Below, in pieces: positions 1 through 62,516 of a stretch of 62,516 bases of DNA. Source of the DNA: a virus. Numbering within the stretch: position 1 is the first letter of the stretch; every line of letters begins with the position of its first letter. The DNA lies in the IMG/VR virus record IMGVR_UViG_3300023199_000083, positions 1 through 62,516 of that record; one strand, given 5' to 3'. The position numbers and the translations under genes were made by a program. A model generated the notes under the pieces. It was not told where the DNA came from, did not search any database, and was given only the letters and a program-made list of their open reading frames with translations.

Positions 1-127
1 ACAATCAACCTGTCCGAGTCCAATCTATTCACGCTCAATACAGGGTTGGCGACTGGAACGATAACAGTCACGTTCAACGCTCCGGATGGACCGGCACAGG
101 GTTCAATTGAGGTCGATCACACGGGAA
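1..127. repeat. Left copy of 127-bp terminal direct repeat
   Basis: Bases 1-127 are identical to 62390-62516. The reading frame of the tail-fibre gene continues across the join without a break, so this is best read as the overlap left when a circular sequence was linearised. An exact length of 127 is a common k-mer size in short-read assembly, so I do not read it as a biological terminal repeat. Confidence 0.9.
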
Positions 128-285
128 AAAACCGCGATCTAACATTGGCGGCAGGCACCGGCATTACGGCGATTTTGTGGGTTGATGGTTCCGCGCCTGC
201 TGATTGGTCTACCGAGGGTCACTGGCTGATTCAGTATCGATTCAACGGAACGAATCTGATTTTAGTGGCGGGAGCGGTGGGATGA
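1..285 (+). CDS. Tail fibre protein, C-terminal part (continues from 61223)
   Basis: This is the last 94 codons of a 483-residue protein whose first 389 codons lie at 61223-62389. The frame is open from base 1 to the TGA at 283-285. The segment is a beta-rich C-terminal domain (TVTFNAPDG, then GKNRDLTLAAGTGITAI) of the kind seen at the tips of phage fibres. It is followed 22 bp later by another small beta-rich protein gene. Role as a fibre is inferred from composition, His-containing spacer repeats in the N-terminal part and position; receptor is unknown. Confidence 0.7.
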   Translation, partial: TINLSESNLFTLNTGLATGTITVTFNAPDGPAQGSIEVDHTGKNRDLTLAAGTGITAILWVDGSAPADWSTEGHWLIQYRFNGTNLILVAGAVG

Positions 286-307
286 TAAACAAGAAAGGAA
301 TAATGAC

Positions 308-766
308 ATGAGCACATTAAGACCAAAATTTTCACCACCTGCTGCGCTGACGATTACACTGGCATCGCAGGCATCGCGCACAACCGGAGTCGGGCAGCAA
401 GGTACGATCGTCGACAATACGACAGACCGGTCCGACCTGATTTATTTGATTGCCAAGTTTCGCACCGGCACTAGCCCGACTGCTGATCGGTCGATTTTCA
501 TTTATCTGATCAAAGGCGATGGGACCAGGCGAACGGACGGTGCGGGCGCGACTGATGCGGCGTTTACGCGCGAGAATGCGCGCCTGCTTCGAGTGATCCC
601 GACTGACAACACCAGCGACAAAGATTACGAAGTCGACCTGACGATCGCCAATCCGGGTCGCGAATTGACGGTTGCTGTTGTCCATGACACCGGCGTTGCT
701 TTCAACGCTACAGCGGCAGAGCAGCGAATCCACTGGTACGGTGAGCATATCGAGAGTGTGGCCTGA
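308..766 (+). CDS. Small beta-rich tail-fibre-associated protein
   Basis: 152 residues, ATG preceded by AAAGGAATA. It is rich in Thr, Ser, Ala and Asp with alternating hydrophobic residues (TIVDNTTDRSDLIYLIAKF; ELTVAVVHDTG), and has no signal peptide or membrane segment. Its stop overlaps the next start (TGATG at 764-768), so it is translationally coupled to 766-1194. Position between the fibre gene and a larger adhesin-like protein suggests a virion surface or baseplate component. I do not recognise the family. Confidence 0.6.
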   Translation: MSTLRPKFSPPAALTITLASQASRTTGVGQQGTIVDNTTDRSDLIYLIAKFRTGTSPTADRSIFIYLIKGDGTRRTDGAGATDAAFTRENARLLRVIPTDNTSDKDYEVDLTIANPGRELTVAVVHDTGVAFNATAAEQRIHWYGEHIESVA

Positions 767-1194
767 TGCGACGCGGCATTGACATTACACTTCCGCCCGA
801 TCCGAGCGTCATGGTGCCAAACCCTGACGCGCCGCAGGGGATATGGGATGGCACGGTCGTCGAATGTACTGCACCTGCATCAGATGCGAACGGCTTTTCA
901 CTCCTTGATGTCGTCGAAATCACCGGAACGACGACGTCGACATCTGGCACCGAAGCACACGCGACCGCAAGCGACATCAATCAAGTGTCGTATTTCGACG
1001 GCGGCACGATCGCGACCGCGACCGCAACGGCAGACGAAAACGAATTCAATGCGGGCAAGTTCCAGATCAGCAGATCGACGACAAGTCAGCTTGCATGGAA
1101 TCGACTATTCGGCGGCGGCGCTCCAGCATCGCCGGCCGGACATCAGACGAACCTGAAATCCGAACTTGCTTTGGAAATGGTACAGGCGCCCTAA
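766..1194 (+). CDS. Hypothetical tail/adhesion protein
   Basis: 142 residues, start overlapping the upstream stop and stop overlapping the downstream start (TAATG at 1192-1196). The middle is Thr/Ala-rich with little charge (TATATADENEFNAG), consistent with an extended structural protein. No catalytic motif is visible. An overlapping + ORF in another frame at 779-1156 looks like a shadow because of its Arg/Gln-rich composition. Probably part of the fibre/adhesin operon; specific function unknown. Confidence 0.5.
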   Translation: MRRGIDITLPPDPSVMVPNPDAPQGIWDGTVVECTAPASDANGFSLLDVVEITGTTTSTSGTEAHATASDINQVSYFDGGTIATATATADENEFNAGKFQISRSTTSQLAWNRLFGGGAPASPAGHQTNLKSELALEMVQAP

Positions 1195-2612
1195 TGGCTG
1201 CACGCTACTGGATAGAGGGAACTTCTGGCAACTGGGACGACACGGCCAATTGGTCGACATCGTCCGGTGGCTCTGGCGGTGCGTCTGTACCGGGGGCCAG
1301 TGACGATGTCACGTTTGATGGGAACGGAGTAGGAGACTGTACCTGCGACGTTGCAATCAATATCAATTCGTTGACGGTTGAGGCGGCCTATACGGGGATC
1401 TTTGATTTGGCCGACAGCGGCTATTCCCATTCCATCACTAATGATGTTTTCGCAGCAAATACGACCGGAAAATTTGACTGGGGTGATGCAACAACAACGA
1501 TTGGCGGCAACCTTGATACCGAAGCAGCAGTTATCACCAAGACAGGTGGGAATTTAATTGTTCTGACAGGAACCGGTAAGACATTTTCAGCCGGTAATAG
1601 TAGTAGCGATGCTTACAACGTTCGTATCGAAGGATCGATTACATCAGTAGGGACACTGAATCGTATTCGAACGATTGACTTGACCATCGCATCAGGTGGC
1701 ACGCTGACATTGAATCAAGACATCATGCCGACCGACGGCACGCTGACAGTGGAAGGAACGCTTGACCTTGAAACTGAAAGTATTGCTCCCCTGAATGGAA
1801 CCTACATCGCATCAACGGGGGTCGTAACAGGTTCTAATGGCGCATTCGTTAGAAGGGATATCACTATAGAGTCGGGTGCGACTATAAACTGCGGCGCTCT
1901 TGAATTCAGACAGTTCGGAGGACGAGGGCAACTATGCGAAGCCACAGGGGGTACGGTCACTTTCAATGTTGCTACAGAGTTCAGAATCGATGACGACGAT
2001 ATCGAATTCAAAGGCGATTTCATTTTCGATTGTCAATGTGACTTTGAGCACGATGGAACTACAGCGGTTGATAATTCAACGTACAACCCGAACATGACGT
2101 TCAAGAATGATATACCTCTTGGCCCCACTGAATGGCGGAAAGGTACGGGACTAATTACCTTTTCGGGCACCGCAGATCAGTCAGTCAATTTCGCCGGGGA
2201 AGCCACTGAAGATTGGGACATCGACAAGACAGCTGGAACTGTAACACTGAGTGGCGATGTCGAAGTTGATTCGCTAACGCTCACGCAGGGCGGACTGGAC
2301 ATCAATTCCAACACGTTGACGATCACCGGGGCGCTATCAGCGCCGGGCACGAACGCGACAACAGTCGATGATAGCACGGGCGGCGGGTTGATCGACGCAC
2401 AAGGGGCGTTTGATGTCGACAACGTGACGTGGACCGATGCCGACGTAGATGCAGCTGATTCCCCTCCGATCGCTTCGAATAGCACGATTTCGAATTCAGA
2501 CGCATCGGGCGGCAACACGATCGACGCGACGGACAACTGCGTTGACAACGGCGGGAACGTGAACTGGGGCTTTATCGCCGCAGGTCGCAGACTATTTTTA
2601 CCTCCGATGTAA
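1194..2612 (+). CDS. Adhesin-like beta-solenoid protein
   Basis: 472 residues; I chose the ATG in the TAATG overlap at 1194 rather than an upstream in-frame codon. The N-terminus (ARYWIEGTSGNWDDTANWS, then PGASDDVTFDG) matches a motif repeatedly seen at the start of phage and bacterial beta-solenoid surface proteins. The remainder consists of imperfect repeats of the type GTLTVEGTLDLET that predict a right-handed beta-helix. It probably forms a spike or fibre shaft that contacts the host surface. Cell-surface substrate and any enzymatic activity cannot be seen. Confidence 0.6.
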   Translation: MAARYWIEGTSGNWDDTANWSTSSGGSGGASVPGASDDVTFDGNGVGDCTCDVAININSLTVEAAYTGIFDLADSGYSHSITNDVFAANTTGKFDWGDATTTIGGNLDTEAAVITKTGGNLIVLTGTGKTFSAGNSSSDAYNVRIEGSITSVGTLNRIRTIDLTIASGGTLTLNQDIMPTDGTLTVEGTLDLETESIAPLNGTYIASTGVVTGSNGAFVRRDITIESGATINCGALEFRQFGGRGQLCEATGGTVTFNVATEFRIDDDDIEFKGDFIFDCQCDFEHDGTTAVDNSTYNPNMTFKNDIPLGPTEWRKGTGLITFSGTADQSVNFAGEATEDWDIDKTAGTVTLSGDVEVDSLTLTQGGLDINSNTLTITGALSAPGTNATTVDDSTGGGLIDAQGAFDVDNVTWTDADVDAADSPPIASNSTISNSDASGGNTIDATDNCVDNGGNVNWGFIAAGRRLFLPPM

Positions 2613-2640
2613 GAATGGCTCAATCATCCAGGGAAAGGAC

Positions 2641-2952
2641 GGAGCAACTTGGGGGCGTGACATTTACGCTAGGAGAGGAAATGGGCTGACAGTTAACCAA
2701 ATTACCGCCGTGGTTCATGGGGCAAATGGATCGAATATTGGCTATGTATCTGGCACGGGGGCTGAAATTACTGACAATCATTTTACCAGTAACATTACAG
2801 CGATTACCTCGCGAGATCAAAAACACGGCTCAATGATCGGTAATAGTGTGATTGGCGTGATTTCTGGTAATACGTTGTTGAACGGGCCTGTCATGGGTAT
2901 CGGTGTGTCACACCAGAGCGCGCGTCACATACATGGCAATGCGATCGTTTGA
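2641..2952 (+). pseudogene. Start-less beta-helix fragment
   Basis: The frame read from about 2611 to the TGA ending at 2952 gives a typical parallel beta-helix series (NGSNIGYVSGTGAEITDNH, NSVIGVISGNTLLNG, QSARHIHGNAIV), as in tailspikes and pectate-lyase-like proteins. No ATG and no Shine-Dalgarno lies in a sensible position; the first plausible start is GTG at 2710. It directly follows the complete gene at 1194-2612. I read it as the remnant of a replaced tailspike domain, or as an 80-residue peptide from GTG. Confidence 0.45.
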
Positions 2953-3180
2953 AGAACCGCTATACAAACGGCTTTGGCATTGATGCCAGCGGTGGCGAGG
3001 CGGCGAGATCACACACGTGGACCCGGAGCGCTTGCCGTTTGCGTGGTGTTGTTTCGAGGGGTGACCGAGTCGCGACGGAAGTTGAGTATTTGGCGGCGAG
3101 TGAGTCTTGATTGGCACCTCCCCGTATTCTATGGTACAATTCCACAAGTCATTTCAGCCACTTCACACAAAGGAGCATTT
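2953..3180. other. Intergenic region before the packaging operon
   Basis: 228 bp with no convincing ORF. Its right half holds the promoter at 3111-3140 and the Shine-Dalgarno (AAAGGAG) of the gene at 3181. Nothing else is recognised. Confidence 0.5.
3111..3140 (+). promoter_or_regulatory. Putative late promoter, extended -10
   Basis: TTGGCA at 3111-3116, 18 bp spacer, TACAAT at 3135-3140 preceded by TGG (extended -10). The same TG-N-TACAATTC core occurs at 57075-57086 upstream of the lysis/fibre module. The transcript would begin about 35 bp before the ATG at 3181. Confidence 0.5.
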
Positions 3181-4176
3181 ATGGCGACGCAAGCACCAGC
3201 ACAGAGTCCCACGGCCGAGACGCAGCGGAAGGCGGCGAGCCCTTGGAACCCGGTCGACACCCAGCACTACGCGCTGATGGGCCGAGCGCGTGAGTTTATC
3301 GCGATCTACCACACGTGGGCCAACTCCGATGACGAGTCGAGCGTGCCCCCGGCCCGGTTCTGGGAGCGGCTGGAATCGTTTCTGGCCGTCTACGATGCTG
3401 GACCGTGCCCGCCTCTGTTCGTCGGCGCTATCGAGACGGCAATCGCTCGTCTCCGGCTCCGGCTACAGGAATTCGACCAGTCGGAAGTCGTTATCCCCGG
3501 CGCTCAGTTTCACGACGCAATGATGGGGCTGGAACGAGAGTTGGACAAGTTCGAGCGGCGGTTGCAGTCGCCTGTCTGGGTCGAACCGATCCAGCAAGTG
3601 CTCAACAGCGATTCCTGCCCGTCAGATACTCAGATAGCGAAAATGTATTCGCTGATCGACCCGAACACTGGGCATCCCCAGGTGCATTTGGTGCAGCAAG
3701 AGCGAGCACAGCCGGGTTCGATCATCGCCGCGGACTGGCTTCATCCTCGCGAGCGAGCGCGACGCGAGCAGTTCCAGGCGTGGGAAGATGGCCGGCAGCT
3801 GTTCGAGAAGGCGGACCCGGAGCAGAACATCGTCAAGTCGCAGCGCGCCCCCGCTCCCGAATCGTGGGCGGAACTGTACTGGACCGGTGTCGACCTTCCA
3901 CAAGCAGCCAAGATGAAGCAAGTCACACTCGAGGAAGCCGAGCAGAAGTACAAAGAAGTCGCGGCCAAGCCTCGGGAAGAGTCTGGCGTGGACTACGAAC
4001 AACCGGCGGTGTCGCTCCCGTCCCACAACCAGTACCGGAAGTATTCGACTGGACAGCTTCGACTCGCCTGTCAGCAGCGGGGGATTATGGCCCAGCCGTC
4101 GGACAAGGACGCGCTGATGGTCGAGAAACTGCGCCAATTCGATAAGCACCAAAAAGACAAGAAAGCGAGCGAATAG
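3181..4176 (+). CDS. Hypothetical protein, first gene of packaging operon
   Basis: 331 residues from the ATG at 3181, which has a good Shine-Dalgarno (AAAGGAG) and follows a promoter; an upstream extension to 2974 lacks both. It is highly charged and helical with no membrane segment. Residues about 293-325 (TGQLRLACQQRGI, then DALMVEKLRQFD) resemble a SAP-type DNA-binding helix pair. Adjacent to the terminase genes, so a role in packaging or DNA handling is plausible, but this is inference. Confidence 0.6.
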   Translation: MATQAPAQSPTAETQRKAASPWNPVDTQHYALMGRAREFIAIYHTWANSDDESSVPPARFWERLESFLAVYDAGPCPPLFVGAIETAIARLRLRLQEFDQSEVVIPGAQFHDAMMGLERELDKFERRLQSPVWVEPIQQVLNSDSCPSDTQIAKMYSLIDPNTGHPQVHLVQQERAQPGSIIAADWLHPRERARREQFQAWEDGRQLFEKADPEQNIVKSQRAPAPESWAELYWTGVDLPQAAKMKQVTLEEAEQKYKEVAAKPREESGVDYEQPAVSLPSHNQYRKYSTGQLRLACQQRGIMAQPSDKDALMVEKLRQFDKHQKDKKASE

Positions 4177-4179
4177 CCC

Positions 4180-4482
4180 ATGAATATGCCACAATACACG
4201 CTCGACAGCACGGAGCGGCGGCCCGGCTCGCACGTGACAATCAGCAACGGCAAGTCGGAACGGGTCGGAACTTTGCTCGGGGCCATCGACGATGACCGGT
4301 TCCTGGTCAAAGCGTACAATCAGTACTACATTGCTTACAACCCCAACTCCGACCAGTTGTGGCAGTCGAACTTAAAAGAAGAAAATGTCGACGCAGAAAC
4401 AGCCAAGCAACTCGAACAGCAAGCAGCAGCCAGCGCTGCCGGCGAAGACGCGCCCATCCCACAAGGCTATCGCCCCTTTTAG
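4180..4482 (+). CDS. Hypothetical small protein upstream of terminase
   Basis: 100 residues; ATG at 4180 or 4186. Begins with a short beta-rich part containing SNGKSERVGTLLGAIDD and YNQYYIAYNP and ends with an Ala/Gln/Glu helix. It starts three bases after the preceding stop and its end overlaps the terminase small-subunit ORF by about 98 nt. Function unknown. Confidence 0.5.
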   Translation: MNMPQYTLDSTERRPGSHVTISNGKSERVGTLLGAIDDDRFLVKAYNQYYIAYNPNSDQLWQSNLKEENVDAETAKQLEQQAAASAAGEDAPIPQGYRPF

Positions 4483-4978
4483 GAAGAACAAGAAGAAGCA
4501 GAAGCGGTTCCTCGGCGTGTTGTCGGAGGTCGGCAGTATCCGGGAGGCGGCGAAGCAGGCCGGGGTGAGCATCCAGACCATTTACCGATATCGCGCATCG
4601 GACCCGGTGTTTGCCATGGAGCTGGAGCAGGCTCGACAGCAGGGCATTGACCGCGCGCTAGACGTGGCGATCGAGTGGGGCACGTCCGGGCTTCCGCGCG
4701 AGGTCGTGGGCAAGGACGGCGAGACGTACACAATCAACGACCGATCCGAGCAGATGCTGAAGGCGGTCTTGGCTCTGCATCCGGACATACAGCGAGCACG
4801 CAAGGCGGAGGCACAGGCCCGCGCCACGCTCCAGAATGTGGACGTGCATTTGCGGCTGGGGCAGGGCACGAGCGAGTCCATGTACTCGGGGCTGCTTCAG
4901 CATATCGACCAGCATGTGGCTCGGTTGCCGGAACAGAAACAACATCCCGAACGGGGTGAAGAGGCGGACGATTCTTAA
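4385..4978 (+). CDS. terS: Terminase small subunit
   Basis: 197 residues. After a basic linker, residues about 40-75 form a helix-turn-helix (SEVGSIREAAKQAGVSIQTI, then YRYRASDPVFA) of the kind found in small terminases that recognise the phage packaging site. A long alpha-helical stretch follows, fitting the oligomerisation domain. It lies 135 bp before the large subunit on the same strand. The start at 4385 overlaps the previous gene; a later start is possible. Confidence 0.75.
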   Translation: MSTQKQPSNSNSKQQPALPAKTRPSHKAIAPFRKNKKKQKRFLGVLSEVGSIREAAKQAGVSIQTIYRYRASDPVFAMELEQARQQGIDRALDVAIEWGTSGLPREVVGKDGETYTINDRSEQMLKAVLALHPDIQRARKAEAQARATLQNVDVHLRLGQGTSESMYSGLLQHIDQHVARLPEQKQHPERGEEADDS

Positions 4979-5110
4979 CCAACACGAAAGGGCACGTTGT
5001 CTATCGCGACCAGGAGCGGTGGGCCGGCAAGTAGTGGACCCTGAACTACATCCCGAAAGAACTCTTGGGCTTGATCCGCCAGCTTCCAGACGACCCGAAC
5101 GAGGCTAAGT
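4979..5110 (+). other. Protein-like open frame interrupted by an amber codon
   Basis: Between the terminase genes one frame reads NTKGHVVYRDQERWAGK, TAG, then WTLNYIPKELLGLIRQLPDD to a stop at 5135. Codon choice looks like real coding sequence but there is no start codon. It may be a decayed small gene, or evidence that the annotated terminase start or this stretch contains an error. Confidence 0.3.
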
Positions 5111-5113
5111 TAC

Positions 5114-7123
5114 TTGATCCAATCCGCGCCTAGTGACGATCTCAAATTGTGGCTCCAACAGGTGGCACAGACCAGCGACTGGCGCGGACGCCGGTCTTGC
5201 CGCCGAGCTATGTACCGGCGCCCGGACCTGCTCGAAGAACTGAAGCAGCTCGACAACCAAGAGCTGAACTATCTGGTCTACCGGCTCTATCACCACCCAT
5301 TCGACTCGTTCGAGCCACGGTCAGACGATCCGATCAACGGAGACGAACAGGAGTCGTTCTTCGATTCGAATAAGTTCATCACCGTTGCACTTGGCGGGAA
5401 CGGGTGCTTGGGGGCGGAGCAGGAGATATACGATCCCTCGACCAACACCAGTACGCCAATAGGCGAGATTGCCAAGCCGTTCCATGTAACAAGCTACAGC
5501 GGACGCGAGTTCAGGACTTCTCCGGCGTTGGCTCCGTGGGTGAAAGGTGTAGACCGACTGTACCGCGTTCATCTAAGCAACGGTTTTTCATTTGTTTCAA
5601 CGCTTGGGCACCGTGTACTGGGCTCGGACGGTGAATATTACACTGTCGAAACAGCTCACCGGCGCAAGATCGACCTGCAATACACGCCTTTGTCCCAGAT
5701 GCTTTGCACTGTCGACCGGCTTGAATACCTGCGTACAGACGAGTTCTACGATTTTCACGTACCCGGCGACAATAACTACGCACTGGCCGGGGCCGTTCAC
5801 CACAACAGCGGCAAAACTTACGTCGCGGCCCAGAAGGTGGTCGAGTTCCTGAGAACGACTCCGCCCCCTAAGCCGGACACTCCGTTCTGGGTCATCGGCG
5901 ACACTTACGACGAATCTTGTGGATCGTGCTGGCACCAGAAACTGCGCGAGATCATACCCCACGAATGGCTCGAACCGGACCGCATCACGTGGCTCAACCA
6001 GAAACGACATTGGCCCTACTCCGTACCGCTGATGCCCCAGGAGCCGAACTCGCCCAACAATTGGGTCCTGGAGTTCAAGAGCTACGAACAGGGCCGCCAT
6101 CGGATGCAGTCGATCGCTATTGGCGGGGCCTGGTTCACGGAACAGTTTCCGTGGGACCTGTTCGAGGAAGTCTTGCGCGGGTGCCGTGAATGGTCCTTCC
6201 CCGGCAGCGTGATCCTTGAGCAAACGCCGGTCGACCCCGAAAAGTCCGTCCGGCTCCAAGAGGTTTACCAAGCCTGGTGCGCTGGCGACGATCGGTACAA
6301 ATCGTGGGCGTTTCACCATTTCAACACGCAGTCGGCACTGGACACCGGGCACGTAACCGACGAATGGTTCCAATCGTTCTACGGAGCCGTTTCGGACGAA
6401 ATGCGCGAGACTCGGCTACGAGGCATATTCGCCACGTATGAAGGCGTCATTTACCAAGCGTTTCGGCCAGCCCTGCACCTGGTCGATCACCTGGAGATTC
6501 CCCCGTATTGCTTCCAGTTCCGCACGATCGACTGGGGCAGCAGCGAAGAGCACCCGTTTCGATGCCTGTGGGCCGCTCGCGACTCGCTCGGGGACTGGTA
6601 CGTTTACGATGAGTACCATTCGAGCGATCAGCGCTTGCTTTGGGCCGACCACATCCGCGCCATCAAGGACCGCCACGACTGGGACCAGAACTCGCCCTAC
6701 TACCTGAACACCTACGCCGACCCGTCACGCCCGGACCTGATCCGCGAATTCAGCAACGGCGGGATACCGATCACGGCGGCCAACAACGCGGTTTATGACG
6801 GCATCGAATCGGTGCGGCGTGCATTGGCGATTCGGCCTGCCACCGGCGCACCGGGCCTGGTCATCGATCGCGTGCGGTGCCCGTACTTGGCGCGGGAAAT
6901 TCAAACGTACCGCTGGATGCACTCGACCGGAAAAGGAGTCAATCCCGTCGACGCGCGTCCGATCCCGCTCAAGAGGAACGATCACAGTGCGGACGCGCTT
7001 CGGTACCTGATCCATTCGGCGACTGCGGGGCTTGGCGCGAAGGTGCATACGATGCTGGTCCGCCGAGCCGGGAACTCAGTTCGATACCAGCGCGACGACG
7101 ATTTACGACACGGACGACGATAA
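5114..7123 (+). CDS. terL: Terminase large subunit with mini-intein in Walker A
   Basis: 669 residues from TTG 5114; removing the intein (residues 98-231) leaves 535, a normal large-terminase length. The ATP-binding loop is GGNG before the intein and SGKT after it. The Walker B region reads AWFTEQ, so the usual Asp before Glu appears to be Thr. The nuclease half has the RNase H-type acidic series IDWGSS, YADPSRPD and NDHSADALRY. It packages DNA into proheads as an ATP motor and cuts it. Overlaps the next gene (TAATG). The first codon is uncertain; ATG 5210 is an alternative. Confidence 0.9.
   Translation: MIQSAPSDDLKLWLQQVAQTSDWRGRRSCRRAMYRRPDLLEELKQLDNQELNYLVYRLYHHPFDSFEPRSDDPINGDEQESFFDSNKFITVALGGNGCLGAEQEIYDPSTNTSTPIGEIAKPFHVTSYSGREFRTSPALAPWVKGVDRLYRVHLSNGFSFVSTLGHRVLGSDGEYYTVETAHRRKIDLQYTPLSQMLCTVDRLEYLRTDEFYDFHVPGDNNYALAGAVHHNSGKTYVAAQKVVEFLRTTPPPKPDTPFWVIGDTYDESCGSCWHQKLREIIPHEWLEPDRITWLNQKRHWPYSVPLMPQEPNSPNNWVLEFKSYEQGRHRMQSIAIGGAWFTEQFPWDLFEEVLRGCREWSFPGSVILEQTPVDPEKSVRLQEVYQAWCAGDDRYKSWAFHHFNTQSALDTGHVTDEWFQSFYGAVSDEMRETRLRGIFATYEGVIYQAFRPALHLVDHLEIPPYCFQFRTIDWGSSEEHPFRCLWAARDSLGDWYVYDEYHSSDQRLLWADHIRAIKDRHDWDQNSPYYLNTYADPSRPDLIREFSNGGIPITAANNAVYDGIESVRRALAIRPATGAPGLVIDRVRCPYLAREIQTYRWMHSTGKGVNPVDARPIPLKRNDHSADALRYLIHSATAGLGAKVHTMLVRRAGNSVRYQRDDDLRHGRR
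5405..5806 (+). other. Class 1 mini-intein in terminase
   Basis: 134 residues inserted exactly between Gly97 and Ser232 of the P-loop. It starts with Cys1 (CLGAEQEIYD), has block B TLGH, block F EFYDFHVPGDNNYALAG and block G VHHN followed by Ser+1, so every splicing residue is present. There is no LAGLIDADG or other endonuclease domain, which makes it a minimal self-splicing element that cannot home on its own. Confidence 0.92.
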
Positions 7124-7377
7124 TGGCCGAGCATTGCCTGACATGCCTGCACATGATCGAGCGCGGACCCAATACCATCCCGCTCTGCAACCAGTGCTGG
7201 GTCGAGTTCAACAAGCTACCGCTCTCCAAGCGGATTCGGATCGGGGCACAGCTCAGCGACACGATGGCGAAGCAGGACGCGGCGCGTGTGGCAAGCGAGT
7301 TCATTGCCGAGATCAAGCAGATGTCGGAACTGGCGCGGGCCAGTCGCGACATGCGAGGCTGGTTCGGGCAGAATTAG
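7123..7377 (+). CDS. Small zinc-binding-like protein
   Basis: 84 residues, coupled to the terminase by a TAATG overlap. CLTC near the N-terminus and CNQC about 15 residues later form a likely treble-clef or zinc-ribbon knuckle, followed by a helical region ending MRGWFGQN. Last gene of the + strand packaging unit; its stop overlaps the stop of the convergent glycosyltransferase gene. Function unknown. Confidence 0.55.
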   Translation: MAEHCLTCLHMIERGPNTIPLCNQCWVEFNKLPLSKRIRIGAQLSDTMAKQDAARVASEFIAEIKQMSELARASRDMRGWFGQN

Positions 7378-8084
7378 CGATCTAAAGAAAGTTTAACCCA
7401 GTCCCGATCCCATCTCGCTTCCAGTTTGTCCACATGCCGCGCAGGCTTGGACGCCAGATTGTCGAACGACTGCCCCCGTGCCGACAAGTGCCACGCATTC
7501 GGCCGATACTGCCACCGATAAATGTAGCTCGGCGGCGCGCCGTCTTGCAACGGGTCGCCTTTCCGCATCTTGGCCTGCTCGAACCGCTTTCGCAACCCCT
7601 GGTCCTGCCCGGACTGAATCCATGGATAGCCGTTGACTGCCGCAAATGCCGACCGAGTGAACGCCCACGACCCGTGAAACAGAGCCGAATTGCTCTTGGC
7701 GAACATCGGACGCGATCGCTTTTGGAACAGGATGCGGCTCGGTATCGCGTAATCGTGCCCGGCCCGGATCGACTCTACGCACTCCGACACGTGATGCGGC
7801 AAGTAAATATCGTCATCGTCCCACACGCAATACACGTCCGCGTCCGGGGCGGCCAGTGCTGCCGTGGCGTTACGCTTCTCTCCTACGGTACGGAACCGGC
7901 GATGGCTAACAACCAGCCGCACGCCGCGATTATGGTAATGTTCCAGCGCATCGGGTCCGTACTGGCCCGCATCGTCCAGCACAATCAGCTCCCGCTTCGG
8001 ATAGTCCTGGCGCAAGTAGGACTCGATCGCCTCAGCCAAGAACTCCGGTCGTTTGTAGGTACAGCAGATGCAAGCTACCTTCAT
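7374..8084 (-). CDS. GT-A family 2-like glycosyltransferase
   Basis: 236 residues from the ATG at 8084 that overlaps the upstream stop (TAATG). The N-terminus ACICCTYKRPEFLAEAIES, followed by ELIVLDDAG, is the nucleotide-sugar binding fold of GT2 enzymes, and VWDDDD supplies the metal-binding DXD motif. The C-terminal half (NGYPWIQSGQDQGLRKRF) resembles acceptor-side motifs of this class. Last gene of the glycosylation cluster. Sugar and acceptor are unknown. Confidence 0.8.
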   Translation of the reverse strand: MKVACICCTYKRPEFLAEAIESYLRQDYPKRELIVLDDAGQYGPDALEHYHNRGVRLVVSHRRFRTVGEKRNATAALAAPDADVYCVWDDDDIYLPHHVSECVESIRAGHDYAIPSRILFQKRSRPMFAKSNSALFHGSWAFTRSAFAAVNGYPWIQSGQDQGLRKRFEQAKMRKGDPLQDGAPPSYIYRWQYRPNAWHLSARGQSFDNLASKPARHVDKLEARWDRDWVKLSLDR

Positions 8085-8968
8085 TACCAACCGCTCCATT
8101 TCCCATATTGGTAGTCAGATCGGCATGGCAATAAGTGCGGGTCTTGCTCTCGATAATGGACATGGAACCGACTATGCACGCAGTTCCGGCACGATTGCGG
8201 AATCGGCACGTCACCCAACGTCCGAATCGGGTTCGTGGGATTGCCAAACACAATCTTGTTAGCCGGGACAGAAACGTCTTCGATTCCATCCAGAATCCCG
8301 TTTAAGTCCTTAATCCCGCCCGCCATCGCCTGCCGTATCTTGTCTCGCCACACCAGCCGCTCATCGGACTTGACGCCCTTCGCGTGCATGAACACGACTT
8401 CCGGCCAGCGCACGGATCGAACAGGCGTCTCCGGGCGGGTGAACGTGCCGTACACGCGCCAATTCAGGTTCGGTGCCTTCTCCAGGTCCACGTAGATGTG
8501 GCACGGGTCATGGTGCGGGCCGTCGATCCCGCGTCCGGTGCCGTGCTCGAAATCGCCCCACGCCTCGATCAGCCCCAGCCGAATCACCGGGTCCGGCGAC
8601 TCGATCATCGTCTCCAGATCTTGGACGCGGCTCTCGTACAGGATATCGTCCGCGTCGATGAACAGACAATGCCTCGCGTCGACCTGCCGAGCCCGACGCA
8701 GAAGGAAGTTCCGCGACTCGCACCATCCCGCGTCGACTCGCTCCGGCGCGTCACCGGAACACACGTCGAATCCACGGATGACCTCGACCTTGTGCCGAAC
8801 ATCTTGCCGGACCTGGTTTAGGAACCATTCCAGCTCGCTCAGCCGGTCCACGGAATTGTCGTCGAACACGATCGCGCACTGGACGTGGTCCAAAATGCTG
8901 TCCAAGCACACGGACAGGCTGTACGCATCATTTTTGCACGGAATCAGTGCTGTCAGTGGTAGAGTCAT
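8084..8968 (-). CDS. GT-A glycosyltransferase
   Basis: 294 residues. TALIPCKNDAYSLSVCLDS then AIVFDDNSVD is the GT2 start, and CLFIDADDILYES contains the DXD-like metal site. The C-terminus carries a Cys/His cluster (CRNCVHSRFHVHYREQ, then C) that might bind zinc. Its start overlaps the neighbouring glycosyltransferase gene by 41 nt, so the two are likely translationally coupled. Confidence 0.78.
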   Translation of the reverse strand: MTLPLTALIPCKNDAYSLSVCLDSILDHVQCAIVFDDNSVDRLSELEWFLNQVRQDVRHKVEVIRGFDVCSGDAPERVDAGWCESRNFLLRRARQVDARHCLFIDADDILYESRVQDLETMIESPDPVIRLGLIEAWGDFEHGTGRGIDGPHHDPCHIYVDLEKAPNLNWRVYGTFTRPETPVRSVRWPEVVFMHAKGVKSDERLVWRDKIRQAMAGGIKDLNGILDGIEDVSVPANKIVFGNPTNPIRTLGDVPIPQSCRNCVHSRFHVHYREQDPHLLPCRSDYQYGKWSGW

Positions 8969-9695
8969 CTATTGTGTCGCCGCCAAACAATGGAGTCGTT
9001 CGCCCGTTCCAATTCGCCGCCTTCTCCATCCCGGGCGTCTCCAGATGAAAAACGCGGTAGTTTCTGAATACGTGCCGATGCTTCTTCGGCCATAGTCCGG
9101 CGAACCACATGTCCGACTTGCTCGCGGCATTGTATTCCGGATACGGCCTCGGGTGCATCGGGTAATGCCACAAGTGGAAATAGCCCGGCGGCAGCTTCGT
9201 GTAGATTTTGCAGGGCGGGAACTGCCCGTATTCTTCCCCGGCCTGTAGCCCCTCGTGCTCGATCAAGCCATAGAGCCGGTTCAGTTCGTCCATTCCGACC
9301 ACGGCATGGCGCCGAGCATGATACAGCCACCGCCTGCGGGGCAGCTCGGGAATCGGACTGGTCAACAAGATGTCCGCGTCCAGGTGCAGAACCCAGCCCG
9401 TCTTGTCGAGTGCATCAAGCCCGATGTTTATTCCCGCGCCTTTGTTGAACTTGCACGGCTTCCCGTTGAAGCGATAAAACTCGTCCGTCTGCCGCACTGT
9501 CACCTTCTGCGTATATCGTCCGGCCAACTCTACCGTGTCCAGATCGTCCTGGTCCGTTACGACAGCCACCCGATCCACGTACTGGATCAAAGCAGGCAAC
9601 GTGTGCTGCAAGTAGTCCGCGTAGTTGACGCACACAACCACCGCTTCGATTTCCTCGAACTCGATCACCGACTTGTTTCTATCCACCGCCGACAT
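8928..9695 (-). CDS. Glycosyltransferase-like protein (GT-A)
   Basis: 255 residues. AVVVCVNYADYLQHTLPAL followed by VAVVTDQDD is a GT-A nucleotide-binding start and VLHLDADILL holds the DXD motif. The following FNKGAGINIGLDAL matches proteins that track sugar donors rather than nucleotidyltransferases. Its 5' end overlaps the methyltransferase gene by 17 nt. Acceptor unknown; cluster context suggests joint modification of one glycan or protein. Confidence 0.72.
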   Translation of the reverse strand: MSAVDRNKSVIEFEEIEAVVVCVNYADYLQHTLPALIQYVDRVAVVTDQDDLDTVELAGRYTQKVTVRQTDEFYRFNGKPCKFNKGAGINIGLDALDKTGWVLHLDADILLTSPIPELPRRRWLYHARRHAVVGMDELNRLYGLIEHEGLQAGEEYGQFPPCKIYTKLPPGYFHLWHYPMHPRPYPEYNAASKSDMWFAGLWPKKHRHVFRNYRVFHLETPGMEKAANWNGRTTPLFGGDTIDDSTTDSTDSVQK

Positions 9696-10302
9696 TCCTC
9701 ATAATGAAGCTCGGGAATATATCCTTTTCCGGGCTGGATGCGACCTCGACCAGCCTCCAATCGCTCTCTCGCTCGAACTGCGCCACCGCCTCGATCACGC
9801 CGTAATTGCGCTTTTTCGCCCAGCGGCTGCGGTCTTGTGACACGTAATCGTGACCGGCAATGACCCCGTCCGGCTTGACGATCACGTTCGCGGCACGCAA
9901 GTCTTCCAGGGCAGCGTCGTACCGGTGGTCGCCGTCAATGTAAATCCAGTCCAGGCTCGGCACCATCATTCCGGTCGAGGGGCGCATAGTACAGAATGCC
10001 TCGAATACGTCGTCCAAGACGCTCCTGATGATAAGCACTTGCCCGGCTCGTATCTCTTCCTGGAATCGATCGGCCACTCGACGATAAGATTTGTAATGCT
10101 CTTCTTGGCTCACATCCGGCCACGCATCCCATTCCTTCCAAGGGTCGACCAGGGCCATCGTTTGCGGCTGTGTCGCCTCCATCAGCAACGCCGCGTTGTC
10201 TCCGTTCTGGACACCGACTTCAACACCAATCCCGCCCTTGGGAAGCGTTTCCTGATACAGCTCCAGCCTCGTCTTGCGCGTCTTCTTTACAGTTCCACCC
10301 AC
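9679..10302 (-). CDS. Class I SAM-dependent methyltransferase
   Basis: 207 residues from GTG 10302, chosen for the AAGGAG five bases upstream. GIGVEVGVQNGDNAALLME is the SAM-binding glycine loop, and LDWIYIDGDHRYDAALEDL with VIAGHDY is the signature of the methyltransferase 24 type that acts on sugars and small metabolites. Embedded between glycosyltransferase genes, so it probably methylates a transferred sugar (inference). Confidence 0.78.
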   Translation of the reverse strand: MGGTVKKTRKTRLELYQETLPKGGIGVEVGVQNGDNAALLMEATQPQTMALVDPWKEWDAWPDVSQEEHYKSYRRVADRFQEEIRAGQVLIIRSVLDDVFEAFCTMRPSTGMMVPSLDWIYIDGDHRYDAALEDLRAANVIVKPDGVIAGHDYVSQDRSRWAKKRNYGVIEAVAQFERESDWRLVEVASSPEKDIFPSFIMRNVGGG

Positions 10303-10994
10303 TCGAACTCCTTGTCTTTGTGATAGGCCAATGTCTGAAACACCACGGCTTCCGTATCGACCAGTGCCTCCAAGTTTGCGACAGCCATTCGCACCCCGTA
10401 TTGGTCGCTGTCTCGGACACTCTTGGAATAACTGGTCGCCGCCAGTTTGTAAATCATGTCGCACCACACGGGGGCGCCCATCAGTCCGCCGCTGTTCCCG
10501 TATTGGTACGCGCCCTCATACGGACCGGCCGGGCAGTCTTCCGGGTAGTTTCCTCGTTCCGCTGACAGCAGTGACAGATTGAAGATCGCTGCCGCAGCAT
10601 TACTGACAACAGTCAGCACATGGAGATTGAATACAGCGTCCGAATCAGTGAACAAAACCCGCCACACATTATCAACTCCCTGAAGCGCGTTCCGTGCAAG
10701 CGTCGTTTTCATCAGGTTTGACCACTGGACGCCCTTTTCCGGTCGCAGAACCGTAATCGGTATCCCCCACCACGCGGCCGAGATTTCTATCGGAGTCGTT
10801 CCGGGTTCGTAGCTCGACCACGTGAACACTTTCAGTCGCTGCTCATCGAACGACTGCGGTTCCGGCTTGGGCTCCTTGTGCCGGTCCTGCAACTGCTGCC
10901 AAGTCCGCTTGATGTTCGCGAGCTGTTTCCGGCCCCCGTTCGCGTGGATCAAGACGGGAATGTTCCCGGTCGTCAGGCTCTTAAGCGCTTTCAT
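10287..10994 (-). CDS. PLOD/GT25-like glycosyltransferase
   Basis: 235 residues. VLFTDSDAVF carries the DXD motif and YGNSGGLMGAPVWCDMIY matches the NSGG-hydrophobic-G motif of lysyl-hydroxylase-associated glycosyltransferases. WWGIPITVLRPEKGVQWSN fits the donor-binding part. Its start overlaps the small gene next to it by 14 nt, and its 3' end overlaps the methyltransferase by 16 nt, typical of a tight operon. Confidence 0.65.
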   Translation of the reverse strand: MKALKSLTTGNIPVLIHANGGRKQLANIKRTWQQLQDRHKEPKPEPQSFDEQRLKVFTWSSYEPGTTPIEISAAWWGIPITVLRPEKGVQWSNLMKTTLARNALQGVDNVWRVLFTDSDAVFNLHVLTVVSNAAAAIFNLSLLSAERGNYPEDCPAGPYEGAYQYGNSGGLMGAPVWCDMIYKLAATSYSKSVRDSDQYGVRMAVANLEALVDTEAVVFQTLAYHKDKEFEWVEL

Positions 10995-11181
10995 TCAGTA
11001 TTTCGTCAATATAACGCTGCACCCTATCTACCAGGTCCGGCCTTGGATACTCTTCCGCCTTTTCGTGGCTTAGTCCAGCGCGGCGCAAGAACTCCTTGTA
11101 TTCCCCAACATGCACCGCTTTGATATTCCCGGGCGCGGTCGGGTCCGGAATAAATCGGTTTCCGGAATTGCTGTACTTCAT
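10981..11181 (-). CDS. Small protein in glycosylation cluster
   Basis: 66 residues from the ATG at 11181, which overlaps the stop of the upstream GT-B gene (ATGA). Sequence KYSNSGNRFIPDPTAPGNIK then charged helices. No known domain. The overlap on both sides argues that it is translated with the glycosyltransferases, perhaps as an accessory subunit. Confidence 0.5.
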   Translation of the reverse strand: MKYSNSGNRFIPDPTAPGNIKAVHVGEYKEFLRRAGLSHEKAEEYPRPDLVDRVQRYIDEILNESA

Positions 11182-12755
11182 TCTTTCGTCACAGAATCTA
11201 AAAGGTTTTTCCACTCATCACCGAATATAACCGGGTCCGCCAGCTGGTTAACACGATTTCTGGCCGCTTCCGCAATCGTCATCCGCAGCCGCTCGCTGCG
11301 CTGCAATTTAGACAGGCACGACACCATGTCCTGCATGTCAGTGTACAGCATCCCGGTTGTCCCGTGCTCCAGCATCTCGGTCCAGCCGTAGTCGTTCGGA
11401 GCCACGACCGGTACCCCGTGCGCCATCGCCTCCAGCCCGACCCGAGGCCAATTCTCTTTCGCCGACCCGTTCAGGCCCAGCACAGCGTGACATTGACGCA
11501 TAAAGTCGGTCGCCGGAATCTCGTTCGGCTTGTACGTCTTGGCCCATCGCGGAGGGGTTCCGACCTGGGAAAGCGTCTGGTGGTCCACGCCCATCATCAG
11601 CAGCCGTTTCGGGTTCGGAACCTTGCCGACGTACCGAAACATCTCCTTGTGCCATTTGTCACGCGCGGCCCGCGACAGCTTGCCCATAACGAACTCTTCG
11701 CCGGACAAGTGCGGTCGAGGCCGGTACTCGTACAGGGACACATCGAAGCCGCCGCGAATCAGCCGGTACCGATCGCGAGGCACAAGCGCACCGAGCGTCT
11801 TTTGCAGCCGCCGCATCTGGAACTGGCTCTGGCACACCATCGCGTCCGGCGGGCCACAAGCAGTATACCACCGCTGCTCGTGCCCGAACGGCCACGTCAT
11901 GCAGTTCAGCCAGATGATCGGGCACCCCATGTCTCGCAGCACCGTGGCCGCTCCCGATTCGTAAAAGTGCGAGTTGCAGAACGACACAACTGGAGACCCG
12001 GCTAATCGTGGTATCGACCGCAGGTGCCGCTCCACGTCCCGTGGGCTGATTGTAACCGTCTTGGCCAGGAGCGAGTCCATCTCCGGCTGGTATCGCTGGT
12101 TCGGCCGCCAGGTGGGAATCAGCGTCACTTCAATGCCAGCGCGACGCCACAGCCGGATCGAGTGGTAGGCTTCCGTAGACGCACCGCCAACATCGCCCGG
12201 ATATCCGACCATAACCAGACGGTACGGGCTCCTGTCCTCGCACAAGCGGCAATTCGCGGTCGATTTCGTGTTAACTCGGCCGATTGCGCAGGTATTATGA
12301 AGGGTACAGTCGTAGGTAGAGAACAGTTTCCCGCGATAGGGGCAATTGCTGCTCTGATCGGCCCCCGTGGCCGATTCCGAGCGGTGTCGGCACTCGAACG
12401 CCTTCGGGTTGTGCCAATAGTCCGGTTGGCTGGTCAGGTCGGAAACTGCGACGCTGGGCGGCTTTTTGGTCTTTTCCGGTGCGGCGAGCGATTGCCGAAC
12501 CAGACGCCGGTGCATGACCTTGGGAACGAACTGGCCGTGTTTTTCCAAGAGGTCCGGCACGCGGTCCATGTCCCCGGCTCGGCGCAGTGTGTCGATTGCG
12601 ATCAGGACCGTGGTCCGGTTGATCCCGCGAGACTGGTTCTTGTCCGAGATACAGTCACGGCAGTTCGGGACGTTCGCGGCCACCATCCGTCCGGCTAGCT
12701 CCGATGCTACCCGGCAGTGACCCATTTTCAAGTGAGGACATTCGACATGAACCAT
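11178..12755 (-). CDS. GT-B family 4-like glycosyltransferase
   Basis: 525 residues from ATG 12755. The first 190 residues are Cys-rich (CPHLKMGHC, CRDC, CRHR, CPYRG, CRLCED) and may form zinc knuckles. The remainder is a GT-B enzyme: VMVGYPGDVGGAST, then ENWPRVGLEAMAHGVPVVAP, the C-terminal donor-binding motif of GT4, and GTTGMLYTD. First gene of the glycosylation cluster, at the distal end of the virion operon. Donor unknown. A TTG at 12806 is an alternative start. Confidence 0.78.
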   Translation of the reverse strand: MVHVECPHLKMGHCRVASELAGRMVAANVPNCRDCISDKNQSRGINRTTVLIAIDTLRRAGDMDRVPDLLEKHGQFVPKVMHRRLVRQSLAAPEKTKKPPSVAVSDLTSQPDYWHNPKAFECRHRSESATGADQSSNCPYRGKLFSTYDCTLHNTCAIGRVNTKSTANCRLCEDRSPYRLVMVGYPGDVGGASTEAYHSIRLWRRAGIEVTLIPTWRPNQRYQPEMDSLLAKTVTISPRDVERHLRSIPRLAGSPVVSFCNSHFYESGAATVLRDMGCPIIWLNCMTWPFGHEQRWYTACGPPDAMVCQSQFQMRRLQKTLGALVPRDRYRLIRGGFDVSLYEYRPRPHLSGEEFVMGKLSRAARDKWHKEMFRYVGKVPNPKRLLMMGVDHQTLSQVGTPPRWAKTYKPNEIPATDFMRQCHAVLGLNGSAKENWPRVGLEAMAHGVPVVAPNDYGWTEMLEHGTTGMLYTDMQDMVSCLSKLQRSERLRMTIAEAARNRVNQLADPVIFGDEWKNLLDSVTKE

Positions 12756-13010
12756 GACAGGATTATCATCAGAACCAGGGGGCGGCACAATAGGCGCTCG
12801 GGCCAAGTATCAATTTTGGGTGTGATTGTCATGGTGGCAGTCGGGCTGGCCGTGGGAATGGCCCTGTTCGGCATGATCGTCGACAACCAGAGCACAAAGA
12901 GAGTGTTTAGCATGTTTCCAGAGTATCCTTTTGTCCGGCCATTTGCCGAGCATATATGGGGTCCGCTGGAGTACCCGCCCGCTACGCCAGACGAACTCAA
13001 CGCGCGGTAG
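12747..13010 (+). CDS. Small single-pass membrane protein on the opposite strand
   Basis: 87 residues, ATG preceded by GAGGA. A basic N-terminus (DRIIIRTRGRHNRRSG) precedes one membrane helix (VSILGVIVMVAVGLAVGMAL) and a soluble tail. It is the only + strand gene inside a 24-kb - strand operon and overlaps the neighbouring gene by 9 nt. Translation is plausible from the hydrophobic pattern but not certain. Confidence 0.45.
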   Translation: MNHDRIIIRTRGRHNRRSGQVSILGVIVMVAVGLAVGMALFGMIVDNQSTKRVFSMFPEYPFVRPFAEHIWGPLEYPPATPDELNAR

Positions 13011-13015
13011 CCTTG

Positions 13016-15247
13016 CTACATCACGCCGCCTCCCACGGCCCCGCTGCTGCTTTGCGGGCAGTCTACGCACTCGATCGGTATAACTGATCTATACCCACGC
13101 CCGACAGTAGTTTCAATTGTTCCCGCTGGCGGTGACGCCGTTCCCCAGCAGGCATTAAACCGCATCGTTACCTTGAACGTCGTTGTGGACCCAGCAGCGA
13201 GGCTGAAATCCCACTCGCCCTCCGGGTCGGCATTTGTCAGGGGCGATGTAAGCCGGTCAAGCGGGGGATCGCTCGATATGATCTCAACGTCGAATCCTGC
13301 ATCACCGTCCGGAGTCAATCCGAAATACATCGCGCATGTGTTGGACCCATTCTCCGGACAAGGATCCCAGGCAAACGCTTCGTTGTTCTTGACATCGACC
13401 TCCAGCGTAAACTCTTCGCCTGTACATACCGGATTGGGTGAATAGCTTATCGCGGTCGCACCAATATCGACGCCCTGTCCAGTATCATCAAACTCTGCCG
13501 CCCCATGCTCCATGCACGATTCACACCCTCCCTCGCTACTACTTTCCTCCTCGCTGCTACTCTCATCCCCACAATCACAGCACCCGATCTTTTCCCACGT
13601 GCCAGGCGTTTTATCCAAGCAGCCGTTTTCATCAATAATCAGCACAACCACGCGCTGAAACAGTTCCCCGTTCACACAGTCGGTCTCAAGCATCTCGATA
13701 TCTGGACACGGCTCCGGCGGCTCTTCGCTGCTACTGTCCTCGCTACTGCTCTCCTCCTCGCTACTGCTCTCCTCCTCGCTGCTGCTTTCCGAATCGCAAC
13801 AGCCAAACAGATCGCCGAAGATGCAGACCTCGTATCTGTCTGCATCTTCGTAGTACTTCGCCAATCCGAATGTGCCTTGCGGAACCTTTGGGTTCCGGTC
13901 GTGCAGCTTGGCCCATTGCTCGACTACCCCCAGCGCGTCATGCACTTCAAAAAAACAGTTGACCGGGCACGTCTGCCCATCTTCGTGCCGGACGACCTCC
14001 GCCAGCGCCGACGTACACGGCTCCAGGCTCTCTCGCAACACAAAACGCCGAAACGCATCCGGTTCGAGCGGATTCACCGTCTGGCTCAGTTGCGTATTGG
14101 GAGCAAAGTTCTCCGGAAGGCCAATGACCCTAGTCGTTACTCGCCGCTCCTCGGAATCTTGGGCGTCATCGACTGTGTAGATGATGCAGTCGTCCGCACC
14201 CGACGGCGACAGGCTGGGGATGCCGATATAAGTCACGTCGATATGTCGCGACGACATCGACAGCCAATCGGTCGCCCACTTATCGGCCAGCGCGTCGAGC
14301 GTTGACTTGTTCAGCGGGTCCGATTCCGCCGTAGCGTCCGCTGCAAAGTCCGCCCAAGCGGTCGAATGGACAGTGACCACGCCTCGCGTGTCGGTCCCAA
14401 CGTTCCGTTCGTAGGTCCAGTCCCGAACCTGCTCGCGGCACTTCTTGGACCGGAACACCATTCGGACCCCGGTCGTTCGGGCCGAGCGAGTGTACGCCCC
14501 GCCAGCGATCACCGGGCCGGGGGCATGAATCGGCGTGTGACGAGCCGCCAGAACCTGCTCCGTGCCCAGTGCGCCCAGCAGCGCGACAGATCCCGTCCGC
14601 GTCACCACCACGCGGCGGCCTGTCGAATGGGCCACTATGTCCAGCAGCCGCGCCGCGTTCATCCTCGGCCGAAACAGCTCGACCGGATCAGGGGCCAGAT
14701 ACGAACCGTCAACCACGCCCGGCACAAAGGTCTGGTTAAGGGACTCGCCAATCTTTAAGATCAATGCGGGCCAAGTCTCCAAATCCGACAGGGTGGGGTT
14801 AACGTGCCTGAACTGCCAAAAGTACCTCTGGTCCACAACGGGCAGCACCCACGCCTTTTTGTTGCCCGAGACCGCCGTCATTTGACGCGGAGCGAGCGCA
14901 AACACCCGGAAGGGTACTCCGGATATGGTCAGGCGAAGAGGCGTCGTAGAGGCGATTTTAGACGCCACATCGGACAGAATCGAATCGTTGACCAGGAAGT
15001 GACCGTAGGCCCATCGAGTCGCACCGGTTGGCCAAACAAGCTGGTTCAGCTTCGGGTGGTGGAAAGGTGGGTAATTTATGTCGGGGGCGGTAACTGGCTG
15101 GTCCCATTTGCCAGCGTGTTCCCATCGCCCGTCATCGTCGGAGAACGTGGGCGATTCCGGGTACTGGTCCGGGGGCTGGAACTGGTCTCGGAACTGCTCA
15201 AGGTCCGGGGCCGAATAAAGCGCCTGTTTGCCGTCGATCAGGATCAT
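13016..15247 (-). CDS. Large tail-tip protein with Ser-Glu linkers
   Basis: 743 residues. The first ~430 resemble a baseplate-hub type protein (LNQLVWPTGATRWAYGHFLV, then RLLDIVAHSTGRRVVVTRTG). The second half is modular: Cys-bearing segments (FGCCDSE, CCDCGDE, GCESCMEHG) joined by runs of SSSEEE repeats at about 13535-13555 and 13725-13790, and a C-terminal beta domain ending QSSSGAVGGGVM. The Ser runs could be O-glycosylated by the adjacent cluster (inference). Confidence 0.65.
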   Translation of the reverse strand: MILIDGKQALYSAPDLEQFRDQFQPPDQYPESPTFSDDDGRWEHAGKWDQPVTAPDINYPPFHHPKLNQLVWPTGATRWAYGHFLVNDSILSDVASKIASTTPLRLTISGVPFRVFALAPRQMTAVSGNKKAWVLPVVDQRYFWQFRHVNPTLSDLETWPALILKIGESLNQTFVPGVVDGSYLAPDPVELFRPRMNAARLLDIVAHSTGRRVVVTRTGSVALLGALGTEQVLAARHTPIHAPGPVIAGGAYTRSARTTGVRMVFRSKKCREQVRDWTYERNVGTDTRGVVTVHSTAWADFAADATAESDPLNKSTLDALADKWATDWLSMSSRHIDVTYIGIPSLSPSGADDCIIYTVDDAQDSEERRVTTRVIGLPENFAPNTQLSQTVNPLEPDAFRRFVLRESLEPCTSALAEVVRHEDGQTCPVNCFFEVHDALGVVEQWAKLHDRNPKVPQGTFGLAKYYEDADRYEVCIFGDLFGCCDSESSSEEESSSEEESSSEDSSSEEPPEPCPDIEMLETDCVNGELFQRVVVLIIDENGCLDKTPGTWEKIGCCDCGDESSSEEESSSEGGCESCMEHGAAEFDDTGQGVDIGATAISYSPNPVCTGEEFTLEVDVKNNEAFAWDPCPENGSNTCAMYFGLTPDGDAGFDVEIISSDPPLDRLTSPLTNADPEGEWDFSLAAGSTTTFKVTMRFNACWGTASPPAGTIETTVGRGYRSVIPIECVDCPQSSSGAVGGGVM

Positions 15248-15255
15248 GTCGGTAT

Positions 15256-15777
15256 TTAGTCCTCATCGCCGATCAGGTTCCAGTCAAACACGATAGAAAA
15301 GCCGATCTGGATCGAAGCGTGCTGCCTTGCGTCTCGAATAACGTTCCAGTCCTGCGGGAACGGCGGCTGGTTCAGTATCTGCTCACCGAGTTCGTTCAGG
15401 ATGTCTCGGTCATCGCCGGTGAACGCCTTCAGTGCCTTTGTGGCCAGGCGGTACAGTCCGGAGCCGCGGCGGTTGAGAATCTGGTCGGCATGGTGCGGCT
15501 GGTCCATCTGGCTCGCGGTGTGGATTGTGACCACGATCGTCGACATGCACGTGGCCTGGAACTCGGCCCCGCCGTCGTACATTCCCGCATCAAAACTGCC
15601 TCGTCCTCCGTCGCTGATCACACACCAGATCGGATGAAACGATGCGCCCGGTGTCGGTGGCTTGGCGTCCGGGTTATCGCTGATGAAACACGTCTGGCTC
15701 TTGAGTCCGAGCTGGAACTGCATGCGCTCTCGGAACGCCTTTAGCACCTCGGGAATTAACGTGTCTACGCTGGTCAC
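15256..15777 (-). CDS. Tail completion/terminator-like protein
   Basis: 173 residues beginning TSVDTLIPEVLKAFRERMQF. The length, a helical N-terminus followed by beta strands (MSTIVVTIHTASQMDQ; QIGFSIVFDWNLIGDED) and position in the tail operon resemble tail-terminator or minor tail proteins. No catalytic motif. Assignment is by context. Confidence 0.45.
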   Translation of the reverse strand: MTSVDTLIPEVLKAFRERMQFQLGLKSQTCFISDNPDAKPPTPGASFHPIWCVISDGGRGSFDAGMYDGGAEFQATCMSTIVVTIHTASQMDQPHHADQILNRRGSGLYRLATKALKAFTGDDRDILNELGEQILNQPPFPQDWNVIRDARQHASIQIGFSIVFDWNLIGDED

Positions 15778-15819
15778 TCATCAGCTCCCGTGTGGCGCCA
15801 GTTGGCACAATGCCTGTTA

Positions 15820-17457
15820 TCAACTGCTACTCGAATCACCCACGTCGTCCGGTATTGTAGGCGAGCTGGACACCGGGAACAGCCGATCGGTCTGTCTCAG
15901 CCGGAAAAACCGGTTCATCCACTCGTGCAGCACGCCCTGCCGCCCATTGCTGTTGTCAATCTCCGCCGTGTCGCCCATCTCAAAGTTGTCCAGGCCCGGG
16001 AAGATCGCCACATAAGGACCGCCCGGGTACAGTCGCGTTGCCGGTGACAGCGCCACTTCATCCACAAACACACTGGTTCCGCTCGACACGGCCGTCGTCT
16101 GCTTGATCCGAAAGTATACTCGACCCGGGAGCGTCTTGGGAGTCCGAAACGAGCCGGTGGAGTACGTCCAATCCGAATTCGACAGCGACGTTGCGTCGAT
16201 CGTGAAGCTGTTGGCGTTCCCTTCGTCGTCCTGGATCACCGACCCGCCCACGCCGTCGACCAGGGCCACTTCGATAACGCCCGCCGCCGGTACCACGTCC
16301 ACAATCGCCGGGACACATGCCGCATAGCTAAGGGACGGCTCCAAGTTCACTTCCTGGCTCAGTTCCGTCAATTGCGCCCCGTCCGCATCGAATTCGACGG
16401 CTCGAGCGCCGCGGATCACGTTGGCCGACCCCGCCGTGGTCGTCGCGTGTCCGATCGAGCCGGTGTCCAGATCGTTGACGCTGGTGAGCTGGTTTGGGTC
16501 CGGCACGCCGTTAAACGTGATCGTGTGCGTAAAGTTCGGGCTGGTCCCGGTCGTTTCGACGGCCACGGCACCCAGCCCCGGCAGGGCTTGCAACGCGGCC
16601 TCGACAGCCGACTGGTCCCCGTCCCAGGCGATCGGCGACGTTTCGTGTGTCTTGCTATTTCTATCCTCGAACCGGAGCCGGTAGAAGCCTTCGGTCGGGC
16701 TACCTGATATCGTGACGGTCTGGACCTCGATCGGGGTCATTTTCAAGGTCGTCCCAAGCGTCGCCACCGCAGCCTGCCACTCCAGCGGCAAATCGTCCGC
16801 CTGTGCGTTTTCGTCTTCAAAGTCGGCGTTGACCAGCCGGTTGTTGCCGCCGGTAGCCACGCGGCTTGTCAGGCTAATGCTTGCCCCGCTTCCGTCTGGC
16901 CAGAACGGGTCCAGCTCCTCCCGTGTTCGCTCGCCGGAGATCGTCCAGGTGACCGAGCCGTCGTTATTGACGCTGCTCACCTCCAGTTGCACATCCTCGC
17001 CGTAGACGAACTCGCTGACCTTGCCATCCACCCGCCGCAAGCTGACCTCGATCGCGCCTTCCCCTTCGTTCCCGGCCCCGAAGCTGACCGAGCTGGACAG
17101 GGTGCTTTCTTGCAGAGTCTCGCTTTGCCGATCGAATTCGTCGATCAGCCAATCGATCGCGTTGTCGATCCGCTTCGGTGTCTGCTCCGACTCCGCTGCC
17201 ACCGACTCAATGATCAGCGTCGACATGTTCCGCGTGATCGACCCGCCCAGAAACGAGCGAGCGTTGCGGGCCATGGTGTCGACAGCGCTTTGCAATCCGT
17301 CCGTCGAGCCGTGAATCGGCATCGACTCCTGATCGAACAGGTCGGAAAACAGCTTGATATTCGCGCTGAGGCTAGGCCCCGAAGCGTCCAGCAATCCGTC
17401 CGCCGCGTCGAACATCTTCCGAAGGCGGGTGAATAGTTCAGTTAAGTCAATCGCCAC
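15820..17457 (-). CDS. Tail structural protein with Ser-rich C-terminus
   Basis: 545 residues. Helical N-terminus (IDLTELFTRLRKMFDAADG), then a series of beta-sandwich-like segments (GSASISL-type; carbohydrate-module-like SLSYAACVPAIVDVVPAAG; TLPGRVYFRIKQTTAVSSG). It ends DDVGDSSSS, sharing the acidic Ser tail found on four other virion proteins here. Possibly a distal tail or adhesin component; family not recognised. Confidence 0.6.
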   Translation of the reverse strand: MAIDLTELFTRLRKMFDAADGLLDASGPSLSANIKLFSDLFDQESMPIHGSTDGLQSAVDTMARNARSFLGGSITRNMSTLIIESVAAESEQTPKRIDNAIDWLIDEFDRQSETLQESTLSSSVSFGAGNEGEGAIEVSLRRVDGKVSEFVYGEDVQLEVSSVNNDGSVTWTISGERTREELDPFWPDGSGASISLTSRVATGGNNRLVNADFEDENAQADDLPLEWQAAVATLGTTLKMTPIEVQTVTISGSPTEGFYRLRFEDRNSKTHETSPIAWDGDQSAVEAALQALPGLGAVAVETTGTSPNFTHTITFNGVPDPNQLTSVNDLDTGSIGHATTTAGSANVIRGARAVEFDADGAQLTELSQEVNLEPSLSYAACVPAIVDVVPAAGVIEVALVDGVGGSVIQDDEGNANSFTIDATSLSNSDWTYSTGSFRTPKTLPGRVYFRIKQTTAVSSGTSVFVDEVALSPATRLYPGGPYVAIFPGLDNFEMGDTAEIDNSNGRQGVLHEWMNRFFRLRQTDRLFPVSSSPTIPDDVGDSSSS

Positions 17458-17467
17458 GGCATGGCTC

Positions 17468-19273
17468 CTAAACGACCGCTTGATAGTCCGGCGTATTCGG
17501 CCTCTTCTGATTCGTCGGCGGCAACCCCTTGGCTATCGCCGGCAGGTCCTTGAACATCGGCGCAAGCCCGGCCGGGTACTGGTCCCCGCTCCGAACTGCC
17601 CGGTCAAGTGCATACGTGCCGTCAAAGTGTATCCCATACAGCACCGCTCTACCATCCGCCGACAGCACCGGGTCGTTCAGGACCGGCTCATGGCGCAATG
17701 GCCGAGTCGTGATCCCATTTAAGTCTGTAAACGTTTCGAATCCCGGTATTTCCGGCCATTCGTTGACCCGCTCCGCCTCAAGCGAGATATCCCGCAGCGT
17801 CATCGGCCGAAACATCTCAATTTGTACCGACTCCACGCCCGAAGCACCAGCCGCGACCGGCAGGTGGGCGATCCCGGACTTGTTCCGAAGCGTGGTCGTC
17901 ACGTCGTAGCGGAGATAGCCCGTCCCCTCGGTCCTGTTTTCGAACGGCATCGACACCTGGTAATCCAGTTCGTCCTCGTATCCCGGAACGTCTTTTCGAT
18001 CGCCCTTGGTGTCGCCCTCTTCAATCTCCTCTGTGGGGGGAAACTCAATTACCGGCCCCATCGGGCGCGAATACAGATCGAACGGACCACACGAATCTTG
18101 GTACAGCACATGCCGAAATATCCCTCGAAGACCCGCCGTGAAGAACGGAGCCACAAACGTATTGACGATTGGAAGCGGAGGATTCTCTGCGAACGTTAAC
18201 TGGTCCTCATCTCCCGCCTGCGGCGCGGTTCCGGCCCATATGGATCCGTCTGTATGCTTTATCGTTGCCGACGCATACGCAACCGTGTCATGCAGGTCTT
18301 CGCCGATCTCCGCATGTTGCACGAAATTCCGGTTGGTGAACAGGAATATCCGCGTCAGATGCAATCGCATTTCCAGAATTTGGTACGCCAACGACGCCAG
18401 TCGCGACTTCGACTCTTGGGGGTTTCCTTCCACGCGGACATTGACGGTGCTTTCCGCCAGCGCGCTGTGAGGCTGCGGAAACACAATCTTGTGCGATGCC
18501 GTCCACTTGAGCGCTGGCAGCGGTGGGTAGACGGCAACCTGCCTGTCTTCGAACGTGAAGTCCAGTGTTAGGCCATCTTCACTCTCTTCTGCGCTGTAAT
18601 TATAACGCTTAAACCCGAACGTTAATGGCGGGATGAACCATTCTTTGAAGGAGTGGACGCCCACGTCTGGACTTGCTACGCGCAAGCGGCCTCGGTATCG
18701 TCGAGTCGTGAACCAGCGTTCGTCCAGCGTCTCCGCTTGCCACATCTTTAATGACAAGATATCTGGACTCGTTCTCCCACCACCCGCGCCGCAATCCAGC
18801 GGCCTCACAAACTCAATATTAAACTGTATCCGCGCCGACTTGTCATTTACAAAATGGAGCAGTCGCGGGCTTGGCTTCGGGCCGTTGTCAATGTCCATTG
18901 ACGGACGATTTACAGAAGTGGTGCGCATTATCTTTTTTCCAGCCGCCTCCAGTACAGTGGTGCTGTTAATGCGCATCTGAAAATGGCCTTGCGGCTCACT
19001 AAGAGATGCCAGAAGGCGACTAGCCCATCCGGAGCCTTGCGAGTTCAGTGTATCGCCCACGACCCTAATCCCAAGTCGCTCATGGTCCGCCGGCTCGACT
19101 TTATTACTCGCGTAAATGATCCCATGCGCACTGAGAGTTGTTTTCAGGGCCATAGGATTCGCTTTCGATGCGTCCATGATCGGCTCTTGAACGATCGACT
19201 CGATCATTACATTGTGGATGCGCACTGTGTCGCTCGAGCTGGGTCCAGCGCGATACACGATTTCTGTTGCCAC
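17468..19273 (-). CDS. Tail protein downstream of tape measure
   Basis: 601 residues from GTG 19273 with AGAGG upstream, directly after the tape-measure stop; a longer ORF to 19441 would overlap that gene heavily. Beta-rich sequence with YRAGPSSSDTVRIHNVMIES at the N-terminus. Part of it (RINSTTVLEAAGKKIMR) is encoded by a 69-bp segment that recurs at 31770-31838, where it codes for an unrelated peptide from the other strand. Probably distal tail or baseplate. Confidence 0.65.
   Translation of the reverse strand: MATEIVYRAGPSSSDTVRIHNVMIESIVQEPIMDASKANPMALKTTLSAHGIIYASNKVEPADHERLGIRVVGDTLNSQGSGWASRLLASLSEPQGHFQMRINSTTVLEAAGKKIMRTTSVNRPSMDIDNGPKPSPRLLHFVNDKSARIQFNIEFVRPLDCGAGGGRTSPDILSLKMWQAETLDERWFTTRRYRGRLRVASPDVGVHSFKEWFIPPLTFGFKRYNYSAEESEDGLTLDFTFEDRQVAVYPPLPALKWTASHKIVFPQPHSALAESTVNVRVEGNPQESKSRLASLAYQILEMRLHLTRIFLFTNRNFVQHAEIGEDLHDTVAYASATIKHTDGSIWAGTAPQAGDEDQLTFAENPPLPIVNTFVAPFFTAGLRGIFRHVLYQDSCGPFDLYSRPMGPVIEFPPTEEIEEGDTKGDRKDVPGYEDELDYQVSMPFENRTEGTGYLRYDVTTTLRNKSGIAHLPVAAGASGVESVQIEMFRPMTLRDISLEAERVNEWPEIPGFETFTDLNGITTRPLRHEPVLNDPVLSADGRAVLYGIHFDGTYALDRAVRSGDQYPAGLAPMFKDLPAIAKGLPPTNQKRPNTPDYQAVV
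18922..18990. repeat. 69-bp repeat, copy 1
   Basis: Matches 31770-31838 in the same orientation with two A/C differences. Here it is inside the - strand tail gene, while copy 2 is coding on the + strand. Confidence 0.9.
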
Positions 19274-19275
19274 AA

Positions 19276-20502
19276 CTACGGACCTCTTCTGTTTCGAGGA
19301 ACAAACTGCTGGCCATTTTGCCGCCAATCCCGCTCTTGCTCCATAGTGGCCCTCGCAAGCGTAGCCCCAAGGTCCCGAAATGCCGCATTGACATTTGCAT
19401 CGGCTGGCCGCCCCACGCCGGGGATTCGTTCTATCAGCCACGCTAAGGCCCTGACATGCGGAATAAGCTCAACTATCTTGATCGCGACAGTGCCCAAATC
19501 CGCCAGCCTGGCCACTGCAACGTTCATAACGCCCTCGAACCGGTTCTGCCATGGCTGCACTGAGTCTCGCAAGTCGTCCAAAGATTCCTGGCGATCGCGA
19601 ACGGTGTGTCCTATCTGCTCGCCGGTTCTAACATTCCGCTCGATGGATCTATACTCGCTTTGCAAATAAGCGACACCTATCTCCGCGTTGAACTTCACCA
19701 AGTGTTTGTGTGACTTTTCTAATTCCTCGCCCCATCGCCTGATAATGAATGGCATTTCGAACGGCAGCTTTGCCTGGTCGACGACTGCGCGGGCTCGCGC
19801 GAACGGGTTCGGCGAAACAAGCGCCTGGCCCGTATTCCTTACAACGCGCCGGGCAACACCCTTCCCCTCGCTAAATACTTGAGACCCGGCAGGGCTAAGG
19901 GACTGTATAACGGACGCCCGCGTTTCATCCTGCCTGGCGCCGCGCCTGCGTCCCGCGACCGTTGCCGCTGTGAATACAAAAAAGTCGGCGATCTTGTTTA
20001 GTACAATGCCCTCGATTCGCCTGCCTATCTGCTCGCCGATCCGGTCACCACCGCCGCCACCGCCGCCACCACCACCGGACCCTCCTCCGAATGAGCCGCC
20101 GCCACCACCACCGCCACCGCCTCCCATGCCCCCGCCGCTGGCGCCTCCCCCAATACCACTCAGCGCATCGCGCAGCGCTGCGCCAAATCCACCTCCGGGT
20201 TGCGGTGCCGATGATGTCTCGCGGCCGCCCCGGACGTATTCGGCTTCAACTACGTCGTCGGAGCCACGTCCTCTCCCTCCCGATCCGAATATGGCACTGG
20301 CAACGTCGACGGATGTTTGAACAAACTCTGCTGTTGACCTGCCAGAGGACCGGGCTACTTGCCCTGAAGCCCCTGCCGCGCCGCTTCTGGCGCCAGCACT
20401 TGCGCCTGCGCGAGCGCCGACGCTTGCCGCAGTTCGCGCGCCAGCCCCGCCAAGCAGCCTGCCGAGCGACCCAAGAAGTGCCCCTGCCAATGGTGCAGCC
20501 AT
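19276..20502 (-). CDS. Short tape-measure-like tail protein
   Basis: 408 residues. Ala/Gly-rich N-terminus with hydrophobic helix, a Gly-Ser linker about 30 residues long (encoded at 20040-20160), then long amphipathic helices (KSHKHLVKFNAEIGVAYLQ; RTGEQIGHTVRDRQESLDD) and hydrophobic segments. It follows the frameshifted tail chaperone, the standard tape-measure position. At about 1.5 angstrom per residue it would set a tail near 60 nm (inference). Confidence 0.6.
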   Translation of the reverse strand: MAAPLAGALLGSLGRLLGGAGARTAASVGARAGASAGARSGAAGASGQVARSSGRSTAEFVQTSVDVASAIFGSGGRGRGSDDVVEAEYVRGGRETSSAPQPGGGFGAALRDALSGIGGGASGGGMGGGGGGGGGGSFGGGSGGGGGGGGGGDRIGEQIGRRIEGIVLNKIADFFVFTAATVAGRRRGARQDETRASVIQSLSPAGSQVFSEGKGVARRVVRNTGQALVSPNPFARARAVVDQAKLPFEMPFIIRRWGEELEKSHKHLVKFNAEIGVAYLQSEYRSIERNVRTGEQIGHTVRDRQESLDDLRDSVQPWQNRFEGVMNVAVARLADLGTVAIKIVELIPHVRALAWLIERIPGVGRPADANVNAAFRDLGATLARATMEQERDWRQNGQQFVPRNRRGP

Positions 20503-20504
20503 GT

Positions 20505-20794
20505 CTAGCCCTCCGATCCAAAATCAAACTTTGGCCGCGACGCTTCCAGTTCGTCCTGGTGAGCGCGCCACAGGCCGTCGGCGATCTCCGGGTCTTCGTG
20601 GATACTTCTGAACCAGGCGCGGCCTAGCTCCCCGGTCATCCCCGCGTGAACTCCTCGTTGGTAGGTGCTGATTCGCAGGGCGTTGACGAAGTCGGCGTTG
20701 AGGACGAGTCCGACTCGGGTGATGGGGCTGATTTTGTCGAGGATTCCGGTTCCAAACGTGGCGACCGCTTCGGCTGCGGGCCTAGTTTTTTTTT
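20505..20794 (-). CDS. Tail chaperone frameshift extension (-1 frame)
   Basis: The A-run at 20786-20794 (nine A on the coding strand, GTT AAA AAA AAA C) allows a -1 slip. The -1 frame then runs open for 93 codons (TRPAAEAVATFGTGILDKIS, later AWFRSIHEDPEIADGLWRAH) and stops at 20505, just before the tape-measure ATG at 20502. This is the arrangement of lambda gpG/gpGT. The 0-frame continuation is low-complexity Ser/Pro/Glu. Confidence 0.8.
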
Positions 20795-21148
20795 AACCCA
20801 TTCCATGTACGCCAAGTACTCCATCAAGACCGCTCGGACCTCCATCATCGTCAGCCCACGGCCTTTATGGTCCACTTCCGGGATGCCGAACACTTCTCGG
20901 CCAAGTCGCACAGTATCCGCCAGTGCTTCGTCGCGGTCCGTGTCGGGAAGGTGTTCCGCAGCTGCTACACGCTCGCAAGCGTAAAGATCGATCTCTTTGT
21001 GGTTCATTATCTCGAACCATACCGCGAGCGGGTCGATGCAGCGATACCGCACCCCGTCATGGTACCAGAACAGCCACGACTTACGCCGCCTGTTCAGTTC
21101 GAATTTCAACCGCCGCCATAATCTCAGCATCACCGCCACCCCAGACAA
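20636..21148 (-). CDS. Tail assembly chaperone (0-frame product)
   Basis: 170 residues. The first 121 are shared with the frameshift product and include FWYHDGVRYRCIDPLAVWFE and RGLTMMEVRAVLMEYLAYM. After VKKK the 0-frame gives a Ser/Pro/Glu-rich tail. It lies between the tail tube and tape measure genes. Known family role: the short form and the frameshifted long form coat the tape measure during tail assembly. Confidence 0.75.
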   Translation of the reverse strand: MSGVAVMLRLWRRLKFELNRRRKSWLFWYHDGVRYRCIDPLAVWFEIMNHKEIDLYACERVAAAEHLPDTDRDEALADTVRLGREVFGIPEVDHKGRGLTMMEVRAVLMEYLAYMEWVKKKLGPQPKRSPRLEPESSTKSAPSPESDSSSTPTSSTPCESAPTNEEFTRG

Positions 21149-21673
21149 CTAACTTGAAGAGTCCTCATCCCACTCAAACAATTCGAGTTTATCGGCATTG
21201 TCTCCGGTACCCGGACGCCGCAACCAGCACTCGAACCCTAGCCGGTAGAACCGCGCTCGAGTCCCGCTGTTGTACTCGATCGCCTGGCGAATAAAGCACG
21301 TGTGAAACGTCTTCTTCTCCTTGCCGCCGTTCAGGCGAATCGCCATTGCGATGCCTTCCTGCACGATGAGTCTTCCAAACTCAGGCACCGTTCCAACCGC
21401 GATCGTCGCATCGTCGGTGAACGTCTTGAGCTGGTCGAGCTGGTCTTTCTCGTACTTGGTCAAGTCCAGGTTCAGGTTCGCGATCGCACCTAGAAACTGT
21501 GTGTCGCTCGGAACGCCTCGCTCGCCACCGCGATCGTCCGTCGCAATATCGAAATAACGTGGCTCGATCCGTACCGGAACCCCATCGCGAGTGAACCCGA
21601 TTGGATCGAACGCCCCCCCGGATTTTTGTATCTCGACGAAAACCGGGCCCTCGTAATAATGGGCAATGGCCAT
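21149..21673 (-). CDS. Major tail tube-like protein
   Basis: 174 residues of beta-rich sequence (GPVFVEIQKSGGAFDPIGFT; VPVRIEPRYFDIATDDRGG) with a central NLNLDLTKYEKDQLDQL, resembling siphovirus tail tube subunits. It immediately precedes the tail chaperone gene. The C-terminus is EWDEDSSS, an acidic Ser tail shared with other virion proteins in this operon. Confidence 0.68.
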   Translation of the reverse strand: MAIAHYYEGPVFVEIQKSGGAFDPIGFTRDGVPVRIEPRYFDIATDDRGGERGVPSDTQFLGAIANLNLDLTKYEKDQLDQLKTFTDDATIAVGTVPEFGRLIVQEGIAMAIRLNGGKEKKTFHTCFIRQAIEYNSGTRARFYRLGFECWLRRPGTGDNADKLELFEWDEDSSS

Positions 21674-21676
21674 CGA

Positions 21677-22189
21677 TCAGCCCCCCTTCACTATTCTGCG
21701 CATGGGATAGAACCGTCCCCGCGCCTTGTCCACGAACATGTTCATCCGGTCGATATGGATCGCCGACATTGTTTCCGCACTGGCATGTCCAGCCTTCTGC
21801 ACCTTGGCCACTTCGAATATCCGCTGCCCGGTCCGAATCAGTTCCAGCGCTTCGTCGTGCGACCGTTTCGCCTCGTCTCGCACTCGCTCGTATTCGTCCG
21901 ACCACGGCTTGCGAGCCCACAGCTTCCAGAACGCTACTCGGCACGTCAGGTCCGCCAAGTACGCTTGCGATTCGCCCGTCAGTTCTTCCAGGTCCTCGCG
22001 CGTGTACATGTTCGCCCGAAGCGTTGCGGCCACTACCTCGCCAGTCGCCGAGTCCAGGGCCGCCTTGATCTTGACGTTGTTGGACAGGTACTCTTCGGGG
22101 ATAAAGTTCCCGTCGTCCGCCACCAGGTTGCTCAATGTGCGGGCGTCGTAGCGGTTGATCAGGTCGGTTGCGGTTGCAAATGCTGCCAT
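21677..22189 (-). CDS. Head-tail connector-like protein (DUF1320/gp36 type)
   Basis: 170 residues from ATG 22189, chosen over the 22255 ORF start because AAFATATDLINRYDARTLSN is the usual start of this connector family. Mostly helical with QAYLADLTCRVAFWKLWARK. It lies between capsid and tail tube genes, where head-completion proteins sit. Confidence 0.6.
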   Translation of the reverse strand: MAAFATATDLINRYDARTLSNLVADDGNFIPEEYLSNNVKIKAALDSATGEVVAATLRANMYTREDLEELTGESQAYLADLTCRVAFWKLWARKPWSDEYERVRDEAKRSHDEALELIRTGQRIFEVAKVQKAGHASAETMSAIHIDRMNMFVDKARGRFYPMRRIVKGG

Positions 22190-22205
22190 GGTCACTTTGT
22201 AGTAA

Positions 22206-22244
22206 AAAGACCGCTGCCGCACGGGGGCGCGACAGCGGTCCAGA
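22206..22244 (-). terminator. Rho-independent terminator after capsid gene
   Basis: Read on the - strand: GACCGCTG, loop, CAGCGGTC followed by TTTTT. It lies between the capsid stop (22285) and the connector start (22189). Confidence 0.75.
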
Positions 22245-22284
22245 GGCGGCGGCACCTCTCCAACACAGTTGGGGCTCCTGTCGC

Positions 22285-23346
22285 TTAGGCCGCGCTACTC
22301 GACGAACTCAACGGGTTCTTGATGAGTGCGCCGGCCAGCGGTGCCGTCAGGACCGGAGCGAAGTCGTCCACGACCCGAGTCCATTCCAAGCGGTTGTCCG
22401 TGTCGTGCTTGGATTCGACCGTCAGTTCTTCTTTCATAAACAGCGTGGCCGTCGAGAACGACGGGGCTCCGTCGATCCCTTCCAAGCCGCCGGGACGCGA
22501 CAGCATTAAAATCACATCGTCGCCCAGCACGTAGTTTTTCTGCACCGTCGAGGCACCTTTTCGCGTCGGTACCCGAACGGCATCTTCGACCACGATCCGG
22601 TAGTCGTACAGGGTTTCCGGGAAGCCGAACTGGGCGAGCGGGCCGAGGTTGCCCACCAACGTTTCTTTCGCCGCGGGCGATTGCTTTAAGTAGTCACGAA
22701 GTTCTTGCGTGACCGACAGCTGCCGAGCCACGGTAGGATTCATCACGACGACCAGCTGATGTCCCTTGACCGATCCGAGCGTTTGCAGCTTGATCTGGTC
22801 GGCCATGTGGTCCAGCGCTCGCTTGATGTCGGACCGATTCACCGTCGATTCGTCAAGGAACCCGGTCACGCCTTCGATATCGACCACGTCCTCCACGTGC
22901 CCGGTCGGATACGCCGACTCATTCAGCAGCACATTCAAGGTCCGCATCGTCCGCAACGTCATAGCCACCTGCGCGTTATGGCGCGACGCCTGGGCGAGTA
23001 GCGGCCAATCGGCCTGTTCCGGCGCTTCCTGCGGGTAGCTGTCCGTCGGCGCAAATCGCTGCGTCTTGTACGGCTTGAACTCGAACGACTCGCGATGACC
23101 CTTGCCGCTGGGCGCCGGGTCGCCATAGGGCCAGGCGTAATCGGCACCATCATCGGCCAGAACGCGGCCCGCCTGTTCGATCGTCATTTCAATGTAGAGG
23201 CCGACGTTTTTGTCGACCTTTACATACTGGACATAGCCGGGCAGCGCGAACTCGCGCGGGTTCCGGCTAAAGTCGATCACCAGGTTGTTTGTCGCGTCCG
23301 TATTCGGAACGAACGTGTTATAACCTGAAGGGAACATTTTCGGCAT
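22285..23346 (-). CDS. Major capsid protein
   Basis: 353 residues. Position after protease/scaffold and decoration genes and flanking by strong terminators fit a highly expressed capsid gene. The sequence has capsid-like parts (GHQLVVVMNPTVARQLSVT; FGFPETLYDYRIVVEDAVR; KNYVLGDDVILML; PSFSTATLFMKEEL) of the HK97-like fold typical of such phages. The C-terminus is NPLSSSSSAA. No N-terminal cleavage site is obvious. Confidence 0.75.
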   Translation of the reverse strand: MPKMFPSGYNTFVPNTDATNNLVIDFSRNPREFALPGYVQYVKVDKNVGLYIEMTIEQAGRVLADDGADYAWPYGDPAPSGKGHRESFEFKPYKTQRFAPTDSYPQEAPEQADWPLLAQASRHNAQVAMTLRTMRTLNVLLNESAYPTGHVEDVVDIEGVTGFLDESTVNRSDIKRALDHMADQIKLQTLGSVKGHQLVVVMNPTVARQLSVTQELRDYLKQSPAAKETLVGNLGPLAQFGFPETLYDYRIVVEDAVRVPTRKGASTVQKNYVLGDDVILMLSRPGGLEGIDGAPSFSTATLFMKEELTVESKHDTDNRLEWTRVVDDFAPVLTAPLAGALIKNPLSSSSSAA

Positions 23347-23401
23347 GGTTCTGGCCTCACTGTTAAATTGGCTCTGTCAGGGCCTTGTTATCACTCAGAG
23401 A

Positions 23402-23824
23402 TTAAGACGACGATTCTTCAGCGGGGATCACAAACGGCGGCATGACCCAGCCGTAAACCTTCTCCCCTTCCAATCCAGCGGTGAACGGCTTGAAGAACGC
23501 GATTTCGCCAGCGTCGGCCACCACGCCTTTTCCTGCCGCGTCCGGGCGGAGGAACTGGCCCGCATCGCAGCCGCCCGACCCAAGCTCCAGAATGGCGTTC
23601 GACCCGAAGAAGCGAACCTCGTTCGTTTCGCCTTCCTCGCCCGCCAAGTTGGAAGTGTTCTGCGGCAGTGGCGCGGCGCCCGAGCCTTCGCCCGTAACGC
23701 CGACCACGTGCATCGAGTTAGCAGTCGCCTGAACCAGCTCGTGGTCCTCGGAGGTTGACTGCTCAACAAATCGAGACGGATTGACATCCCCCCCAAAATG
23801 GAAATTCATCGGATCAAAGGTCAT
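23402..23824 (-). CDS. Capsid decoration-like protein
   Basis: 140 residues from ATG 23824 (TFDPMNFHFGGDVNPSRFVE). Small, beta-rich, Gly/Ala-containing (GVTGEGSGAAPLPQN; AFFKPFTAGLEGEKVYGW), immediately before the capsid gene, like head-decoration proteins. Ends IPAEESSS. A terminator lies directly upstream at 23841-23880. Confidence 0.55.
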   Translation of the reverse strand: MTFDPMNFHFGGDVNPSRFVEQSTSEDHELVQATANSMHVVGVTGEGSGAAPLPQNTSNLAGEEGETNEVRFFGSNAILELGSGGCDAGQFLRPDAAGKGVVADAGEIAFFKPFTAGLEGEKVYGWVMPPFVIPAEESSS

Positions 23825-23840
23825 GGTCTGTCTCCACTGC

Positions 23841-23880
23841 AAAAAAAAGAGCCGGCCTCGCTATTAGCGAAACCGGCTCG
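23841..23880 (-). terminator. Rho-independent terminator before decoration gene
   Basis: On the - strand GAGCCGG, 17-nt loop, CCGGCTC, then eight T. It would reduce read-through from the protease gene into decoration and capsid genes, or define a processed message. Confidence 0.8.
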
Positions 23881-23914
23881 ATGATCTCGACACCGCTATG
23901 TCAGCTTGGTGGCC

Positions 23915-25471
23915 TTACACCGCCCCGTTCTTCTCCGGAACAAACGTGTCCGTATCGTTTTCCAGCATGTGGCCGAGCACGTCTTTGTACTCGACGCTGT
24001 GGCCCTGCTCTCGCAGCCGAAGCGTCCGCTCACGCGCCGCTTTGCTGTACCGCTCACGCTTTTCGTCCGACACCTTGCGAGCGGGGATTTCGCTCTTGGC
24101 GTAGCGGGCGACGGCGCTAATCGCCGGACTTCCGACACGCTCGTACCGTACTCGAATCCGGTCCAGGTGCTTGTCGAACAACTCGTCCGTAAAGTCGCCG
24201 CAAAACTCCATTTCCTCGTCCGCGTCCAGCATGTAACCTTCTTGCGAGGACAGCTCGGTCAGCGCTGCGTGCCGTTTGGCGTACCGCGCCTTCCGCTGCT
24301 CTTCGACGTTCTGCTCCTTGATCTCATCCACGACCTTTTTCAAGTCGCGATGGTCACGCTCCAGCTTGGCGTACCGCGACTTGAGCTCATCGCGCTCTTT
24401 GCGGTACTTGTTCGCCGAACTCGGTTCCGGCTCTCTGCCCTCCTCTTCACCGAGCCAGTTTTCGAAACACTGTGCGTATTGGCGGCGAGTGGCGTCGTCT
24501 GCGTGGTGCTTCATGTATCGCTGCACTTGGCGCAAGTCGTCCTCGTCGAACTTCGCCATATAGTCGCGCGCACCATCGCAATCGAAGTCATCACCCTTGG
24601 CATACCGCTTCATAAAACGGGACGCGACGCCTTGCGGGAACGCCATGTCTTCGTCACCCAGCGGCGGGCCAACGTCAGGGATCGTCGGTTCGTTCATAAG
24701 ATCAGCTCCTTCGCCTGGCGGCTCGGGGGTTAAGTGGACATTCGATTCATCGATCCACGCCATGATCGACGGCTTAAGCGCTTCAAGCAACTGTTGCAGC
24801 TGCTCCGGCGTGAATCGGTCTTTACTCGGCTCCTTCGCCAACTGGTCCGGATGCGCCGGCTCATCGTCTCCGCCGACCAGGCCGGGGATGTGCGTATTCA
24901 TTCCCGACGCAAACGCGCCGTCCCATTGGTACCGCAGCTTCTCGACGCCTTCGGGAGGCTTCTTGCTGTATCGATGGTATCGGATTAAGCCCAGGTCCTG
25001 CCTCGGCGTCTGCGCGCCAAGCAGTGCGATCGGGTCAATCCATCGGTCTTCCGGCTTCTTTTCCGGCCAGATTTCGACGCTGCGCCGGGGCCGAGCCTTG
25101 AATATTTTGTGGTGGTCTTTGGGTATACGGAACCGGGCGAAGATGCACGGCTGCTTTGATCGCTTGCCGACCTTGCCCATACGGAACGGGCCAGCGTACC
25201 CGATAATCGGCGGGTCCTTATCCGGGTCCCCATCATCGCTCGTGTGCCATGCCACGATCGGCGTGTAATCGTCGGTGTCCTCGATCCGCCGGTTGTTATT
25301 CTCAGTGATCCGGGTCAACAGCTTTTCGTCGTAGTCCACACCGTCATCGTCGACATGCGCGCGAAGAACTGGCACGTCTTCGTAGACGTAAAATTCCTCG
25401 CCCGTTTCCGGGTCGACTTCCAGCCGCGGCGATCTCCGCTGACTGTCCTGTGTCTTGGTTGCTGTTTCCAT
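23915..25471 (-). CDS. Putative capsid protease/scaffold protein
   Basis: 518 residues. The N-terminal ~190 (VPVLRAHVDDDGVDYDEKLL; DYTPIVAWHTSD; IIGYAGPFRMGKVGK; RSVEIWPEK) resemble the N-terminal region of phage head-maturation protein of protease/scaffold type. The rest is charged, helical and coiled-coil (ERDHRDLKKVVDEIKEQNVE), as expected for a scaffold. It lies between portal and capsid genes. I cannot identify a catalytic Ser/His pair with certainty. Confidence 0.6.
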   Translation of the reverse strand: METATKTQDSQRRSPRLEVDPETGEEFYVYEDVPVLRAHVDDDGVDYDEKLLTRITENNNRRIEDTDDYTPIVAWHTSDDGDPDKDPPIIGYAGPFRMGKVGKRSKQPCIFARFRIPKDHHKIFKARPRRSVEIWPEKKPEDRWIDPIALLGAQTPRQDLGLIRYHRYSKKPPEGVEKLRYQWDGAFASGMNTHIPGLVGGDDEPAHPDQLAKEPSKDRFTPEQLQQLLEALKPSIMAWIDESNVHLTPEPPGEGADLMNEPTIPDVGPPLGDEDMAFPQGVASRFMKRYAKGDDFDCDGARDYMAKFDEDDLRQVQRYMKHHADDATRRQYAQCFENWLGEEEGREPEPSSANKYRKERDELKSRYAKLERDHRDLKKVVDEIKEQNVEEQRKARYAKRHAALTELSSQEGYMLDADEEMEFCGDFTDELFDKHLDRIRVRYERVGSPAISAVARYAKSEIPARKVSDEKRERYSKAARERTLRLREQGHSVEYKDVLGHMLENDTDTFVPEKNGAV

Positions 25472-25482
25472 TGTCCCTAAAA

Positions 25483-25528
25483 CAAAACAAGCCCTGCTGC
25501 CGGTTTGACAACAAGGCTTGGTTTTCTC
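25483..25528 (-). terminator. Terminator upstream of protease/scaffold gene
   Basis: On the - strand CAAGCC, loop, GGCTTG, then TTTTGTTTT. The + strand version ends GGTTTTC, so it could be bidirectional. A second strong hairpin without a T-tract (ACCGCAGCGG stem) follows at 25558-25590. Confidence 0.6.
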
Positions 25529-25557
25529 AACACCCTGATAACGCGTGCTTTAATGGG

Positions 25558-25591
25558 GCCGCTGCGGTGGACGGCTCCAGACCGCAGCGGA
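25558..25591. other. Ten-base-pair perfect hairpin, no T-tract
   Basis: CCGCTGCGGT and ACCGCAGCGG flank a 12-base loop between two - strand genes. It is not followed by T residues on either strand, so an RNA stabilising or processing element is more likely than a terminator. Confidence 0.45.
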
Positions 25592-25620
25592 AATAGGATA
25601 CGCAAGGAACATCAGCCTAG

Positions 25621-25863
25621 CTACATCCTGCGAGTATTAAACCCCCCTTTTTTTCCCGTGTCAATACCGTTCCAGTCGCTTTTTTTGTAGATTCGGCCAG
25701 CAATTCGGACGCTGACCACCTGCCCGGCCTCGATCCCCACATCGATCGGCAGGCTCCCGAAGTAGTCCGCGTCCAGTTGCGACAGGCGGCTTTGAGCCAG
25801 CGCCCAGCTGACAACTTCCCCAATATTTTGCGAGTTTTGTACCGCCGACGCTCGATTAGACAC
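25621..25863 (-). CDS. Small hypothetical protein
   Basis: 80 residues from GTG 25863 (TAGTG overlap with the preceding stop). Sequence NASAV-type N-terminus then QSRLSQLDADYFGSLPIDVG and AGQVVSVRIAGRIYKKSDW, a small beta/alpha protein. Lies between portal and protease genes; function unknown. Confidence 0.5.
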   Translation of the reverse strand: MSNRASAVQNSQNIGEVVSWALAQSRLSQLDADYFGSLPIDVGIEAGQVVSVRIAGRIYKKSDWNGIDTGKKGGFNTRRM

Positions 25864-26015
25864 TACCTGTCCCCCTGTCTCTCTGTCTCTAAATTTGCGA
25901 ATCCTGCCGCCACTATATCGAACACGTCCAGGTACGCATGTACCGCTTCCGCGCACGAGTTGGCGACCGCACCTTCAATCTCCGCCGGGTCAAACGAAAT
26001 GTCGGCTACACTCAC
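25863..26015 (-). CDS. Short hypothetical protein
   Basis: 50 residues from GTG 26015 with AAGGAG eight bases upstream: SVADISFDPAEIEGAVANSC and a helical remainder. It is coupled to the next gene by TAGTG. Too short for recognition; the good ribosome site and overlap are the evidence. Confidence 0.5.
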   Translation of the reverse strand: MSVADISFDPAEIEGAVANSCAEAVHAYLDVFDIVAAGFANLETERQGDR

Positions 26016-26027
26016 GATCCGTGCTCC

Positions 26028-29000
26028 TTAGATCGTCCGCCCGAAGTCGCGACGCCCAAACGCCATCGAGTACGCTAAAAACGACGCGGCCAACACACCC
26101 GCCAATATGTACAGGTTCCGCCTGCCACCCACGGCATTGGCCAGCGCGTCGATGATCCCCACCTGTCTTTCGTCGCCGCTCTGCTGCATGTGCAGGATCG
26201 CATCCACGATCGCGTCCTGGTACTGGGACACGGCCGCATGGTTCCCGCGCACGATCTCGCGCTGGACATGGCTCGGCGGGATCGGCGGCTGCCAACCACC
26301 CGCCTTGGCGGTGTTCAGTATGTGCCGAACCGCGTAGTCCGCTTGCCGCACTTTATCCACCCCGGCGACCGGAGTGTGGCCAAGATCGGACGCCGCTGTC
26401 ACCAGGTCGTCCAGTCGCCCCATGTGTTCAGACAAATACTCGGCCGCGTCCAATGCCCGCTGATCGCCCGTCTCGCCCTTGGCATGGTATCCAAGCGAGT
26501 TGGCGACGTACTTGACGAATCGCTTCATCGCCACGGTATCGCCGTAGTCGCGTGCCGGGAGCCCGAACTCCGAAGCTATTTCGCTTATCCGCTCTTCTTC
26601 ATCCTGCATCTGGGCCTGTTGCTGGTCCAGTTGCTGCTGATACTCATCTAGCGTGTCTCCGGTGACGTGGCCGAAGTCCACCATCCGTTCTGACTGGACC
26701 TCTACGCCGTCCCGATTGCGCCAGAACTCCGGGCCATGCGGCGGGTAAAACACCTTCGTCCACTGGTCGTCGCCCGGCAGCACGGTCCCCGGATTCAGCC
26801 GGCCCAACTCTTGCACTAACTGCTGCTTACCACGCCCTGCTTGTGGCCGCTGCTCAGGATCTGTAGGCGGCATTTGTTCCGCCTCCATTTCAGGCCCCGG
26901 TTCCAGTCCTGGCTCCGTCGTCTCTTCTGCCGCTTTTTCCGGGAAGAAGTTTTCGACCAATGCGGTCAAGTCCTCGGCGAACTGCTGTACCGACTCCGCC
27001 TGCCGCTGTGCCTGCGCGCCCAGTTTCATCGCCTCCGCTATCGACCCGCGATCTTTATAGCCACGGTTCCAGGCCGCTTGCGCCATTTGTGCATGGCCTT
27101 CCCCTAGTTTTGATTCCATTCCGGGCCGATCGTTGTTACGCAAGTTGTCCATGACTCTATCCAGCGTGTACTGGTCGATGTCCTGGATGTTGTGCGTCCG
27201 GAGCCGAGCCGCTGCCCGAGCATCTTCCGCCGCTGTCTGTGGTTGGTCTGCTGTCTCTTCCGGATCAGGCTCCTCGCCTACTTCTGGTTCATGCTCCGGC
27301 TCTGCTTCAGCCACGGCGTCCGGCCCATCCTCTTCCGGCTCCTGGTCGGGAGGCAGTTCCTCTTCCTCCGCATCGATCGCTTCGGGAGTGCCACGAACCT
27401 GGGTAGCATCCGGTGCCCCTGCGCCTTCTATCATTGCCTTCTCTTCGTCGGAGAACTTCTCCCATTCCTCCTGTGGAATCCACTGGCCGCCGACATACGG
27501 CTTTCCGGCAAGGTATAGCGGATTGTCCGCCGTGTGGCCTTGCGGTGCGCGTCGCTGTTCGTACCGGATCGGCGATTGGGAACCGGCGCGGATAATCAAA
27601 CGCTGCTTGATGGCGGTCGCCAGCACGTACCGGTAGTGGTGCTTCATGCCCTGCCGCAACTGCTCCAGTGTGCGCTTTAATTCCTGGCTGATGTACGCCT
27701 TGGACACGCCACGCTCGGCGGCGATGTCCTTTTGTTGCTGCGGCCCTTCCTCTCGACGACGCCCAATTCCAAACGTGCGTTCTAAAAGGTCTCGCTTCTT
27801 TTCCGGCAGTTCGGACAGCAGGCCCTCCACTTGTTCCAGCGCCTCGACCGTCCCCGGGGCTTCGAACGGCTCTTGTGCATCGGGATCGGCGACGGTGCCC
27901 ATGTCCGGCGCGTCTTCTCCGGTCCCGCCGACACCACGGGCCACCCGCGTTTGCCTCGCTTCCGTGCGCAGTTCGTTCAGCATGTAGCCATTGATGTACT
28001 GTGACGCATAGGACTTAAACGGAACGCCACGGTTCGGATCGAATCGCTGGGCCGCGTCCCATAGCCCGATCATCCCGGCCGCCTCCAGCCAGTCGCGCTT
28101 CTCGCGGTCCCTGCCCGCCTTCCGGCTCGCGGCCGTGCGCACCATCGGCAAGTGTTCGTCGTACAGCTCCTGGGCGCGGTGGTACTGCTCCTCGTTCTCC
28201 ATCGCCTCTTCTACCGGATCGATCTCCGCCGGCCGAGTCTGGGGCGCCGGTCGCGGCTGGGGAGCGGGCGCCGGTTGCCGTGACTCTGGCCGAGCGGGCT
28301 GCCGTGGCGGCTCTTCACGTGGCGGCTGGGCCGGTTCCTGTTCGGCCGCTGCACCCGCCGCTGCATCTGGGGGCGTAGTAGCTGGTTTCGGATCAGTCTC
28401 TTTCCGCGGATGTAGCGGCTTCTGCCCGGTGCCGAAACTTGGCCCGGATTGGCCCTGTCCCTTCGGCGCGAACTGTCCGCCCTTGCTGCCGGGCGTCCCC
28501 TCCGGTTGGCGCGGGTGCTTGTCTTCGTCTTCTGTGCCCCAATCGAATGTGCGCTGCCTTTGTCCGGGCGCTGCGTACCGCTTCTTTCGCATCTGCTGCG
28601 GGCCGGGCTCTGGCGGCGGCTCACCGCCAGATTCACCGCCGCCAGATTCACCGCCGCCAGACTCACCGCCGGGCTCACCGACCGGAGTCTGCGGATTGAT
28701 CGGTCCGCCCGGACCCATGATCGGCCCGCCACCTTCTTCCGGGCCTGGAGGTGGCGGGTTCTCTGCCTCTTCGATCGCCATCCGGATTTGCGGATTGTAC
28801 AGAACTTCGTCGCCGTCCTGGGGAACGGACAGGCCCAGCTTGTCCATGATCTCGCTGCTTTTCAGCTTGCCGCCCATGTTCCAAAGTTGGCTGATTTCCT
28901 GCATCAAGTTCGGCGGGATACTGGTCTCGGTCTTGAGCCGGAAATAGAAGTCCGCGTTCCGATACTGCGGCATGTTGTAGTCCCGCAGCGGTGACACAAA

Positions 29001-30287
29001 CTCCCGAGTCATCGTTTCTTCTTGATTGGACGCATCGAATCGGACAATCTGCTTGAGGCTATCGTGGTGCAGTTCCGCCACGCCGGACCCGAGCCCTGTC
29101 CCGGCCGTCTTGCTCGACAATGTTTGGCCCAAGATGTATCGCGTGATCTGGTCTCCGAAGAAGTCGTCGACCAAGTGCTGCAGCGCTTGAATCCCGCCAG
29201 TGTTCGGTGGAATCTGCTCAATCGACGGCATGTTCGGCATCGCCGGATCATACGGGACCAGAATTATGTTCGTATTGGCCTGGTTCCGAGCCGCGTTCTC
29301 CATCTCTTTTTTGTATGGATCGTTTCCGGACGGGTAGTAGTAGACCGTGAATCCGATCCCGGTTCGCTCGACCACTTCGACGAGCTGGGCAAGCGTTTCT
29401 TGTTTCTGGTACCAGCTCCAGTACAGGAAGTTCCGCAGCCCGACGCCTTTGATCTGAGAGCCGGTTATCGGGTCTTCGTACTCGCCGTCTCGCACCATGT
29501 GTTTGTGAACGGTGATCTGTTTCCGCTCCCACCGCTCGAAGAACACCGCCGCGCCTTCAGGCGTGTAGGTCCACAACCGCTCGCCTGCGATCTTGTCGTC
29601 GTTCATCTTCAGAAGCGCCAGGCTGACTCGAACGCCCATCTGATCCGGGTCGAAATGCCCAGTCCCATCATCGTACCGCCAAATCAGCTTGTCTCCCGAT
29701 ATGGGCGTGTACTTGTCCACATAGATGGACCGGCGTCGATTCCGATCGATGTGGTAGGCGTACTCGTTGAACATCGCCACGCGACCGTACCAGATAGCCT
29801 CCGCAAGCCAGTTCCGGTACTGCGTAAAGTAGGGCGTCCGCTTGACGATCTTGGTTAGCGTATTCGCTGCCTCGACCAGTTCAGGGTCCTTTTCATCTTC
29901 CGGCTCGATGGACCAGTCGAGAAGTGCCACCATGCGCATACGGGCTTCGAGCGGCCCTTCGATCATAATGTCATTGCGCATCATGGCCGCGTTGGAGCGG
30001 CTGTGTCGGATCGCCTCGTCCGAGTTCCGATAGGTCTTGGCCAGCGTGCTGGTCAGGCCGGAGAACGTCATAATGTGCGGGACAGGAGGTCGTCCGGCAC
30101 CGGGCGGGATATCGTCGGTCACGCCGGTAGACGGGTCCCACGGCCGACTCGCTGCTTCGAGTTGACGGCGGTACCGAATCGGCGCACGGTCGCCCAGGTT
30201 GTACGTCCTGCCACCTGCGCGGAATCCGCCCGGATCATCGACCACGAAGGTATTATCCACCAGTGGCCGGGCTATTTGATCGGTCAT
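26028..30287 (-). CDS. Portal protein fused to a sigma70-like domain and a C-terminal membrane helix
   Basis: 1419 residues in one uninterrupted frame, nearly three times a normal portal. Residues 1-510 are a Mu gp29/DUF935-type portal (RYILGQTLSSKTAGTGLGSG). A Gly/Pro/Glu linker (510-690, with GSKGGQFAPKG) follows. Residues 700-785 match sigma region 2 (WLEAAGMIGLWDAAQRFDPN, RGVPFKSYASQYINGYML) and 815-880 region 4 (LSELPEKKRDLLERTFGIG; DIAAERGVSKAYISQELKRT). An acidic linker, helical segments and a membrane helix (LYILAGVLAASFLAYSMAFG) end the protein. Portal parts form the DNA channel of the head; the sigma part has no known role there. Confidence 0.82.
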   Translation of the reverse strand: MTDQIARPLVDNTFVVDDPGGFRAGGRTYNLGDRAPIRYRRQLEAASRPWDPSTGVTDDIPPGAGRPPVPHIMTFSGLTSTLAKTYRNSDEAIRHSRSNAAMMRNDIMIEGPLEARMRMVALLDWSIEPEDEKDPELVEAANTLTKIVKRTPYFTQYRNWLAEAIWYGRVAMFNEYAYHIDRNRRRSIYVDKYTPISGDKLIWRYDDGTGHFDPDQMGVRVSLALLKMNDDKIAGERLWTYTPEGAAVFFERWERKQITVHKHMVRDGEYEDPITGSQIKGVGLRNFLYWSWYQKQETLAQLVEVVERTGIGFTVYYYPSGNDPYKKEMENAARNQANTNIILVPYDPAMPNMPSIEQIPPNTGGIQALQHLVDDFFGDQITRYILGQTLSSKTAGTGLGSGVAELHHDSLKQIVRFDASNQEETMTREFVSPLRDYNMPQYRNADFYFRLKTETSIPPNLMQEISQLWNMGGKLKSSEIMDKLGLSVPQDGDEVLYNPQIRMAIEEAENPPPPGPEEGGGPIMGPGGPINPQTPVGEPGGESGGGESGGGESGGEPPPEPGPQQMRKKRYAAPGQRQRTFDWGTEDEDKHPRQPEGTPGSKGGQFAPKGQGQSGPSFGTGQKPLHPRKETDPKPATTPPDAAAGAAAEQEPAQPPREEPPRQPARPESRQPAPAPQPRPAPQTRPAEIDPVEEAMENEEQYHRAQELYDEHLPMVRTAASRKAGRDREKRDWLEAAGMIGLWDAAQRFDPNRGVPFKSYASQYINGYMLNELRTEARQTRVARGVGGTGEDAPDMGTVADPDAQEPFEAPGTVEALEQVEGLLSELPEKKRDLLERTFGIGRRREEGPQQQKDIAAERGVSKAYISQELKRTLEQLRQGMKHHYRYVLATAIKQRLIIRAGSQSPIRYEQRRAPQGHTADNPLYLAGKPYVGGQWIPQEEWEKFSDEEKAMIEGAGAPDATQVRGTPEAIDAEEEELPPDQEPEEDGPDAVAEAEPEHEPEVGEEPDPEETADQPQTAAEDARAAARLRTHNIQDIDQYTLDRVMDNLRNNDRPGMESKLGEGHAQMAQAAWNRGYKDRGSIAEAMKLGAQAQRQAESVQQFAEDLTALVENFFPEKAAEETTEPGLEPGPEMEAEQMPPTDPEQRPQAGRGKQQLVQELGRLNPGTVLPGDDQWTKVFYPPHGPEFWRNRDGVEVQSERMVDFGHVTGDTLDEYQQQLDQQQAQMQDEEERISEIASEFGLPARDYGDTVAMKRFVKYVANSLGYHAKGETGDQRALDAAEYLSEHMGRLDDLVTAASDLGHTPVAGVDKVRQADYAVRHILNTAKAGGWQPPIPPSHVQREIVRGNHAAVSQYQDAIVDAILHMQQSGDERQVGIIDALANAVGGRRNLYILAGVLAASFLAYSMAFGRRDFGRTI
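27648..28190 (-). other. Sigma70-like regions 2 and 4 inside the portal gene
   Basis: Codons 700-880. Region 2 contains the core-binding and -10-melting helix pattern (AAGMIGLWDAAQRFDP then F-SYASQYINGYMLNELR). Region 4 has the LPEKKRDLLERTFG hinge and a helix-turn-helix with recognition helix SKAYISQELKRTLEQL. Regions 1.1 and 3 are not evident; a short acidic linker joins the two. Confidence 0.85.
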
Positions 30288-30352
30288 TTAATTGCTCACA
30301 CAAACCGCTGTCACGCTGTCATTCCACCCGGCGTGCGTTGAAGATTGGCCGC

Positions 30353-31372
30353 CTACCAATATCTCCATCTCGTATCAACTGTCGTCGGCTGCTCTGCCGC
30401 GCGCCGCTCTTCCCCAATACCCGGAAGCGTAGACCGAACCGCCTTCCGTCGCCCCCATCCGACGGTCGGTACGGTTCGCACTCGGAACCCATCTCTGGAC
30501 GCCTTCCGTGGCACGTAAATGGAATCGCCCACCACGCTCGGCGCAACCAGGATGTACGGCACCTGATGCTCCCATAGGCTACCACAGACTCGGAGCCGGT
30601 GCCATACGAACTCCCCCTTGCTCCGCGCCGACTTCATGTCCTCGTAGACGCTCGCCGGGACCGGACGTGCCTTCGAGCCGTAAGCGTAGATCGGGCCTTT
30701 GATGTGCGACCGGTGCCCCATCTGATACGACTCGCCCGAGCAACTGTTAACGCGCGGCGTGTATTTTATGTTCGCTCCCGGTGCCTTGTACGCGACGTAC
30801 AGGATGCCTTCCTTGTGATCGTATCCGAACCCCCAGACGTTGCTTGACTGGGGCGTTTCGATCATATTCGCGAACACGTCCGCTTCCGAGCCGTCATCGA
30901 TATGCGGCGCGGCGATTGTGGGCAGAATCCGCACGTCCTCGCGTGCGTCGTCCTCGACCCCCGGCGGGTAGCCTGTATGGGGCCGCACTCGCTCTCCGGG
31001 CGCGCCAACTGGACGCGGCTGGCTCACGGTCGGTACGTCAGCATGTCCGGGCTGCGGAGGCATCCCTGGGTACCACGGCTGATCTTCCGGACGCGGGGGC
31101 TGTGGATCCAGTTCGGGAGGGTCCGGGTAGCTGACCGGATACCGATCGGCACCCCCCGGCTCGACTCGGAACCCGGACCGCATCAGCAGATCGATCGCGT
31201 TGCGGATGTCGCCTCGGGTCGGCCTCTGGCCCAGCGCGAACACGTCGACCAGCGTTCCGAGCAGTTCTCCGACAGGCCCGTACAGAGAGCCCAGCGCTCG
31301 GCCCACGCGGCGACCGCGACTTTGGATGACCTCCTCGATCACCCGCTCTTGTTCTTCGCGAGTTAGGGCCAT
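30353..31372 (-). CDS. KTSC-domain head protein, first gene of virion operon
   Basis: 339 residues. Helical N-terminus (EEVIQSRGRRVGRALGSLYG), a Pro-rich linker, then SSNVWGFGYDHKEGILYVAY and ASVYEDMKSARSKGEFVWHR, which match the KTSC fold (short domain found in phage and lysyl-tRNA-synthetase-like proteins). Its ATG lies six bases after a possible -10, so the message may lack a leader. Next to the portal gene, so a minor head protein is likely. Confidence 0.6.
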   Translation of the reverse strand: MALTREEQERVIEEVIQSRGRRVGRALGSLYGPVGELLGTLVDVFALGQRPTRGDIRNAIDLLMRSGFRVEPGGADRYPVSYPDPPELDPQPPRPEDQPWYPGMPPQPGHADVPTVSQPRPVGAPGERVRPHTGYPPGVEDDAREDVRILPTIAAPHIDDGSEADVFANMIETPQSSNVWGFGYDHKEGILYVAYKAPGANIKYTPRVNSCSGESYQMGHRSHIKGPIYAYGSKARPVPASVYEDMKSARSKGEFVWHRLRVCGSLWEHQVPYILVAPSVVGDSIYVPRKASRDGFRVRTVPTVGWGRRKAVRSTLPGIGEERRAAEQPTTVDTRWRYW

Positions 31373-31378
31373 GCTAGA

Positions 31379-31409
31379 ATTCTACTCGATTCCGGGCTGT
31401 GTGTGTTAA
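31379..31409 (-). promoter_or_regulatory. Promoter of the virion operon (- strand)
   Basis: On the - strand TTAACA (31409-31404), 19 bp, TAGAAT (31384-31379). The spacing is long. The -35 overlaps that of the divergent promoter. Transcription would start at or one base before the ATG at 31372. Confidence 0.4.
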
Positions 31410-31433
31410 TCGGCCCGCCTTTAGCGTTATAGT
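31406..31433 (+). promoter_or_regulatory. Promoter, TTAACC family (+ strand)
   Basis: TTAATC at 31406-31411, 16 bp, TATAGT at 31428-31433. The expected transcription start coincides with the ATG at 31440, predicting a leaderless message. Same family as the promoters at 37092, 38329, 44344 and 53622. Confidence 0.6.
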
Positions 31434-31439
31434 AGGGTA

Positions 31440-31766
31440 ATGATGGCAAAAATACCAGAACCAGCTATGTTTTCTCGACCAACCGCTGAAATCCGGGATG
31501 ATCTGAAGGCCCGTCGCCTGATGGCTCGGATGCTCAAGCGTGCCGGGCTGTCTTTCCCCGTCCGGCTCGATCGACGGCAGGCGGATGCGATCCTGGAAGC
31601 GTTTAACAGGCTTCCGGAATCAGCGACCAACAGACACGGCCCGGATACAGCAACCGAGGGGTGGCTGTCGGCCTACCTGCACCTGTTCTCTGTCCTGGAG
31701 ATGGCGGTGGCGTCGGGGTTACCGGACGGAAAGGCGGACAATGGCGTCAATACTGTCACTGATTGA
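31440..31766 (+). CDS. Hypothetical small protein, possibly leaderless
   Basis: 108 residues from tandem ATG ATG at 31440. Helical and charged (TAEIRDDLKARRLMARMLKR; LDRRQADAILEAFNRLPES). No known domain. The promoter geometry leaves no room for a ribosome site. Its 3' end overlaps the next gene by 26 nt. Confidence 0.55.
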   Translation: MMAKIPEPAMFSRPTAEIRDDLKARRLMARMLKRAGLSFPVRLDRRQADAILEAFNRLPESATNRHGPDTATEGWLSAYLHLFSVLEMAVASGLPDGKADNGVNTVTD

Positions 31767-32097
31767 GTCTGCGCATTATCTTTTTTCCAGCCGACTCCAG
31801 TACAGTGGTGCTGTTAATGCGCATCTGAAACTGGCCTTAATGAAGGCCGCCGAGCATGAAGGGCTGGCCCTGATCCAGAACGAGCTGTGGTACACGCCCG
31901 AGCAATGGAGCAAGGCCCTGTTCGCCAGGATCATCACGGTTTCGCCTTCAAGTGGCACGACCAGCACGTTCGCGTTCCATTACTACATCCACGATCTAGT
32001 TCTGGCCGGGTCGCTGCGCATCACCGTCGAAGAGCCCGATGATTCTACAGTTCGGATGGAAGTTCATTGGAGCGTCAATGCGGCGTGGCTGAATTGA
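31741..32097 (+). CDS. Hypothetical protein containing 69-bp repeat
   Basis: 118 residues from ATG 31741 (ASILSLIESAHYLFSSRLQY; AAEHEGLALIQNELWYTPEQ; FAFHYYIHDLVLAGSLRITV). Codons 10-33 are the second copy of a 69-bp segment from the - strand tail gene. Apart from that it reads as one coherent protein. Function unknown. Confidence 0.55.
   Translation: MASILSLIESAHYLFSSRLQYSGAVNAHLKLALMKAAEHEGLALIQNELWYTPEQWSKALFARIITVSPSSGTTSTFAFHYYIHDLVLAGSLRITVEEPDDSTVRMEVHWSVNAAWLN
31770..31838. repeat. 69-bp repeat, copy 2
   Basis: Same sequence as 18922-18990 except for C to A and A to C at two positions. Coding on the + strand here. Confidence 0.9.
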
Positions 32098-32169
32098 CGG
32101 GTTCTCGCCACCCGCCGAAGTCACACCTAGAGATCAATCGGTGCCCGGCGTTCGGCGTCCAGACTGTAC

Positions 32170-32544
32170 TCACACTGTGTTCGTGCCCTCGACCCCTCTG
32201 GCCACCCTGTCGCGCGTTCGCTCGTGAAGCCACATCATCGCCTCTTGAATCTTCGTTAGCGCCAGGGCATTTTCTCGACACGCATACGGACCCGACTGGA
32301 ACCCCTTTAGGCGGTCAGCGACGATCGCCAACAACGCTTCGTTGCTCACGCCGTTGACACCGGTCTCGCCAATCGGTCCGTTCTGAAACTGGATGTTGCA
32401 CAGCTCCACATCATCCTCGTTCTTTAACCACTTGAGAATCTGGTACTCGTGGCACGCGCTGCCCTCGCCTGGTTCGTCAAGCACGTTGATGAGCAGCGCG
32501 TCGTTAATTCCGCTTGTCTTGTGGCTGGTTAATACTTTACCCAT
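32170..32544 (-). CDS. Acb2/Tad1-like cyclic-nucleotide sponge
   Basis: 124 residues from ATG 32544 (GGGAG eight bases upstream). The C-terminal half has the hallmark LLAIVADRLKGFQSGPYACR then ENALALTKIQEAMMWLHERT and RGVEGT of the helical-hairpin family named after Acb2 (anti-CBASS) and Tad1 (anti-Thoeris). Known members bind and sequester cyclic nucleotide or gcADPR signals so that host defence is not activated. The ~60-residue N-terminal part (HEYQILKWLKNEDDVELCNI) is common in phage homologues. Ligand cannot be predicted from sequence. Confidence 0.72.
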   Translation of the reverse strand: MGKVLTSHKTSGINDALLINVLDEPGEGSACHEYQILKWLKNEDDVELCNIQFQNGPIGETGVNGVSNEALLAIVADRLKGFQSGPYACRENALALTKIQEAMMWLHERTRDRVARGVEGTNTV

Positions 32545-32632
32545 GTCACTATCTCCCAAACGTGCCACCGAATAATGTGTTGCAACCGAGCGTCGATGGC
32601 TGCTGCTGTTGCAATTGCTGTCAATACAGCGT

Positions 32633-32851
32633 CTAATGCGTCTTAGTATCCCTAATCACCCGCCGCCCGCCACCGCTGGCATGCTGCAACGTGCCGACAA
32701 ACGGTATCTCGATGCCGAGCACTTCCAGCGCACATTCCGGGCATCGTACCCGCATCTGATCTTGGCAGCCGGGCGGGTCGCCGTCGCAAGCGCCTCGGAT
32801 TGGATCGCCGCATGAGATGCAGTGGGTGCTTTTGGTTATCTTGGTGTTCAT
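32633..32851 (-). CDS. Small zinc-finger-like protein
   Basis: 72 residues from ATG 32851. Two CxxC-type pairs (CISCGDPIRGAC; CPECALEVLG) suggest a zinc ribbon. No enzymatic motif. An upstream extension to 33031 has no coding character. The flanks contain weak, incomplete attC-like half sites. Confidence 0.5.
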   Translation of the reverse strand: MNTKITKSTHCISCGDPIRGACDGDPPGCQDQMRVRCPECALEVLGIEIPFVGTLQHASGGGRRVIRDTKTH

Positions 32852-32888
32852 CGGCCGGCCTGTGTATTGGTTGTTATTTGGTCGTACG

Positions 32889-33227
32889 CTAAAGGCGGGC
32901 CAGTCCAGCCTCTTCACGTAATTCATTGCATTTCTCACTGCCGATTTCAAATTCGCGGCACACCGCTGGTTTCGTTTCGTGAATAGAGCAACGATCCGCA
33001 TCATCCAGCATTGGGCAGCGTCCTGCTTCACCTCCGTACCATTTCAACCTGTACTCTTGCTCGTCCTCGATTCCTCGAACTGGCTGGACAACTGGCAGCA
33101 ACTTGGGCTCACGATCAACGTCAGACTGAAAGATTTCCACGATCAATGACTTGCAACACAGTCCGCACCCGTCACACGAACCCAAGCACCCGGGAATAAA
33201 ATGCCCGTCAATGGTTCTGCATCGCAC
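32889..33227 (-). CDS. YkgJ-type cysteine-cluster protein
   Basis: 112 residues from GTG 33227. GCLGSCDGCGLCCKS, followed by RCPMLDDADRCSIHETKPAV and CREFEIGSEKC, is the Cys motif of the YkgJ/zinc-or-iron-chelating family. Biochemical role of the family is unclear. The start is placed after the truncated gene at 33208-33333; a TTG at 33314 is possible. Confidence 0.6.
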   Translation of the reverse strand: MRCRTIDGHFIPGCLGSCDGCGLCCKSLIVEIFQSDVDREPKLLPVVQPVRGIEDEQEYRLKWYGGEAGRCPMLDDADRCSIHETKPAVCREFEIGSEKCNELREEAGLARL

Positions 33228-33333
33228 GATACGCCCACCGCCTCCATAATACGTAGCGATAGGTGCGGCACTCTGACAACTCCGCGCCGAGATCGAAGGT
33301 GTCGGCAATGGCAAGTGGTGGTTGTTTGGTCAT
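33208..33333 (-). pseudogene. Truncated DUF1643 N-terminus
   Basis: 41 codons from ATG 33333, coupled to the HD gene stop (TGATG). LGAELSECRTYRYVLWRRWA matches the start of DUF1643 proteins, which normally continue about 100 further residues. The frame stops after AYRAMQNH, where the YkgJ-type gene begins. I read it as a 3'-truncated gene replaced by the YkgJ gene. Confidence 0.5.
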
Positions 33334-33932
33334 CACTTCCCCTTGTCATCGCCCTTAAGTCCAAGCGTCTCCGCAAATCGGAGAAACGCGCGCTCGGCGT
33401 CGTCTGGCATCCAAAACCGGAAAATTACCTGCCGAGCCTCGATCTCTGCGAAACCTTGCCATTCTTCACGGTCATCGGGCCATAGCGTCAACTTCTCGGC
33501 TTTCAACATCATCCGGTCAAACCGCTTCACGGTGTCGGCCCACCGCTCGAAATTAATGCCAAACGATCCTGCTACGGCTTGTTCCATCCTCGCCTCGACA
33601 ACGGCGTAATCCGGCAACATAACTTTCAGCGGCTTGACCACATCACCAATGTACGCTTCAGCGGCATCGTGAAGGAACACGGCGCGCAACGCATCGCCGA
33701 CATACCCTTCGGAGATCGCCAGCGCCGTCGCATGGACGCAATGCTCGGCCAAGCTGTAGAACCTTGGACAATGGCACCCAAACCGGCATAGCTTGCTGAG
33801 CGCCGCTGCAATCGTGTCGATGTCAATCGCGTCCGGTGTCGGGTTCGCTAGATCAATGTAGTGACCTGCCGCCACCTTAATCGTGTTTCCACGGCAGCCC
33901 GTAAGATCGACCGGTGTTTTGGTTTTGGTCAT
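33333..33932 (-). CDS. HD-domain phosphohydrolase
   Basis: 199 residues from ATG 33932 (ATGA overlap). FYSLAEHCVHATALAISEGY and AVFLHDAAEAYIGDVVKPLK supply the H...HD...D metal site of nucleotidase-like HD enzymes such as YfbR, which dephosphorylate deoxynucleotides. A role in nucleotide pools during infection is likely. Confidence 0.72.
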   Translation of the reverse strand: MTKTKTPVDLTGCRGNTIKVAAGHYIDLANPTPDAIDIDTIAAALSKLCRFGCHCPRFYSLAEHCVHATALAISEGYVGDALRAVFLHDAAEAYIGDVVKPLKVMLPDYAVVEARMEQAVAGSFGINFERWADTVKRFDRMMLKAEKLTLWPDDREEWQGFAEIEARQVIFRFWMPDDAERAFLRFAETLGLKGDDKGK

Positions 33933-34225
33933 TGTTGCTTCCACTGAAAACTACTACAATAATCAGACTCCGCAACCATCGGCCTGGCCTGGACAATGCC
34001 GGGACTCACCACGCTTTCAACCGGCCCTAGGCCTGTAGTTTTTCGGTCTACCGCCGCTTGACGGTAAAGCACGACCGGGGGCTGTAGCATACACTCTCCC
34101 GCACCCGTCGGCACGTTCCCATACTCGACCGGCACAATGTCCCTGAACTTCGTCGGCTTGCGCGTCGTCTTCGCTCGATACCAGCGGCAGTTGATGCACG
34201 CCTGTTGTTTCGAATGGTCACTCAT
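33929..34225 (-). CDS. Hypothetical Cys-containing protein
   Basis: 98 residues: ACINCRWYRAKTTRKPTKFR, then a second Cys-bearing part (GECMLQPPVV) and SDYCSSFQWKQQ. The spaced Cys suggest a metal-bound small fold. Stop overlaps the start of the HD gene. No attC separates it from the HD gene, so these two are not separate cassettes. Confidence 0.5.
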   Translation of the reverse strand: MSDHSKQQACINCRWYRAKTTRKPTKFRDIVPVEYGNVPTGAGECMLQPPVVLYRQAAVDRKTTGLGPVESVVSPGIVQARPMVAESDYCSSFQWKQQ

Positions 34226-34252
34226 TATGTTTACACTTCCAGAGAATGGTTG

Positions 34253-34465
34253 TCATGTGGCGTTCACACGGGGCCCTCCAAAATGCTCAGCGGCACACGT
34301 CGCGCAAAAGTACCCGCCGCAATAGTAGCACCGGAACGCTAACCGAACTGGCATCTCCGTACCACACTCACACGGCACTTTGCCCTCTTTTGCACATTTG
34401 AATTGCATCGCGATGAACTCCCGCCACGCTAGCTCTAAATCCGGGGTGGCCGCAATCCTTCGCAT
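34253..34465 (-). CDS. Cassette ORF: zinc-ribbon protein
   Basis: 70 residues. The ATG at 34465 lies in the R' box of the attC at 34462-34551 (GTTATGC), a usual start position for integron cassette genes; ATG 34480 inside the same attC is in frame. Four Cys pairs (CECGTEMP, CYYCGGYFCATCAA) form a zinc ribbon or RING-like knuckle. Function unknown. Confidence 0.5.
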   Translation of the reverse strand: MRRIAATPDLELAWREFIAMQFKCAKEGKVPCECGTEMPVRLAFRCYYCGGYFCATCAAEHFGGPRVNAT

Positions 34466-34551
34466 AACAATGCGATGCAACGGATCCGCGTTTATCGTCT
34501 TTCATAATGGTTAATCTTTTCTCCGGCCCCGGTTACGCGGGACGTTCTACG
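34462..34551 (-). repeat. attC site n (- orientation)
   Basis: In transcription direction: R'' TAGAACG, arms CGCGTAACCGGGGCCGG and CGCGGATCCGTTGCATCGC, R' GTTATGC. The pairing is less regular than in the best sites. Confidence 0.6.
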
Positions 34552-34870
34552 GCTCGATCGATCGCACCGCTGAAGCGATTGCAGCCGCGGCCGTCAATGT
34601 CCCGTTCACCTTGTCCAATGACTGACGACACTCACGGAGCATCACGGCAGCTTTCGGCAACCCTTGCCGGTTCGCGTCCACGATCAGATGTTCCAGAATG
34701 TCCTGCATCAAGTAAATCAACCGTTCCTCTTGCCCCACAGTTCGCGGATCGGTCACAAGTGATCCGTGATCGTTTCTCGCGTAGAGCAAGTCTGCAATCC
34801 GATGAATCGCCGTAGAACCATCGCATGCACGGGAGCCGTCGTCCACGTCGGTTTTTGAATCCATGTCCAT
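34547..34870 (-). CDS. Cassette ORF: hypothetical helical protein
   Basis: 107 residues; the ATG (34870 or 34864) lies in the loop of attC o and the frame runs on through its L' and R' boxes (DDGSRACDGSTAIHR). The rest (RLIYLMQDILEHLIVDANRQ) is helical. No known domain. Confidence 0.5.
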   Translation of the reverse strand: MDMDSKTDVDDGSRACDGSTAIHRIADLLYARNDHGSLVTDPRTVGQEERLIYLMQDILEHLIVDANRQGLPKAAVMLRECRQSLDKVNGTLTAAAAIASAVRSIEP

Positions 34871-34901
34871 CTCTCCGGCCCCGTGATGCGGGGCGTTATC
34901 C
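34812..34901 (-). repeat. attC site o (- orientation)
   Basis: R'' GGATAACG, arms CCGCATCACGGGGCCGG and GACGGCTCCCGTGCATGCG, R' GTTCTAC. Pairing is near perfect apart from one extrahelical T and one extrahelical C. Confidence 0.8.
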
Positions 34902-34903
34902 AG

Positions 34904-35161
34904 CTATTCACACTGGCATTCTTCTACTGCCTTTTCGCATTGTCCGCAGCGAGAGACTCGCCATCGCCCAACCGCGATCAATTCGTTTGCTTCTGCACAC
35001 GATTCAGCCGTGGGGCATGTCGCGTGCAAATACTGATTCGGGTTCCGTCCGTCGTTTTCGCTCATCGGCCGCACTGTGCTAATCGTATCGCCACGCCTGC
35101 ACCACCGCTGGATAACAAGCGGATCAACCGGAGTTGCCGACGACGCTGTTTTTGTATGCAT
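34904..35161 (-). CDS. Cassette ORF: small Cys-containing protein
   Basis: 85 residues from the ATG in the loop of attC p (GAGAGATTATG). Ends CGQCEKAVEECQCE, with two CxxC-like pairs, and has CPTAESCAEANEL in the middle. Likely metal-binding; function unknown. Confidence 0.5.
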   Translation of the reverse strand: MHTKTASSATPVDPLVIQRWCRRGDTISTVRPMSENDGRNPNQYLHATCPTAESCAEANELIAVGRWRVSRCGQCEKAVEECQCE

Positions 35162-35200
35162 AATCTCTCCCGGCAACCCGGTTATCCTTGGACGTTATCT
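35110..35200 (-). repeat. attC site p (- orientation)
   Basis: R'' AGATAACG, arms AAGGATAACCGGGTTGCCG and CGGCAACTCCGGTTGATCC, R' GTTATCC, with an extrahelical T and G. The loop carries GAGAG and an ATG used by the gene at 34904-35161. Confidence 0.85.
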
Positions 35201-35470
35201 GGATGATTCCCGCTTAGCTTTGATTCGTCGCATTGCCTCACGTTGCATCCGTTTCGGTTCCTTACACGCTTCCCAGTCGCCGGACATCTCATCGACGTAC
35301 AGCATATTGGTCGGCCCAAATCTGACAACGAGCCGCTTCGGCGGTCCTGCGCGGTCGTATGACTCTTGACCTACCAACACGACAACCGGCTTATCCAGCC
35401 TCAACAGTCCTGTCGGTGTTGGGCACTTCTCATCAGGCAAAAACCAGTACCAACCGGGTCGCTTCGGCAT
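35195..35470 (-). CDS. Cassette ORF: hypothetical protein
   Basis: 91 residues. The ATG at 35470 follows the R' box of attC q by eight bases (GTTATCTGGTGACGTATG). Sequence PGWYWFLPDEKCPTPTG and MSGDWEACKEPKRMQREAMR. No known domain. Confidence 0.5.
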   Translation of the reverse strand: MPKRPGWYWFLPDEKCPTPTGLLRLDKPVVVLVGQESYDRAGPPKRLVVRFGPTNMLYVDEMSGDWEACKEPKRMQREAMRRIKAKRESSR

Positions 35471-35478
35471 ACGTCACC

Positions 35479-35571
35479 AGATAACAATCACATGCACTCA
35501 AAGCCGCGAAGACGTGCTCGTGCAAAATGGTCAATCAACCGTCGAGACCCGGTAAACACAAACGTTATCCG
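35479..35571 (-). repeat. attC site q (- orientation)
   Basis: R'' GGATAACG, arms TGTGTTTACCGGGTCTCG and CGCGGCTTTGAGTGCATGTG, R' GTTATCT. The inner arms pair less well than in other sites. Confidence 0.6.
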
Positions 35572-35762
35572 CCAGGATTCACCACGGAACGCACTGCCGC
35601 ATCTTTGGCTTCCAACAGTTGTCGCAACGATACGGTCCTTTCGGGGCCGCCGTCGATCGTTTCGACGATAGTTGCCGCAAGGTCGTGGAACGGCTTCGAC
35701 ACGCCTTGCAGATGTTCCGGCAAATGACCGTACTCAAACCACTTCATCATTCGCTCTTCCAT
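35565..35762 (-). CDS. Small phage-type protein
   Basis: 65 residues from ATG 35762: MMKWFEYGHLPEHLQGVSKP then RTVSLRQLLEAKDAAVRSVV. This pattern is widespread among small phage accessory proteins of unknown function. Its 5' end overlaps the other cassette ORF at 35734-35943. Confidence 0.65.
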   Translation of the reverse strand: MEERMMKWFEYGHLPEHLQGVSKPFHDLAATIVETIDGGPERTVSLRQLLEAKDAAVRSVVNPGG

Positions 35763-35943
35763 TTCCAACTCCTTCACTGAAGTGTCCACCAGTTGCCACA
35801 GCGCCACGAACGAGTCGCCGAGCGGAAAAAAATACATGTGCCGGCTGGTCACGTAAAACGGATAACAAAGCGATGAACGACGAGCCACCACCGCCCTCGT
35901 GATTCGACGCGGGTTCGTCGTAGATCGCTGTTTGATTGCTCAT
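35734..35943 (-). CDS. Cassette ORF at first position of - array
   Basis: 69 residues from the ATG at 35943 in the loop of attC r (SNQTAIYDEPASNHEGGGG, then FIALLSVLRDQPAHVFFSAR). The frame crosses the attC L' and R' boxes. It follows the promoter at 36070-36097. Function unknown. Confidence 0.4.
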   Translation of the reverse strand: MSNQTAIYDEPASNHEGGGGSSFIALLSVLRDQPAHVFFSARRLVRGAVATGGHFSEGVGNGRANDEVV

Positions 35944-35987
35944 CGTTTTTCTTTCGTGGCCCGTGGCCGGGTTATCGCAGACGCTAT
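35860..35987 (-). repeat. attC site r (- orientation)
   Basis: R'' AATAGCG, arms GCGATAACCCGGCCACGG and GGTGGCTCGTCGTTCATCGC, R' GTTATCC. Long loop with the start of the next ORF. First attC after the array promoter. Confidence 0.7.
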
Positions 35988-36069
35988 TTGATTCACAAAA
36001 GCCCCTTGCGGGAACCGATCCCGCTCCTCCGGTCGACCCGGTACTGCACATCCTGTTGGCTCGCTACTC

Positions 36070-36097
36070 AACATAACCCATCCACAACCCCAGTTAA
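36070..36097 (-). promoter_or_regulatory. Promoter of the - strand cassette array
   Basis: On the - strand TTAACT (36097-36092), 16 bp, TATGTT (36075-36070). Fits the TTAACC-N16-TATANT family and lies just upstream of the first attC, the position of an integron Pc promoter. Confidence 0.6.
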
Positions 36098-36605
36098 CAT
36101 TCTACAGGCAAAATTTCACCCCGTTTCATTGACCACAAAGCCGCAACCCAAATTCAACGTTCAAATTTTTGGAAATGCAACCTCATGAACAGATTGACGG
36201 TCACTATCTCAGAATCGTGCCGGAAGCCAGGCCCAAAAAGAATCCAAATCAGGAAAACTGCCGACATCGAACCTCTCTCATTTGCAAGGACGTTTTGGTG
36301 TCTGGAGCCGGTGGGGGGCACCCCCTCGCTCGCGACCCCCCCCCCTCCCCTATGATTTGACCGTACGGGCTGGTGGATTCAGCCCCGGTAGCCTGCCAGC
36401 CTGGCGCTATGCCGGACCCGCCAAGGGCGTCGATTCCCCCCTTAGCCCCGCACCAGGCCCCGCCGCACCTTCACCAATTCTTCACCGCATGCGTTCATTC
36501 CCCTGTCCCGAACGTGAGCCAGCTCACGCTCACGGCCCGTTTTGGCAACGGATGCCAGTGTACCGGTCGGCTAGTACACCGAGAGCCCCCCGGCGCCGGG
36601 AGCCG
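36098..36605. other. Non-coding GC-rich hub region
   Basis: About 500 bp between the two arrays without a convincing gene. It holds G/C runs near 36313-36350, a self-complementary GTGAGCCAGCTCAC near 36510-36530 and a second inverted motif (GTGTACCGGTCGGCTAGTACAC) near 36558-36579. Could be a replication origin or attI-like site, but nothing decides this. A + ORF from 36282 to 36890 is judged a shadow. Confidence 0.35.
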
Positions 36606-37034
36606 CTACGGGGGCGGATCCTCCCCCTGCGGCCGGGTCCGGCGCTGGACCGATGGCGACGTGAGCCCCGGATGGAGCGGGCAGTCGGCACGAGGGCAGC
36701 GACAGCCGCGGGGCCGGCCCTGGCGCCCGAGCCCGCCACGGATGCCGGCGGCCTGCTCAGCCTCCATTCGGGCGCGGGTTGCTGCGTATTGGCGGCGACG
36801 GGCGTCCACATGGGCTACTCGGTCGATGCAGTCGTCGAGGTGGACCAGGACCCGGCCATCGGCGAGTGTCAGCGTGCGGACGCGGGCTAGACGGACCCAT
36901 TCTCTGACAGTGCTATAGCTCCGACCGCACGCTACGCTCGCGAAACTCACCGAGCTGTATCGTGAATAGGCTCGTTTGCGCTCTTTGGCACGTTTTCTTG
37001 CACGTTTTCGGCGTTTTGCTCGTTTCTTGGCCAT
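36606..37034 (-). CDS. Excisionase/MerR-like DNA-binding protein
   Basis: 142 residues. Strongly basic start (AKKRAKRRKRARKRAKERKR), then SVACGRSYSTVREWVRLARV and RTLTLADGRVLVHLDDCIDR, a winged helix-turn-helix with the wing seen in excisionases and MerR-like regulators. The Cys-bearing tail (CRCPRADCPLHPG) may bind metal. No integrase is present, so an architectural or regulatory role between the arrays is more likely. Confidence 0.5.
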   Translation of the reverse strand: MAKKRAKRRKRARKRAKERKRAYSRYSSVSFASVACGRSYSTVREWVRLARVRTLTLADGRVLVHLDDCIDRVAHVDARRRQYAATRARMEAEQAAGIRGGLGRQGRPRGCRCPRADCPLHPGLTSPSVQRRTRPQGEDPPP

Positions 37035-37091
37035 TGTACTATATCAGACCCGGGCGCTTTGTCCGACTCTCGATTTTCCTCTAATTTTCTG

Positions 37092-37119
37092 TTAACCGTC
37101 GTCGCAAACTGGGTATCCT
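37092..37119 (+). promoter_or_regulatory. Promoter of the + strand cassette array
   Basis: TTAACC at 37092-37097, 16 bp, TATCCT at 37114-37119; first promoter upstream of the + array, divergent from the excisionase-like gene. Confidence 0.55.
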
Positions 37120-37193
37120 ACTGTAGCCCGCACCGGAGCGGGAAGTAGTTGACACCACACTTAGGGCCGCGCAAGCGGCGGGAGGTTGACCGG

Positions 37194-37427
37194 ATGATGA
37201 TGAAATGCAAACACGCCACCACCACCACCGACGCCACGAGCGTCCGCTGCTACGCCGGGCCCGTGGCGGTAGCGGGACACGAGAACCGTGCCGCGCACGG
37301 CTGCATCACCCAGGTAGAGAGGTGCCTGGACTGCGGCGCGGAGCGGCGCGTCAACGTCAACGGCGTCCACTACGAGGTGGGGCCGTGGGGCCCGTCGCGG
37401 TCCCAACTGGCCCGCGAGGCCGAATAA
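37194..37427 (+). CDS. Small Cys-containing phage protein
   Basis: 77 residues from the triple ATG at 37194 with GGGAGG upstream. KCKHATTTTDATSVRCYAGP and VERCLDCGAERRVNVNGVHY suggest a small zinc-bound beta fold common in phage genomes. First gene of the + early region. Confidence 0.6.
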   Translation: MMMKCKHATTTTDATSVRCYAGPVAVAGHENRAAHGCITQVERCLDCGAERRVNVNGVHYEVGPWGPSRSQLAREAE

Positions 37428-37475
37428 TCGCCAATCGCCAAGAGACAACTTTAACAGGGGAAACCAGGGGAAACC

Positions 37476-37595
37476 ATGTTTCATCAATCAAACCTAGGCG
37501 CATTCGCGCCGGTCAGCTGTGCCGACATGGACGGATACATTCCCGAGGCCGGAGACGGACCATGGGATCTCTCGTACGATAGGGCAAGAAGATGA
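37476..37595 (+). CDS. 39-residue hypothetical peptide
   Basis: Starts with ATG after CAGGGGAAACC. Sequence FHQSNLGAFAPVSCADMDGY, acidic. ATGA overlap with the next short gene supports translation. Confidence 0.45.
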   Translation: MFHQSNLGAFAPVSCADMDGYIPEAGDGPWDLSYDRARR

Positions 37596-37711
37596 AAACC
37601 GAAATGAATCGACCCGACAAGGGGTGGGCGGGCGTCAACGCCGACCCCGACGACATCGCCGACGACATCGCCGATGCGATCACTGACGACGAAATGGAGG
37701 CTGCCCGGTAG
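37592..37711 (+). CDS. 39-residue acidic peptide
   Basis: Coupled to the preceding gene (ATGA). Ends in a strongly acidic helix, DPDDIADDIADAITDDEMEA. Its stop lies in the R'' box of attC a. Function unknown. Confidence 0.45.
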   Translation: MKTEMNRPDKGWAGVNADPDDIADDIADAITDDEMEAAR

Positions 37712-37797
37712 AGCCAGCGGTAACCGAGTCGCCGCCAAGAGAATCAGATTTCAGAATCAGGTGGACCGGCGACTTCGGTTCACCGCATGGTTATAAG
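37707..37797 (+). repeat. attC site a
   Basis: R'' GGTAGAGCC is diverged, but the arms GCGGTAACCGAGTCGCCG and CGGCGACTTCGGTTCACCGC pair along their whole length with one extrahelical T and one C; R' GTTATAA. First attC of the + array. Confidence 0.8.
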
Positions 37798-37804
37798 GAA
37801 AACA

Positions 37805-38137
37805 ATGGCCATCTACAACGCAGAAATCACCCGAATCGACACTAACGAAATCAGCAACATTGGTCGCGTTGCAAATAGCGGAAAGATGAACATGTTCCGA
37901 GCAATGCAAGCCAACAGCGAAACGGTTTGCAACCTGTTTGACGATTGCGGCAATTTTGAGTTCGTCTGGAACACTTCCGCGAAGGTGTGGGAGTTTTTCA
38001 ACGAGGCTGGTGAATTGGTCGGACGCATGAAGGCAGAACGCGACACAGAAGCCGAGCACGCCAAAAAGGTTGCCTATTATAACGAATGCAAAGCAGCATA
38101 CGAGGCAGCCAATGTCGCGGACGCCGGGCAAAGGTAA
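37805..38137 (+). CDS. Cassette ORF: hypothetical protein
   Basis: 110 residues from ATG 37805, just past R' of attC a. AIYNAEITRIDTNEISNIG, then DDCGNFEFVWNTSAKVWEFF and a helical C-terminus. Lower GC than the neighbours, as in a recently acquired cassette. No known domain. Confidence 0.6.
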   Translation: MAIYNAEITRIDTNEISNIGRVANSGKMNMFRAMQANSETVCNLFDDCGNFEFVWNTSAKVWEFFNEAGELVGRMKAERDTEAEHAKKVAYYNECKAAYEAANVADAGQR

Positions 38138-38186
38138 GCGGATCGGGCGTCCGCCAAAGGAAAACGCAAAGGTTGCGATTTCGGGG

Positions 38187-38238
38187 CGACGATCAGGCAG
38201 AAATCGAGGAAGTGTCACCATGCGACATTGAGGAACGT
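38187..38238. repeat. 52-bp repeat, copy 1 (decayed)
   Basis: Identical to 44091-44142, where it is coding. Both copies are followed within 200 bp by the same promoter and leader. Confidence 0.9.
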
Positions 38239-38328
38239 GCGGGGCGCGGGTCGGTTTGGCGGCGAACGCTAGCCGGCGAGCTGATCGACGATCGATATCA
38301 CGGCACCGTTTCGGTCGAGTGATTTTTG

Positions 38329-38356
38329 TTAACCGACCCGGCCCAGCGGTTATATT
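38329..38356 (+). promoter_or_regulatory. Promoter with duplicated leader
   Basis: TTAACC at 38329-38334, 16 bp, TATATT at 38351-38356, then a leader GACAACAACACCATTTT also present at 44374-44390. Ribosome site AGGGGAAGAAG before the ATG at 38396. Confidence 0.7.
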
Positions 38357-38395
38357 AGGGTAGACAACAACACCATTTTACAGGGGAAGAAGACG

Positions 38396-38941
38396 ATGAC
38401 CGACATTTATTTTCAGGCCGACGATTTTTCTACGGTATCCCTCGACGGGGGATACCGGATGTGGCGACGCAACGAGGGCCAGGTCGCGTCATTTGGCGGC
38501 TACCACGCCCGCGGCAAGATCGTGGGCGGCGAGCATTGGACCGGCCGCGACATCGCGACCGGCGGCATGGGCAACAGCGGTGTGCGGGTGATCGTTCCGG
38601 TGAGCCGCGAGGCTCGCGCGCTCGTGCGGATGCACGTCACCGAGTGCTGGGTCAATCGGTACGGCATCTCGTACAGAGAGTCCGATGCCTTGTACGCGCA
38701 CCGCGGCCCGTACAAATACGAGCTGATCGCGGACATCTGCGCCGCGATCAATGACGAGGCGTGCCACGATGCGTTCTTGCGATTCCCCGGCGTTGGGCCG
38801 GGACTGCACCACGACTGGTGCGCTCGATGGGGCGACGTGGTTGCCCCATATCTTACCCGTTCATGGCCCCGCAACGAGGCCTTGATTGAGGCGGTGAATC
38901 ACGTGATTCGCGCAACGTCGCGTGAGTTCCAGTCCGCCTAA
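38396..38941 (+). CDS. Hypothetical protein with own promoter
   Basis: 181 residues (TDIYFQADDFSTVSLDGGYR; ARALVRMHVTECWVNRYGIS; LTRSWPRNEALIEAVNHVIR). It has the promoter and leader of the 38329 site and ends at attC b. No recognised domain; probably an early phage protein. Confidence 0.65.
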   Translation: MTDIYFQADDFSTVSLDGGYRMWRRNEGQVASFGGYHARGKIVGGEHWTGRDIATGGMGNSGVRVIVPVSREARALVRMHVTECWVNRYGISYRESDALYAHRGPYKYELIADICAAINDEACHDAFLRFPGVGPGLHHDWCARWGDVVAPYLTRSWPRNEALIEAVNHVIRATSREFQSA

Positions 38942-39044
38942 CGCTTGGGATCAACGGGCACCGACGAAAAAGGTTTGAACTACGGAAGATTCATGGAACT
39001 ACAAAACAACGCCACCGGTGCTCCGTTGCATCCCATTGTTACTA
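38937..39044 (+). repeat. attC site b
   Basis: R'' CCTAACG, arms GGGATCAACGGGCACCG and CGGTGCTCCGTTGCATCCC, R' GTTACTA. One extrahelical T and C. Confidence 0.8.
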
Positions 39045-39712
39045 TGCCGTTCGCCCCGTATTACGACGAGGACGGGATTACGATCTACAACGCGGATTGC
39101 CGGAAAGTGCTGCCGTGGCTGGCGAGGGTTGACGTATTGCTGACCGATCCACCATACGGCATCGGTGCAGCGTCCGAGACGTTTACGCGCAAAGGAAAAC
39201 AGACCGGAAAATCGTTGGCGGTGAGTGGCGTGAATTACGAGCCAAGCAAATGGGACAGCGAACCGCCACCGCGTTGGTTTCTCGATGCCGCGCAAGAGTG
39301 TGCGGAAACGTCGATACTGTGGGGCGGGAATTATTACGGGTTGCCGTCGTCGTCGTGTTGGTTGGTGTGGGACAAGGACAACGGCGAAAACCTGTACGCG
39401 GATTGCGAGTTGGCGTGGACGAACATGCAGCGGGCGGTGCGGAAATTTAAGTGGAAGTGGCACGGCATGTTGCAGGAGAACATGGGCGACAAGAAAGAGC
39501 ATCGAGTTCACCCGACGCAAAAGCCGTTGGCGTTGATGCGGTGGTGTTTGTCGTTGGTTCCAGATGCGGAAACAGTGTTAGACCCGTTCGCGGGCAGCGG
39601 CACCACGTTGGTGGCCGCAAGGTTAGAAGGCCGCAAGGCTATTGGGATCGAGATCAGCGAGAAGTATTGCGAGTCGGCGGCAAACCGGCTGGCACAACGG
39701 ACGTTGTTCTAG
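39044..39712 (+). CDS. Cassette ORF: beta-class DNA methyltransferase
   Basis: 222 residues; the ATG is the last bases of the R' box of attC b (GTTACTATGCC). Motif IV DPPYG is near the N-terminus (VLLTDPPYGIGAAS) and motif I DPFAGSGTTLVAARLEGRKA near the C-terminus, the order of beta-class N4-cytosine or N6-adenine enzymes. HRVHPTQKPLALMRW is typical. Could protect phage DNA from restriction. Target site unknown. Confidence 0.85.
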   Translation: MPFAPYYDEDGITIYNADCRKVLPWLARVDVLLTDPPYGIGAASETFTRKGKQTGKSLAVSGVNYEPSKWDSEPPPRWFLDAAQECAETSILWGGNYYGLPSSSCWLVWDKDNGENLYADCELAWTNMQRAVRKFKWKWHGMLQENMGDKKEHRVHPTQKPLALMRWCLSLVPDAETVLDPFAGSGTTLVAARLEGRKAIGIEISEKYCESAANRLAQRTLF

Positions 39713-39717
39713 GTCAT

Positions 39718-39809
39718 GGTAACGCTGGCCGTCACCGGGCGGCGGGAGAAAATTATGACTACAAAAAAAACGCAGCTACCGCCGCTCCGTGTTCACGCAA
39801 TTGTTATGC
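39718..39809 (+). repeat. attC site c
   Basis: R'' GTAACGC, arms CACCGGGCGGCGG and CCGCCGCTCCGTG, R' GTTATGC whose ATG starts the next gene. Confidence 0.8.
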
Positions 39810-40126
39810 GCCCCGGTCCCGGCTGGAAACACGTTACAGGGCCAGTGTGGGACCACGTAAGCGGAGTGCGATTGCACATGAGCGGACTGGTTCGGTTGCC
39901 GGATGGCAACACTGTGTCGGCCAACCAGTGTCCGCAATCGAAGTCCGCCGACCGTGCCGTGCGAATTGCCGGAAGCCGTCGCCGTGGACTGATGGTGTGG
40001 GCGCTGTGGTGCCTCGATCATCGTTGCAAGTTTGACGAGGTGTACTATGGCCATCAGTGCAATGTCTGTGGATTGTTTTTCGCGCACGGCTGCGCCCCGT
40101 GGGATGCCGTGCCTGAGTACGCATAA
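39806..40126 (+). CDS. Cassette ORF: hypothetical Cys-containing protein
   Basis: 106 residues from the ATG in R' of attC c; an in-frame ATG at 39755 lies in the attC loop. LHMSGLVRLPDGNTVSANQC, then CLDHRCKFDEVYYGHQCNVC and a final HGCAPW suggest a metal-bound fold. Function unknown. Confidence 0.55.
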   Translation: MRPGPGWKHVTGPVWDHVSGVRLHMSGLVRLPDGNTVSANQCPQSKSADRAVRIAGSRRRGLMVWALWCLDHRCKFDEVYYGHQCNVCGLFFAHGCAPWDAVPEYA

Positions 40127-40210
40127 CGCCTAAATTCACCGGGCCGCCCCCGGTGATCGTTGAATTGAGAACCCGCGCCGGGGGCGGCCCGGTGCAATTT
40201 TTGGTTATCC
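40121..40210 (+). repeat. attC site d
   Basis: R'' GCATAAC, arms TTCACCGGGCCGCCCCCGG and CCGGGGGCGGCCCGGTGCAA, which pair perfectly with one extrahelical C; R' GTTATCC. The strongest hairpin of the set. Confidence 0.9.
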
Positions 40211-40237
40211 GCTGTTTGCGGGGCCGCGAAAGGAAAG

Positions 40238-40528
40238 ATGGACATGTTTATCGCGTATCAGAAGTGGCAAAATCCGAGCTACATGAGTGGGCCGCGCTAC
40301 TCGCGCCGAGTTTACGGCACAGGAGAGACGGAGCAAGAAGCGCTTTTTTTCGCGACCCACTACCGGCGCAATGGTGAGTGGTGGACGTATGGGTCTGGGA
40401 GTGGACACCCCAACGCCTCAGACTTGAGCGTCGAGGAAGTGGACGACGACGAAGTGGACGACGACGAAGTGGACGTCGAGGAAGTGGACGACTACGACTA
40501 CGACGACGAAGTGGACGACTACGAATGA
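40238..40528 (+). CDS. Cassette ORF: protein with acidic repeats
   Basis: 96 residues. Folded N-terminus (FIAYQKWQNPSYMSGPRYSR, then EQEALFFATHYRR) and a C-terminal run of E-V-D-D-D repeats encoded at 40432-40525. Acidic tails like this occur in DNA-mimic and chaperone-binding proteins, but no specific family is visible. Confidence 0.6.
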   Translation: MDMFIAYQKWQNPSYMSGPRYSRRVYGTGETEQEALFFATHYRRNGEWWTYGSGSGHPNASDLSVEEVDDDEVDDDEVDVEEVDDYDYDDEVDDYE

Positions 40529-40590
40529 TCCGCCATTTTTCCGTTGCCGTGTCCCGTGTCTTCGGATGCGGGGCGCGGCGCGGTTTGGCG

Positions 40591-40680
40591 GATAACGCTA
40601 CCCGTAACCGGGCCGCGAGGGTTGAGCCGACCACGCGAGAACGCCCGCAATCGCGGCTCCGGTGCAATTTTTTGTTATGC
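40591..40680 (+). repeat. attC site e
   Basis: R'' GATAACG, arms CGTAACCGGGCCGCG and CGCGGCTCCGGTGCAAT, R' GTTATGC providing the ATG at 40677. Confidence 0.85.
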
Positions 40681-41183
40681 GGAATGGGTTTGCAGGTCAC
40701 GAAAACACAACGGCCAACCATCACGATTGGATTACGCCGCGCCACATCGTTGAAGCGTTGGGGCCGTTTAATCTGGACCCGTGCCAATCGTTGAATCAAC
40801 CGTGGAAGTGTGCCGAAAGTGGATTTACGGTCAATGATGATGGGTTGTCGAAATTGTGGCGGGGCGTTGTGTGGATGAATCCACCATACGGCAGGGCGAT
40901 CGAGAAATGGATGCGACGGCTTGCCGAGCACGGGAACGGAATCGGGTTGATGTTTGCGAGAACCGATACGCGGTGGTTTCAGGATCACTGCCAGCATCAC
41001 GCGGGCATGCTGTTCCTGCGTGGTCGTGTTCGGTTTCACGATGGAAACGGCAACCAGTTCGACAGGAAGGGCGGCGGGGCGTGTGCAACGTCGCCAAGTG
41101 TGTTGGTCGCGTTCGGTGACGAGTGCGGGCAACGATTGATTGCTTGCGGTTTGGACGGCTTACGGGTCGTGCCTTCCGCATAA
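40677..41183 (+). CDS. Cassette ORF: N6-adenine DNA methyltransferase (phage Dam-like)
   Basis: 168 residues from the ATG in R' of attC e. DWITPRHIVEALGPFNLDPC, then VVWMNPPYGRAIEKWMRRLA is the pattern of the phage DNA N-6-adenine-methyltransferase family (PF05869-like) with catalytic NPPYG. LMFARTDTRWFQDHCQHHAG follows. Likely methylates phage DNA; target unknown. Confidence 0.82.
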   Translation: MRNGFAGHENTTANHHDWITPRHIVEALGPFNLDPCQSLNQPWKCAESGFTVNDDGLSKLWRGVVWMNPPYGRAIEKWMRRLAEHGNGIGLMFARTDTRWFQDHCQHHAGMLFLRGRVRFHDGNGNQFDRKGGGACATSPSVLVAFGDECGQRLIACGLDGLRVVPSA

Positions 41184-41269
41184 CGCTACCCGTAACCGGG
41201 CGGCGACGAGAAACATTGATTTGCGATTCACGCGGCCATCGCCGCTCCGTGTGCATCGGGTTGTTATAC
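41178..41269 (+). repeat. attC site f
   Basis: R'' GCATAAC, arms CCCGTAACCGGGCGGCG and CGCCGCTCCGTGTGCATCGG, R' GTTATAC. The left arm is nearly the same as in site e. Confidence 0.85.
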
Positions 41270-41293
41270 GGCGGCGGATCTTGGGAGATGAAA

Positions 41294-41512
41294 ATGAGTC
41301 AGTACTATCACGCTGGCGCGATGGACGAAAATAACGATGTGCTGTGGAGCGATCATACCCGCCGTTCCGCGGCGGCAGCGGAACGGGAAGCGTTAGAGAT
41401 GGCCCGCAAAACTGGCAGGAGAGCAATAGTGGAAACGTGGGACCGCTTGCACGGGCTACGCCCAGGAGACGCCAATGCGGTCAATGATGCGTACATGGTT
41501 GAGTCCGTATAA
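41294..41512 (+). CDS. Cassette ORF: small hypothetical protein
   Basis: 72 residues from ATG 41294 (GGGAG seven bases upstream). SQYYHAGAMDENNDVLWSD then EREALEMARKTGRRAIVETW, a small alpha/beta fold. Function unknown. Confidence 0.55.
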   Translation: MSQYYHAGAMDENNDVLWSDHTRRSAAAAEREALEMARKTGRRAIVETWDRLHGLRPGDANAVNDAYMVESV

Positions 41513-41615
41513 CGTCAGCGATCAGCGGGGCCGGGGAGCAACCAAAGAGGTAAACCATGCGTGAAGATTCAGAACAGCCGGAAGATTTCGGCTCCGTTGC
41601 ATCGCATTGTTCGTC
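41507..41615 (+). repeat. attC site g
   Basis: R'' GTATAAC, arms GCGATCAGCGGGGCCG and CGGCTCCGTTGCATCGC, R' GTTCGTC. The loop holds GAGGTAAACC and the ATG at 41557. Confidence 0.85.
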
Positions 41616-41796
41616 GGCTCAATCTGTGCAGCGATGTCGCATACAGTCGGACACGCGATACGGTGCGGTTCACCGTCTCGGGCGGTTGGGGACCGAGACA
41701 GACTGCGGATTGAATATAAGCGACGGTGGCTGGTGGGTTTTGGGCAATGAATTAAAACACGCAGTTACATGTCGAGCATGCTTGAAAGTTCGATGA
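41557..41796 (+). CDS. Cassette ORF starting in attC loop
   Basis: 79 residues from ATG 41557, which with its GAGGT site lies between the two arms of attC g. The frame passes L' and R' into VQRCRIQSDTRYGAVHRLG and ends GNELKHAVTCRACLKVR. Function unknown. Confidence 0.5.
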   Translation: MREDSEQPEDFGSVASHCSSAQSVQRCRIQSDTRYGAVHRLGRLGTETDCGLNISDGGWWVLGNELKHAVTCRACLKVR

Positions 41797-41897
41797 ACGT
41801 CAAGGATAACCGAGCGGAGATTAAACGTGGAAAACCAAGAGACTCAAAGGGCAACCGAGACGGACAATTCCGCTTCGGTTCATCCGTTTGTTATCTG
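41793..41897 (+). repeat. attC site h
   Basis: R'' GATGAAC, arms GGATAACCGAGCGG and CCGCTTCGGTTCATCC, R' GTTATCT; one extrahelical T and one C. Confidence 0.82.
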
Positions 41898-42021
41898 GCA
41901 ATGTCGTTGCGGCTGGATGGTGGAAGATGTCTGTTACCAACAGGCACGAATAGATTTCGAATGTCCGAAATGCCACGATCGCAAGTTCAGCGAATTTCTG
42001 CGTCGAAATTTAGCCAGATAA
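41827..42021 (+). CDS. Cassette ORF: zinc-ribbon protein starting in attC loop
   Basis: 64 residues from GTG 41827 in the loop of attC h. CRCGWMVEDVCYQQARIDFE then CPKCHDRKFSEF gives two CxxC pairs typical of zinc ribbons. Function unknown. Confidence 0.5.
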   Translation: MENQETQRATETDNSASVHPFVIWQCRCGWMVEDVCYQQARIDFECPKCHDRKFSEFLRRNLAR

Positions 42022-42113
42022 CGGTTTGATTAACCGGCTCGATGGGCGAGCCGGACGTTGACTTACTACAAAACCTGACCGCCCATCGAGTCCGGTTCAA
42101 TCAATTGTTCGCA
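42016..42113 (+). repeat. attC site i
   Basis: R'' AGATAAC, arms GATTAACCGGCTCGATGGGC and GCCCATCGAGTCCGGTTCAA pair for 20 bases with a T and a C extrahelical; R' GTTCGCA. Confidence 0.9.
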
Positions 42114-42121
42114 GGTGAATC

Positions 42122-42442
42122 ATGGTTGACGCAGCCACGAAAAAACGAGTTACGCAACAGCACGTAGACGCGATCGCAGCAAATTCCGGCCCGGTATATG
42201 GCATCCGCTTGATTCGCAGTTTGCCGATCGGCACATCAGGAATGACGCAGGCGATGCCGGGGCGTGATGATCTTGCGAAAGTTCGTGACGTCAGCGAGAG
42301 AACGGCAGCCGGTTATGAGGTGCTGTTGAGCCACTATCGTCAGCAGCAAGATGAGGTCAAGCGATTGACGGCGTTGATACGCAATGTCATTGCAGGCCGG
42401 TGGAGCGTGACAGATCTACAGGAAGCAATCGGGGACGTGTAG
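42122..42442 (+). CDS. Cassette ORF: hypothetical helical protein
   Basis: 106 residues from ATG 42122, nine bases after attC i. TKKRVTQQHVDAIAANSGPV then ERTAAGYEVLLSHYRQQQDE, mostly helical. Function unknown. Confidence 0.55.
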   Translation: MVDAATKKRVTQQHVDAIAANSGPVYGIRLIRSLPIGTSGMTQAMPGRDDLAKVRDVSERTAAGYEVLLSHYRQQQDEVKRLTALIRNVIAGRWSVTDLQEAIGDV

Positions 42443-42607
42443 TTCTTGCGAACAAGAAGTATACAGGCGTCTGTATAAAACGGTGGATTGATATGGATAA
42501 CGACCAAGTTGACCGGGCCGATTGCTAAGGAGAAAAGGTGAACAGTAAAAAAATCTTTGACAGTTCGGGTGAGCCGGCCAGAAATTAACAATCGAAGGGA
42601 AACGAAA

Positions 42608-42838
42608 ATGACGACCGCAACGAAAATTTACCGAGGGATGATCGAGACGCCCGCATTGCCCCGACTGCGCGAAATCGCCAAGGAGTGCGGCGGCGAGGTC
42701 GAGGAGATGCGCGATTTCACGAACGTCTGGCCAAACCGCAATACCGATCCTGGTACGCGACACCGACGATTAGGCCGCACCCTGGTGGCGCAGGGCTGGG
42801 ACGGCAACGTGCTGTACGGTGTGACCTGCTGGGATTGA
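42608..42838 (+). CDS. Hypothetical small protein
   Basis: 76 residues, GAAGGGAAACG upstream of ATG. TATKIYRGMIETPALPRLRE and EMRDFTNVWPNRNTDPGTRH. A half attC-like element lies upstream near 42497-42523 but its partner is missing. Function unknown. Confidence 0.5.
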   Translation: MTTATKIYRGMIETPALPRLREIAKECGGEVEEMRDFTNVWPNRNTDPGTRHRRLGRTLVAQGWDGNVLYGVTCWD

Positions 42839-42849
42839 GGAGCCGAGAC

Positions 42850-43044
42850 GTGGCGAAGAAAAAGCGAGGACGAGGCCGGCCGGCGACGGGCAAGACACCC
42901 GTCCGCCAGTTGGGCCGGATCGACGATGAGAAGTGGAGATTGATCGTCCGCGCGGCGGAACTGTGCGGGCAGTCGATCACCGAGTTTTGTATGGAAACGC
43001 TGGTCAGACGTGCCAAGCGTGTCATCCGTGACCGTGACGGATAA
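42850..43044 (+). CDS. Ribbon-helix-helix-like protein
   Basis: 64 residues from GTG 42850. Basic start (AKKKRGRGRPATGKTPVRQL) then DDEKWRLIVRAAELCGQSIT, EFCMETLVRRAKRV, like DUF1778 or CopG/RHH DNA-binding antitoxins. No toxin partner is seen next to it; it may act as a regulator. Confidence 0.55.
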   Translation: MAKKKRGRGRPATGKTPVRQLGRIDDEKWRLIVRAAELCGQSITEFCMETLVRRAKRVIRDRDG

Positions 43045-43130
43045 CGCTTGGGATAACCGAGTGGCGACGAAAGATTTTACCAGTGGATTGACGCGGACTT
43101 CGCGGCTCCGTGTTCACCGCTTTGTTATGC
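43039..43130 (+). repeat. attC site j
   Basis: R'' GGATAAC, arms GGGATAACCGAGTGGCG and CGCGGCTCCGTGTTCACCGC, R' GTTATGC. The arms pair imperfectly in the outer part. Confidence 0.75.
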
Positions 43131-43148
43131 GGCGAATGGAGTGATCTC

Positions 43149-43385
43149 ATGACCCCGAATTGCATCCTCTTCGTGCGAGACGGGCTACTCTCGTTTCGTA
43201 GGAACACTCAGACGCTTCCGCAGGGCGCTGTGCCCCTCGAATACGATTGCACAAATCTGGCACACCGCGAGGTACGTAGAGTCGCGGAAGATTGGAACTG
43301 GGAGTGGTGTGGTAACTCCTACCCCGCACGTCTGCCGATCGCCCCCGATACATGCGAGAGGGCGGTTGGCGTCGATACCATGTAG
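43149..43385 (+). CDS. Cassette ORF: hypothetical protein
   Basis: 78 residues from ATG 43149 with GGAGTGAT upstream. TPNCILFVRDGLLSFRRNTQ then EVRRVAEDWNWEWCGNSYPA. No known domain. Confidence 0.5.
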   Translation: MTPNCILFVRDGLLSFRRNTQTLPQGAVPLEYDCTNLAHREVRRVAEDWNWEWCGNSYPARLPIAPDTCERAVGVDTM

Positions 43386-43434
43386 AGCCACATAACTAAG
43401 ATTGGATGTTCACGAAACGGATTTCGTGAAGATC

Positions 43435-43520
43435 GCATAACGTCCGCGATAACGCGGCCGAGGGAAACTATGAGCAAATCAGAAAGCGTTGACGGCTCGC
43501 GTTCATCGCCGTTGTTATGT
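43435..43520 (+). repeat. attC site k
   Basis: R'' GCATAAC, arms GCGATAACGCGGCCG and CGGCTCGCGTTCATCGC, R' GTTATGT. Loop contains GAGGGAAACT and the ATG at 43470. Confidence 0.85.
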
Positions 43521-43955
43521 GCTGATCCCACGGATTACGTCGTCACGGTGCCGATGAATTTCACCTGCGAAGACGCGCCCGGCATGAAGGGTCTCGACGC
43601 TTGGATTGCGGAAGGTGACGCAGCAGGCGATCTAAGCAGCGGCCAAGAGTGGTGGTTCACGACCTACGGTGTGTTGCCCGTATTCGTGCCTGGATGCCGC
43701 CTCTACGTCGTGTGCGAGGATCGGTTGCGAGGTTACGCACCAATCACGCGGATCATGTTCGACGAGTCGCGTGTGAAATATGGCAAGGCCCCGCTGGCGT
43801 TCGTCCGTGAAGGTGGGGCCGTGGCCGTGACGATCGGCGAGAAGATTACCGGATTTCGGGGCTACCGTCGCCGATGGTGGGACCGTGCCGACGAGATACC
43901 GTTTCCCGATTGGAAAACGGCAGACCGAAGAAACCGTGCCCGTGGTGGCACATAA
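43470..43955 (+). CDS. Cassette ORF starting in attC loop
   Basis: 161 residues from ATG 43470. After the attC-encoded SKSESVDGSRSSPLLCADP comes a beta-rich protein (YVVTVPMNFTCEDAPGMKG; VLPVFVPGCRLYVVCEDRLR; GYAPITRIMFDESR; AVAVTIGEKITGFRGYRRRW). Resembles proteins that bind small ligands or nucleic acids, but the family is not recognised. Confidence 0.6.
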   Translation: MSKSESVDGSRSSPLLCADPTDYVVTVPMNFTCEDAPGMKGLDAWIAEGDAAGDLSSGQEWWFTTYGVLPVFVPGCRLYVVCEDRLRGYAPITRIMFDESRVKYGKAPLAFVREGGAVAVTIGEKITGFRGYRRRWWDRADEIPFPDWKTADRRNRARGGT

Positions 43956-44040
43956 CGCTTGTGATATTTCGTTGCGAGCGAACGATTAACCATTGAGAGA
44001 AAACATGAACGAGCAATCGAAATCATCACATTGTTCTACG
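43949..44040 (+). repeat. attC site l
   Basis: R'' CACATAAC, arms TGTGATATTTCGTTGCGAG and GAGCAATCGAAATCATCACA, R' GTTCTAC; loop holds GAGAGAAAAC and the ATG at 44005. Confidence 0.85.
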
Positions 44041-44229
44041 TCCCTTGCCGACGCAATGGAGACGGTGGAACTGTGGGTAGATTTATGGGCCGACGATCAG
44101 GCAGAAATCGAGGAAGTGTCACCATGCGACATTGAGGAACGTAAGGTCATTGCGGCAGTGCATGTCGTGTTGAACGCGATCAAGTCAAAGGGGGCCGTCC
44201 CCGATGTGGGTGATGGCTACCGGTTGTGA
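44005..44229 (+). CDS. Cassette ORF starting in attC loop, with 52-bp repeat
   Basis: 74 residues from ATG 44005. The segment WADDQAEIEEVSPCDIEERK is encoded by the second copy of the 52-bp repeat; the relic at 38187-38238 encodes the same residues. Acidic and helical. Function unknown. Confidence 0.5.
   Translation: MNEQSKSSHCSTSLADAMETVELWVDLWADDQAEIEEVSPCDIEERKVIAAVHVVLNAIKSKGAVPDVGDGYRL
44091..44142. repeat. 52-bp repeat, copy 2
   Basis: Identical to 38187-38238; here it is part of a full ORF. Confidence 0.9.
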
Positions 44230-44298
44230 TCTCACAAAGTTGCCGAGTCGTATTGGGACGGCCAATCGTGGCGAGAACTAACGCGACACAATCCAGCG

Positions 44299-44349
44299 GT
44301 ATAACGACTGAGATTCGGCTCGGCAGGAAGCCGAGAATCTTTGTTAACC
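44299..44349 (+). repeat. attC site m (short) or terminator
   Basis: R'' GTATAAC, short arms AGATTCGGCT and AGCCGAGAATCT, R' GTTAACC, which is also the -35 of the following promoter. The hairpin followed by TTTGTT could equally serve as a terminator for the array. Confidence 0.5.
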
Positions 44350-44371
44350 GCACCTGCCCAGCGGTTATATT
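44344..44371 (+). promoter_or_regulatory. Promoter with duplicated leader
   Basis: TTAACC at 44344-44349, 16 bp, TATATT at 44366-44371, leader matching that at 38357-38380, ribosome site AAGGGGAAACC before ATG 44409. Confidence 0.7.
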
Positions 44372-44408
44372 AGGGCAGACAACAACACCATTTTTTAAAG
44401 GGGAAACC

Positions 44409-45044
44409 ATGAAGACGAGTAAGACAGTTCAGAAAATCTACCAATCAGCACGCGAGAGCCGAGACGATAGCGGCCGGGCATGGCTGGCAACAAAGGACGT
44501 GGCCGCATTGATCCGGCACCGGCTCCGGGTGGCGTTCCCGGGCGTCAAATTCTCAGTCCGGGCCAAAGTCTACAGCGGCGGCTCTTCGGTCCATATCTAC
44601 TGGTCCGATGGCCCGGTCGATTTCGAGGTCGAGCAAGTCGCGAACGCCTATTCATTCGGCGGGTTCGATGGCATGATCGATCTGAAATATCACAATGACA
44701 ATTGGCTGCTTCCCGACGGATCGATGGATCCGGCCTGGTCGCCGGGTACCGAAAGAAGCGGCGGGTCCTATCCCAACTATGCCACCGACTGCCCCGCACC
44801 GGGCGCCGTTATGGTGAGCGGCGGTCCGGATCACGTTTTCGCCTATCGTCGGATCAGCGAGCAGCACAAGCAGCGACTGATGGTCGAGGCCGGGCGCCGC
44901 TACGGATTCGATCACAACGAGTATTCGGACGAATCGCGGGACTTCGTTCCGGGCATGAACGCCTCGGCATGGATGCTGGCAGTCAAACTTGAAGCGCAGA
45001 CACGACGGGAAGAGCTGGAGAAAAACGAACAGGCGACCGCCTAA
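44409..45044 (+). CDS. LPD29-like protein
   Basis: 211 residues. WLATKDVAALIRHRLRVAFP, GVKFSVRAKVYSGGSSVHIY and SFGGFDGMIDLKYH match the large-polyvalent-protein-associated domain 29 (LPD29) found in phage and plasmid proteins; biochemical role is unknown. Well expressed judging by its promoter and strong ribosome site. First non-cassette gene after the array. Confidence 0.72.
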   Translation: MKTSKTVQKIYQSARESRDDSGRAWLATKDVAALIRHRLRVAFPGVKFSVRAKVYSGGSSVHIYWSDGPVDFEVEQVANAYSFGGFDGMIDLKYHNDNWLLPDGSMDPAWSPGTERSGGSYPNYATDCPAPGAVMVSGGPDHVFAYRRISEQHKQRLMVEAGRRYGFDHNEYSDESRDFVPGMNASAWMLAVKLEAQTRREELEKNEQATA

Positions 45045-45131
45045 GCAGTATTTCCCTGCCCGCTCCGGGCCGTTGTGGTGTCGGCATTCCAAACCGGGGC
45101 GGGTTCTTTTTACAATAGCGAAACGGTAACG

Positions 45132-45539
45132 ATGAGCAACACAAGCGAACTTGGTACGCGACCCCGCAGCTACGAGGAAGGCAAAAAGTTAAGGGCGGAG
45201 AACATCCGCACGACATTTCCTCACGCAGTTGCGTGGATCCACAAGCACATGCTTCAAGGCGACCGTGCTGGCAAGTTTGACTGGTCGCTGGTGCTCGCTG
45301 ACGATTCGCGCCATGGGGCAATCGTCGATCTCGGCTACATTGCGACGGACGATTTCGAACAGCTGGCAATCGTGCGGGAGCTGTTCGTCGGCTGTCGTGC
45401 GATACGACGGGGAGATGGGCGCACGTGCCACTACACCGTCGAGGACCCGTCAGACACCGGCGTATTGTTTCGCTGGCACGTGTACGCACAGCCCCGCCTA
45501 CAATCGATGGATGAAACGGACACGGTAACGATAGTATAG
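45132..45539 (+). CDS. Hypothetical early protein
   Basis: 135 residues from ATG 45132. PRSYEEGKKLRAENIRTTFP, LVLADDSRHGAIVDLGYIAT and TCHYTVEDPSDTGVLFRWHV. Alpha/beta, no recognised domain. Confidence 0.55.
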   Translation: MSNTSELGTRPRSYEEGKKLRAENIRTTFPHAVAWIHKHMLQGDRAGKFDWSLVLADDSRHGAIVDLGYIATDDFEQLAIVRELFVGCRAIRRGDGRTCHYTVEDPSDTGVLFRWHVYAQPRLQSMDETDTVTIV

Positions 45540-45547
45540 AGGGAGCG

Positions 45548-45601
45548 ATGGGCCAGCATAAATACCACAGCGGCGTTCGTCGGCAGCAGGTGGACCTATG
45601 A
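45548..45601 (+). CDS. 17-residue peptide
   Basis: GGGAGCG precedes ATG; the ORF ends in ATGA overlap with the next gene, so it may be a translated leader peptide. Confidence 0.35.
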   Translation: MGQHKYHSGVRRQQVDL

Positions 45602-45858
45602 GAACCACCGCCGCATACCTTCACGGCCGGTTACGAGCCGGGCACGTCGTCCGAATACGGCTCCGGGACGGGCTTCAAGTCCGCTTCTCTCCCGAGTCCG
45701 CACGCAATCACCCGTTCCGGGACAACCTGGACGGGTGCTTGTATTGCAAGGTGCTCGGCCGCTGGGTCAAAATAGCAGAGTCGCGGCAGATGCTGGCGAC
45801 CGTGGACGATGGCGAGGGGGACGTTAGCAGATTTTGGAAACGAGGAAATGAACAATGA
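45598..45858 (+). CDS. Hypothetical protein
   Basis: 86 residues: AAYLHGRLRAGHVVRIRLRD then CLYCKVLGRWVKIAESRQML. Beta-rich; no family seen. Overlaps the next start (ATGA). Confidence 0.5.
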   Translation: MRTTAAYLHGRLRAGHVVRIRLRDGLQVRFSPESARNHPFRDNLDGCLYCKVLGRWVKIAESRQMLATVDDGEGDVSRFWKRGNEQ

Positions 45859-46223
45859 ACACCTGTTACCGATACTCGGCCGGGATCGCCTACGGAATCG
45901 CGTTTCTGTCCTCGCCAGCCAACGGAGTCGAAATACACGTCGAGTCCGAACAGATCGCCGACATGAGGCGGATTCTGGGCCGGTACGAACTTCCGGACGA
46001 TCTTTACCTTGCCATGATGGCCGACATCGACGCGATGGAGGATCGGATACACGCCGCGGATAACGACCCGGACTTCAAGAACCGCCGAATCGCGGAGATC
46101 GACCGGTCTATTTCCGCGCTCGGCCCGGCTCGGTACACTGCACAAGAGCTGTGGTTGATGCTGGTCTTTGGCGCGGTTGCTGTTGGGTCGCTGGTTCTTG
46201 CTGCTGTGAGATGGGGGATATAA
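45855..46223 (+). CDS. Protein with C-terminal membrane helix
   Basis: 122 residues. Soluble N-terminus (QIADMRRILGRYELPDDLYL) and a membrane helix WLMLVFGAVAVGSLVLAAVR at the end. Tail-anchored topology. Function unknown. Confidence 0.55.
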   Translation: MNTCYRYSAGIAYGIAFLSSPANGVEIHVESEQIADMRRILGRYELPDDLYLAMMADIDAMEDRIHAADNDPDFKNRRIAEIDRSISALGPARYTAQELWLMLVFGAVAVGSLVLAAVRWGI

Positions 46224-46252
46224 ACGTGTCGATAAATGAAAGGAAAACGGAC

Positions 46253-46510
46253 ATGGCGGAAAAACGTGTCGATTCGGCGGACATGATTGCAACTGTTTCG
46301 ACCGGCGAACCGTCAACGCTCGGTACTTACAGGCGCATTGCGGCACAGCTGACCGGCGAAGATTCGGCAGCAACCAAGATGCTGGACGACAAGATACAGG
46401 ACCTGGGCGAGGACGAGAAGGTAATCGCGCCCGAATCTCAAATGATGATGCTGATCGTGCACATGGGCCTCGCCGAGAAACTGGAAGCGCCTACCGATGA
46501 CAAGGAATAG
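46253..46510 (+). CDS. Hypothetical helical protein
   Basis: 85 residues from ATG 46253. VDSADMIATVSTGEPSTLGT, AATKMLDDKIQDLGEDEKVI and PESQMMMLIVHMG. Function unknown; next to the resolvase gene. Confidence 0.5.
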   Translation: MAEKRVDSADMIATVSTGEPSTLGTYRRIAAQLTGEDSAATKMLDDKIQDLGEDEKVIAPESQMMMLIVHMGLAEKLEAPTDDKE

Positions 46511-46515
46511 CCACA

Positions 46516-47067
46516 ATGACACCGGCAACCCTCGGCGGAAAAGACTTTGAATCACTGATACGAATCGAGGGCGATCGGCTCCACAAGCGACGGCTCGCCA
46601 TGCTGACTCGGTACGGCACGCAGACCGTCTATCCAAGCGGAGAGCCGAGGCAGATCAAAAGCCTGCCGGACTTCGAGTTGACCTTGCCGGACTCGCGCCA
46701 GGTAGTGTTCGATGCCAAGGTGGAATCCGGCCCGTCCTTCTCGATGTCCAAGTACCGAGAGGGGGGCAGCAAACACCACCAGCTTAGATACATGCTTGAG
46801 AAAAGCGACTATTTGGTCCCGTGCGGTTTCCTGATCCACTTCAATCAGCGGAACCTAAAGACACGACCGGAACCAGCCGCTACAATTTGGGTGCCGGTGT
46901 CGATGGACGTTCCGTTTTGGGGGCAGTTCGCGGCGGGGGAGACCAGTACGCTGCGGAGATCGGTGGCGGCAGAGATAGGGCAAGCCGTGGAGTGGGCCGT
47001 ACCCAATCGGTGCCGGGCGGTGCGACCGGACTTGCTAATGATGGCTGACCGTGCTTTGAGTGGATAA
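46516..47067 (+). CDS. RecU-like Holliday junction resolvase
   Basis: 183 residues. LPDFELTLPDSRQVVFDAKV has the catalytic Asp and D-A-K, and KHHQLRYMLEKSDYLVPCGF with LIHF matches RecU family motifs. Known family: cleaves four-way junctions, here probably resolving replication or packaging intermediates. Confidence 0.72.
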   Translation: MTPATLGGKDFESLIRIEGDRLHKRRLAMLTRYGTQTVYPSGEPRQIKSLPDFELTLPDSRQVVFDAKVESGPSFSMSKYREGGSKHHQLRYMLEKSDYLVPCGFLIHFNQRNLKTRPEPAATIWVPVSMDVPFWGQFAAGETSTLRRSVAAEIGQAVEWAVPNRCRAVRPDLLMMADRALSG

Positions 47068-47415
47068 ATGCTTAGAGATTCGCACTTTGTCGGCTGTCGC
47101 GACCTGCCAGACGACATGGCCGAGTGCCTAGATAAGCCGTGGAACTTTGTCGGGGTGGTTAAATATAGCTGCCGAGTGTTCTCGTACCAGTGTACTAAGT
47201 GCTTTGTCCAGCCGTGCTTCTTCTACACACCGGAATCTATAGGCCAGCCCCTTAATGATATCGTCACTCTCGATTGCAGACGATTCGTAACCGACGACAA
47301 AATCGAAGTCATGGTATATTTCGGGACATGCAATGAGTGCGGGTCAGTTTACTGGGCAAGGTCCGGGCCTCCGTTCCGCAGAGCCAAAGCCTATCGCGGA
47401 GAACCTGTGGGGTAA
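47068..47415 (+). CDS. Zinc-ribbon protein
   Basis: 115 residues. CTKCFVQPCFFYTPES and CNECGSVYWARSGPP supply two CxxC pairs. Beta-rich. Function unknown; directly follows the resolvase gene. Confidence 0.55.
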   Translation: MLRDSHFVGCRDLPDDMAECLDKPWNFVGVVKYSCRVFSYQCTKCFVQPCFFYTPESIGQPLNDIVTLDCRRFVTDDKIEVMVYFGTCNECGSVYWARSGPPFRRAKAYRGEPVG

Positions 47416-47421
47416 AACGAC

Positions 47422-47721
47422 ATGCCGACCAGGTGGGAAGAGTGCGAGCCGATACGAGTGGGCGACCGAGTATCGACCACCACACTGGGACAAGTGAAAA
47501 TGGCCGCCATCGAACACGGAGAGGAACCACCGACCTGGACCGTGGAGGCCGTGCGTAAGCAAGGAAGGCGGACCCAGTACTATTTCGGCGGACAGTGGCA
47601 CGGCGCGGCCCACGTCTATTTCGTGCCCGATGCCGAGCATATCAGCCGGGAAACGGCGAAGTTTCGCAGTCGGTGGCTGGAACTGAAGCGGAAGGGCCTG
47701 ATCCGGGAAGAAGGACATTGA
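47422..47721 (+). CDS. Hypothetical protein
   Basis: 99 residues: PIRVGDRVSTTTLGQVKMAA then WTVEAVRKQGRRTQYYFGGQ. A small beta barrel of SH3-like type is plausible (inference). Its end overlaps the convergent gene by 80 bp. Confidence 0.5.
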   Translation: MPTRWEECEPIRVGDRVSTTTLGQVKMAAIEHGEEPPTWTVEAVRKQGRRTQYYFGGQWHGAAHVYFVPDAEHISRETAKFRSRWLELKRKGLIREEGH

Positions 47722-48094
47722 GCCGATCCTGAAGCTCTACCAGTTCCTCCGCAATCTCGGCCGCCAACTCGCCATCGAGCAGGCTTCGGGCCATCTTCTG
47801 ACTTGTAGCGCGGCGATCTATCGTCTCCGACAGCACGCGACGCTGAAGAGACCGGAGCGCCGACTCCAAAAAGCCCTGGGAGTCGTCTTGCTCCAGACCC
47901 AGTGCAGACTTGGCCGACCGAACATTGCCCACCGACCGTGGCAATTCGTCTTTGAGAATCTTATACGCTGGCCGCAGAGCTGGAGGCTCACGGTTGGAGT
48001 CGATCAGAGACAAAGCCTCGTCAAACTCACCCCGCCGAGCCAGAGCGGCCCCAACCAACATCGCCGACAACAGCTCCCGATTGCTCGCACTCAT
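47642..48094 (-). CDS. Hypothetical helical protein
   Basis: 150 residues from ATG 48094 (GGGGG upstream). SASNRELLSAMLVGAALARR and LLDGELAAEIAEELVELQDR; rich in Glu/Leu. The long upstream extension to 48277 has no start signal. Function unknown. Confidence 0.5.
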   Translation of the reverse strand: MSASNRELLSAMLVGAALARRGEFDEALSLIDSNREPPALRPAYKILKDELPRSVGNVRSAKSALGLEQDDSQGFLESALRSLQRRVLSETIDRRATSQKMARSLLDGELAAEIAEELVELQDRLNVLLPGSGPSASVPATDCETSPFPG

Positions 48095-48412
48095 CAAAAT
48101 CCCCCGTGTAAAACGCGCCACCAAATAGCCCACACTACCCAAACAACACTGTCCGAATGTCTGGTTTGCTCTTCGGCTCAGACCGGAGCGCAGCAACCCC
48201 CTCCGAAAAGGGGATTGCGCGATAGCATACAAAAAAGGCTTGCTCTTTCGGACGAGCCGTCGCTTTGCCGTGGTCACTGTGTTTTTTATTCGGTGCGTAC
48301 CACGTTCACCCTACACCGCCGACTAGACTGGATTTATTGCCAGCCACGCGCCCCGTACGTTGTCGCCTGACGCTATGCCGGTATCGACCCGGTTAACTAC
48401 GCTGCGGACCGA
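48095..48412. other. Non-coding stretch between helicase operon and next gene
   Basis: 318 bp. Contains a terminator at 48230-48259 and a C/G hairpin at 48195-48215. No gene seen. Confidence 0.5.
48230..48259 (-). terminator. Terminator of ParB-helicase operon
   Basis: On the - strand GGCTC, loop, GAGC AA GCC, then six T. Confidence 0.6.
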
Positions 48413-48736
48413 TCAGCTCCCCTGCTGCTGGCCTTCTGGCCGCTCGGGCGGGCAGGGTGCCGCCTGATGAGTTGTTGGATCGGCGACTGTATCACATCCG
48501 TCGCCACTGTGCACTATCCCAACGGATAGTTTTTGTTTCATTTCCACAAAAACTTTTCTGGCTTTTTCGAGAAACGCTTCATCGTTCGCGTATTCCCACC
48601 CATCGGCCTTGTCATCGCGCAGCGCCTGGGCCAGAATGTCGATCCACTCATTGGACCGAGCCGACTGCATTTTATCGAGCAAGAACTGTTGCAGTTCTTC
48701 GTCAGTTGGGTCGTGGCTTTCCGGCTTGTCAATCAT
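48413..48736 (-). CDS. Hypothetical acidic protein after helicase
   Basis: 107 residues from ATG 48736, coupled to the helicase stop by TAATG. DPTDEELQQFLLDKMQSARS then EKARKVFVEMKQKLSVG, helical. Function unknown; co-transcribed with the helicase. Confidence 0.5.
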   Translation of the reverse strand: MIDKPESHDPTDEELQQFLLDKMQSARSNEWIDILAQALRDDKADGWEYANDEAFLEKARKVFVEMKQKLSVGIVHSGDGCDTVADPTTHQAAPCPPERPEGQQQGS

Positions 48737-51700
48737 TACTTCAGCTCCTCGCCCTTTTTCTTCTTCAGCCACCGCCCGAACCCGTTCCTCGGGTGCCGAA
48801 TCGCGTAATCGATCGCAGACGAGGCCGTCCGCGTGTTCAGTTGGTCGATTTGAGCCGCGTTGTAGCCAAGTTTTTGGAGCATGGACCGCTGCTTTTCCGT
48901 CGGCCCGACATTCTGCAAGTACCCCGGCACACGCACGGTCGGAATCTGGGCCATCGAGTACAGCGACCCGGCGTCGATCAAGTCGTAATCCACGTCGACA
49001 GTCACACGTGCCCGTTTTGCCTCCCGTTCGAGCCGCACAGCCTCCCGAGCCTCGTCCAGGGCCTCAATCGCCGACTTGTCATAATCCTTTCGAGCGGCGT
49101 AACTCTTGGCCGTATCGATGACTTCCTGATCCGGCGCTTCTCCCGCAAGCACATCGATTGTGGACACCAGGCTATGGCGGCCTGCCTGGCCTACGAAATC
49201 GATCACCGTGCAATGCGGCTTCGCGCTGGCCGCAATAGCCGCTCGCCGTTCTGCTGGCGTCTCCGGGCCGTCAACCGTACCGGGAATCGGACGCGACCCG
49301 CGACCAATGCACTGGACATACAGGCCCCTGCTCTTGGTCGGGCGACCCATGCCAATCACCTTCACGGCTGGTACATCAAAGCCCTCTGTATTTCCGGTGA
49401 CCGTGACGGTCCCTCGACGCCGAGTAACAATGAAGCCGGTGTCAGACTTAACACACCACACGGTTTCGGGCTTCCAGCCTTCTTCCATCTCCATTCTGTA
49501 TTTTGTCATCGCATGACTGCCCATCGGCCCGCGATAAGACAACGATAATCGCCACAAAGGAGCGTGACTCGGGTTTTTCGACGCATTACTTTTGCCGTCG
49601 GTAATACTGGCACGATACCCCCGGCAGACAGCGACGGCTTGCAGCAAGTCAAGAAGTCCTTTGTTCGTGTTAAAAATCCTGAACCTGCGGTTGGCCGGCG
49701 GCCTCTCCGCATCGCCATGGTCTCCATCAGCGTACCACAACCCAAGAAGCAATGCGTCGAACTGTTCTTGGTCCAGCCCCCACAACAACTTCGATCCGTC
49801 TTTGTTTAAGTACTCCTCTAAGTGATATAGTCCGTTTCGGGCTTGTTGACCAAAGCCAGTTCCGCGAGGAATAGACCACGTTAAAGCCGGCGATCGCAAC
49901 GACCCGTGAACTTTTACGTCTCTGCGCACGAAGTCTACGCCCAGTGCCTTTAGCACACAATCAACCCACTCGCAGATATTCGGATAAGCCGTGGACTGAG
50001 ATAGAGTGTACTCAACGCCGCCTCTCTGCAACCTGTTACACGAGCCGTCGCCCAGCCAAAAGCCTATAAATTTACACTCGTCTACTGAAAGGTCTTGAGG
50101 TGACCTGCGACTAAGAGACTGCCTTCGCCCAATGCGACGCATAGCCTCAACCCTAGCCTCTTGCGGCGACATTCCGGCTTTTCGAAGATGGTACGAGTTG
50201 GCCGCCACTCGCCGTCCGAAACTAGCCTTTGTCTTGACTCCCTCGCCGCAGTCCAATAGCAATGGCTCGGAGTATCCGCAAATAGGAACCTCGGCCTTTT
50301 TGCTAACCATATCTCGTGCGCGACAAACCATAAACTTTCCCTGCTGGTATGTTCGGTACAGCACTCGATGGCCATCCGTCACCCTAATGGACATGTTTAT
50401 GGTTTCCAAGACCACCATCTGCTCATCGTCTCTGCGATTCCTTACCTCAATAGCCAAAGGCTCGGCAAAATGAATTACGCCTTGGTCCCAGTTCGCTATC
50501 TTGTGACCATGCGTAATTCGATCGTGTCCTACCCAGCCGCTGTCAGTTAACACCTCCGTTTTATCGTCCAGGCACGCCACACCGCAGTTCACAAGATGCT
50601 GTATTTCCCCGGCCTTGAACGCCTTGATGACCGCTTTCCGCCGCGAATCCTGCGGGGACCACGTGCCATCGATTGCAACCGCTGTGTTCTGGTGACTGTG
50701 GCCGTGGACTTCCTGGTGGTAATCGCGAATCAATTCGGCCAACCGATGGGCTTGCCGGACCGAAGCCGTGAACACAATCGACTGTTTGCTGGCTCCGCAC
50801 ACATCGACCATCGGCTTGGCCATCGAATGCAGAACCCGTTCCTGCTCGACGATCTCTTGCAGCTGCTTATTGTGCAGGTCCCCGGCCACAGTACGCACCG
50901 ATCGCAAGTCCAGCCCGTTGACTCGAACAAACTTTTGCACCGGTGCCACCAACCAGCCCTGTTCGATCGCCCACGTCAGGTTATAATCACAGATCACGTC
51001 GTCATAGACCTTCCCCATCCCCTGCCCGTCGAGCCGATCGGGCGTGGCCGTCACTCCGACCAGGCACAGGCTGGGGTTCCGCTCCCGAAAGTACCGAATC
51101 ACGCGCCGGTACGTGGTGGCGAGGCTCCGATGCGCCTCGTCGATCAGAAGCAACCCAAATTCCGGCGGATAGAACTTCTCCATCCGGTACTTACCACGCC
51201 GACGGCTGTTCAGGGTTTGGACCGAGGCCACCACGACATGGCTCTTATTCGCCCGCTGGTCGGCTTCGTAAGACGCCTGTTCCAGGTCGCAATCACAGCC
51301 CGCCACCCGCTCGAATTCCGCCATCGCCTGGACATTAAGCTCAAACCTATGGCTCATCAGCATCACGCGCCCGACCGGCCACCTGCCCGCCAGCCCGGCC
51401 ATCATGCTGGTGTTGTGAGTAAGTGTGTAGCCAGACGTCACATACAGACCGTCGTTAGAATCTACCTGGATGCAGACGCACTTCTCTTGCTCGCCCGTCT
51501 CCCTGACAAACGCAACGGCCTTGCTTCGGTGCCGATTAGTTTTAGGAATCCTCCAGCGGCGCGCCTTTCTGCTGAGCCTAAAGGGACACATATCGATCCG
51601 CACTGCCACGGCGTAAAACGGACTTCCCCGGCGACGCTCGCCCTTGTACGAGTAGTATTGCCCGGGATGCTCCCTTGCCCTAGCAAACCCGCCAAGACTA

Positions 51701-52545
51701 CGAATCAGGTCGCACACGTCATCTGCCAAGCCCTTGTTGACCGTGCTGAAATACGCGGTTCCCTGTTTTTTGCTGCACGACCCGTCCGTGTCCATTAGTC
51801 CCTGTAGCAAAGATAGTCTTTGGGAAAGGCTGCCGACCATGTACTCTTTCGGTATCCTTTTTGTATAGCATGTGCTTTTTCCTAGGACATCCACTATACG
51901 AGAAGCAGCCGGCCCTATAAGGCAATACGCATCTTCCCGAACCTGGCGGAACTCTAGACTCTCCAATCGCGACAGCTCGTTCAGAATTTCCGTGTCGAGC
52001 GTGTGAACCTTAGTTTGCTTGGTCAAGGAACCGTCGCCTATCATGACCCCCAAGACATATGGGTCGACCGGGAAGTCGCAGCGTGTGCCATAAATCACGG
52101 GGGCCAAGCGAGGCAAGTAAATAGGCTCTTTTGCTATGGACAATTGCTGTCCCAGTTGACAAGTGTCTGACACGGACCAGTGTACCCTACGGTCAGTTCG
52201 GTGGGTCCATAGGTGATCTCGGCAGCACCGAACAAACGTTCGGTCTGTCAGCCCAACTTCCCAAATAGCCTTTGTTGCTTGGGGAAACACATCCAGCACT
52301 TTTACTGGCGCCCCGTCCGAGCCGATGACATAATCAGAAGGGCGGATCGACCCTATCGGCCTCCACCCGCTGGGAGTTAGCACCCTTTCTGTTACCGGCT
52401 GTGCCTTCCCGAGCCCGGTGGCTGCGACAATAAGCAACGATCGGGTCGTCGTCCGGGCCTGACGGCTCGACCCCGAACCGGCAGAAGATGTCACCGATTG
52501 CGGTGACTTGATAGCCTCTAAATCGAAAAGTGTTGGATTGCTCAC
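48736..52545 (-). CDS. SF2 helicase with two inteins and a frame-split N-terminus
   Basis: 1269 codons from GTG 52545; 543 residues remain without the inteins. Helicase motifs: AATGLGK then T (motif I, split by intein 1), LLIDEAHRS (II), TATPDR (III), CGVA then TEGFDVP (V, split by intein 2), QCIGRGSRP (VI). Known role: ATP-driven unwinding of phage replication intermediates. The segment before motif I in this frame is low-complexity Ser/Arg, while a helicase-like N-terminus (RFRGYQVTAIGDIFCRFGVE) lies in another frame from ATG 52552, so the true protein may need a +1 shift near 52450. Confidence 0.85.
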   Translation of the reverse strand: MSNPTLFDLEAIKSPQSVTSSAGSGSSRQARTTTRSLLIVAATGLGKAQPVTERVLTPSGWRPIGSIRPSDYVIGSDGAPVKVLDVFPQATKAIWEVGLTDRTFVRCCRDHLWTHRTDRRVHWSVSDTCQLGQQLSIAKEPIYLPRLAPVIYGTRCDFPVDPYVLGVMIGDGSLTKQTKVHTLDTEILNELSRLESLEFRQVREDAYCLIGPAASRIVDVLGKSTCYTKRIPKEYMVGSLSQRLSLLQGLMDTDGSCSKKQGTAYFSTVNKGLADDVCDLIRSLGGFARAREHPGQYYSYKGERRRGSPFYAVAVRIDMCPFRLSRKARRWRIPKTNRHRSKAVAFVRETGEQEKCVCIQVDSNDGLYVTSGYTLTHNTSMMAGLAGRWPVGRVMLMSHRFELNVQAMAEFERVAGCDCDLEQASYEADQRANKSHVVVASVQTLNSRRRGKYRMEKFYPPEFGLLLIDEAHRSLATTYRRVIRYFRERNPSLCLVGVTATPDRLDGQGMGKVYDDVICDYNLTWAIEQGWLVAPVQKFVRVNGLDLRSVRTVAGDLHNKQLQEIVEQERVLHSMAKPMVDVCGASKQSIVFTASVRQAHRLAELIRDYHQEVHGHSHQNTAVAIDGTWSPQDSRRKAVIKAFKAGEIQHLVNCGVACLDDKTEVLTDSGWVGHDRITHGHKIANWDQGVIHFAEPLAIEVRNRRDDEQMVVLETINMSIRVTDGHRVLYRTYQQGKFMVCRARDMVSKKAEVPICGYSEPLLLDCGEGVKTKASFGRRVAANSYHLRKAGMSPQEARVEAMRRIGRRQSLSRRSPQDLSVDECKFIGFWLGDGSCNRLQRGGVEYTLSQSTAYPNICEWVDCVLKALGVDFVRRDVKVHGSLRSPALTWSIPRGTGFGQQARNGLYHLEEYLNKDGSKLLWGLDQEQFDALLLGLWYADGDHGDAERPPANRRFRIFNTNKGLLDLLQAVAVCRGYRASITDGKSNASKNPSHAPLWRLSLSYRGPMGSHAMTKYRMEMEEGWKPETVWCVKSDTGFIVTRRRGTVTVTGNTEGFDVPAVKVIGMGRPTKSRGLYVQCIGRGSRPIPGTVDGPETPAERRAAIAASAKPHCTVIDFVGQAGRHSLVSTIDVLAGEAPDQEVIDTAKSYAARKDYDKSAIEALDEAREAVRLEREAKRARVTVDVDYDLIDAGSLYSMAQIPTVRVPGYLQNVGPTEKQRSMLQKLGYNAAQIDQLNTRTASSAIDYAIRHPRNGFGRWLKKKKGEELK
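49390..50574 (-). other. Intein 2 of helicase, class 1 with LAGLIDADG endonuclease
   Basis: 395 residues, Cys1 (CLDDKTEVLTDSG) to GN followed by Thr+1. Block B TDGH; block F VWCVKSDTGFIVTRRRG; block G VTVTGN. Two LAGLIDADG motifs (FIGFWLGDGSC; LLLGLWYADGD) make it a potentially homing element. Inserted exactly at helicase motif V. Confidence 0.92.
51412..52404 (-). other. Intein 1 of helicase, class 3 with LAGLIDADG endonuclease
   Basis: 331 residues inserted after GLGK, before Thr379 of the P-loop. Residue 1 is Ala, not Cys or Ser. The class 3 signature is complete: Trp113 in block B (HLWTH), Cys358 in block F (KCVCIQV) and Thr376 in block G (LTHN). Two endonuclease motifs (VLGVMIGDGS; LLQGLMDTDGS) follow the usual order. 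Confidence 0.9.
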
Positions 52546-52552
52546 CTGTCAT
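52430..52552 (-). other. Helicase N-terminus in the alternative frame
   Basis: ATG 52552 has AAGGA eight bases upstream. This frame encodes TFRFRGYQVTAIGDIFCRFG, the Q-motif type start of an SF2 helicase, and then continues out of phase with the Walker A frame. Joining the two requires a +1 shift around 52440-52465, or one base missing from the assembly. Confidence 0.65.
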
Positions 52553-52572
52553 CCCCGTTGTCCTTTAAGAAT

Positions 52573-53529
52573 TCAATCCCGAAGCTCTTTCAGCCTCGAG
52601 CTGTTCACCCACCCGTAATTCGCACACTGAGCACAGTGCTGACCGGCACACCGAGGACAAACCGCCTCCGGTGTTCCAACCGCCAAGTAGCTTTGAGCGT
52701 GCCCCAGGTGGTCCAAAATCGCACGGCTGGAACCAATCACCGCTTCCAGTCCAGTCGCCTCTTCCAGTCCCCGAATCCGCGACATTAACTTGCCCATATC
52801 CTGCTTGAGCGACCGGCACACCGACCGGGCCTCCAATATATCGGTCTCAAATTGCGACCGCTGTACGTCCGGTTCCGGCTCTTTCTCCGGCTCCTCCTTG
52901 GGCTCCGGTTCCTCGCCCCGTTCCTCTTCGTTCTCCTCGTCCGGTGCCGACGGGGAAAACGGATCGGAGGCCGCTTTTGGCCTGGATCGCTTCGGATTGC
53001 TGGGCGGCTTGTCTTCGGCCTCTGGCTTGGTGTCCGATGATTTTGCGGCTGGTTCCTGTTCCGGTTCTGGCTCCGGCGGCTTCTCGACCTCTTGCTTGAG
53101 CCGAGACGCAAACGTGTGGCTTACCCCGGCCTCTTCGGCGACCTGCCGGATCGACCAGTCCGCGGCCTGTTTTAGTTTCAATAATGCCAGTACCGCTCGG
53201 CGCTTGTCCGCGTTCGTCCTTTTTACCCCGTGCAGTTGGTTCGACCGAATGGCGGCCAGTATCGCGTCCGGCAGAAACCCCGGCGTGATCCGGACAGGAA
53301 CCGACGACCGACCTGCCTTAATCGCCGCCGCCAGCCGATGGAACCCGTCCGTCAGCCAGAAAAAGGCCCCGTCGCTCACCGCGTCCAGCGGAGGGAATCG
53401 GTCCCCGTTACCAGCCGCCCATACCTCCGCGTACTCCGATACCGCGTCCTCGTCCAGGGCCTCTCGCATCTGAGTTCCCGCATCGGTCGTGATTAAATCG
53501 ATCGATATCGGTCGTGTCTGTTGGTCCAT
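52573..53529 (-). CDS. ParB-like nuclease-domain protein
   Basis: 318 residues. N-terminal ParB/Srx fold (WLTDGFHRLAAAIKAGRSSV, then VPVRI and SNQLHGVKRTNADKRRAVLA), a helix-turn-helix (WSIRQVAEEAGVSHTFASRL), a Pro/Glu-rich linker and a C-terminal Cys cluster (CPRCAGQHCAQCANYGWV). Such phage proteins may bind or nick DNA or regulate replication. First gene of its operon. Confidence 0.72.
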   Translation of the reverse strand: MDQQTRPISIDLITTDAGTQMREALDEDAVSEYAEVWAAGNGDRFPPLDAVSDGAFFWLTDGFHRLAAAIKAGRSSVPVRITPGFLPDAILAAIRSNQLHGVKRTNADKRRAVLALLKLKQAADWSIRQVAEEAGVSHTFASRLKQEVEKPPEPEPEQEPAAKSSDTKPEAEDKPPSNPKRSRPKAASDPFSPSAPDEENEEERGEEPEPKEEPEKEPEPDVQRSQFETDILEARSVCRSLKQDMGKLMSRIRGLEEATGLEAVIGSSRAILDHLGHAQSYLAVGTPEAVCPRCAGQHCAQCANYGWVNSSRLKELRD

Positions 53530-53572
53530 GCTGCTGTCACGCTCCTATTCCGTACCGGTTCCCTAGTCCGTC

Positions 53573-53601
53573 AGTATAACCGACCTGTCCATCCCGGTTA
53601 A
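53573..53601 (-). promoter_or_regulatory. Promoter of ParB-helicase operon
   Basis: On the - strand TTAACC (53601-53596), 17 bp, TATACT (53578-53573). Ideal -10. Divergent from the promoter at 53622. Confidence 0.75.
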
Positions 53602-53621
53602 CACACCGCTCGGATGTTTTG

Positions 53622-53649
53622 TTAACCGATCGGATTTTTTCGTTATTGT
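53622..53649 (+). promoter_or_regulatory. Promoter of recombination operon
   Basis: TTAACC at 53622-53627, 16 bp, TATTGT at 53644-53649, about 60 bp before ATG 53712. Confidence 0.7.
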
Positions 53650-53711
53650 GGACCAGACGTGTCCTGCGATGCAGGAACAATGACAAACACCGACACAACA
53701 AAAGGGCTACA

Positions 53712-55223
53712 ATGACGACTGAAAAGGCGGCGGCCGATCAACCGCGTGAAATTGAGATCGACCATGCACGGGGGGTGGAACTATTGCGGCTACCGATCCC
53801 CAAGGACGGCGGCATCGTTCTGGTCCGGGGCCGTTGTGGCTCCGGGAAGACGACCGTGATCGATTGCGTGAAGTCGCTTTCCGACCCGGAAGCACGAAAG
53901 CGGCTTGAGCCTACGGACCACGCTCCGCACGGGACGATCCGAGCGCCGGGCATGACTGTTCGCATCGGCCGATCCCGGACCAGCGCCGGCGAGTTGGAGA
54001 TGGACATCCTCGACGCCAGCAATGACCCGCTTAAATTCGTCGACCCCGGCATCAAGGACCTGGCCGCAGCGGATCGGCGTCGGCTTCAAACGCTGGTTCG
54101 GCTGAGTGGCGTCACGGTCCCGGCCGAGAAGTGGAAAGAGTTCGCATCAGACGCTGGCATCGATATCAGTCCGATTCTGGCAAAGGACGACGACCCGGTC
54201 GTGGTCGCGGACAAGCTCCGTCGCAAGATGCACGAAAAGGCTCTGGAGCAGGAGCGGCTGCGGGACACGAAGGAGGCCGAAGCTGCTACGAAGGAGCAGA
54301 CGGTCCAAGACGTGGACGTGTCCAGCGGCGGGGATTCGGCCGCTCTGAATCAGGTTCTGTCAGCAGCAATCGAGCGGCGGTCGGCCATCAGGAGCCAACG
54401 CGAGGCGGCACGCGAGGCAGCGACAGAAGCACAGCAGGCACGCGAGCGGCTTGAGAAGCTGGATCAGCCGCCGGGCCTGGACACGTTGGAGGAGGCGATC
54501 GAAGCCGCCGCTTACGAACTGGAAAAAGAGGACGGCCACATCTCCGGCCTAGAAGACAAAATAAACGAGCTAACAAATGAGCTCAAGGCAAGGCTAAGTA
54601 CCCGAAAGGATGCGGCCAACAAGATGGATCGTGCCATCGAGCGGAAGAAGTCGGCGGAGCAGCTACACAGCACGCTCAACGAGCTGTCGGCATCAATCGA
54701 GTCGCTCGAACAAAAGGCCGCTACAGACCCCGAAGACGACGCGATCATGGGGGCGGAGTCCGCAGTCGAACAAGCACAGTCGGTCGTAGAGCGAGCGGAC
54801 ACCGTTCGGCGAGCGATCCATCAGCGAGAACAGGCCGAGGAGCTGCGCACGGAGTCGAAGCAGGCGGCACAAACTGCCGACACGCTCCGGACCCTGGCCC
54901 GGTCCACCGATACGGTGCTGGAGTCGATTGTAGCGGACATGGGACTGGAGAACCTGCAAGTGCGAGACGGACGCATCTACACGACCACGCCACGGGGCAC
55001 AATCCCGGTGTCTGAGTTGAGCACAGGCGAGTTGACCCGGATTGCGCTGGAGATGGCAGCTCGCAACGTGAAGATGGGCGGGCTGGTACCGTGCGACCAT
55101 GAAGCGTTCCAGGCCCTCGACCCGGAACTGCAAGCCGAGGTCGCGTCCATCTGCAAGGAACTGAAGATTGTTTTATTTACCGGACAAGTCGACTCTGGCA
55201 AACTCCGGGTGGAGGTAATGTAA
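53712..55223 (+). CDS. SMC/RecN-like ATPase
   Basis: 503 residues from ATG 53712. Walker A VRGRCGSGKTTVIDCVKSLS, a long coiled coil (residues about 175-390), and the ABC signature LSTGELTRIALEMAARN. Rad50/SbcC-like architecture. Sits directly before the RecE-like nuclease, so the two may form a recombination or end-processing pair. Overlaps the nuclease start (TAATG). Confidence 0.75.
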   Translation: MTTEKAAADQPREIEIDHARGVELLRLPIPKDGGIVLVRGRCGSGKTTVIDCVKSLSDPEARKRLEPTDHAPHGTIRAPGMTVRIGRSRTSAGELEMDILDASNDPLKFVDPGIKDLAAADRRRLQTLVRLSGVTVPAEKWKEFASDAGIDISPILAKDDDPVVVADKLRRKMHEKALEQERLRDTKEAEAATKEQTVQDVDVSSGGDSAALNQVLSAAIERRSAIRSQREAAREAATEAQQARERLEKLDQPPGLDTLEEAIEAAAYELEKEDGHISGLEDKINELTNELKARLSTRKDAANKMDRAIERKKSAEQLHSTLNELSASIESLEQKAATDPEDDAIMGAESAVEQAQSVVERADTVRRAIHQREQAEELRTESKQAAQTADTLRTLARSTDTVLESIVADMGLENLQVRDGRIYTTTPRGTIPVSELSTGELTRIALEMAARNVKMGGLVPCDHEAFQALDPELQAEVASICKELKIVLFTGQVDSGKLRVEVM

Positions 55224-56059
55224 TGAGCACAGAACTAGCAACCGAGCTGCCTTTCGAAGTCGGCTCAACCGAGATCAAGAAGTTTTACGATTCCCCGCAA
55301 GAGTTCTTCGAAACGTTCATAGCCGGGACGATGGAGTTCCGGCCCACTCGGCAAACGGAGATCGGATCGGCAGTCCATGCGATTCTGCTGGACGACGCCA
55401 AGCCGGAGGACATCGCGGCAGTGTACCCGTCCAGTTGCCTGAAGTCGAACGGGGCCATTAACCCGAACCCGGCCAAGTTGTTCCGCGAGGAATCGGAGCA
55501 GCAATACTTTTTTAAGCAGCCGGACATGGACATTGTGTTGCGGGCGGTGGAGGTGGCCAGAAGCAGTCCGATTGGAGAGGCGGTCGCTGCATCCACCAGC
55601 TGCGAGCATGTGCTACGATGGAGAGACGAGGCGACAGGGCTGCCGTGTCGGATGACGCCAGACATTGCGTGTGTGATGGAAGATCGCGTAGTGATCCACG
55701 ACCTGAAAACGACCGAGCAGGTTAAGCCCGACAACTTCAAGATGGTATCGAAACGACTGCGGTATTGGCTCCAAGAGATACACTATCGGATGGGCGCGGA
55801 GGCTCTGTTTAATCGCCCGGTGTCCTTCTCGTTTTTGGCGATTGAAGTGCAGCACCCGTTTCGAGTCGGGTCGTACTTCTACACGCCACAGTCAATGGAG
55901 GTTGCTCGCGACGCCTGGCGCGGCAAGATGGACGACTTGGGACGGAGGGTGCAATCGGGCGACTGGTCGGACCCGTGGACGCATGAGGCGACGGCGCTGG
56001 AGATCGGCCCGTGGGACGTGGAAGGAGCCGACGAAATGGAAGTGGAAGTGGAGGTGTAA
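55223..56059 (+). CDS. RecE/exonuclease VIII-like PD-(D/E)XK nuclease
   Basis: 278 residues. RQTEIGSAVHAILLDDAK, CRMTPDIACVMEDRVVIHDL and KTTEQ give the conserved D and DLK of RecE-like nucleases, then LQEIHYRMGA. Known family: processive dsDNA resection to prepare for strand annealing. The partner annealing protein is not evident; the SMC-like protein and the next genes are candidates for partners. Confidence 0.75.
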   Translation: MSTELATELPFEVGSTEIKKFYDSPQEFFETFIAGTMEFRPTRQTEIGSAVHAILLDDAKPEDIAAVYPSSCLKSNGAINPNPAKLFREESEQQYFFKQPDMDIVLRAVEVARSSPIGEAVAASTSCEHVLRWRDEATGLPCRMTPDIACVMEDRVVIHDLKTTEQVKPDNFKMVSKRLRYWLQEIHYRMGAEALFNRPVSFSFLAIEVQHPFRVGSYFYTPQSMEVARDAWRGKMDDLGRRVQSGDWSDPWTHEATALEIGPWDVEGADEMEVEVEV

Positions 56060-56060
56060 C

Positions 56061-56303
56061 ATGACAGTATACGAACTGATTAACGAGCTGGAAAAACTGC
56101 CGGCCGGCGCAGAGGTTGGAGTGAGTCTGCTTGCCACCTATGATGTCGGCATCGAAGAGATCGAGTCAGACTACGAAGCAATGACCGTGACGCTTCGCGG
56201 TGGCGATGCCGGTGTTATTCTGGATAACGGAAAGTCAGCGCCACTGTCGGAAGTGTCTAAATTACCATCAGTACCCCAAGCAAAGGATGATACAGGTGGC
56301 TAA
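56061..56303 (+). CDS. Small hypothetical protein
   Basis: 80 residues: TVYELINELEKLPAGAEVGV then YEAMTVTLRGGDAGVILDNG. A phage-typical small alpha/beta protein of the recombination operon. Function unknown. Confidence 0.55.
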   Translation: MTVYELINELEKLPAGAEVGVSLLATYDVGIEEIESDYEAMTVTLRGGDAGVILDNGKSAPLSEVSKLPSVPQAKDDTGG

Positions 56304-56892
56304 AGAGTCCAAATTCGATTACGGCTCCCGGTTCTTGTACGCCGAGAATCTATTGCGCGGCGGCCAGTTCCACACAGCCAACGTAACAATCGCAAAGGTC
56401 CACCCTCCGTACTCGATCACGTCCGCAGACAAGCGGCAGATCGAAAAGGTGGTGATCGAGTTCGAAGAATCGGACAAACTACTGGTCCTGGCCAAGACCA
56501 ACGCTCGGATCATTCACTACATCACGGGCGAGCCTCCGGGAGATGGCTGGGTCGGGCACAAGATCACAGTCCAGGCCCGGATTGTGCCCGCGTTCGGCGA
56601 AGATTCCGTGGCCATCCGGATCATCCCGCCGCCTGGAGTGAAAATACGGCGGGGACTTGCTAGAATGCTGGGCGTACCGGCGGAGTGGCACCCTCAAAAG
56701 GGGGCGGTCCCGAAACCTTCACAGAAACAGAAAGATACCAATGAACATCACGACGACACCGGACGGGCGAGTACGGATTCGGCCGACCAAGCGGGAACTG
56801 AGACAGGTCCAGAGGGTCAAACAGCTGGCGGAACAACTCCACGGCCTGAAGGAACTGGACCAGACGGCGGTGGACGCACTGACCGCCCTTGA
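56290..56892 (+). CDS. Putative ssDNA-binding or annealing-associated protein
   Basis: 200 residues from ATG 56290. ENLLRGGQFHTANVTIAKVH then VVIEFEESDKLLVLAKTNAR and GWVGHKITVQARIV is compatible with an OB-fold. The C-terminus is Gly/Pro/Thr-rich. Context with RecE and SMC-like genes supports DNA binding; not proven. Confidence 0.5.
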   Translation: MQVAKESKFDYGSRFLYAENLLRGGQFHTANVTIAKVHPPYSITSADKRQIEKVVIEFEESDKLLVLAKTNARIIHYITGEPPGDGWVGHKITVQARIVPAFGEDSVAIRIIPPPGVKIRRGLARMLGVPAEWHPQKGAVPKPSQKQKDTNEHHDDTGRASTDSADQAGTETGPEGQTAGGTTPRPEGTGPDGGGRTDRP

Positions 56893-57016
56893 AATCCGGC
56901 TCGGGGCCGATCTTCCCAACCCGCCTTGGGACGCGGCGACTGAGCCGGAAAAAAGCGATACGGAAGCCGTTCCGGAACATGAAAAGGAACGAGAATCGTT
57001 AAGAAGGGGGGGTTGA
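56741..57016 (+). CDS. Hypothetical helical protein
   Basis: 91 residues, starting inside the C-terminal part of the previous gene in another frame (ITTTPDGRVRIRPTKRELRQ). Helical and charged. Overlap makes it plausible but not certain. Confidence 0.45.
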   Translation: MNITTTPDGRVRIRPTKRELRQVQRVKQLAEQLHGLKELDQTAVDALTALEIRLGADLPNPPWDAATEPEKSDTEAVPEHEKERESLRRGG

Positions 57017-57074
57017 GTAACGCCCGCTGACCCCGAATAAATCCAGAATCCACCTACCCCACCGCGTCGGGAAT

Positions 57075-57084
57075 CTGCTACAAT
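57075..57084 (+). promoter_or_regulatory. Putative late promoter, extended -10
   Basis: TGCTACAAT at 57076-57084, the same TGN-TACAATTC core as at 3131-3142. No good -35, as usual for extended -10 promoters. Upstream of the lysis/fibre module. Confidence 0.45.
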
Positions 57085-57155
57085 TCGGGTATCTCACAAC
57101 ACCCGAACCCCGAACCGGTGTTGACCGGTTCGAATCGAATGGATCAAATGCCATC

Positions 57156-57503
57156 ATGGACAGAATCATTTCATCACTTCGAGTGGCAGCGGCAGCCGTG
57201 GTCGGCTGGTTCTTGACCCTGGTTGCAACGCACTTTGGGATCGGGATCGACGAAGCGACCGAGGCGAACCTGGTTGCGGCGGTGCAGTTGATTCTGACGG
57301 TCATGTACTACATCGGCGTGCGAGCCGTCGATTTGCATTTGCCCGACCTGGTCGAGTCGATCACCGGCGGCCGAATCCCTGCGCGGCGGGTCCGGCGTTG
57401 GATCGGCTTCCTCCTGGTTGTACCGACTTTGCCGATCCAGGTGAGCCCAGATGATGAGCCGCGAGCGATTCAAGCGTTGCGTAACCACAATCTCCACAAG
57501 TAG
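57156..57503 (+). CDS. Small membrane protein, holin candidate
   Basis: 115 residues. Hydrophobic start (AAAAVVGWFLTLVATHFGIG) and a second hydrophobic stretch (VAAVQLILTVMYYIGVRAVD), then a soluble part and WIGFLLVVPTLPIQV. Two to three membrane segments and location at the start of the module make a holin plausible; no motif proves it. Confidence 0.5.
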   Translation: MDRIISSLRVAAAAVVGWFLTLVATHFGIGIDEATEANLVAAVQLILTVMYYIGVRAVDLHLPDLVESITGGRIPARRVRRWIGFLLVVPTLPIQVSPDDEPRAIQALRNHNLHK

Positions 57504-57511
57504 AGGTCACG

Positions 57512-57994
57512 ATGAGTAGTCAAGTTCACTACCACCAACTCAGCACGGGCGAGCATCGCCGCATCCGACGGTTCGTCACTCGGCAATTGCGTCTGCGGGC
57601 GATCTTCCGGCCACGGCAGGCGAGCGAGTATCGGCTGATACTGCGCGACGAGGATCTTCTCGAAGAGCTGTGTGCCCAAGCGTGGTCGACGTTCGCCGCG
57701 CAGGCTCCCGCCCCGTCTAGCGAGACTCCGATCCTCGATCGGCTCGGCGAATTGTTTCAATGGATCGTCGAGAACTGGGACTCGATCCAGATGATCATTG
57801 AATGGCTGATGAAACTGTTCATCGACCTTGAAGTCTCAGAGTATTTGATCGGCAGCTACTACCAGGCGTTTGGTCAGGTCGTGCCCGATGACAAGTCTCA
57901 TTCGGCAGCGTCGTGGGTGGTCAATGATCGTGAGCTGGAGGAGTTTATCGAGACTAAGTACCCCGAACTGATCGAAATAACAAACGACCAATGA
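57512..57994 (+). CDS. Hypothetical protein
   Basis: 160 residues, coupled to the subtilase gene by an ATGA overlap. SQVHYHQLSTGEHRRIRRFV, RLGELFQWIVENWDSIQMII. Helical. Function unknown. Confidence 0.5.
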   Translation: MSSQVHYHQLSTGEHRRIRRFVTRQLRLRAIFRPRQASEYRLILRDEDLLEELCAQAWSTFAAQAPAPSSETPILDRLGELFQWIVENWDSIQMIIEWLMKLFIDLEVSEYLIGSYYQAFGQVVPDDKSHSAASWVVNDRELEEFIETKYPELIEITNDQ

Positions 57995-58932
57995 CAAGCG
58001 ACAGTCGACAATTTAGCTTGCCGCCCGACTTGGTGCGGCATAGCGTGACCGACCAGGAACACTGGCCGGGTAGCTGGGATATCGATCGCTGGCTGCCTAA
58101 GCTGCAGGCGGCTTGGAATGCTGGCGTGACCGGCAAGGGCGTGCGGGTCTGCGTCCTGGATACGGGCGTCGACGAAGGTCATTCGCACATACCGACGGCA
58201 GTGGCGCGTCGCTCGTTTGTCGGCGGCAATTCTGGCGACCGGAACGGACACGGTACGTGGTGTGCCGGTCGGATACTCGGTCGAGACGGGCCGGGCATTG
58301 CTCCCGATGCCGATCTAATCGTGGCCAAGGTGCTGGACGATAACGGCGGCGGATCGAGTCGCGGAATCAACGACGGTGTAAGCTGGGCTGCCGGTGAGGG
58401 TGCCGACATACTCAGCGCCAGCTTGGGCGGCGGGTCGCCGTCGCAAGCGGACGTTGATGCGATCCGAAATGCCTACCTGCGGGGCGTGCAATGTGCGATC
58501 GCCAGCGCGGGGAACAGTGGCTACCAGGGGCGCAACACGATCGGCTATCCGGCTCGGTATCTCGACTGGTGGTGCAACGGTGCGACTCGGCGAGATGGAC
58601 AGATCGCTACGTTCAGTTCGGGCGGCCGCGAGATCGATGACGCGACGCCTGGCGAGCAGGTGGTCAGCACTGCGCCGGGGAACAGGTGGAGCACGATGAG
58701 CGGAACGTCGATGTCGTGTCCATTCCGAGCTGGCCTGCAATCGCTGATCATCCACCGCCGTCGGATGGTCGGTATGCAAGACTTGATCGGTGCCGACGCA
58801 TGGCGTGAGTTTTTCGAGCAAGAAGGTTTTTATGAGGATCGCGGCGAGCCGGGTAAGGACGTTCGGTTCGGTCTGGGATCGCCGTTGATTGACAAGATTT
58901 TAGATTGGGTGGTCGATCCGAAATGGTTGTGA
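57991..58932 (+). CDS. Subtilisin-like serine protease (S8)
   Basis: 313 residues. Catalytic triad motifs in order: VCVLDTGVDEGHSH (Asp), DRNGHGTWCAGRIL (His), MSGTSMSCPFRAGL (Ser), with oxyanion SAGNSG. No signal peptide, prodomain or S-layer anchor. Either an intracellular maturation enzyme or a lysis protease acting on a proteinaceous envelope. It is embedded among small membrane and secreted proteins. Confidence 0.9.
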   Translation: MTSDSRQFSLPPDLVRHSVTDQEHWPGSWDIDRWLPKLQAAWNAGVTGKGVRVCVLDTGVDEGHSHIPTAVARRSFVGGNSGDRNGHGTWCAGRILGRDGPGIAPDADLIVAKVLDDNGGGSSRGINDGVSWAAGEGADILSASLGGGSPSQADVDAIRNAYLRGVQCAIASAGNSGYQGRNTIGYPARYLDWWCNGATRRDGQIATFSSGGREIDDATPGEQVVSTAPGNRWSTMSGTSMSCPFRAGLQSLIIHRRRMVGMQDLIGADAWREFFEQEGFYEDRGEPGKDVRFGLGSPLIDKILDWVVDPKWL

Positions 58933-59684
58933 ATATAGCTCGGTCGCTGCTTTTGGTGTTCGTGATGTTGGCATGCGCGGCGGCGGCGTGTGCGCAGCAG
59001 CCGACGGCGGTAATCGAACATGCTGAAGCTCAGCAGGTACTGTCGCGTCAGACGGTCTACGATGGCGAGACGCTGGCGATCGAAAGCGAGACCGAGCAGT
59101 TGGTACCGATCGTGGTCGTTCGCACCACTGCGCCGAGTCCTCTGGTTCGCGGTTATCTATCGACCGATCCATTTCCGCCAAGTCGCCTGGTGGCGATCGG
59201 AGACGGCCGATACGCATTGCTTGGCGATCCCGGCAGCCGCTGGACGATTGAGATTTTGTCGCTTGTCGACGGGGCGATCTGGTCGGAATTTTTGGACGCG
59301 ACGATTGGCGATGTCGAACGTCCTGACCCACCGCCACCACCACCGCCACCGCCACCACCAGAGACTGATTGGTCGCATCTGACGGAGCTGGTGGCTGGAA
59401 GTTCTCAGGTGGCGGGTGATCCCGATGGAGCGGCGGCGTTGGCAGCCGCGTATCGGCAGGCGCTCGAGGATACGGCTGACGTTACGTCGGTGGCGATGCT
59501 GCATCGAGCGATCACTGAGGCTCGGGCGTCGGCGCTCGGCGAGCGGCGGATACCCGTACACTGGGATGTATTGCTGTCCGAGTCGTCGTTATTGATCGAC
59601 GAGAATCCACCGCAGACGGCGGACGAGTATCGACAGATTGTTTTAGCTTTTGTTCGAGGACTTGAATTGGAGGTCGAGCGATGA
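58923..59684 (+). CDS. Secreted protein with poly-proline linker
   Basis: 253 residues from ATG 58923 (GTG 58929 possible). Signal peptide with AARSLLLVFVMLACAAAACA-like core ending in AC-AQQ, a beta domain, a ten-residue proline run and a helical C-terminus. Function unknown. Overlaps the next start (ATGA). Confidence 0.6.
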   Translation: MVVNIARSLLLVFVMLACAAAACAQQPTAVIEHAEAQQVLSRQTVYDGETLAIESETEQLVPIVVVRTTAPSPLVRGYLSTDPFPPSRLVAIGDGRYALLGDPGSRWTIEILSLVDGAIWSEFLDATIGDVERPDPPPPPPPPPPPETDWSHLTELVAGSSQVAGDPDGAAALAAAYRQALEDTADVTSVAMLHRAITEARASALGERRIPVHWDVLLSESSLLIDENPPQTADEYRQIVLAFVRGLELEVER

Positions 59685-60481
59685 GAAAAACTAAGTTTTG
59701 TGTTTTGGTGTTTTGTGTTTTGGTGCTTGGTGCTTGGTGCGCTGATGGTCCCTCTCAGGCATCTGGCATCATCTGGGTGGGCGAATCAGAACCGCCCATC
59801 ACAAATTGGCTCGGGGATGTGGCGGAGGCGGAATCGGACTCAGAAAGCTACGACGCCCCCGGGCCTCTTTTGTTTGCCGTCGAGAACGACCATGATCCCG
59901 GCGGCTACACGCCTCGCTGGTCGGTCGTGGGAGGCGATGCGAATATCCGCAATCACGTCAGCGGCTATCCGCATTTTATCGACACGACAGGCAAGACGGA
60001 TGCGGAACTGTTCCGGTTGCACGATCAGCACCATGATCAGATCGGGCCGGTGAGTGCGTCGCAGATCAGCGCGTACTATGCTGTCCAGTCGCCCGGGCCA
60101 ATGGCGTGCCCGAATGGATTGTGTCCGGTGCCTGGTTCCAGCAGTTATGCTGTCCAGTCGCCCGGGCCAATGGCGTGCCCAGATGGATTGTGTCCGGTGC
60201 CTGGTTCCAGCAGTTATGCTGTCCAGTCGCCCGGGCCAATGGCGTGCCCAGATGGATTGTGTCCGGTGCCTGGTTCCAGTAGGGATGTTTTGGTCGGCGG
60301 TTACGCCTACAGTTACAGATCGTCGTACAGCCATTCAGCATCGGGTCGACCGCGATTGTTTTCCGGTCGGATTGTGAATCGTTTACAGTCGGTGCGAGCG
60401 CAGCGAAGAATGTGGCGGCAAAACAGGCCCGGCCTATTCGGCCGACTGCTTGGCCGCCATAGGTCGGTCGGCTGTTTTTGA
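59681..60481 (+). CDS. Secreted repeat protein
   Basis: 266 residues. Signal peptide (FCVLVFCVLVLGAWCADG). Three tandem 23-residue units (VQSPGPMACP, DGLCPVPGSS) are encoded at 60077-60283. The basic C-terminus ends FGRLLGRHRSVGCF. Similar CP-rich repeats are frequent in secreted planctomycete proteins. Function unknown. Confidence 0.65.
   Translation: MRKTKFCVLVFCVLVLGAWCADGPSQASGIIWVGESEPPITNWLGDVAEAESDSESYDAPGPLLFAVENDHDPGGYTPRWSVVGGDANIRNHVSGYPHFIDTTGKTDAELFRLHDQHHDQIGPVSASQISAYYAVQSPGPMACPNGLCPVPGSSSYAVQSPGPMACPDGLCPVPGSSSYAVQSPGPMACPDGLCPVPGSSRDVLVGGYAYSYRSSYSHSASGRPRLFSGRIVNRLQSVRAQRRMWRQNRPGLFGRLLGRHRSVGCF
60077..60283 (+). repeat. Three 69-bp tandem repeats
   Basis: Units at 60077, 60146 and 60215, almost identical. 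They keep the frame and add 23 residues each with two Cys. Confidence 0.9.
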
Positions 60482-60593
60482 GTCCTGACACGGACGGTCT
60501 CAGTGTGGCGTGCCAGGACGGGAATGGATTTCGCCACACATTTTTGCACCGGTGGCGGCGGCACCTTTCGTTTTCATTCTTACGGGAGGACGC

Positions 60594-60896
60594 ATGTCAT
60601 CAATGGAACTACTCGTCAGCCAAGCCTCAGTCGAGGGCATCCAGGGCTGGCTTCAGCTCGCCACGTCGGGGGGATTCGCCGCGCTTGTCTGGTACCTGCT
60701 CGCTGTTCGACTGCCCGAGATGCAAAAGAGATTCGACAATCAATCGGACGCGGCGATGGAAGCATACCGCGCCGAGTCGTACGCCGCGCGCGAGGCACAT
60801 GAGCGAGTGATTCAGGCGGTGATTGATCAGCACGAGCGCCACTACGAGCGCATCCTGTCGCTGGCCAAGCGCACCGGGTTTCCACAAGAGGAATAG
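60594..60896 (+). CDS. Membrane-anchored helical protein, holin/spanin-like
   Basis: 100 residues from ATG 60594 with GGGAGGA upstream. One membrane segment (GFAALVWYLLAVRLP) and a charged helical tail. Topology resembles small phage lysis accessory proteins. Function inferred only. Confidence 0.5.
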   Translation: MSSMELLVSQASVEGIQGWLQLATSGGFAALVWYLLAVRLPEMQKRFDNQSDAAMEAYRAESYAAREAHERVIQAVIDQHERHYERILSLAKRTGFPQEE

Positions 60897-60902
60897 CTCG
60901 CC

Positions 60903-61226
60903 ATGGCCACTGCTTCCCAGATGCCCGCTCGGCTCGACGTTCAGGCGTGGCATACCGACGACTGGTCGTTAACGATCATCTTCCCGGAATCGATCGCGGG
61001 CTGGGAGGCTGTAGCGCGCATTGAGACGGCACCGCAGACGGAGATCGCCACCAGTATTGGTGGCGCCGACGACAAAGAACTAAGCCTGAGTGTTCCCCGC
61101 GCCCAGCTCGTTCAGATTCCACCCGGCGAGTACCCGTGGGACCTGTGGCTTAACCCCGGAAGCAACGGCGCGAGAACGTATATCTACGGCACCTGTTCGT
61201 TGTACAGCCGCAAGAGGCAGCCATGA
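60903..61226 (+). CDS. Small tail/fibre-associated protein
   Basis: 107 residues. RLDVQAWHTDDWSLTIIFPE, then ELSLSVPRAQLVQIPPGEYP. Beta-rich. Four-base overlap with the fibre gene start, so it is likely a partner of the fibre. Confidence 0.55.
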   Translation: MATASQMPARLDVQAWHTDDWSLTIIFPESIAGWEAVARIETAPQTEIATSIGGADDKELSLSVPRAQLVQIPPGEYPWDLWLNPGSNGARTYIYGTCSLYSRKRQP

Positions 61227-62516
61227 CCACACTGACAGTTTTGGACAGCCAGACGGTGAAGCTCGATGTCACCGGAGGTCCGGGGCCGGCGGGCGTGCGC
61301 TGGCGTGGTGAGTGGGCGTCGGCCACGGAATACAGCGTCCGCGACGGGGTCCACCACGACGACTCTGCCTGGATCGCGATCGCAGCCAACACCAACAGCG
61401 AGCCGTCGGCGGCGAATGCGGATTGGGATTTGCTGGCGGCTGGCGGTGATCAGGTATTTGATATGGTATCTGAGGCCGGAACTTCAATAGGATTAACAAA
61501 AAACACGCATCAAACCAAATGGGTTAGATGTACTAGCAATAGTGATGTTACCGTTACAATAGGCAGTCAAGTTACTGAAGAATGGGATGAGTTCACTGAA
61601 ATTCGTTTAGAGCAGCGAGGCAATGGTGCTGTTACCTTAGACACTACCGGTGTCACTCTCCAGCCTGGTTCTGTAACTACTACTCAGCAGTACGATACTA
61701 TTTTCATCAAGCGCGTCGCTGATAATGTTTGGTTCGCAGCCGGAGGGCCACTTGGAATCAACTCATTAGACTCCAATGCTCTCACTGGCAATATGACTCA
61801 GTTAGTCACGGGCGAATCCGGGGTTAGCGGAAATTTCGTATCGTGGGACGCGAATGGAAATGCAGTAGATTCAAATAGCAGTGCGTGGACTTTTGCGTTA
61901 GCTGATCATAGTCACGATGCGGCATATATCACTTCTGGTACGTTTGCAGACGACTTAATTGCTGAGAGCAATGTCACGCAACATGAAGCTGCTATAGATC
62001 ATAACTCGCTTGCAAATTATCAGGTAACTGAGCATAGATCCTGGGAAACTTCTATAGCTCAAAACATCCATGTAGACAATATAGCCAGCGGAGCCGTCAC
62101 TCAGCATCAGGGTGATATCGATCACGACCAATTAACCAACTACGCAGTCGGGCAGCATCGCATAATCAATGATGCCGGCACTAGCGCTACGGAATTGTGG
62201 TCGGCCAACAAGATAAATTCTGAATTAGGCGATAAGGCTAACGACAGCGAAGTGGTGAAGCTGACTGGCGATGAGTCGATCGCCGGGGTCAAGACACTCA
62301 CTGATGAGCCTGTATTCAGCGCTGGCGTGCGGGTGCAGGGATGCGCTCGATTCGATCTTGTCACCTACATGTCAACCGGTACGACTCAAACAATCAACCT
62401 GTCCGAGTCCAATCTATTCACGCTCAATACAGGGTTGGCGACTGGAACGATAACAGTCACGTTCAACGCTCCGGATGGACCGGCACAGGGTTCAATTGAG
62501 GTCGATCACACGGGAA
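61223..62516 (+). CDS. Tail fibre protein, N-terminal part (continues at 1)
   Basis: ATG 61223, open to the window end and continuing in frame at base 1 (483 residues in all). N-terminal GGPGPAGVRWRGEWASATEY is a common attachment motif of fibres. The centre has His-rich spacer repeats (QHEAAIDHNSLANYQ; QHQGDIDHDQLTNYA) and GDESIAGVKTLTDEPVFSAG. From about 61460 to 62270 codons are AT-rich, unlike the neighbours, suggesting transfer of the central domain. Confidence 0.75.
   Translation, partial: MTTLTVLDSQTVKLDVTGGPGPAGVRWRGEWASATEYSVRDGVHHDDSAWIAIAANTNSEPSAANADWDLLAAGGDQVFDMVSEAGTSIGLTKNTHQTKWVRCTSNSDVTVTIGSQVTEEWDEFTEIRLEQRGNGAVTLDTTGVTLQPGSVTTTQQYDTIFIKRVADNVWFAAGGPLGINSLDSNALTGNMTQLVTGESGVSGNFVSWDANGNAVDSNSSAWTFALADHSHDAAYITSGTFADDLIAESNVTQHEAAIDHNSLANYQVTEHRSWETSIAQNIHVDNIASGAVTQHQGDIDHDQLTNYAVGQHRIINDAGTSATELWSANKINSELGDKANDSEVVKLTGDESIAGVKTLTDEPVFSAGVRVQGCARFDLVTYMSTGTTQTINLSESNLFTLNTGLATGTITVTFNAPDGPAQGSIEVDHTG
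62390..62516. repeat. Right copy of 127-bp terminal direct repeat
   Basis: Identical to 1-127; see the left copy. Confidence 0.9.

Follow-up and report, generated by a model that had tools for sequence, protein, structure and literature searches.

In a tailed phage that probably infects Planctomycetota, short Ser runs at the C-termini of four virion proteins are found together with a large, exchangeable cluster of sugar genes in the virion gene block, and the reading that we favour, with a probability of roughly 0.4, is that the exposed Ser ends and linkers may serve as acceptors for O-glycosylation of the virion. The window (the whole stretch of DNA analysed here, 62,516 bases long) is a virus record, and an earlier note on it had proposed the same strategy. 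The virion proteins and the adjacent cassette on which that proposal was built were found; a co-occurrence of head and tube tails with sugar genes among relatives was not.

With a Ser end defined as a run of at least three Ser in the last 10 residues, such ends were found in four of the 14 genes of the virion operon and in none of the 68 other genes of the window. Never more than two genes had a Ser end in 20,000 within-protein resamplings, and among 486 genes of relatives 3 have such an end. The four genes, all on the minus strand, encode the decoration protein (23402-23842, ending in PFVIPAEESSS, tail codons at 23405-23419), the major capsid protein (22285-23346, ending in KNPLSSSSSAA, tail at 22288-22311), the tail tube protein (21149-21673, ending in EWDEDSSS, tail at 21152-21172) and a tail protein (15820-17457, ending in DVGDSSSS, tail at 15823-15840). 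The claim of acidic Ser runs on these proteins thus stands for the Ser runs, though those of the capsid (LSSSSSAA) and the tail tube (DEDSSS) are short, and it fails for the capsid, the end of which is not acidic. The Ser codons are TCG TCG TCT in the decoration tail, AGT TCG TCG AGT AGC in the capsid, TCT TCA AGT in the tube and TCG AGT AGC AGT in the tail protein. These differences rule out that the four tails are one DNA-level repeat, and the mixture of TCN and AGY codons in three of them suggests selection for Ser itself.

The attribution of the tailed proteins to the virion is supported by two predicted folds and a profile match. The model of the decoration protein, built from 25 homologues (pLDDT 92.5), matches in the PDB capsid-associated chains of HFTV1, Pam3, Sf11 and T1, as well as the base of the phi29 head fibre gp8.5; lambda gpD is a weaker match (Foldseek E 6e-6 and VIA Z 15.8 for the HFTV1 chains; Z 12.2 for the gp8.5 base and 6.1 for gpD). 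Its identity as a capsid decoration protein is supported by this predicted fold, common to the decoration proteins of HFTV1, Pam3 and T1, to gpD and to the gp8.5 base. The Ser tail reaches beyond the end of the conserved domain of the family. In phi29 gp8.5 the chain runs on from the base into the fibre, whereas the protein of the window has a short EESSS tail instead; by this analogy it is plausible that the tail points outward. The capsid protein matches PHROG 1005 (major head protein), and the capsids of relatives terminate at about SGxLFTxA. For the tail tube protein (model pLDDT 82, tail disordered), the top matches are mostly tail-tube or neck proteins, lambda gpV and other tail tubes of the PDB among them (Foldseek E about 6e-5 and TM 0.50-0.55 for gpV), which supports a predicted gpV-like tail tube. 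The tail protein has a weak match to PHROG 10909 (major tail protein, E 0.004) and orthologs in at least eight lineages. The gene after the tail tube (20503-21148, minus strand) has an S/T/P-rich end, likewise present in G001 and G006, and a second frame that is open beyond its stop (GRAWFRSIHEDPEIADGLWRAHQDELEASRPKFDFGSEG), an arrangement that resembles the programmed frameshift of a tail assembly chaperone.

The putative tail-tip protein (13016-15247, minus strand), so named from gene order only, has no match in Pfam or PHROG. The SSSEEE linkers ascribed to it are present as two blocks, SESSSEEESSSEEESSSEDSSSEE (window 13721-13792) and ESSSEEESSSEG (window 13529-13564); its C-terminal part reads CPQSSSGAVGGGVM, with QSSSGAVGGGVM at the end. 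The blocks are written in AGY and GAR codons, and compared with the sibling phage G003 the copy number differs by one unit more in block one and one unit less in block two, and for these reasons they appear to behave as an 18-bp tandem repeat. A search of IMG/VR with the SSSEEE pattern returned the sibling and one unrelated protein only. The orthologs in relatives have Ser- or Gly/Ser-rich C-terminal regions: the region is Ser-rich in five distant relatives (G007, G701, G580, G637 and G565), reaching up to about 250 residues, and in G001 the protein ends in a GSGSGSG stretch. Additional Ser-rich proteins are found in the tail modules of G007 and G701. In the five distant relatives the codon type changes between TCN and AGY from one Ser to the next in about 38% to 62% of adjacent Ser pairs, so simple repeat slippage does not explain their Ser-rich tips. 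Poly-Ser as a matter of general host composition was rejected as well, since in a small sample the Ser-rich ORFs that we took to be genuine genes sat in phage tail modules (with the exception of the G007 ORF 55226-57154) and the remaining Ser-rich ORFs were antisense-looking. Our literature search found nothing relevant on Ser-rich or polyserine proteins of planctomycete phages. At and after the tail-tip position, another relative (G1396, of the G1396/G1314 type) has very large ORFs of 1473 and 2441 aa (L129:6-4427 and L129:7585-14910).

The sugar cluster follows immediately downstream of the tail tip, closely packed and on the same strand as the virion genes (minus). Going downstream, its genes encode a glycosyltransferase of group 1 (Glycos_transf_1, GT4-like; 11178-12806; PF00534, 35.5 bits against a cut-off of 26.4), a putative glycosyltransferase recognised by DSD and NSGG motifs only (10287-10994; no Pfam, PHROG or credible PDB-sequence match), a methyltransferase (Methyltransf_24; 9679-10467, with a possible true start at GTG 10302; PF13578, 48.7 bits), a probable GT2-like glycosyltransferase (8928-9695; PF13704, 19.1 bits, below the cut-off of 27.5) and two family 2 glycosyltransferases (8084-8968, PF00535, 23.3 bits, equal to the cut-off; 7374-8099, PF00535, 61.5 bits). 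The earlier count of five glycosyltransferases and a methyltransferase can therefore be upheld for the methyltransferase and for the three glycosyltransferases that reach the Pfam cut-off, while one of the others is sub-threshold and one is without family support. No known peptide-Ser transferase family was recognised, a point against O-glycosylation of the virion. The common strand and tight packing make it likely that the cluster and the virion genes form a single operon, as had been claimed; the promoter- and terminator-like matches are at chance level.

Comparison with the sibling G003 (37.8 kb) reveals an exchange in the middle of this cluster. The two phages are about 99.6% identical over 1584-8968 and 11208-21653 and 99.9% identical beyond, and there is no match between them over 8969-11207 (minus strand). 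In G003 this segment is replaced by a sub-threshold glycosyltransferase-like gene, an FkbM methyltransferase and a GT64-like gene (Pfam), so that a glycosyltransferase-methyltransferase-glycosyltransferase set has been exchanged for an unrelated set of the same composition. Such a functional exchange is consistent with selection for glycan variety at this locus, without identifying the acceptor. Despite the swap the Ser ends are the same in both phages, which would fit glycosylated and unmodified tails alike. Apart from this exchange, the shared 37 kb showed one large difference only, about 2.1 kb of extra DNA in G003 (L017:12550-14660), opposite window position 33203.

The host was approached through the capsid profile, which matched 13 of the 397 genomes from a single class of Planctomycetota and 1 of 392 genomes drawn across the whole phylum; a control phylum, the one to which a Burkholderiales MAG belongs, gave a single fragment (E 8e-4) in 398 genomes. 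A second search was positive in 12 of 376 genomes of one order. This distribution, together with the several matches from the Planctomycetota class that sit within long chromosomal contigs, indicates that the phage family probably infects Planctomycetota and includes prophages, from which we infer the probable host of the window phage itself. Terminase, capsid and portal searches yielded as relatives G003, G001 (59.3 kb, capsid 51% identical to that of the window), G006, G007, L110 and fragments, and the set used for comparison comprised about 25 virus contigs and Planctomycetota genomes. In the phages collection, megablast of the region and tblastn of the capsid, the tail tip and 17468-19441 gave nothing useful. 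The 18 stretches of genome_contigs that matched a terminase pattern were without real homology, and L019/G005, matched by a capsid DNA pattern, proved not to be a relative.

Outside the structural tails, the Mu-type portal protein is fused to extra domains that differ between relatives: in the window (26028-30287, minus strand) these are sigma-70 regions 2 and 4, in G001 there are matches to LPD1, inorganic pyrophosphatase and methyltransferase, and in L110 to ART-PolyVal (portals at L012:10763-19021 and L110:9983-17074). The portal-fused sigma factor could enter the cell together with the DNA. In the large terminase (5114-7123, plus strand), Walker A is split (GGNG/SGKT) by an intein-like insert of about 134 residues, which G001 lacks; the terminase of G011 (L051:3140-7072) has two such inserts, one of them at the Walker A site used in the window. 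A ResIII-type helicase (48736-52545, minus strand) with LAGLIDADG and Hom_end matches inside probably contains an intein as well.

Among the about 25 relatives a decoration or tube Ser end was found only in the sibling, and for the capsid run there is the FSSST end of G1329. In the sequences compared, Ser tails of this kind on decoration protein, capsid and tube are specific to the lineage of the window, and their absence in relatives led us to reject them as a family-wide feature. Sugar genes near the tail tip are found in six lineages, and fast-changing sugar genes at the end of the tail gene block are often present in this phage family. Five relatives have them yet lack decoration, capsid and tube Ser ends: G001 (a group 1 glycosyltransferase, a Stf0 sulfotransferase and a Mannosyl_trans3/FkbM/sulfotransferase fusion), G006 (a group 1 glycosyltransferase), G007 (a cytidylyltransferase and a neighbour without Pfam match), G701 (GT25 and two Methyltransf_24 proteins, one sub-threshold) and G580 (GT25, an epimerase, a C-methyltransferase and GT2). 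The neighbour in G007 (L046:7247-8311), downstream of the Ser-rich tip, is possibly a glycosyltransferase of a new type. The enzymes of different lineages are mostly unrelated: in cross-searches with the sugar genes of the window, G001, G006 and G007, only the group 1 glycosyltransferases of G001 and G006 were linked to each other, and those of the window to the sibling. In G637 and G565, which have the longest Ser regions, reading of the translations found no recognisable sugar gene between the tail tip and host-like genes.

Co-occurrence of tails and sugar genes, which the earlier note had named as support for its proposal, is not borne out for the decoration, capsid and tube tails, missing (the capsid of G1329 apart) from about 25 relatives of which five have sugar genes near the tail tip. 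For the Ser-rich tail tip it points in the expected direction, but weakly. In 14 lineages classed by hand, which are not independent of each other (the window and its sibling counted as one; G421 and G626, where no tail-tip ortholog was found, both scored negative), four had a Ser-rich tip and a cassette, two a Ser-rich tip without cassette, two a cassette without Ser and six neither. A cassette thus accompanies 4/6 of the Ser-rich tips versus 2/8 of the others (Fisher one-sided p = 0.16, with no phylogenetic correction), a weak association.

If the virion is O-glycosylated, the cassette enzymes would be expressed together with the virion genes, presumably late, and would build a small methylated glycan and attach it to Ser residues that the virion proteins of the phage itself expose to solvent. 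As acceptors we propose the flexible Ser ends of decoration, capsid, tube and tail proteins, provided that they are exposed and Ser is the residue used, with the tail-tip SSSEEE linkers as further sites; the benefit might be shielding or altered adsorption. Two points lead us to favour this reading: Ser ends were gained by several virion proteins of a single phage, next to a large cassette that is exchangeable and lies in the virion block, and in Mycobacterium phages capsid and tail tube are reported to carry glycans at their C-termini (Freeman et al. 2023, Cell Host Microbe, as summarised in PMC12619734; also PMC10568470). The tailed proteins are of virion surface types (decoration, tail tube, capsid), and both sugar genes near the tail tip and Ser-rich tips with mixed codons recur. 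Against it stand the cassette-bearing relatives without decoration or tube Ser ends, the two relatives G637 and G565 with no glycosyltransferase seen downstream, the weakness of the association between Ser-rich tips and cassettes, and the acidic and short nature of the decoration, tube and tail-protein tails.

Nearly as likely is that the Ser ends and linkers are unmodified, flexible and hydrophilic, acting as surface spacers and as a long tip linker, and that the sugar genes do another job, because some relatives have a Ser-rich tip but no cassette and others a cassette but no Ser ends. The long tips of G637 and G565 are of the former kind, and the GSGSGSG at the tail-tip end of G001 is a classic flexible linker. 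This explanation, however, does not account for four Ser ends with mixed codons in one lineage beside a large cassette, and for a spacer Gly or Asn would be equally good. We consider it rather improbable that the cassette acts on something else, be it another virion protein or other tail residues, the host cell surface or phage DNA. Known targets of phage glycosyltransferases include DNA and the surface of lysogens (PMC12619734), and G001 and G006 have sugar genes without Ser ends or poly-Ser; the cassette of the window, however, is located inside the virion gene block and not among lysogeny or DNA-metabolism genes, and no base-hypermodification gene was seen among the ten non-structural proteins scanned. 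Phosphorylation or metal-ion binding by acidic Ser clusters is very unlikely: SSSEEE, DEDSSS and EESSS do resemble acidic-directed kinase sites and casein-type clusters, but the window proteins that were scanned include no recognisable kinase, the end of the capsid is non-acidic, and the Ser-rich regions of relatives are mostly non-acidic too.

Should glycosylation of the virion be correct, it would extend this modification from actinobacteriophages to phages of Planctomycetota. One phage would then have attached an acceptor tag of a few C-terminal Ser to several of its virion proteins, and two near-identical phages would differ by an exchange of glycan genes that took place in nature. A broader and more doubtful generalisation is that virion glycosylation in Planctomycetota phages is modular: Ser-rich tail regions of up to about 250 residues would be the acceptors, Ser tags would extend the system to head and tube, and exchangeable cassettes of glycosyltransferases, methyltransferases and sulfotransferases would allow the surface glycan to be changed in one recombination step between near-identical phages. 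Should the virion not be glycosylated, the Ser-rich tail-tip regions would still be a feature that recurs in this phage family without an explanation.

Among known systems, the serotype-conversion cassettes that alter the lysogen surface are similar in being exchangeable phage glycosyltransferase cassettes. The cassette of the window differs from them in its place in the virion block, in its methyltransferases and in the absence, among the six cluster genes, of the expected membrane genes (a GtrA-type flippase and a membrane glycosyltransferase beside the transferase). The virion protein ends of mycobacteriophages are Ser/Thr-rich, unlike the short acidic tails of the window, which, the capsid apart, consist of 3-5 Ser after acidic residues. 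In addition the phage of the window, with its probably planctomycete host, has a tailed decoration protein and a tailed tail protein. What it has in common with virion glycosylation in mycobacteriophages is that the phage encodes glycosyltransferases and that the C-terminal ends of its capsid and tail tube are candidate acceptors.

Follow-up and report, generated by a model that had tools for sequence, protein, structure and literature searches.

A single open reading frame in a planctomycete-linked phage genome joins a Mu-type portal protein in frame to regions 2 and 4 of a sigma-70 factor, followed by a predicted C-terminal membrane helix. We put the probability at about two in three that this protein (P0001, 1419 aa) is a polyvalent portal whose sigma domain is carried in the virion as cargo, delivered at infection and used to redirect host RNA polymerase. 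The genome analysed is IMG/VR record IMGVR_UViG_3300023199_000083, and the window comprises all 62,516 nt of it. Since identical 127-bp direct terminal repeats (1..127 and 62390..62516, unstranded) lie at its two ends, the window represents a complete genome, within which no second sigma gene accompanies the portal-sigma ORF.

A portal and a sigma-70 domain in one frame

P0001 (26028..30287; ORF call, Pfam and NCBIfam) lies on the minus strand, a detail missing from the original prediction, begins with ATG and has zero internal stops across its 1419 residues. The portal had been predicted to occupy residues 1-510, a range that proved accurate: the portal domain spans residues 1-505 (28773..30287, minus strand), within which residues 101-486 match Pfam Portal_Mu (PF06074; E=1.1e-36, 127 bits against a cut-off of 23.9) over nearly the full length of the profile (6-336 of 336). 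This assignment is shared by the PHROG family "portal protein" (E=4e-18), by a sequence search of the PDB, in which the portal half matched portal 8rka, and by about 80 relatives. The ORF sits among head genes, with the major head protein (P0004; 22285..23346, minus strand; phrog_1005, E=1.8e-9) downstream, a KTSC-domain protein (P0003; 30353..31372, minus strand; Pfam) upstream, and the terminase large subunit (5114..7123, plus strand; phrog_5653, E=6e-20) elsewhere in the genome. Between portal and major head protein lies P0002 (23915..25471, minus strand), a scaffold/protease candidate by virtue of that position, which we take to be that of Mu gene I/Z. When the P0002 family was compared by hhalign with the Mu I and MP29 head proteases, the probability was near 0, with a target of only two sequences, and tblastn of P0002 found nothing in known phages. 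Profile and head-gene setting together identify P0001 as a Mu-type portal. The portal of phage Mu, gp29 (H), is likewise a PF06074 protein and heads the same order of portal, scaffold/protease candidate and major head protein; however, it lacks such an extension, and in Mu the effector-type fusion is found in gp30 (MuF).

The sigma-70 domain occupies residues 701-882 (27642..28187, minus strand), as defined by Pfam, PHROG, TIGR02937 and the predicted fold. Regions 2 and 4, predicted at residues 700-785 and 815-880, were recovered in order by Pfam. Region 2 (Sigma70_r2, PF04542) is FliA-like by Pfam and PDB match and covers residues 708-778 (27954..28166, minus strand; E=2.3e-11, 43.7 bits against a cut-off of 24); the helix-turn-helix of region 4 (Sigma70_r4, PF04545) covers residues 823-879 (27651..27821, minus strand; E=4e-5) with a marginal score of 23.4 bits, 0.7 bit under the cut-off of 24.1. 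Models spanning both regions gave stronger matches, namely NCBIfam TIGR02937, "sigma-70 family RNA polymerase sigma factor" (residues 705-880; 65.5 bits against a cut-off of 42.9, E=4e-18), and the PHROG family "RNA polymerase sigma factor" (residues 706-883; E=6e-26), while the PDB sequence matches of this half were FliA-type sigma factors. An AlphaFold2 model of residues ~687-896 had a mean pLDDT of 73, rising to ~90 in region 2, and its 50 best PDB structure matches were sigma factors only. By both sequence and fold, P0001 has regions 2 and 4 of the sigma-70 family, without a full region 3. Sigma-28-type promoter patterns occurred four times in the window against 2.4 expected, which is not above chance, and a search of the window for Rfam RNAs found none. 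Duplicated 58-bp upstream elements at 38322-38379 and 44337-44394 are first candidates for sites where the sigma might initiate transcription.

Pro/Gly-rich linkers flank the sigma domain on both sides. A junction motif lies at residues 568-610 (RYAAPGQRQRTFDWGTEDEDKHPR...KGGQFAPKG; 28458..28586, minus strand). Its HPR triplet was counted 32 times in portal extensions, where 3.1 were expected and 200 shuffles gave 8 at most, but a single time in portal domains. The junctions are repeated and flexible, with the consensus RY(A/S)-x-HPR-xx-G(K/Q)F. A second junction, LYLAGKPYVGGQWIPQ, follows the sigma domain at residues 925-940 (27468..27515, minus strand) and is common to P0009 of the related record L017 (LAGKQFEYGQLIP). 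Further on comes a conserved helical C-terminal module (residues 1228-1395; 26103..26606, minus strand), which L004, L005 and L049 encode in an ORF of its own, downstream of the portal. The protein ends, as had been predicted for the single open frame, in a putative membrane helix (residues 1392-1410; 26058..26114, minus strand) that is conserved in L017 and forms the most hydrophobic 19-residue stretch of P0001 (mean Kyte-Doolittle 1.9). The model of residues 890-1419 (pLDDT 54) was too poor for a structure search.

Exchangeable cargo and sigma domains in related phages

The related portals, about 80 in all, come from metagenomic viruses and Planctomycetota assemblies, and relatives of the window phage itself occur in planctomycete assemblies. 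Their C-terminal extensions range from 0 to 2,200 aa, being absent in some, and carry ART-PolyVal, InPase, LPD1, methyltransferase, PAPS reductase and SNF2 helicase domains, with modules swapped among these portals and the giant ORFs that neighbour them. Judged from these sequences, the portal is a chassis with exchangeable C-terminal cargo modules. P0001 resembles polyvalent proteins in being large (1419 aa) and multidomain, with a portal N-terminus and a place in the head operon. The ART, InPase and LPD-type repertoire of that class was seen in portals homologous to P0001 and in sibling proteins with a sigma domain, but not in P0001 itself. The portal fusion of L017 aligns with P0001 end to end but without the sigma domain, which is found in the next ORF. 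When the whole of P0001 was searched by tblastn, no reference phage record covered 80% of it, and the listed matches all fell in the portal part.

Sigma domains were found in seven of 79 viral records, and none of them is free-standing. In six lineages of this phage group, they occur solely inside large proteins of 522 to 3,665 aa. Sigma-bearing ORFs lie directly downstream of the portal in L021 (1582 aa, with InPase), L017 (1060 aa) and L023 (522 aa), while in L004 and L005 the sigma domain belongs to proteins of 3.2-3.7 kaa that also have ART and MutS_I or GNAT domains. As a control, 45 other IMG/VR sigma ORFs measured 172-539 aa, with no fusion to virion proteins as far as seen; the excess of ORFs longer than 1000 aa among the sigma proteins of the group has a Fisher p of about 3e-6. 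The hiding of these sigmas in large capsid-linked proteins, in place of normal genes, suggests a virus that takes a transcription switch of its own into the cell along with its DNA.

Scans for close relatives with the sigma domains of the window and L017 returned just those same phages. In the sigma tree, the phage sequences do not form one clade (at least three label changes), a scatter that suggests repeated recruitment; the domains were likely recruited separately, although the long branches of the phage sigmas leave this less than firm. The sigma matches in the human-gut "phage" records L014-L016 turned out to be bacterial genes on contigs that carry no annotation, and they served only as outgroups. 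We consider the chances about even that sigma factors have entered the virion proteins of this planctomycete-linked clade several times and along different routes, with the infecting particle thereby supplying a promoter-specificity factor together with the genome.

Proposed delivery of the sigma domain and its alternatives

Polyvalent-protein domains are thought to enter the cell with the DNA, and portal and MuF fusions have been read as injected effectors (Iyer et al. 2017, PMC5512222). Since homologous portals carry domains of this class, and since the sigmas of the group occur only in such proteins, the best-supported reading is that the sigma domain of P0001 would travel in the virion and reach the cell together with the DNA. 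Around twelve copies of P0001 would form the portal vertex, their extensions pointing into the head. Because a portal subunit ordinarily remains with the capsid, delivery would need cleavage or an unusual route: the cargo might be freed by proteolysis at the repeated HPR junctions, or might be active while tethered. Having entered the cell with the DNA, perhaps assisted by the membrane-helix module, the sigma domain would bind host core RNA polymerase and start early phage transcription ahead of phage gene expression. Both its release and its activity in transcription are inferred, and for L004 and L005 a virion location is a further step, since the sigma ORF there is separate from the portal.

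It is also possible, if unlikely, that the sigma domain is never delivered, and that a portal-sigma protein made late acts in the producing cell, either coupling head assembly to late transcription ahead of portal incorporation or working from unassembled portal. Being part of the head operon, the gene is presumably expressed late, and middle or late genes are what known phage sigmas, T4 gp55 and SPO1 gp28 among them, switch on. This would, however, leave unexplained why sigma domains occur in the same proteins as ART, InPase and further injected-class domains, and why free sigmas are absent from all members; nor does P0001 have, shortly ahead of the sigma domain, a convincing internal start from which a free sigma could be released, the best candidate, at residue 739, being one that would cut region 2.

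Somewhat less probable still is a delivered inhibitor or decoy that, by tying up the core RNA polymerase of the host or by binding DNA, shuts down host transcription instead of starting phage genes. The ART and GNAT domains that accompany the sigma in L004 and L005 belong to classes known to modify host RNA polymerase, and the incomplete region 3 of P0001 would suit such a role. Yet both promoter-recognition regions are retained, and sigma factors of groups 3 and 4, in which portions of the primary sigma are likewise missing, are active nonetheless. We regard as improbable a purely structural or degenerate module, in which a captured sigma makes DNA or protein contacts in the head with no role in transcription. 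The flanking Pro/Gly-rich linkers, the marginal region 4 score and the variability of extensions, missing from some portals, are consistent with it; but regions 2 and 4 both remain recognisable in six lineages whose identity to the window is as low as 16-29%, an argument that the fold of the sigma and its contacts are under selection. That P0001 merely joins two genes by misassembly has nothing in its favour and, as far as assemblies can tell, can be set aside, because a distinct contig (IMGVR_UViG_3300023214_000214, L002), 99.9% identical to the window but differing by SNPs and a 2.1-kb transposase-like insertion elsewhere, carries the same ORF at 100% amino acid identity, and the C-terminal half of P0001 has a homologue in the corresponding stretch of the portal fusion of L017.

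Relation to known systems and implications

The original prediction knew of no described portal with a transcription factor domain. While we likewise found none carrying a sigma factor, portal fusions as such are established, including portal-InPase (BcepF1.124), portal-PBECR and portal-2H proteins (Iyer et al. 2017, PMC5512222), a paper in which the word "sigma" does not appear. Like those proteins, P0001 pairs a portal with a C-terminal effector among head genes, and its homologues carry InPase, ART-PolyVal, LPD1 and MutS_I; it differs in that the cargo is a sigma-70 factor. The novelty lies in that sigma cargo, and our literature search of open-licence papers turned up no account of a sigma factor within a polyvalent or injected protein of a phage.

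Virion-delivered control of transcription is familiar from the N4 virion RNA polymerase and from T4 Alt, but we know of no virion-delivered sigma factor. By analogy, phage N4 also brings transcription machinery in the virion to act on the incoming genome, although there it is a whole polymerase and a separate protein, whereas the sigma domain of P0001 would borrow the polymerase of the host and belongs to the portal itself. T4 Alt is analogous in that it travels in the virion and retunes the RNA polymerase of the host upon infection, but does so enzymatically, by ADP-ribosylation, and is neither a portal nor a sigma factor. Free-standing phage sigmas (T4 gp55, SPO1 gp28 and those of Bacillus phages and cyanophages) share the sigma-70 fold, but the viral sigma ORFs of the control set, outside the group, are short and, as far as seen, unfused to virion proteins.

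If the delivery reading is correct, a virion sigma would add a third answer to the first-promoter problem, and a cheaper one, with host RNA polymerase reprogrammed ahead of phage transcription. The early promoters of such phages would not need to be recognised by host sigma factors, and are predicted to be ignored by them. Given the pattern across lineages, a single purified domain or a single virion proteome could put delivery to the test. If the reading holds, the portal would be a general cargo platform with exchangeable modules.

A sigma factor within the portal protein

The original prediction, that the ORF at 26028-30287 joins a portal protein to a sigma70-like factor, was correct in both its coordinates and its domains, as determined by reading of the ORF, by Pfam, NCBIfam, PHROGs and PDB searches, and by AlphaFold2 modelling with Foldseek. 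This ORF of the head operon lies on the minus strand, starts with ATG and runs uninterrupted for 1419 aa. A Mu-type portal domain comes first, followed by a Pro/Gly-rich linker, the sigma-70 factor, another linker and a C-terminal module that is helical and ends in a membrane helix. Pfam profiles place Portal_Mu at residues 101-486 (E=1e-36), Sigma70_r2 at residues 708-778 (E=2e-11) and Sigma70_r4 at residues 823-879, the last scoring 0.7 bit below the cut-off. The NCBIfam model of the whole sigma-70 family covers residues 705-880 with 65.5 bits (cut-off 42.9), and the PHROGs match to this stretch is annotated 'RNA polymerase sigma factor' (E=6e-26). PDB sequence searches matched the portal half to a portal and the sigma half to FliA (best), WhiG, RpoS and SigA. 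When the sigma stretch was modelled with AlphaFold2, region 2 reached a pLDDT of about 90, and all of the top 50 Foldseek matches in the PDB were sigma factors, most of them in RNA polymerase complexes.

The fusion is no artefact, because a 100% identical protein is encoded by a separate contig, L002 (IMGVR_UViG_3300023214_000214), and the portal fusion of a further relative, L017, aligns to it end to end, C-terminal membrane helix included. Across the 18 kb compared, L002 is 99.9% identical to the window, the differences being SNPs and an insertion of 2.1 kb (L002:2975-5085, at a site near window 33,200) with two ORFs, one of which (3056-4018) encodes a protein that, by sequence, resembles an IS transposase. 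Since 127 bp are identical at both ends of the window, the genome is complete, at about 62.4 kb; no second sigma gene was found in it besides the sigma domain of the fusion.

Other features of the genome

At 38939-44346 (plus strand), at least seven attC-like sites (TAACG...GTTA, 68-103 bp) lie in one orientation between small ORFs, two of which carry DPPYG/NPPYG methyltransferase motifs. With no tyrosine integrase found in the genome, this region looks like a phage-borne, integrase-less integron cassette array, such as Qi et al. 2023 (PMC9892861) have described. A 58-bp element containing GCGGTTATATTAGGG-AGACAACAACACC is duplicated at 38322-38379 and 44337-44394 (plus strand, 91%), just upstream of two ORF starts, and is a candidate promoter repeat. 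The 69-bp direct repeat at 18922-18990 and 31770-31838 (97% identity) occurs once upstream of the KTSC-portal operon and once inside a tail-region ORF, and at 60077-60287 (plus strand) a 69-bp unit occurs three times head-to-tail with 93-97% identity. The helicase (phrog_16) at 48736-52545 (minus strand) contains two intein-like insertions with LAGLIDADG/Hom_end domains, one of which splits the Walker A motif.

Portal relatives and the distribution of sigma domains

Portal searches returned 78 viral loci and eight genome-assembly loci, and all eight of the latter are labelled Planctomycetota, which points to planctomycetes as the hosts of this phage group. Leaving aside the near-identical L002, portal identity among relatives ranges from 55% down to 24%. 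Beyond the portal domain the frame runs on for 0 to 2,200 aa, and the Pfam domains in this extension differ between relatives, comprising ART-PolyVal (L009, L037), InPase (L004, L005, L018, L019, L020), LPD1 'large polyvalent protein-associated domain' (L018, L019), a PAPS reductase domain (L037), an SNF2-type helicase (L005) and methyltransferases. A single 1986-aa protein (L037:7998-13958) combines portal, PAPS-reductase domain, methyltransferase and ART-PolyVal; another fusion (L005:7986-13205) combines portal, InPase and an SNF2/strawberry-notch-type helicase. Portal fusions and polyvalent proteins as such are already known: ART, InPase and LPD domains belong to the polyvalent protein repertoire of Iyer et al. 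2017 (PMC5512222), who make the case for packaging and injection of phage proteins of this kind, and whose paper includes portal fusions with InPase, PBECR and 2H domains and lacks the word 'sigma'.

A Sigma70_r2 profile search of 79 viral records with a relative of the portal matched seven, representing six lineages, and none of these matches was a free-standing sigma gene. The sigma domain lies within the portal protein in the window and its twin L002. In L021 its carrier is a 1582-aa ORF directly after the portal, which also encodes InPase; in L017 it is a 1060-aa ORF that overlaps the portal gene at its end; and in L023 it is a 522-aa ORF flanked by the portal and scaffold genes. The ORFs that carry the domain in L004 and L005 are 3,235 and 3,665 aa long, run off the ends of their contigs, and also encode several ART-PolyVal domains as well as MutS_I or GNAT domains. 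The control was a sigma-based search of the same collection, which yielded 48 sigma ORFs. Of these, 45 fall outside this phage group and are 172-539 aa long; ORFs of more than 1000 aa made up five of six within the group and 0 of 45 outside it (p about 3e-6). The planctomycete sigma genes listed from six assemblies occupy ORFs no longer than 647 aa. The other phage sigmas of the group share 16-29% identity with that of the window, and in a tree with host sigmas the six form no single clade, requiring at least three label changes. Repeated recruitment is likely, though the long branches keep this from being firm.

Junction motif and proposed delivery of the cargo

Portal extensions contain a repeated motif, RY(A/S)...(F/W)(D/N)E..HPRD..G(K/Q)F. 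In non-redundant portals, HPR occurs 32 times in extensions versus 3.1 expected (maximum of 8 in 200 shuffles) and once in portal domains, and (R/K)(Y/F)(A/S)(K/R) occurs 24 times versus 5.0 expected (shuffle maximum 11) and twice in portal domains. The motif lies at residues 568-610 of the window fusion, N-terminal to the sigma domain, and immediately before the sigma module in L004 and L005. We infer that it is a processing site; an hhalign comparison of the window's scaffold/protease candidate with the Mu protease did not identify the expected protease. HPRD..GKF is also present throughout the extension modules of the L004, L005 and L018-L085 portals; no reported Pfam model covers this motif, which may serve more generally as a signal for processing or packaging. 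In L004, L005 and L049, a counterpart of the C-terminal module of the window fusion is encoded downstream of the portal as an ORF of its own, so modules move between neighbouring proteins.

Phage sigma factors are known, as are a virion-delivered polymerase (N4) and a virion-delivered polymerase modifier (T4 Alt). Among open-licence papers, we found no description of a sigma factor as portal cargo, nor of a phage group with sigmas only inside virion-linked giant proteins. In the most likely account, the portal extension would be located inside the head, and its cargo, freed by cleavage or active while tethered, would enter the cell together with the DNA; the sigma factor would then bind host core polymerase, with early phage promoters as its targets. 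Alternatively, the sigma could act late and never leave the cell that produced it, it could be a decoy that blocks host polymerase, or it could be a structural relic. The company of the sigma domain speaks for delivery: in several lineages, domains of the injected class occur alongside it, in its own protein or in neighbouring ones.
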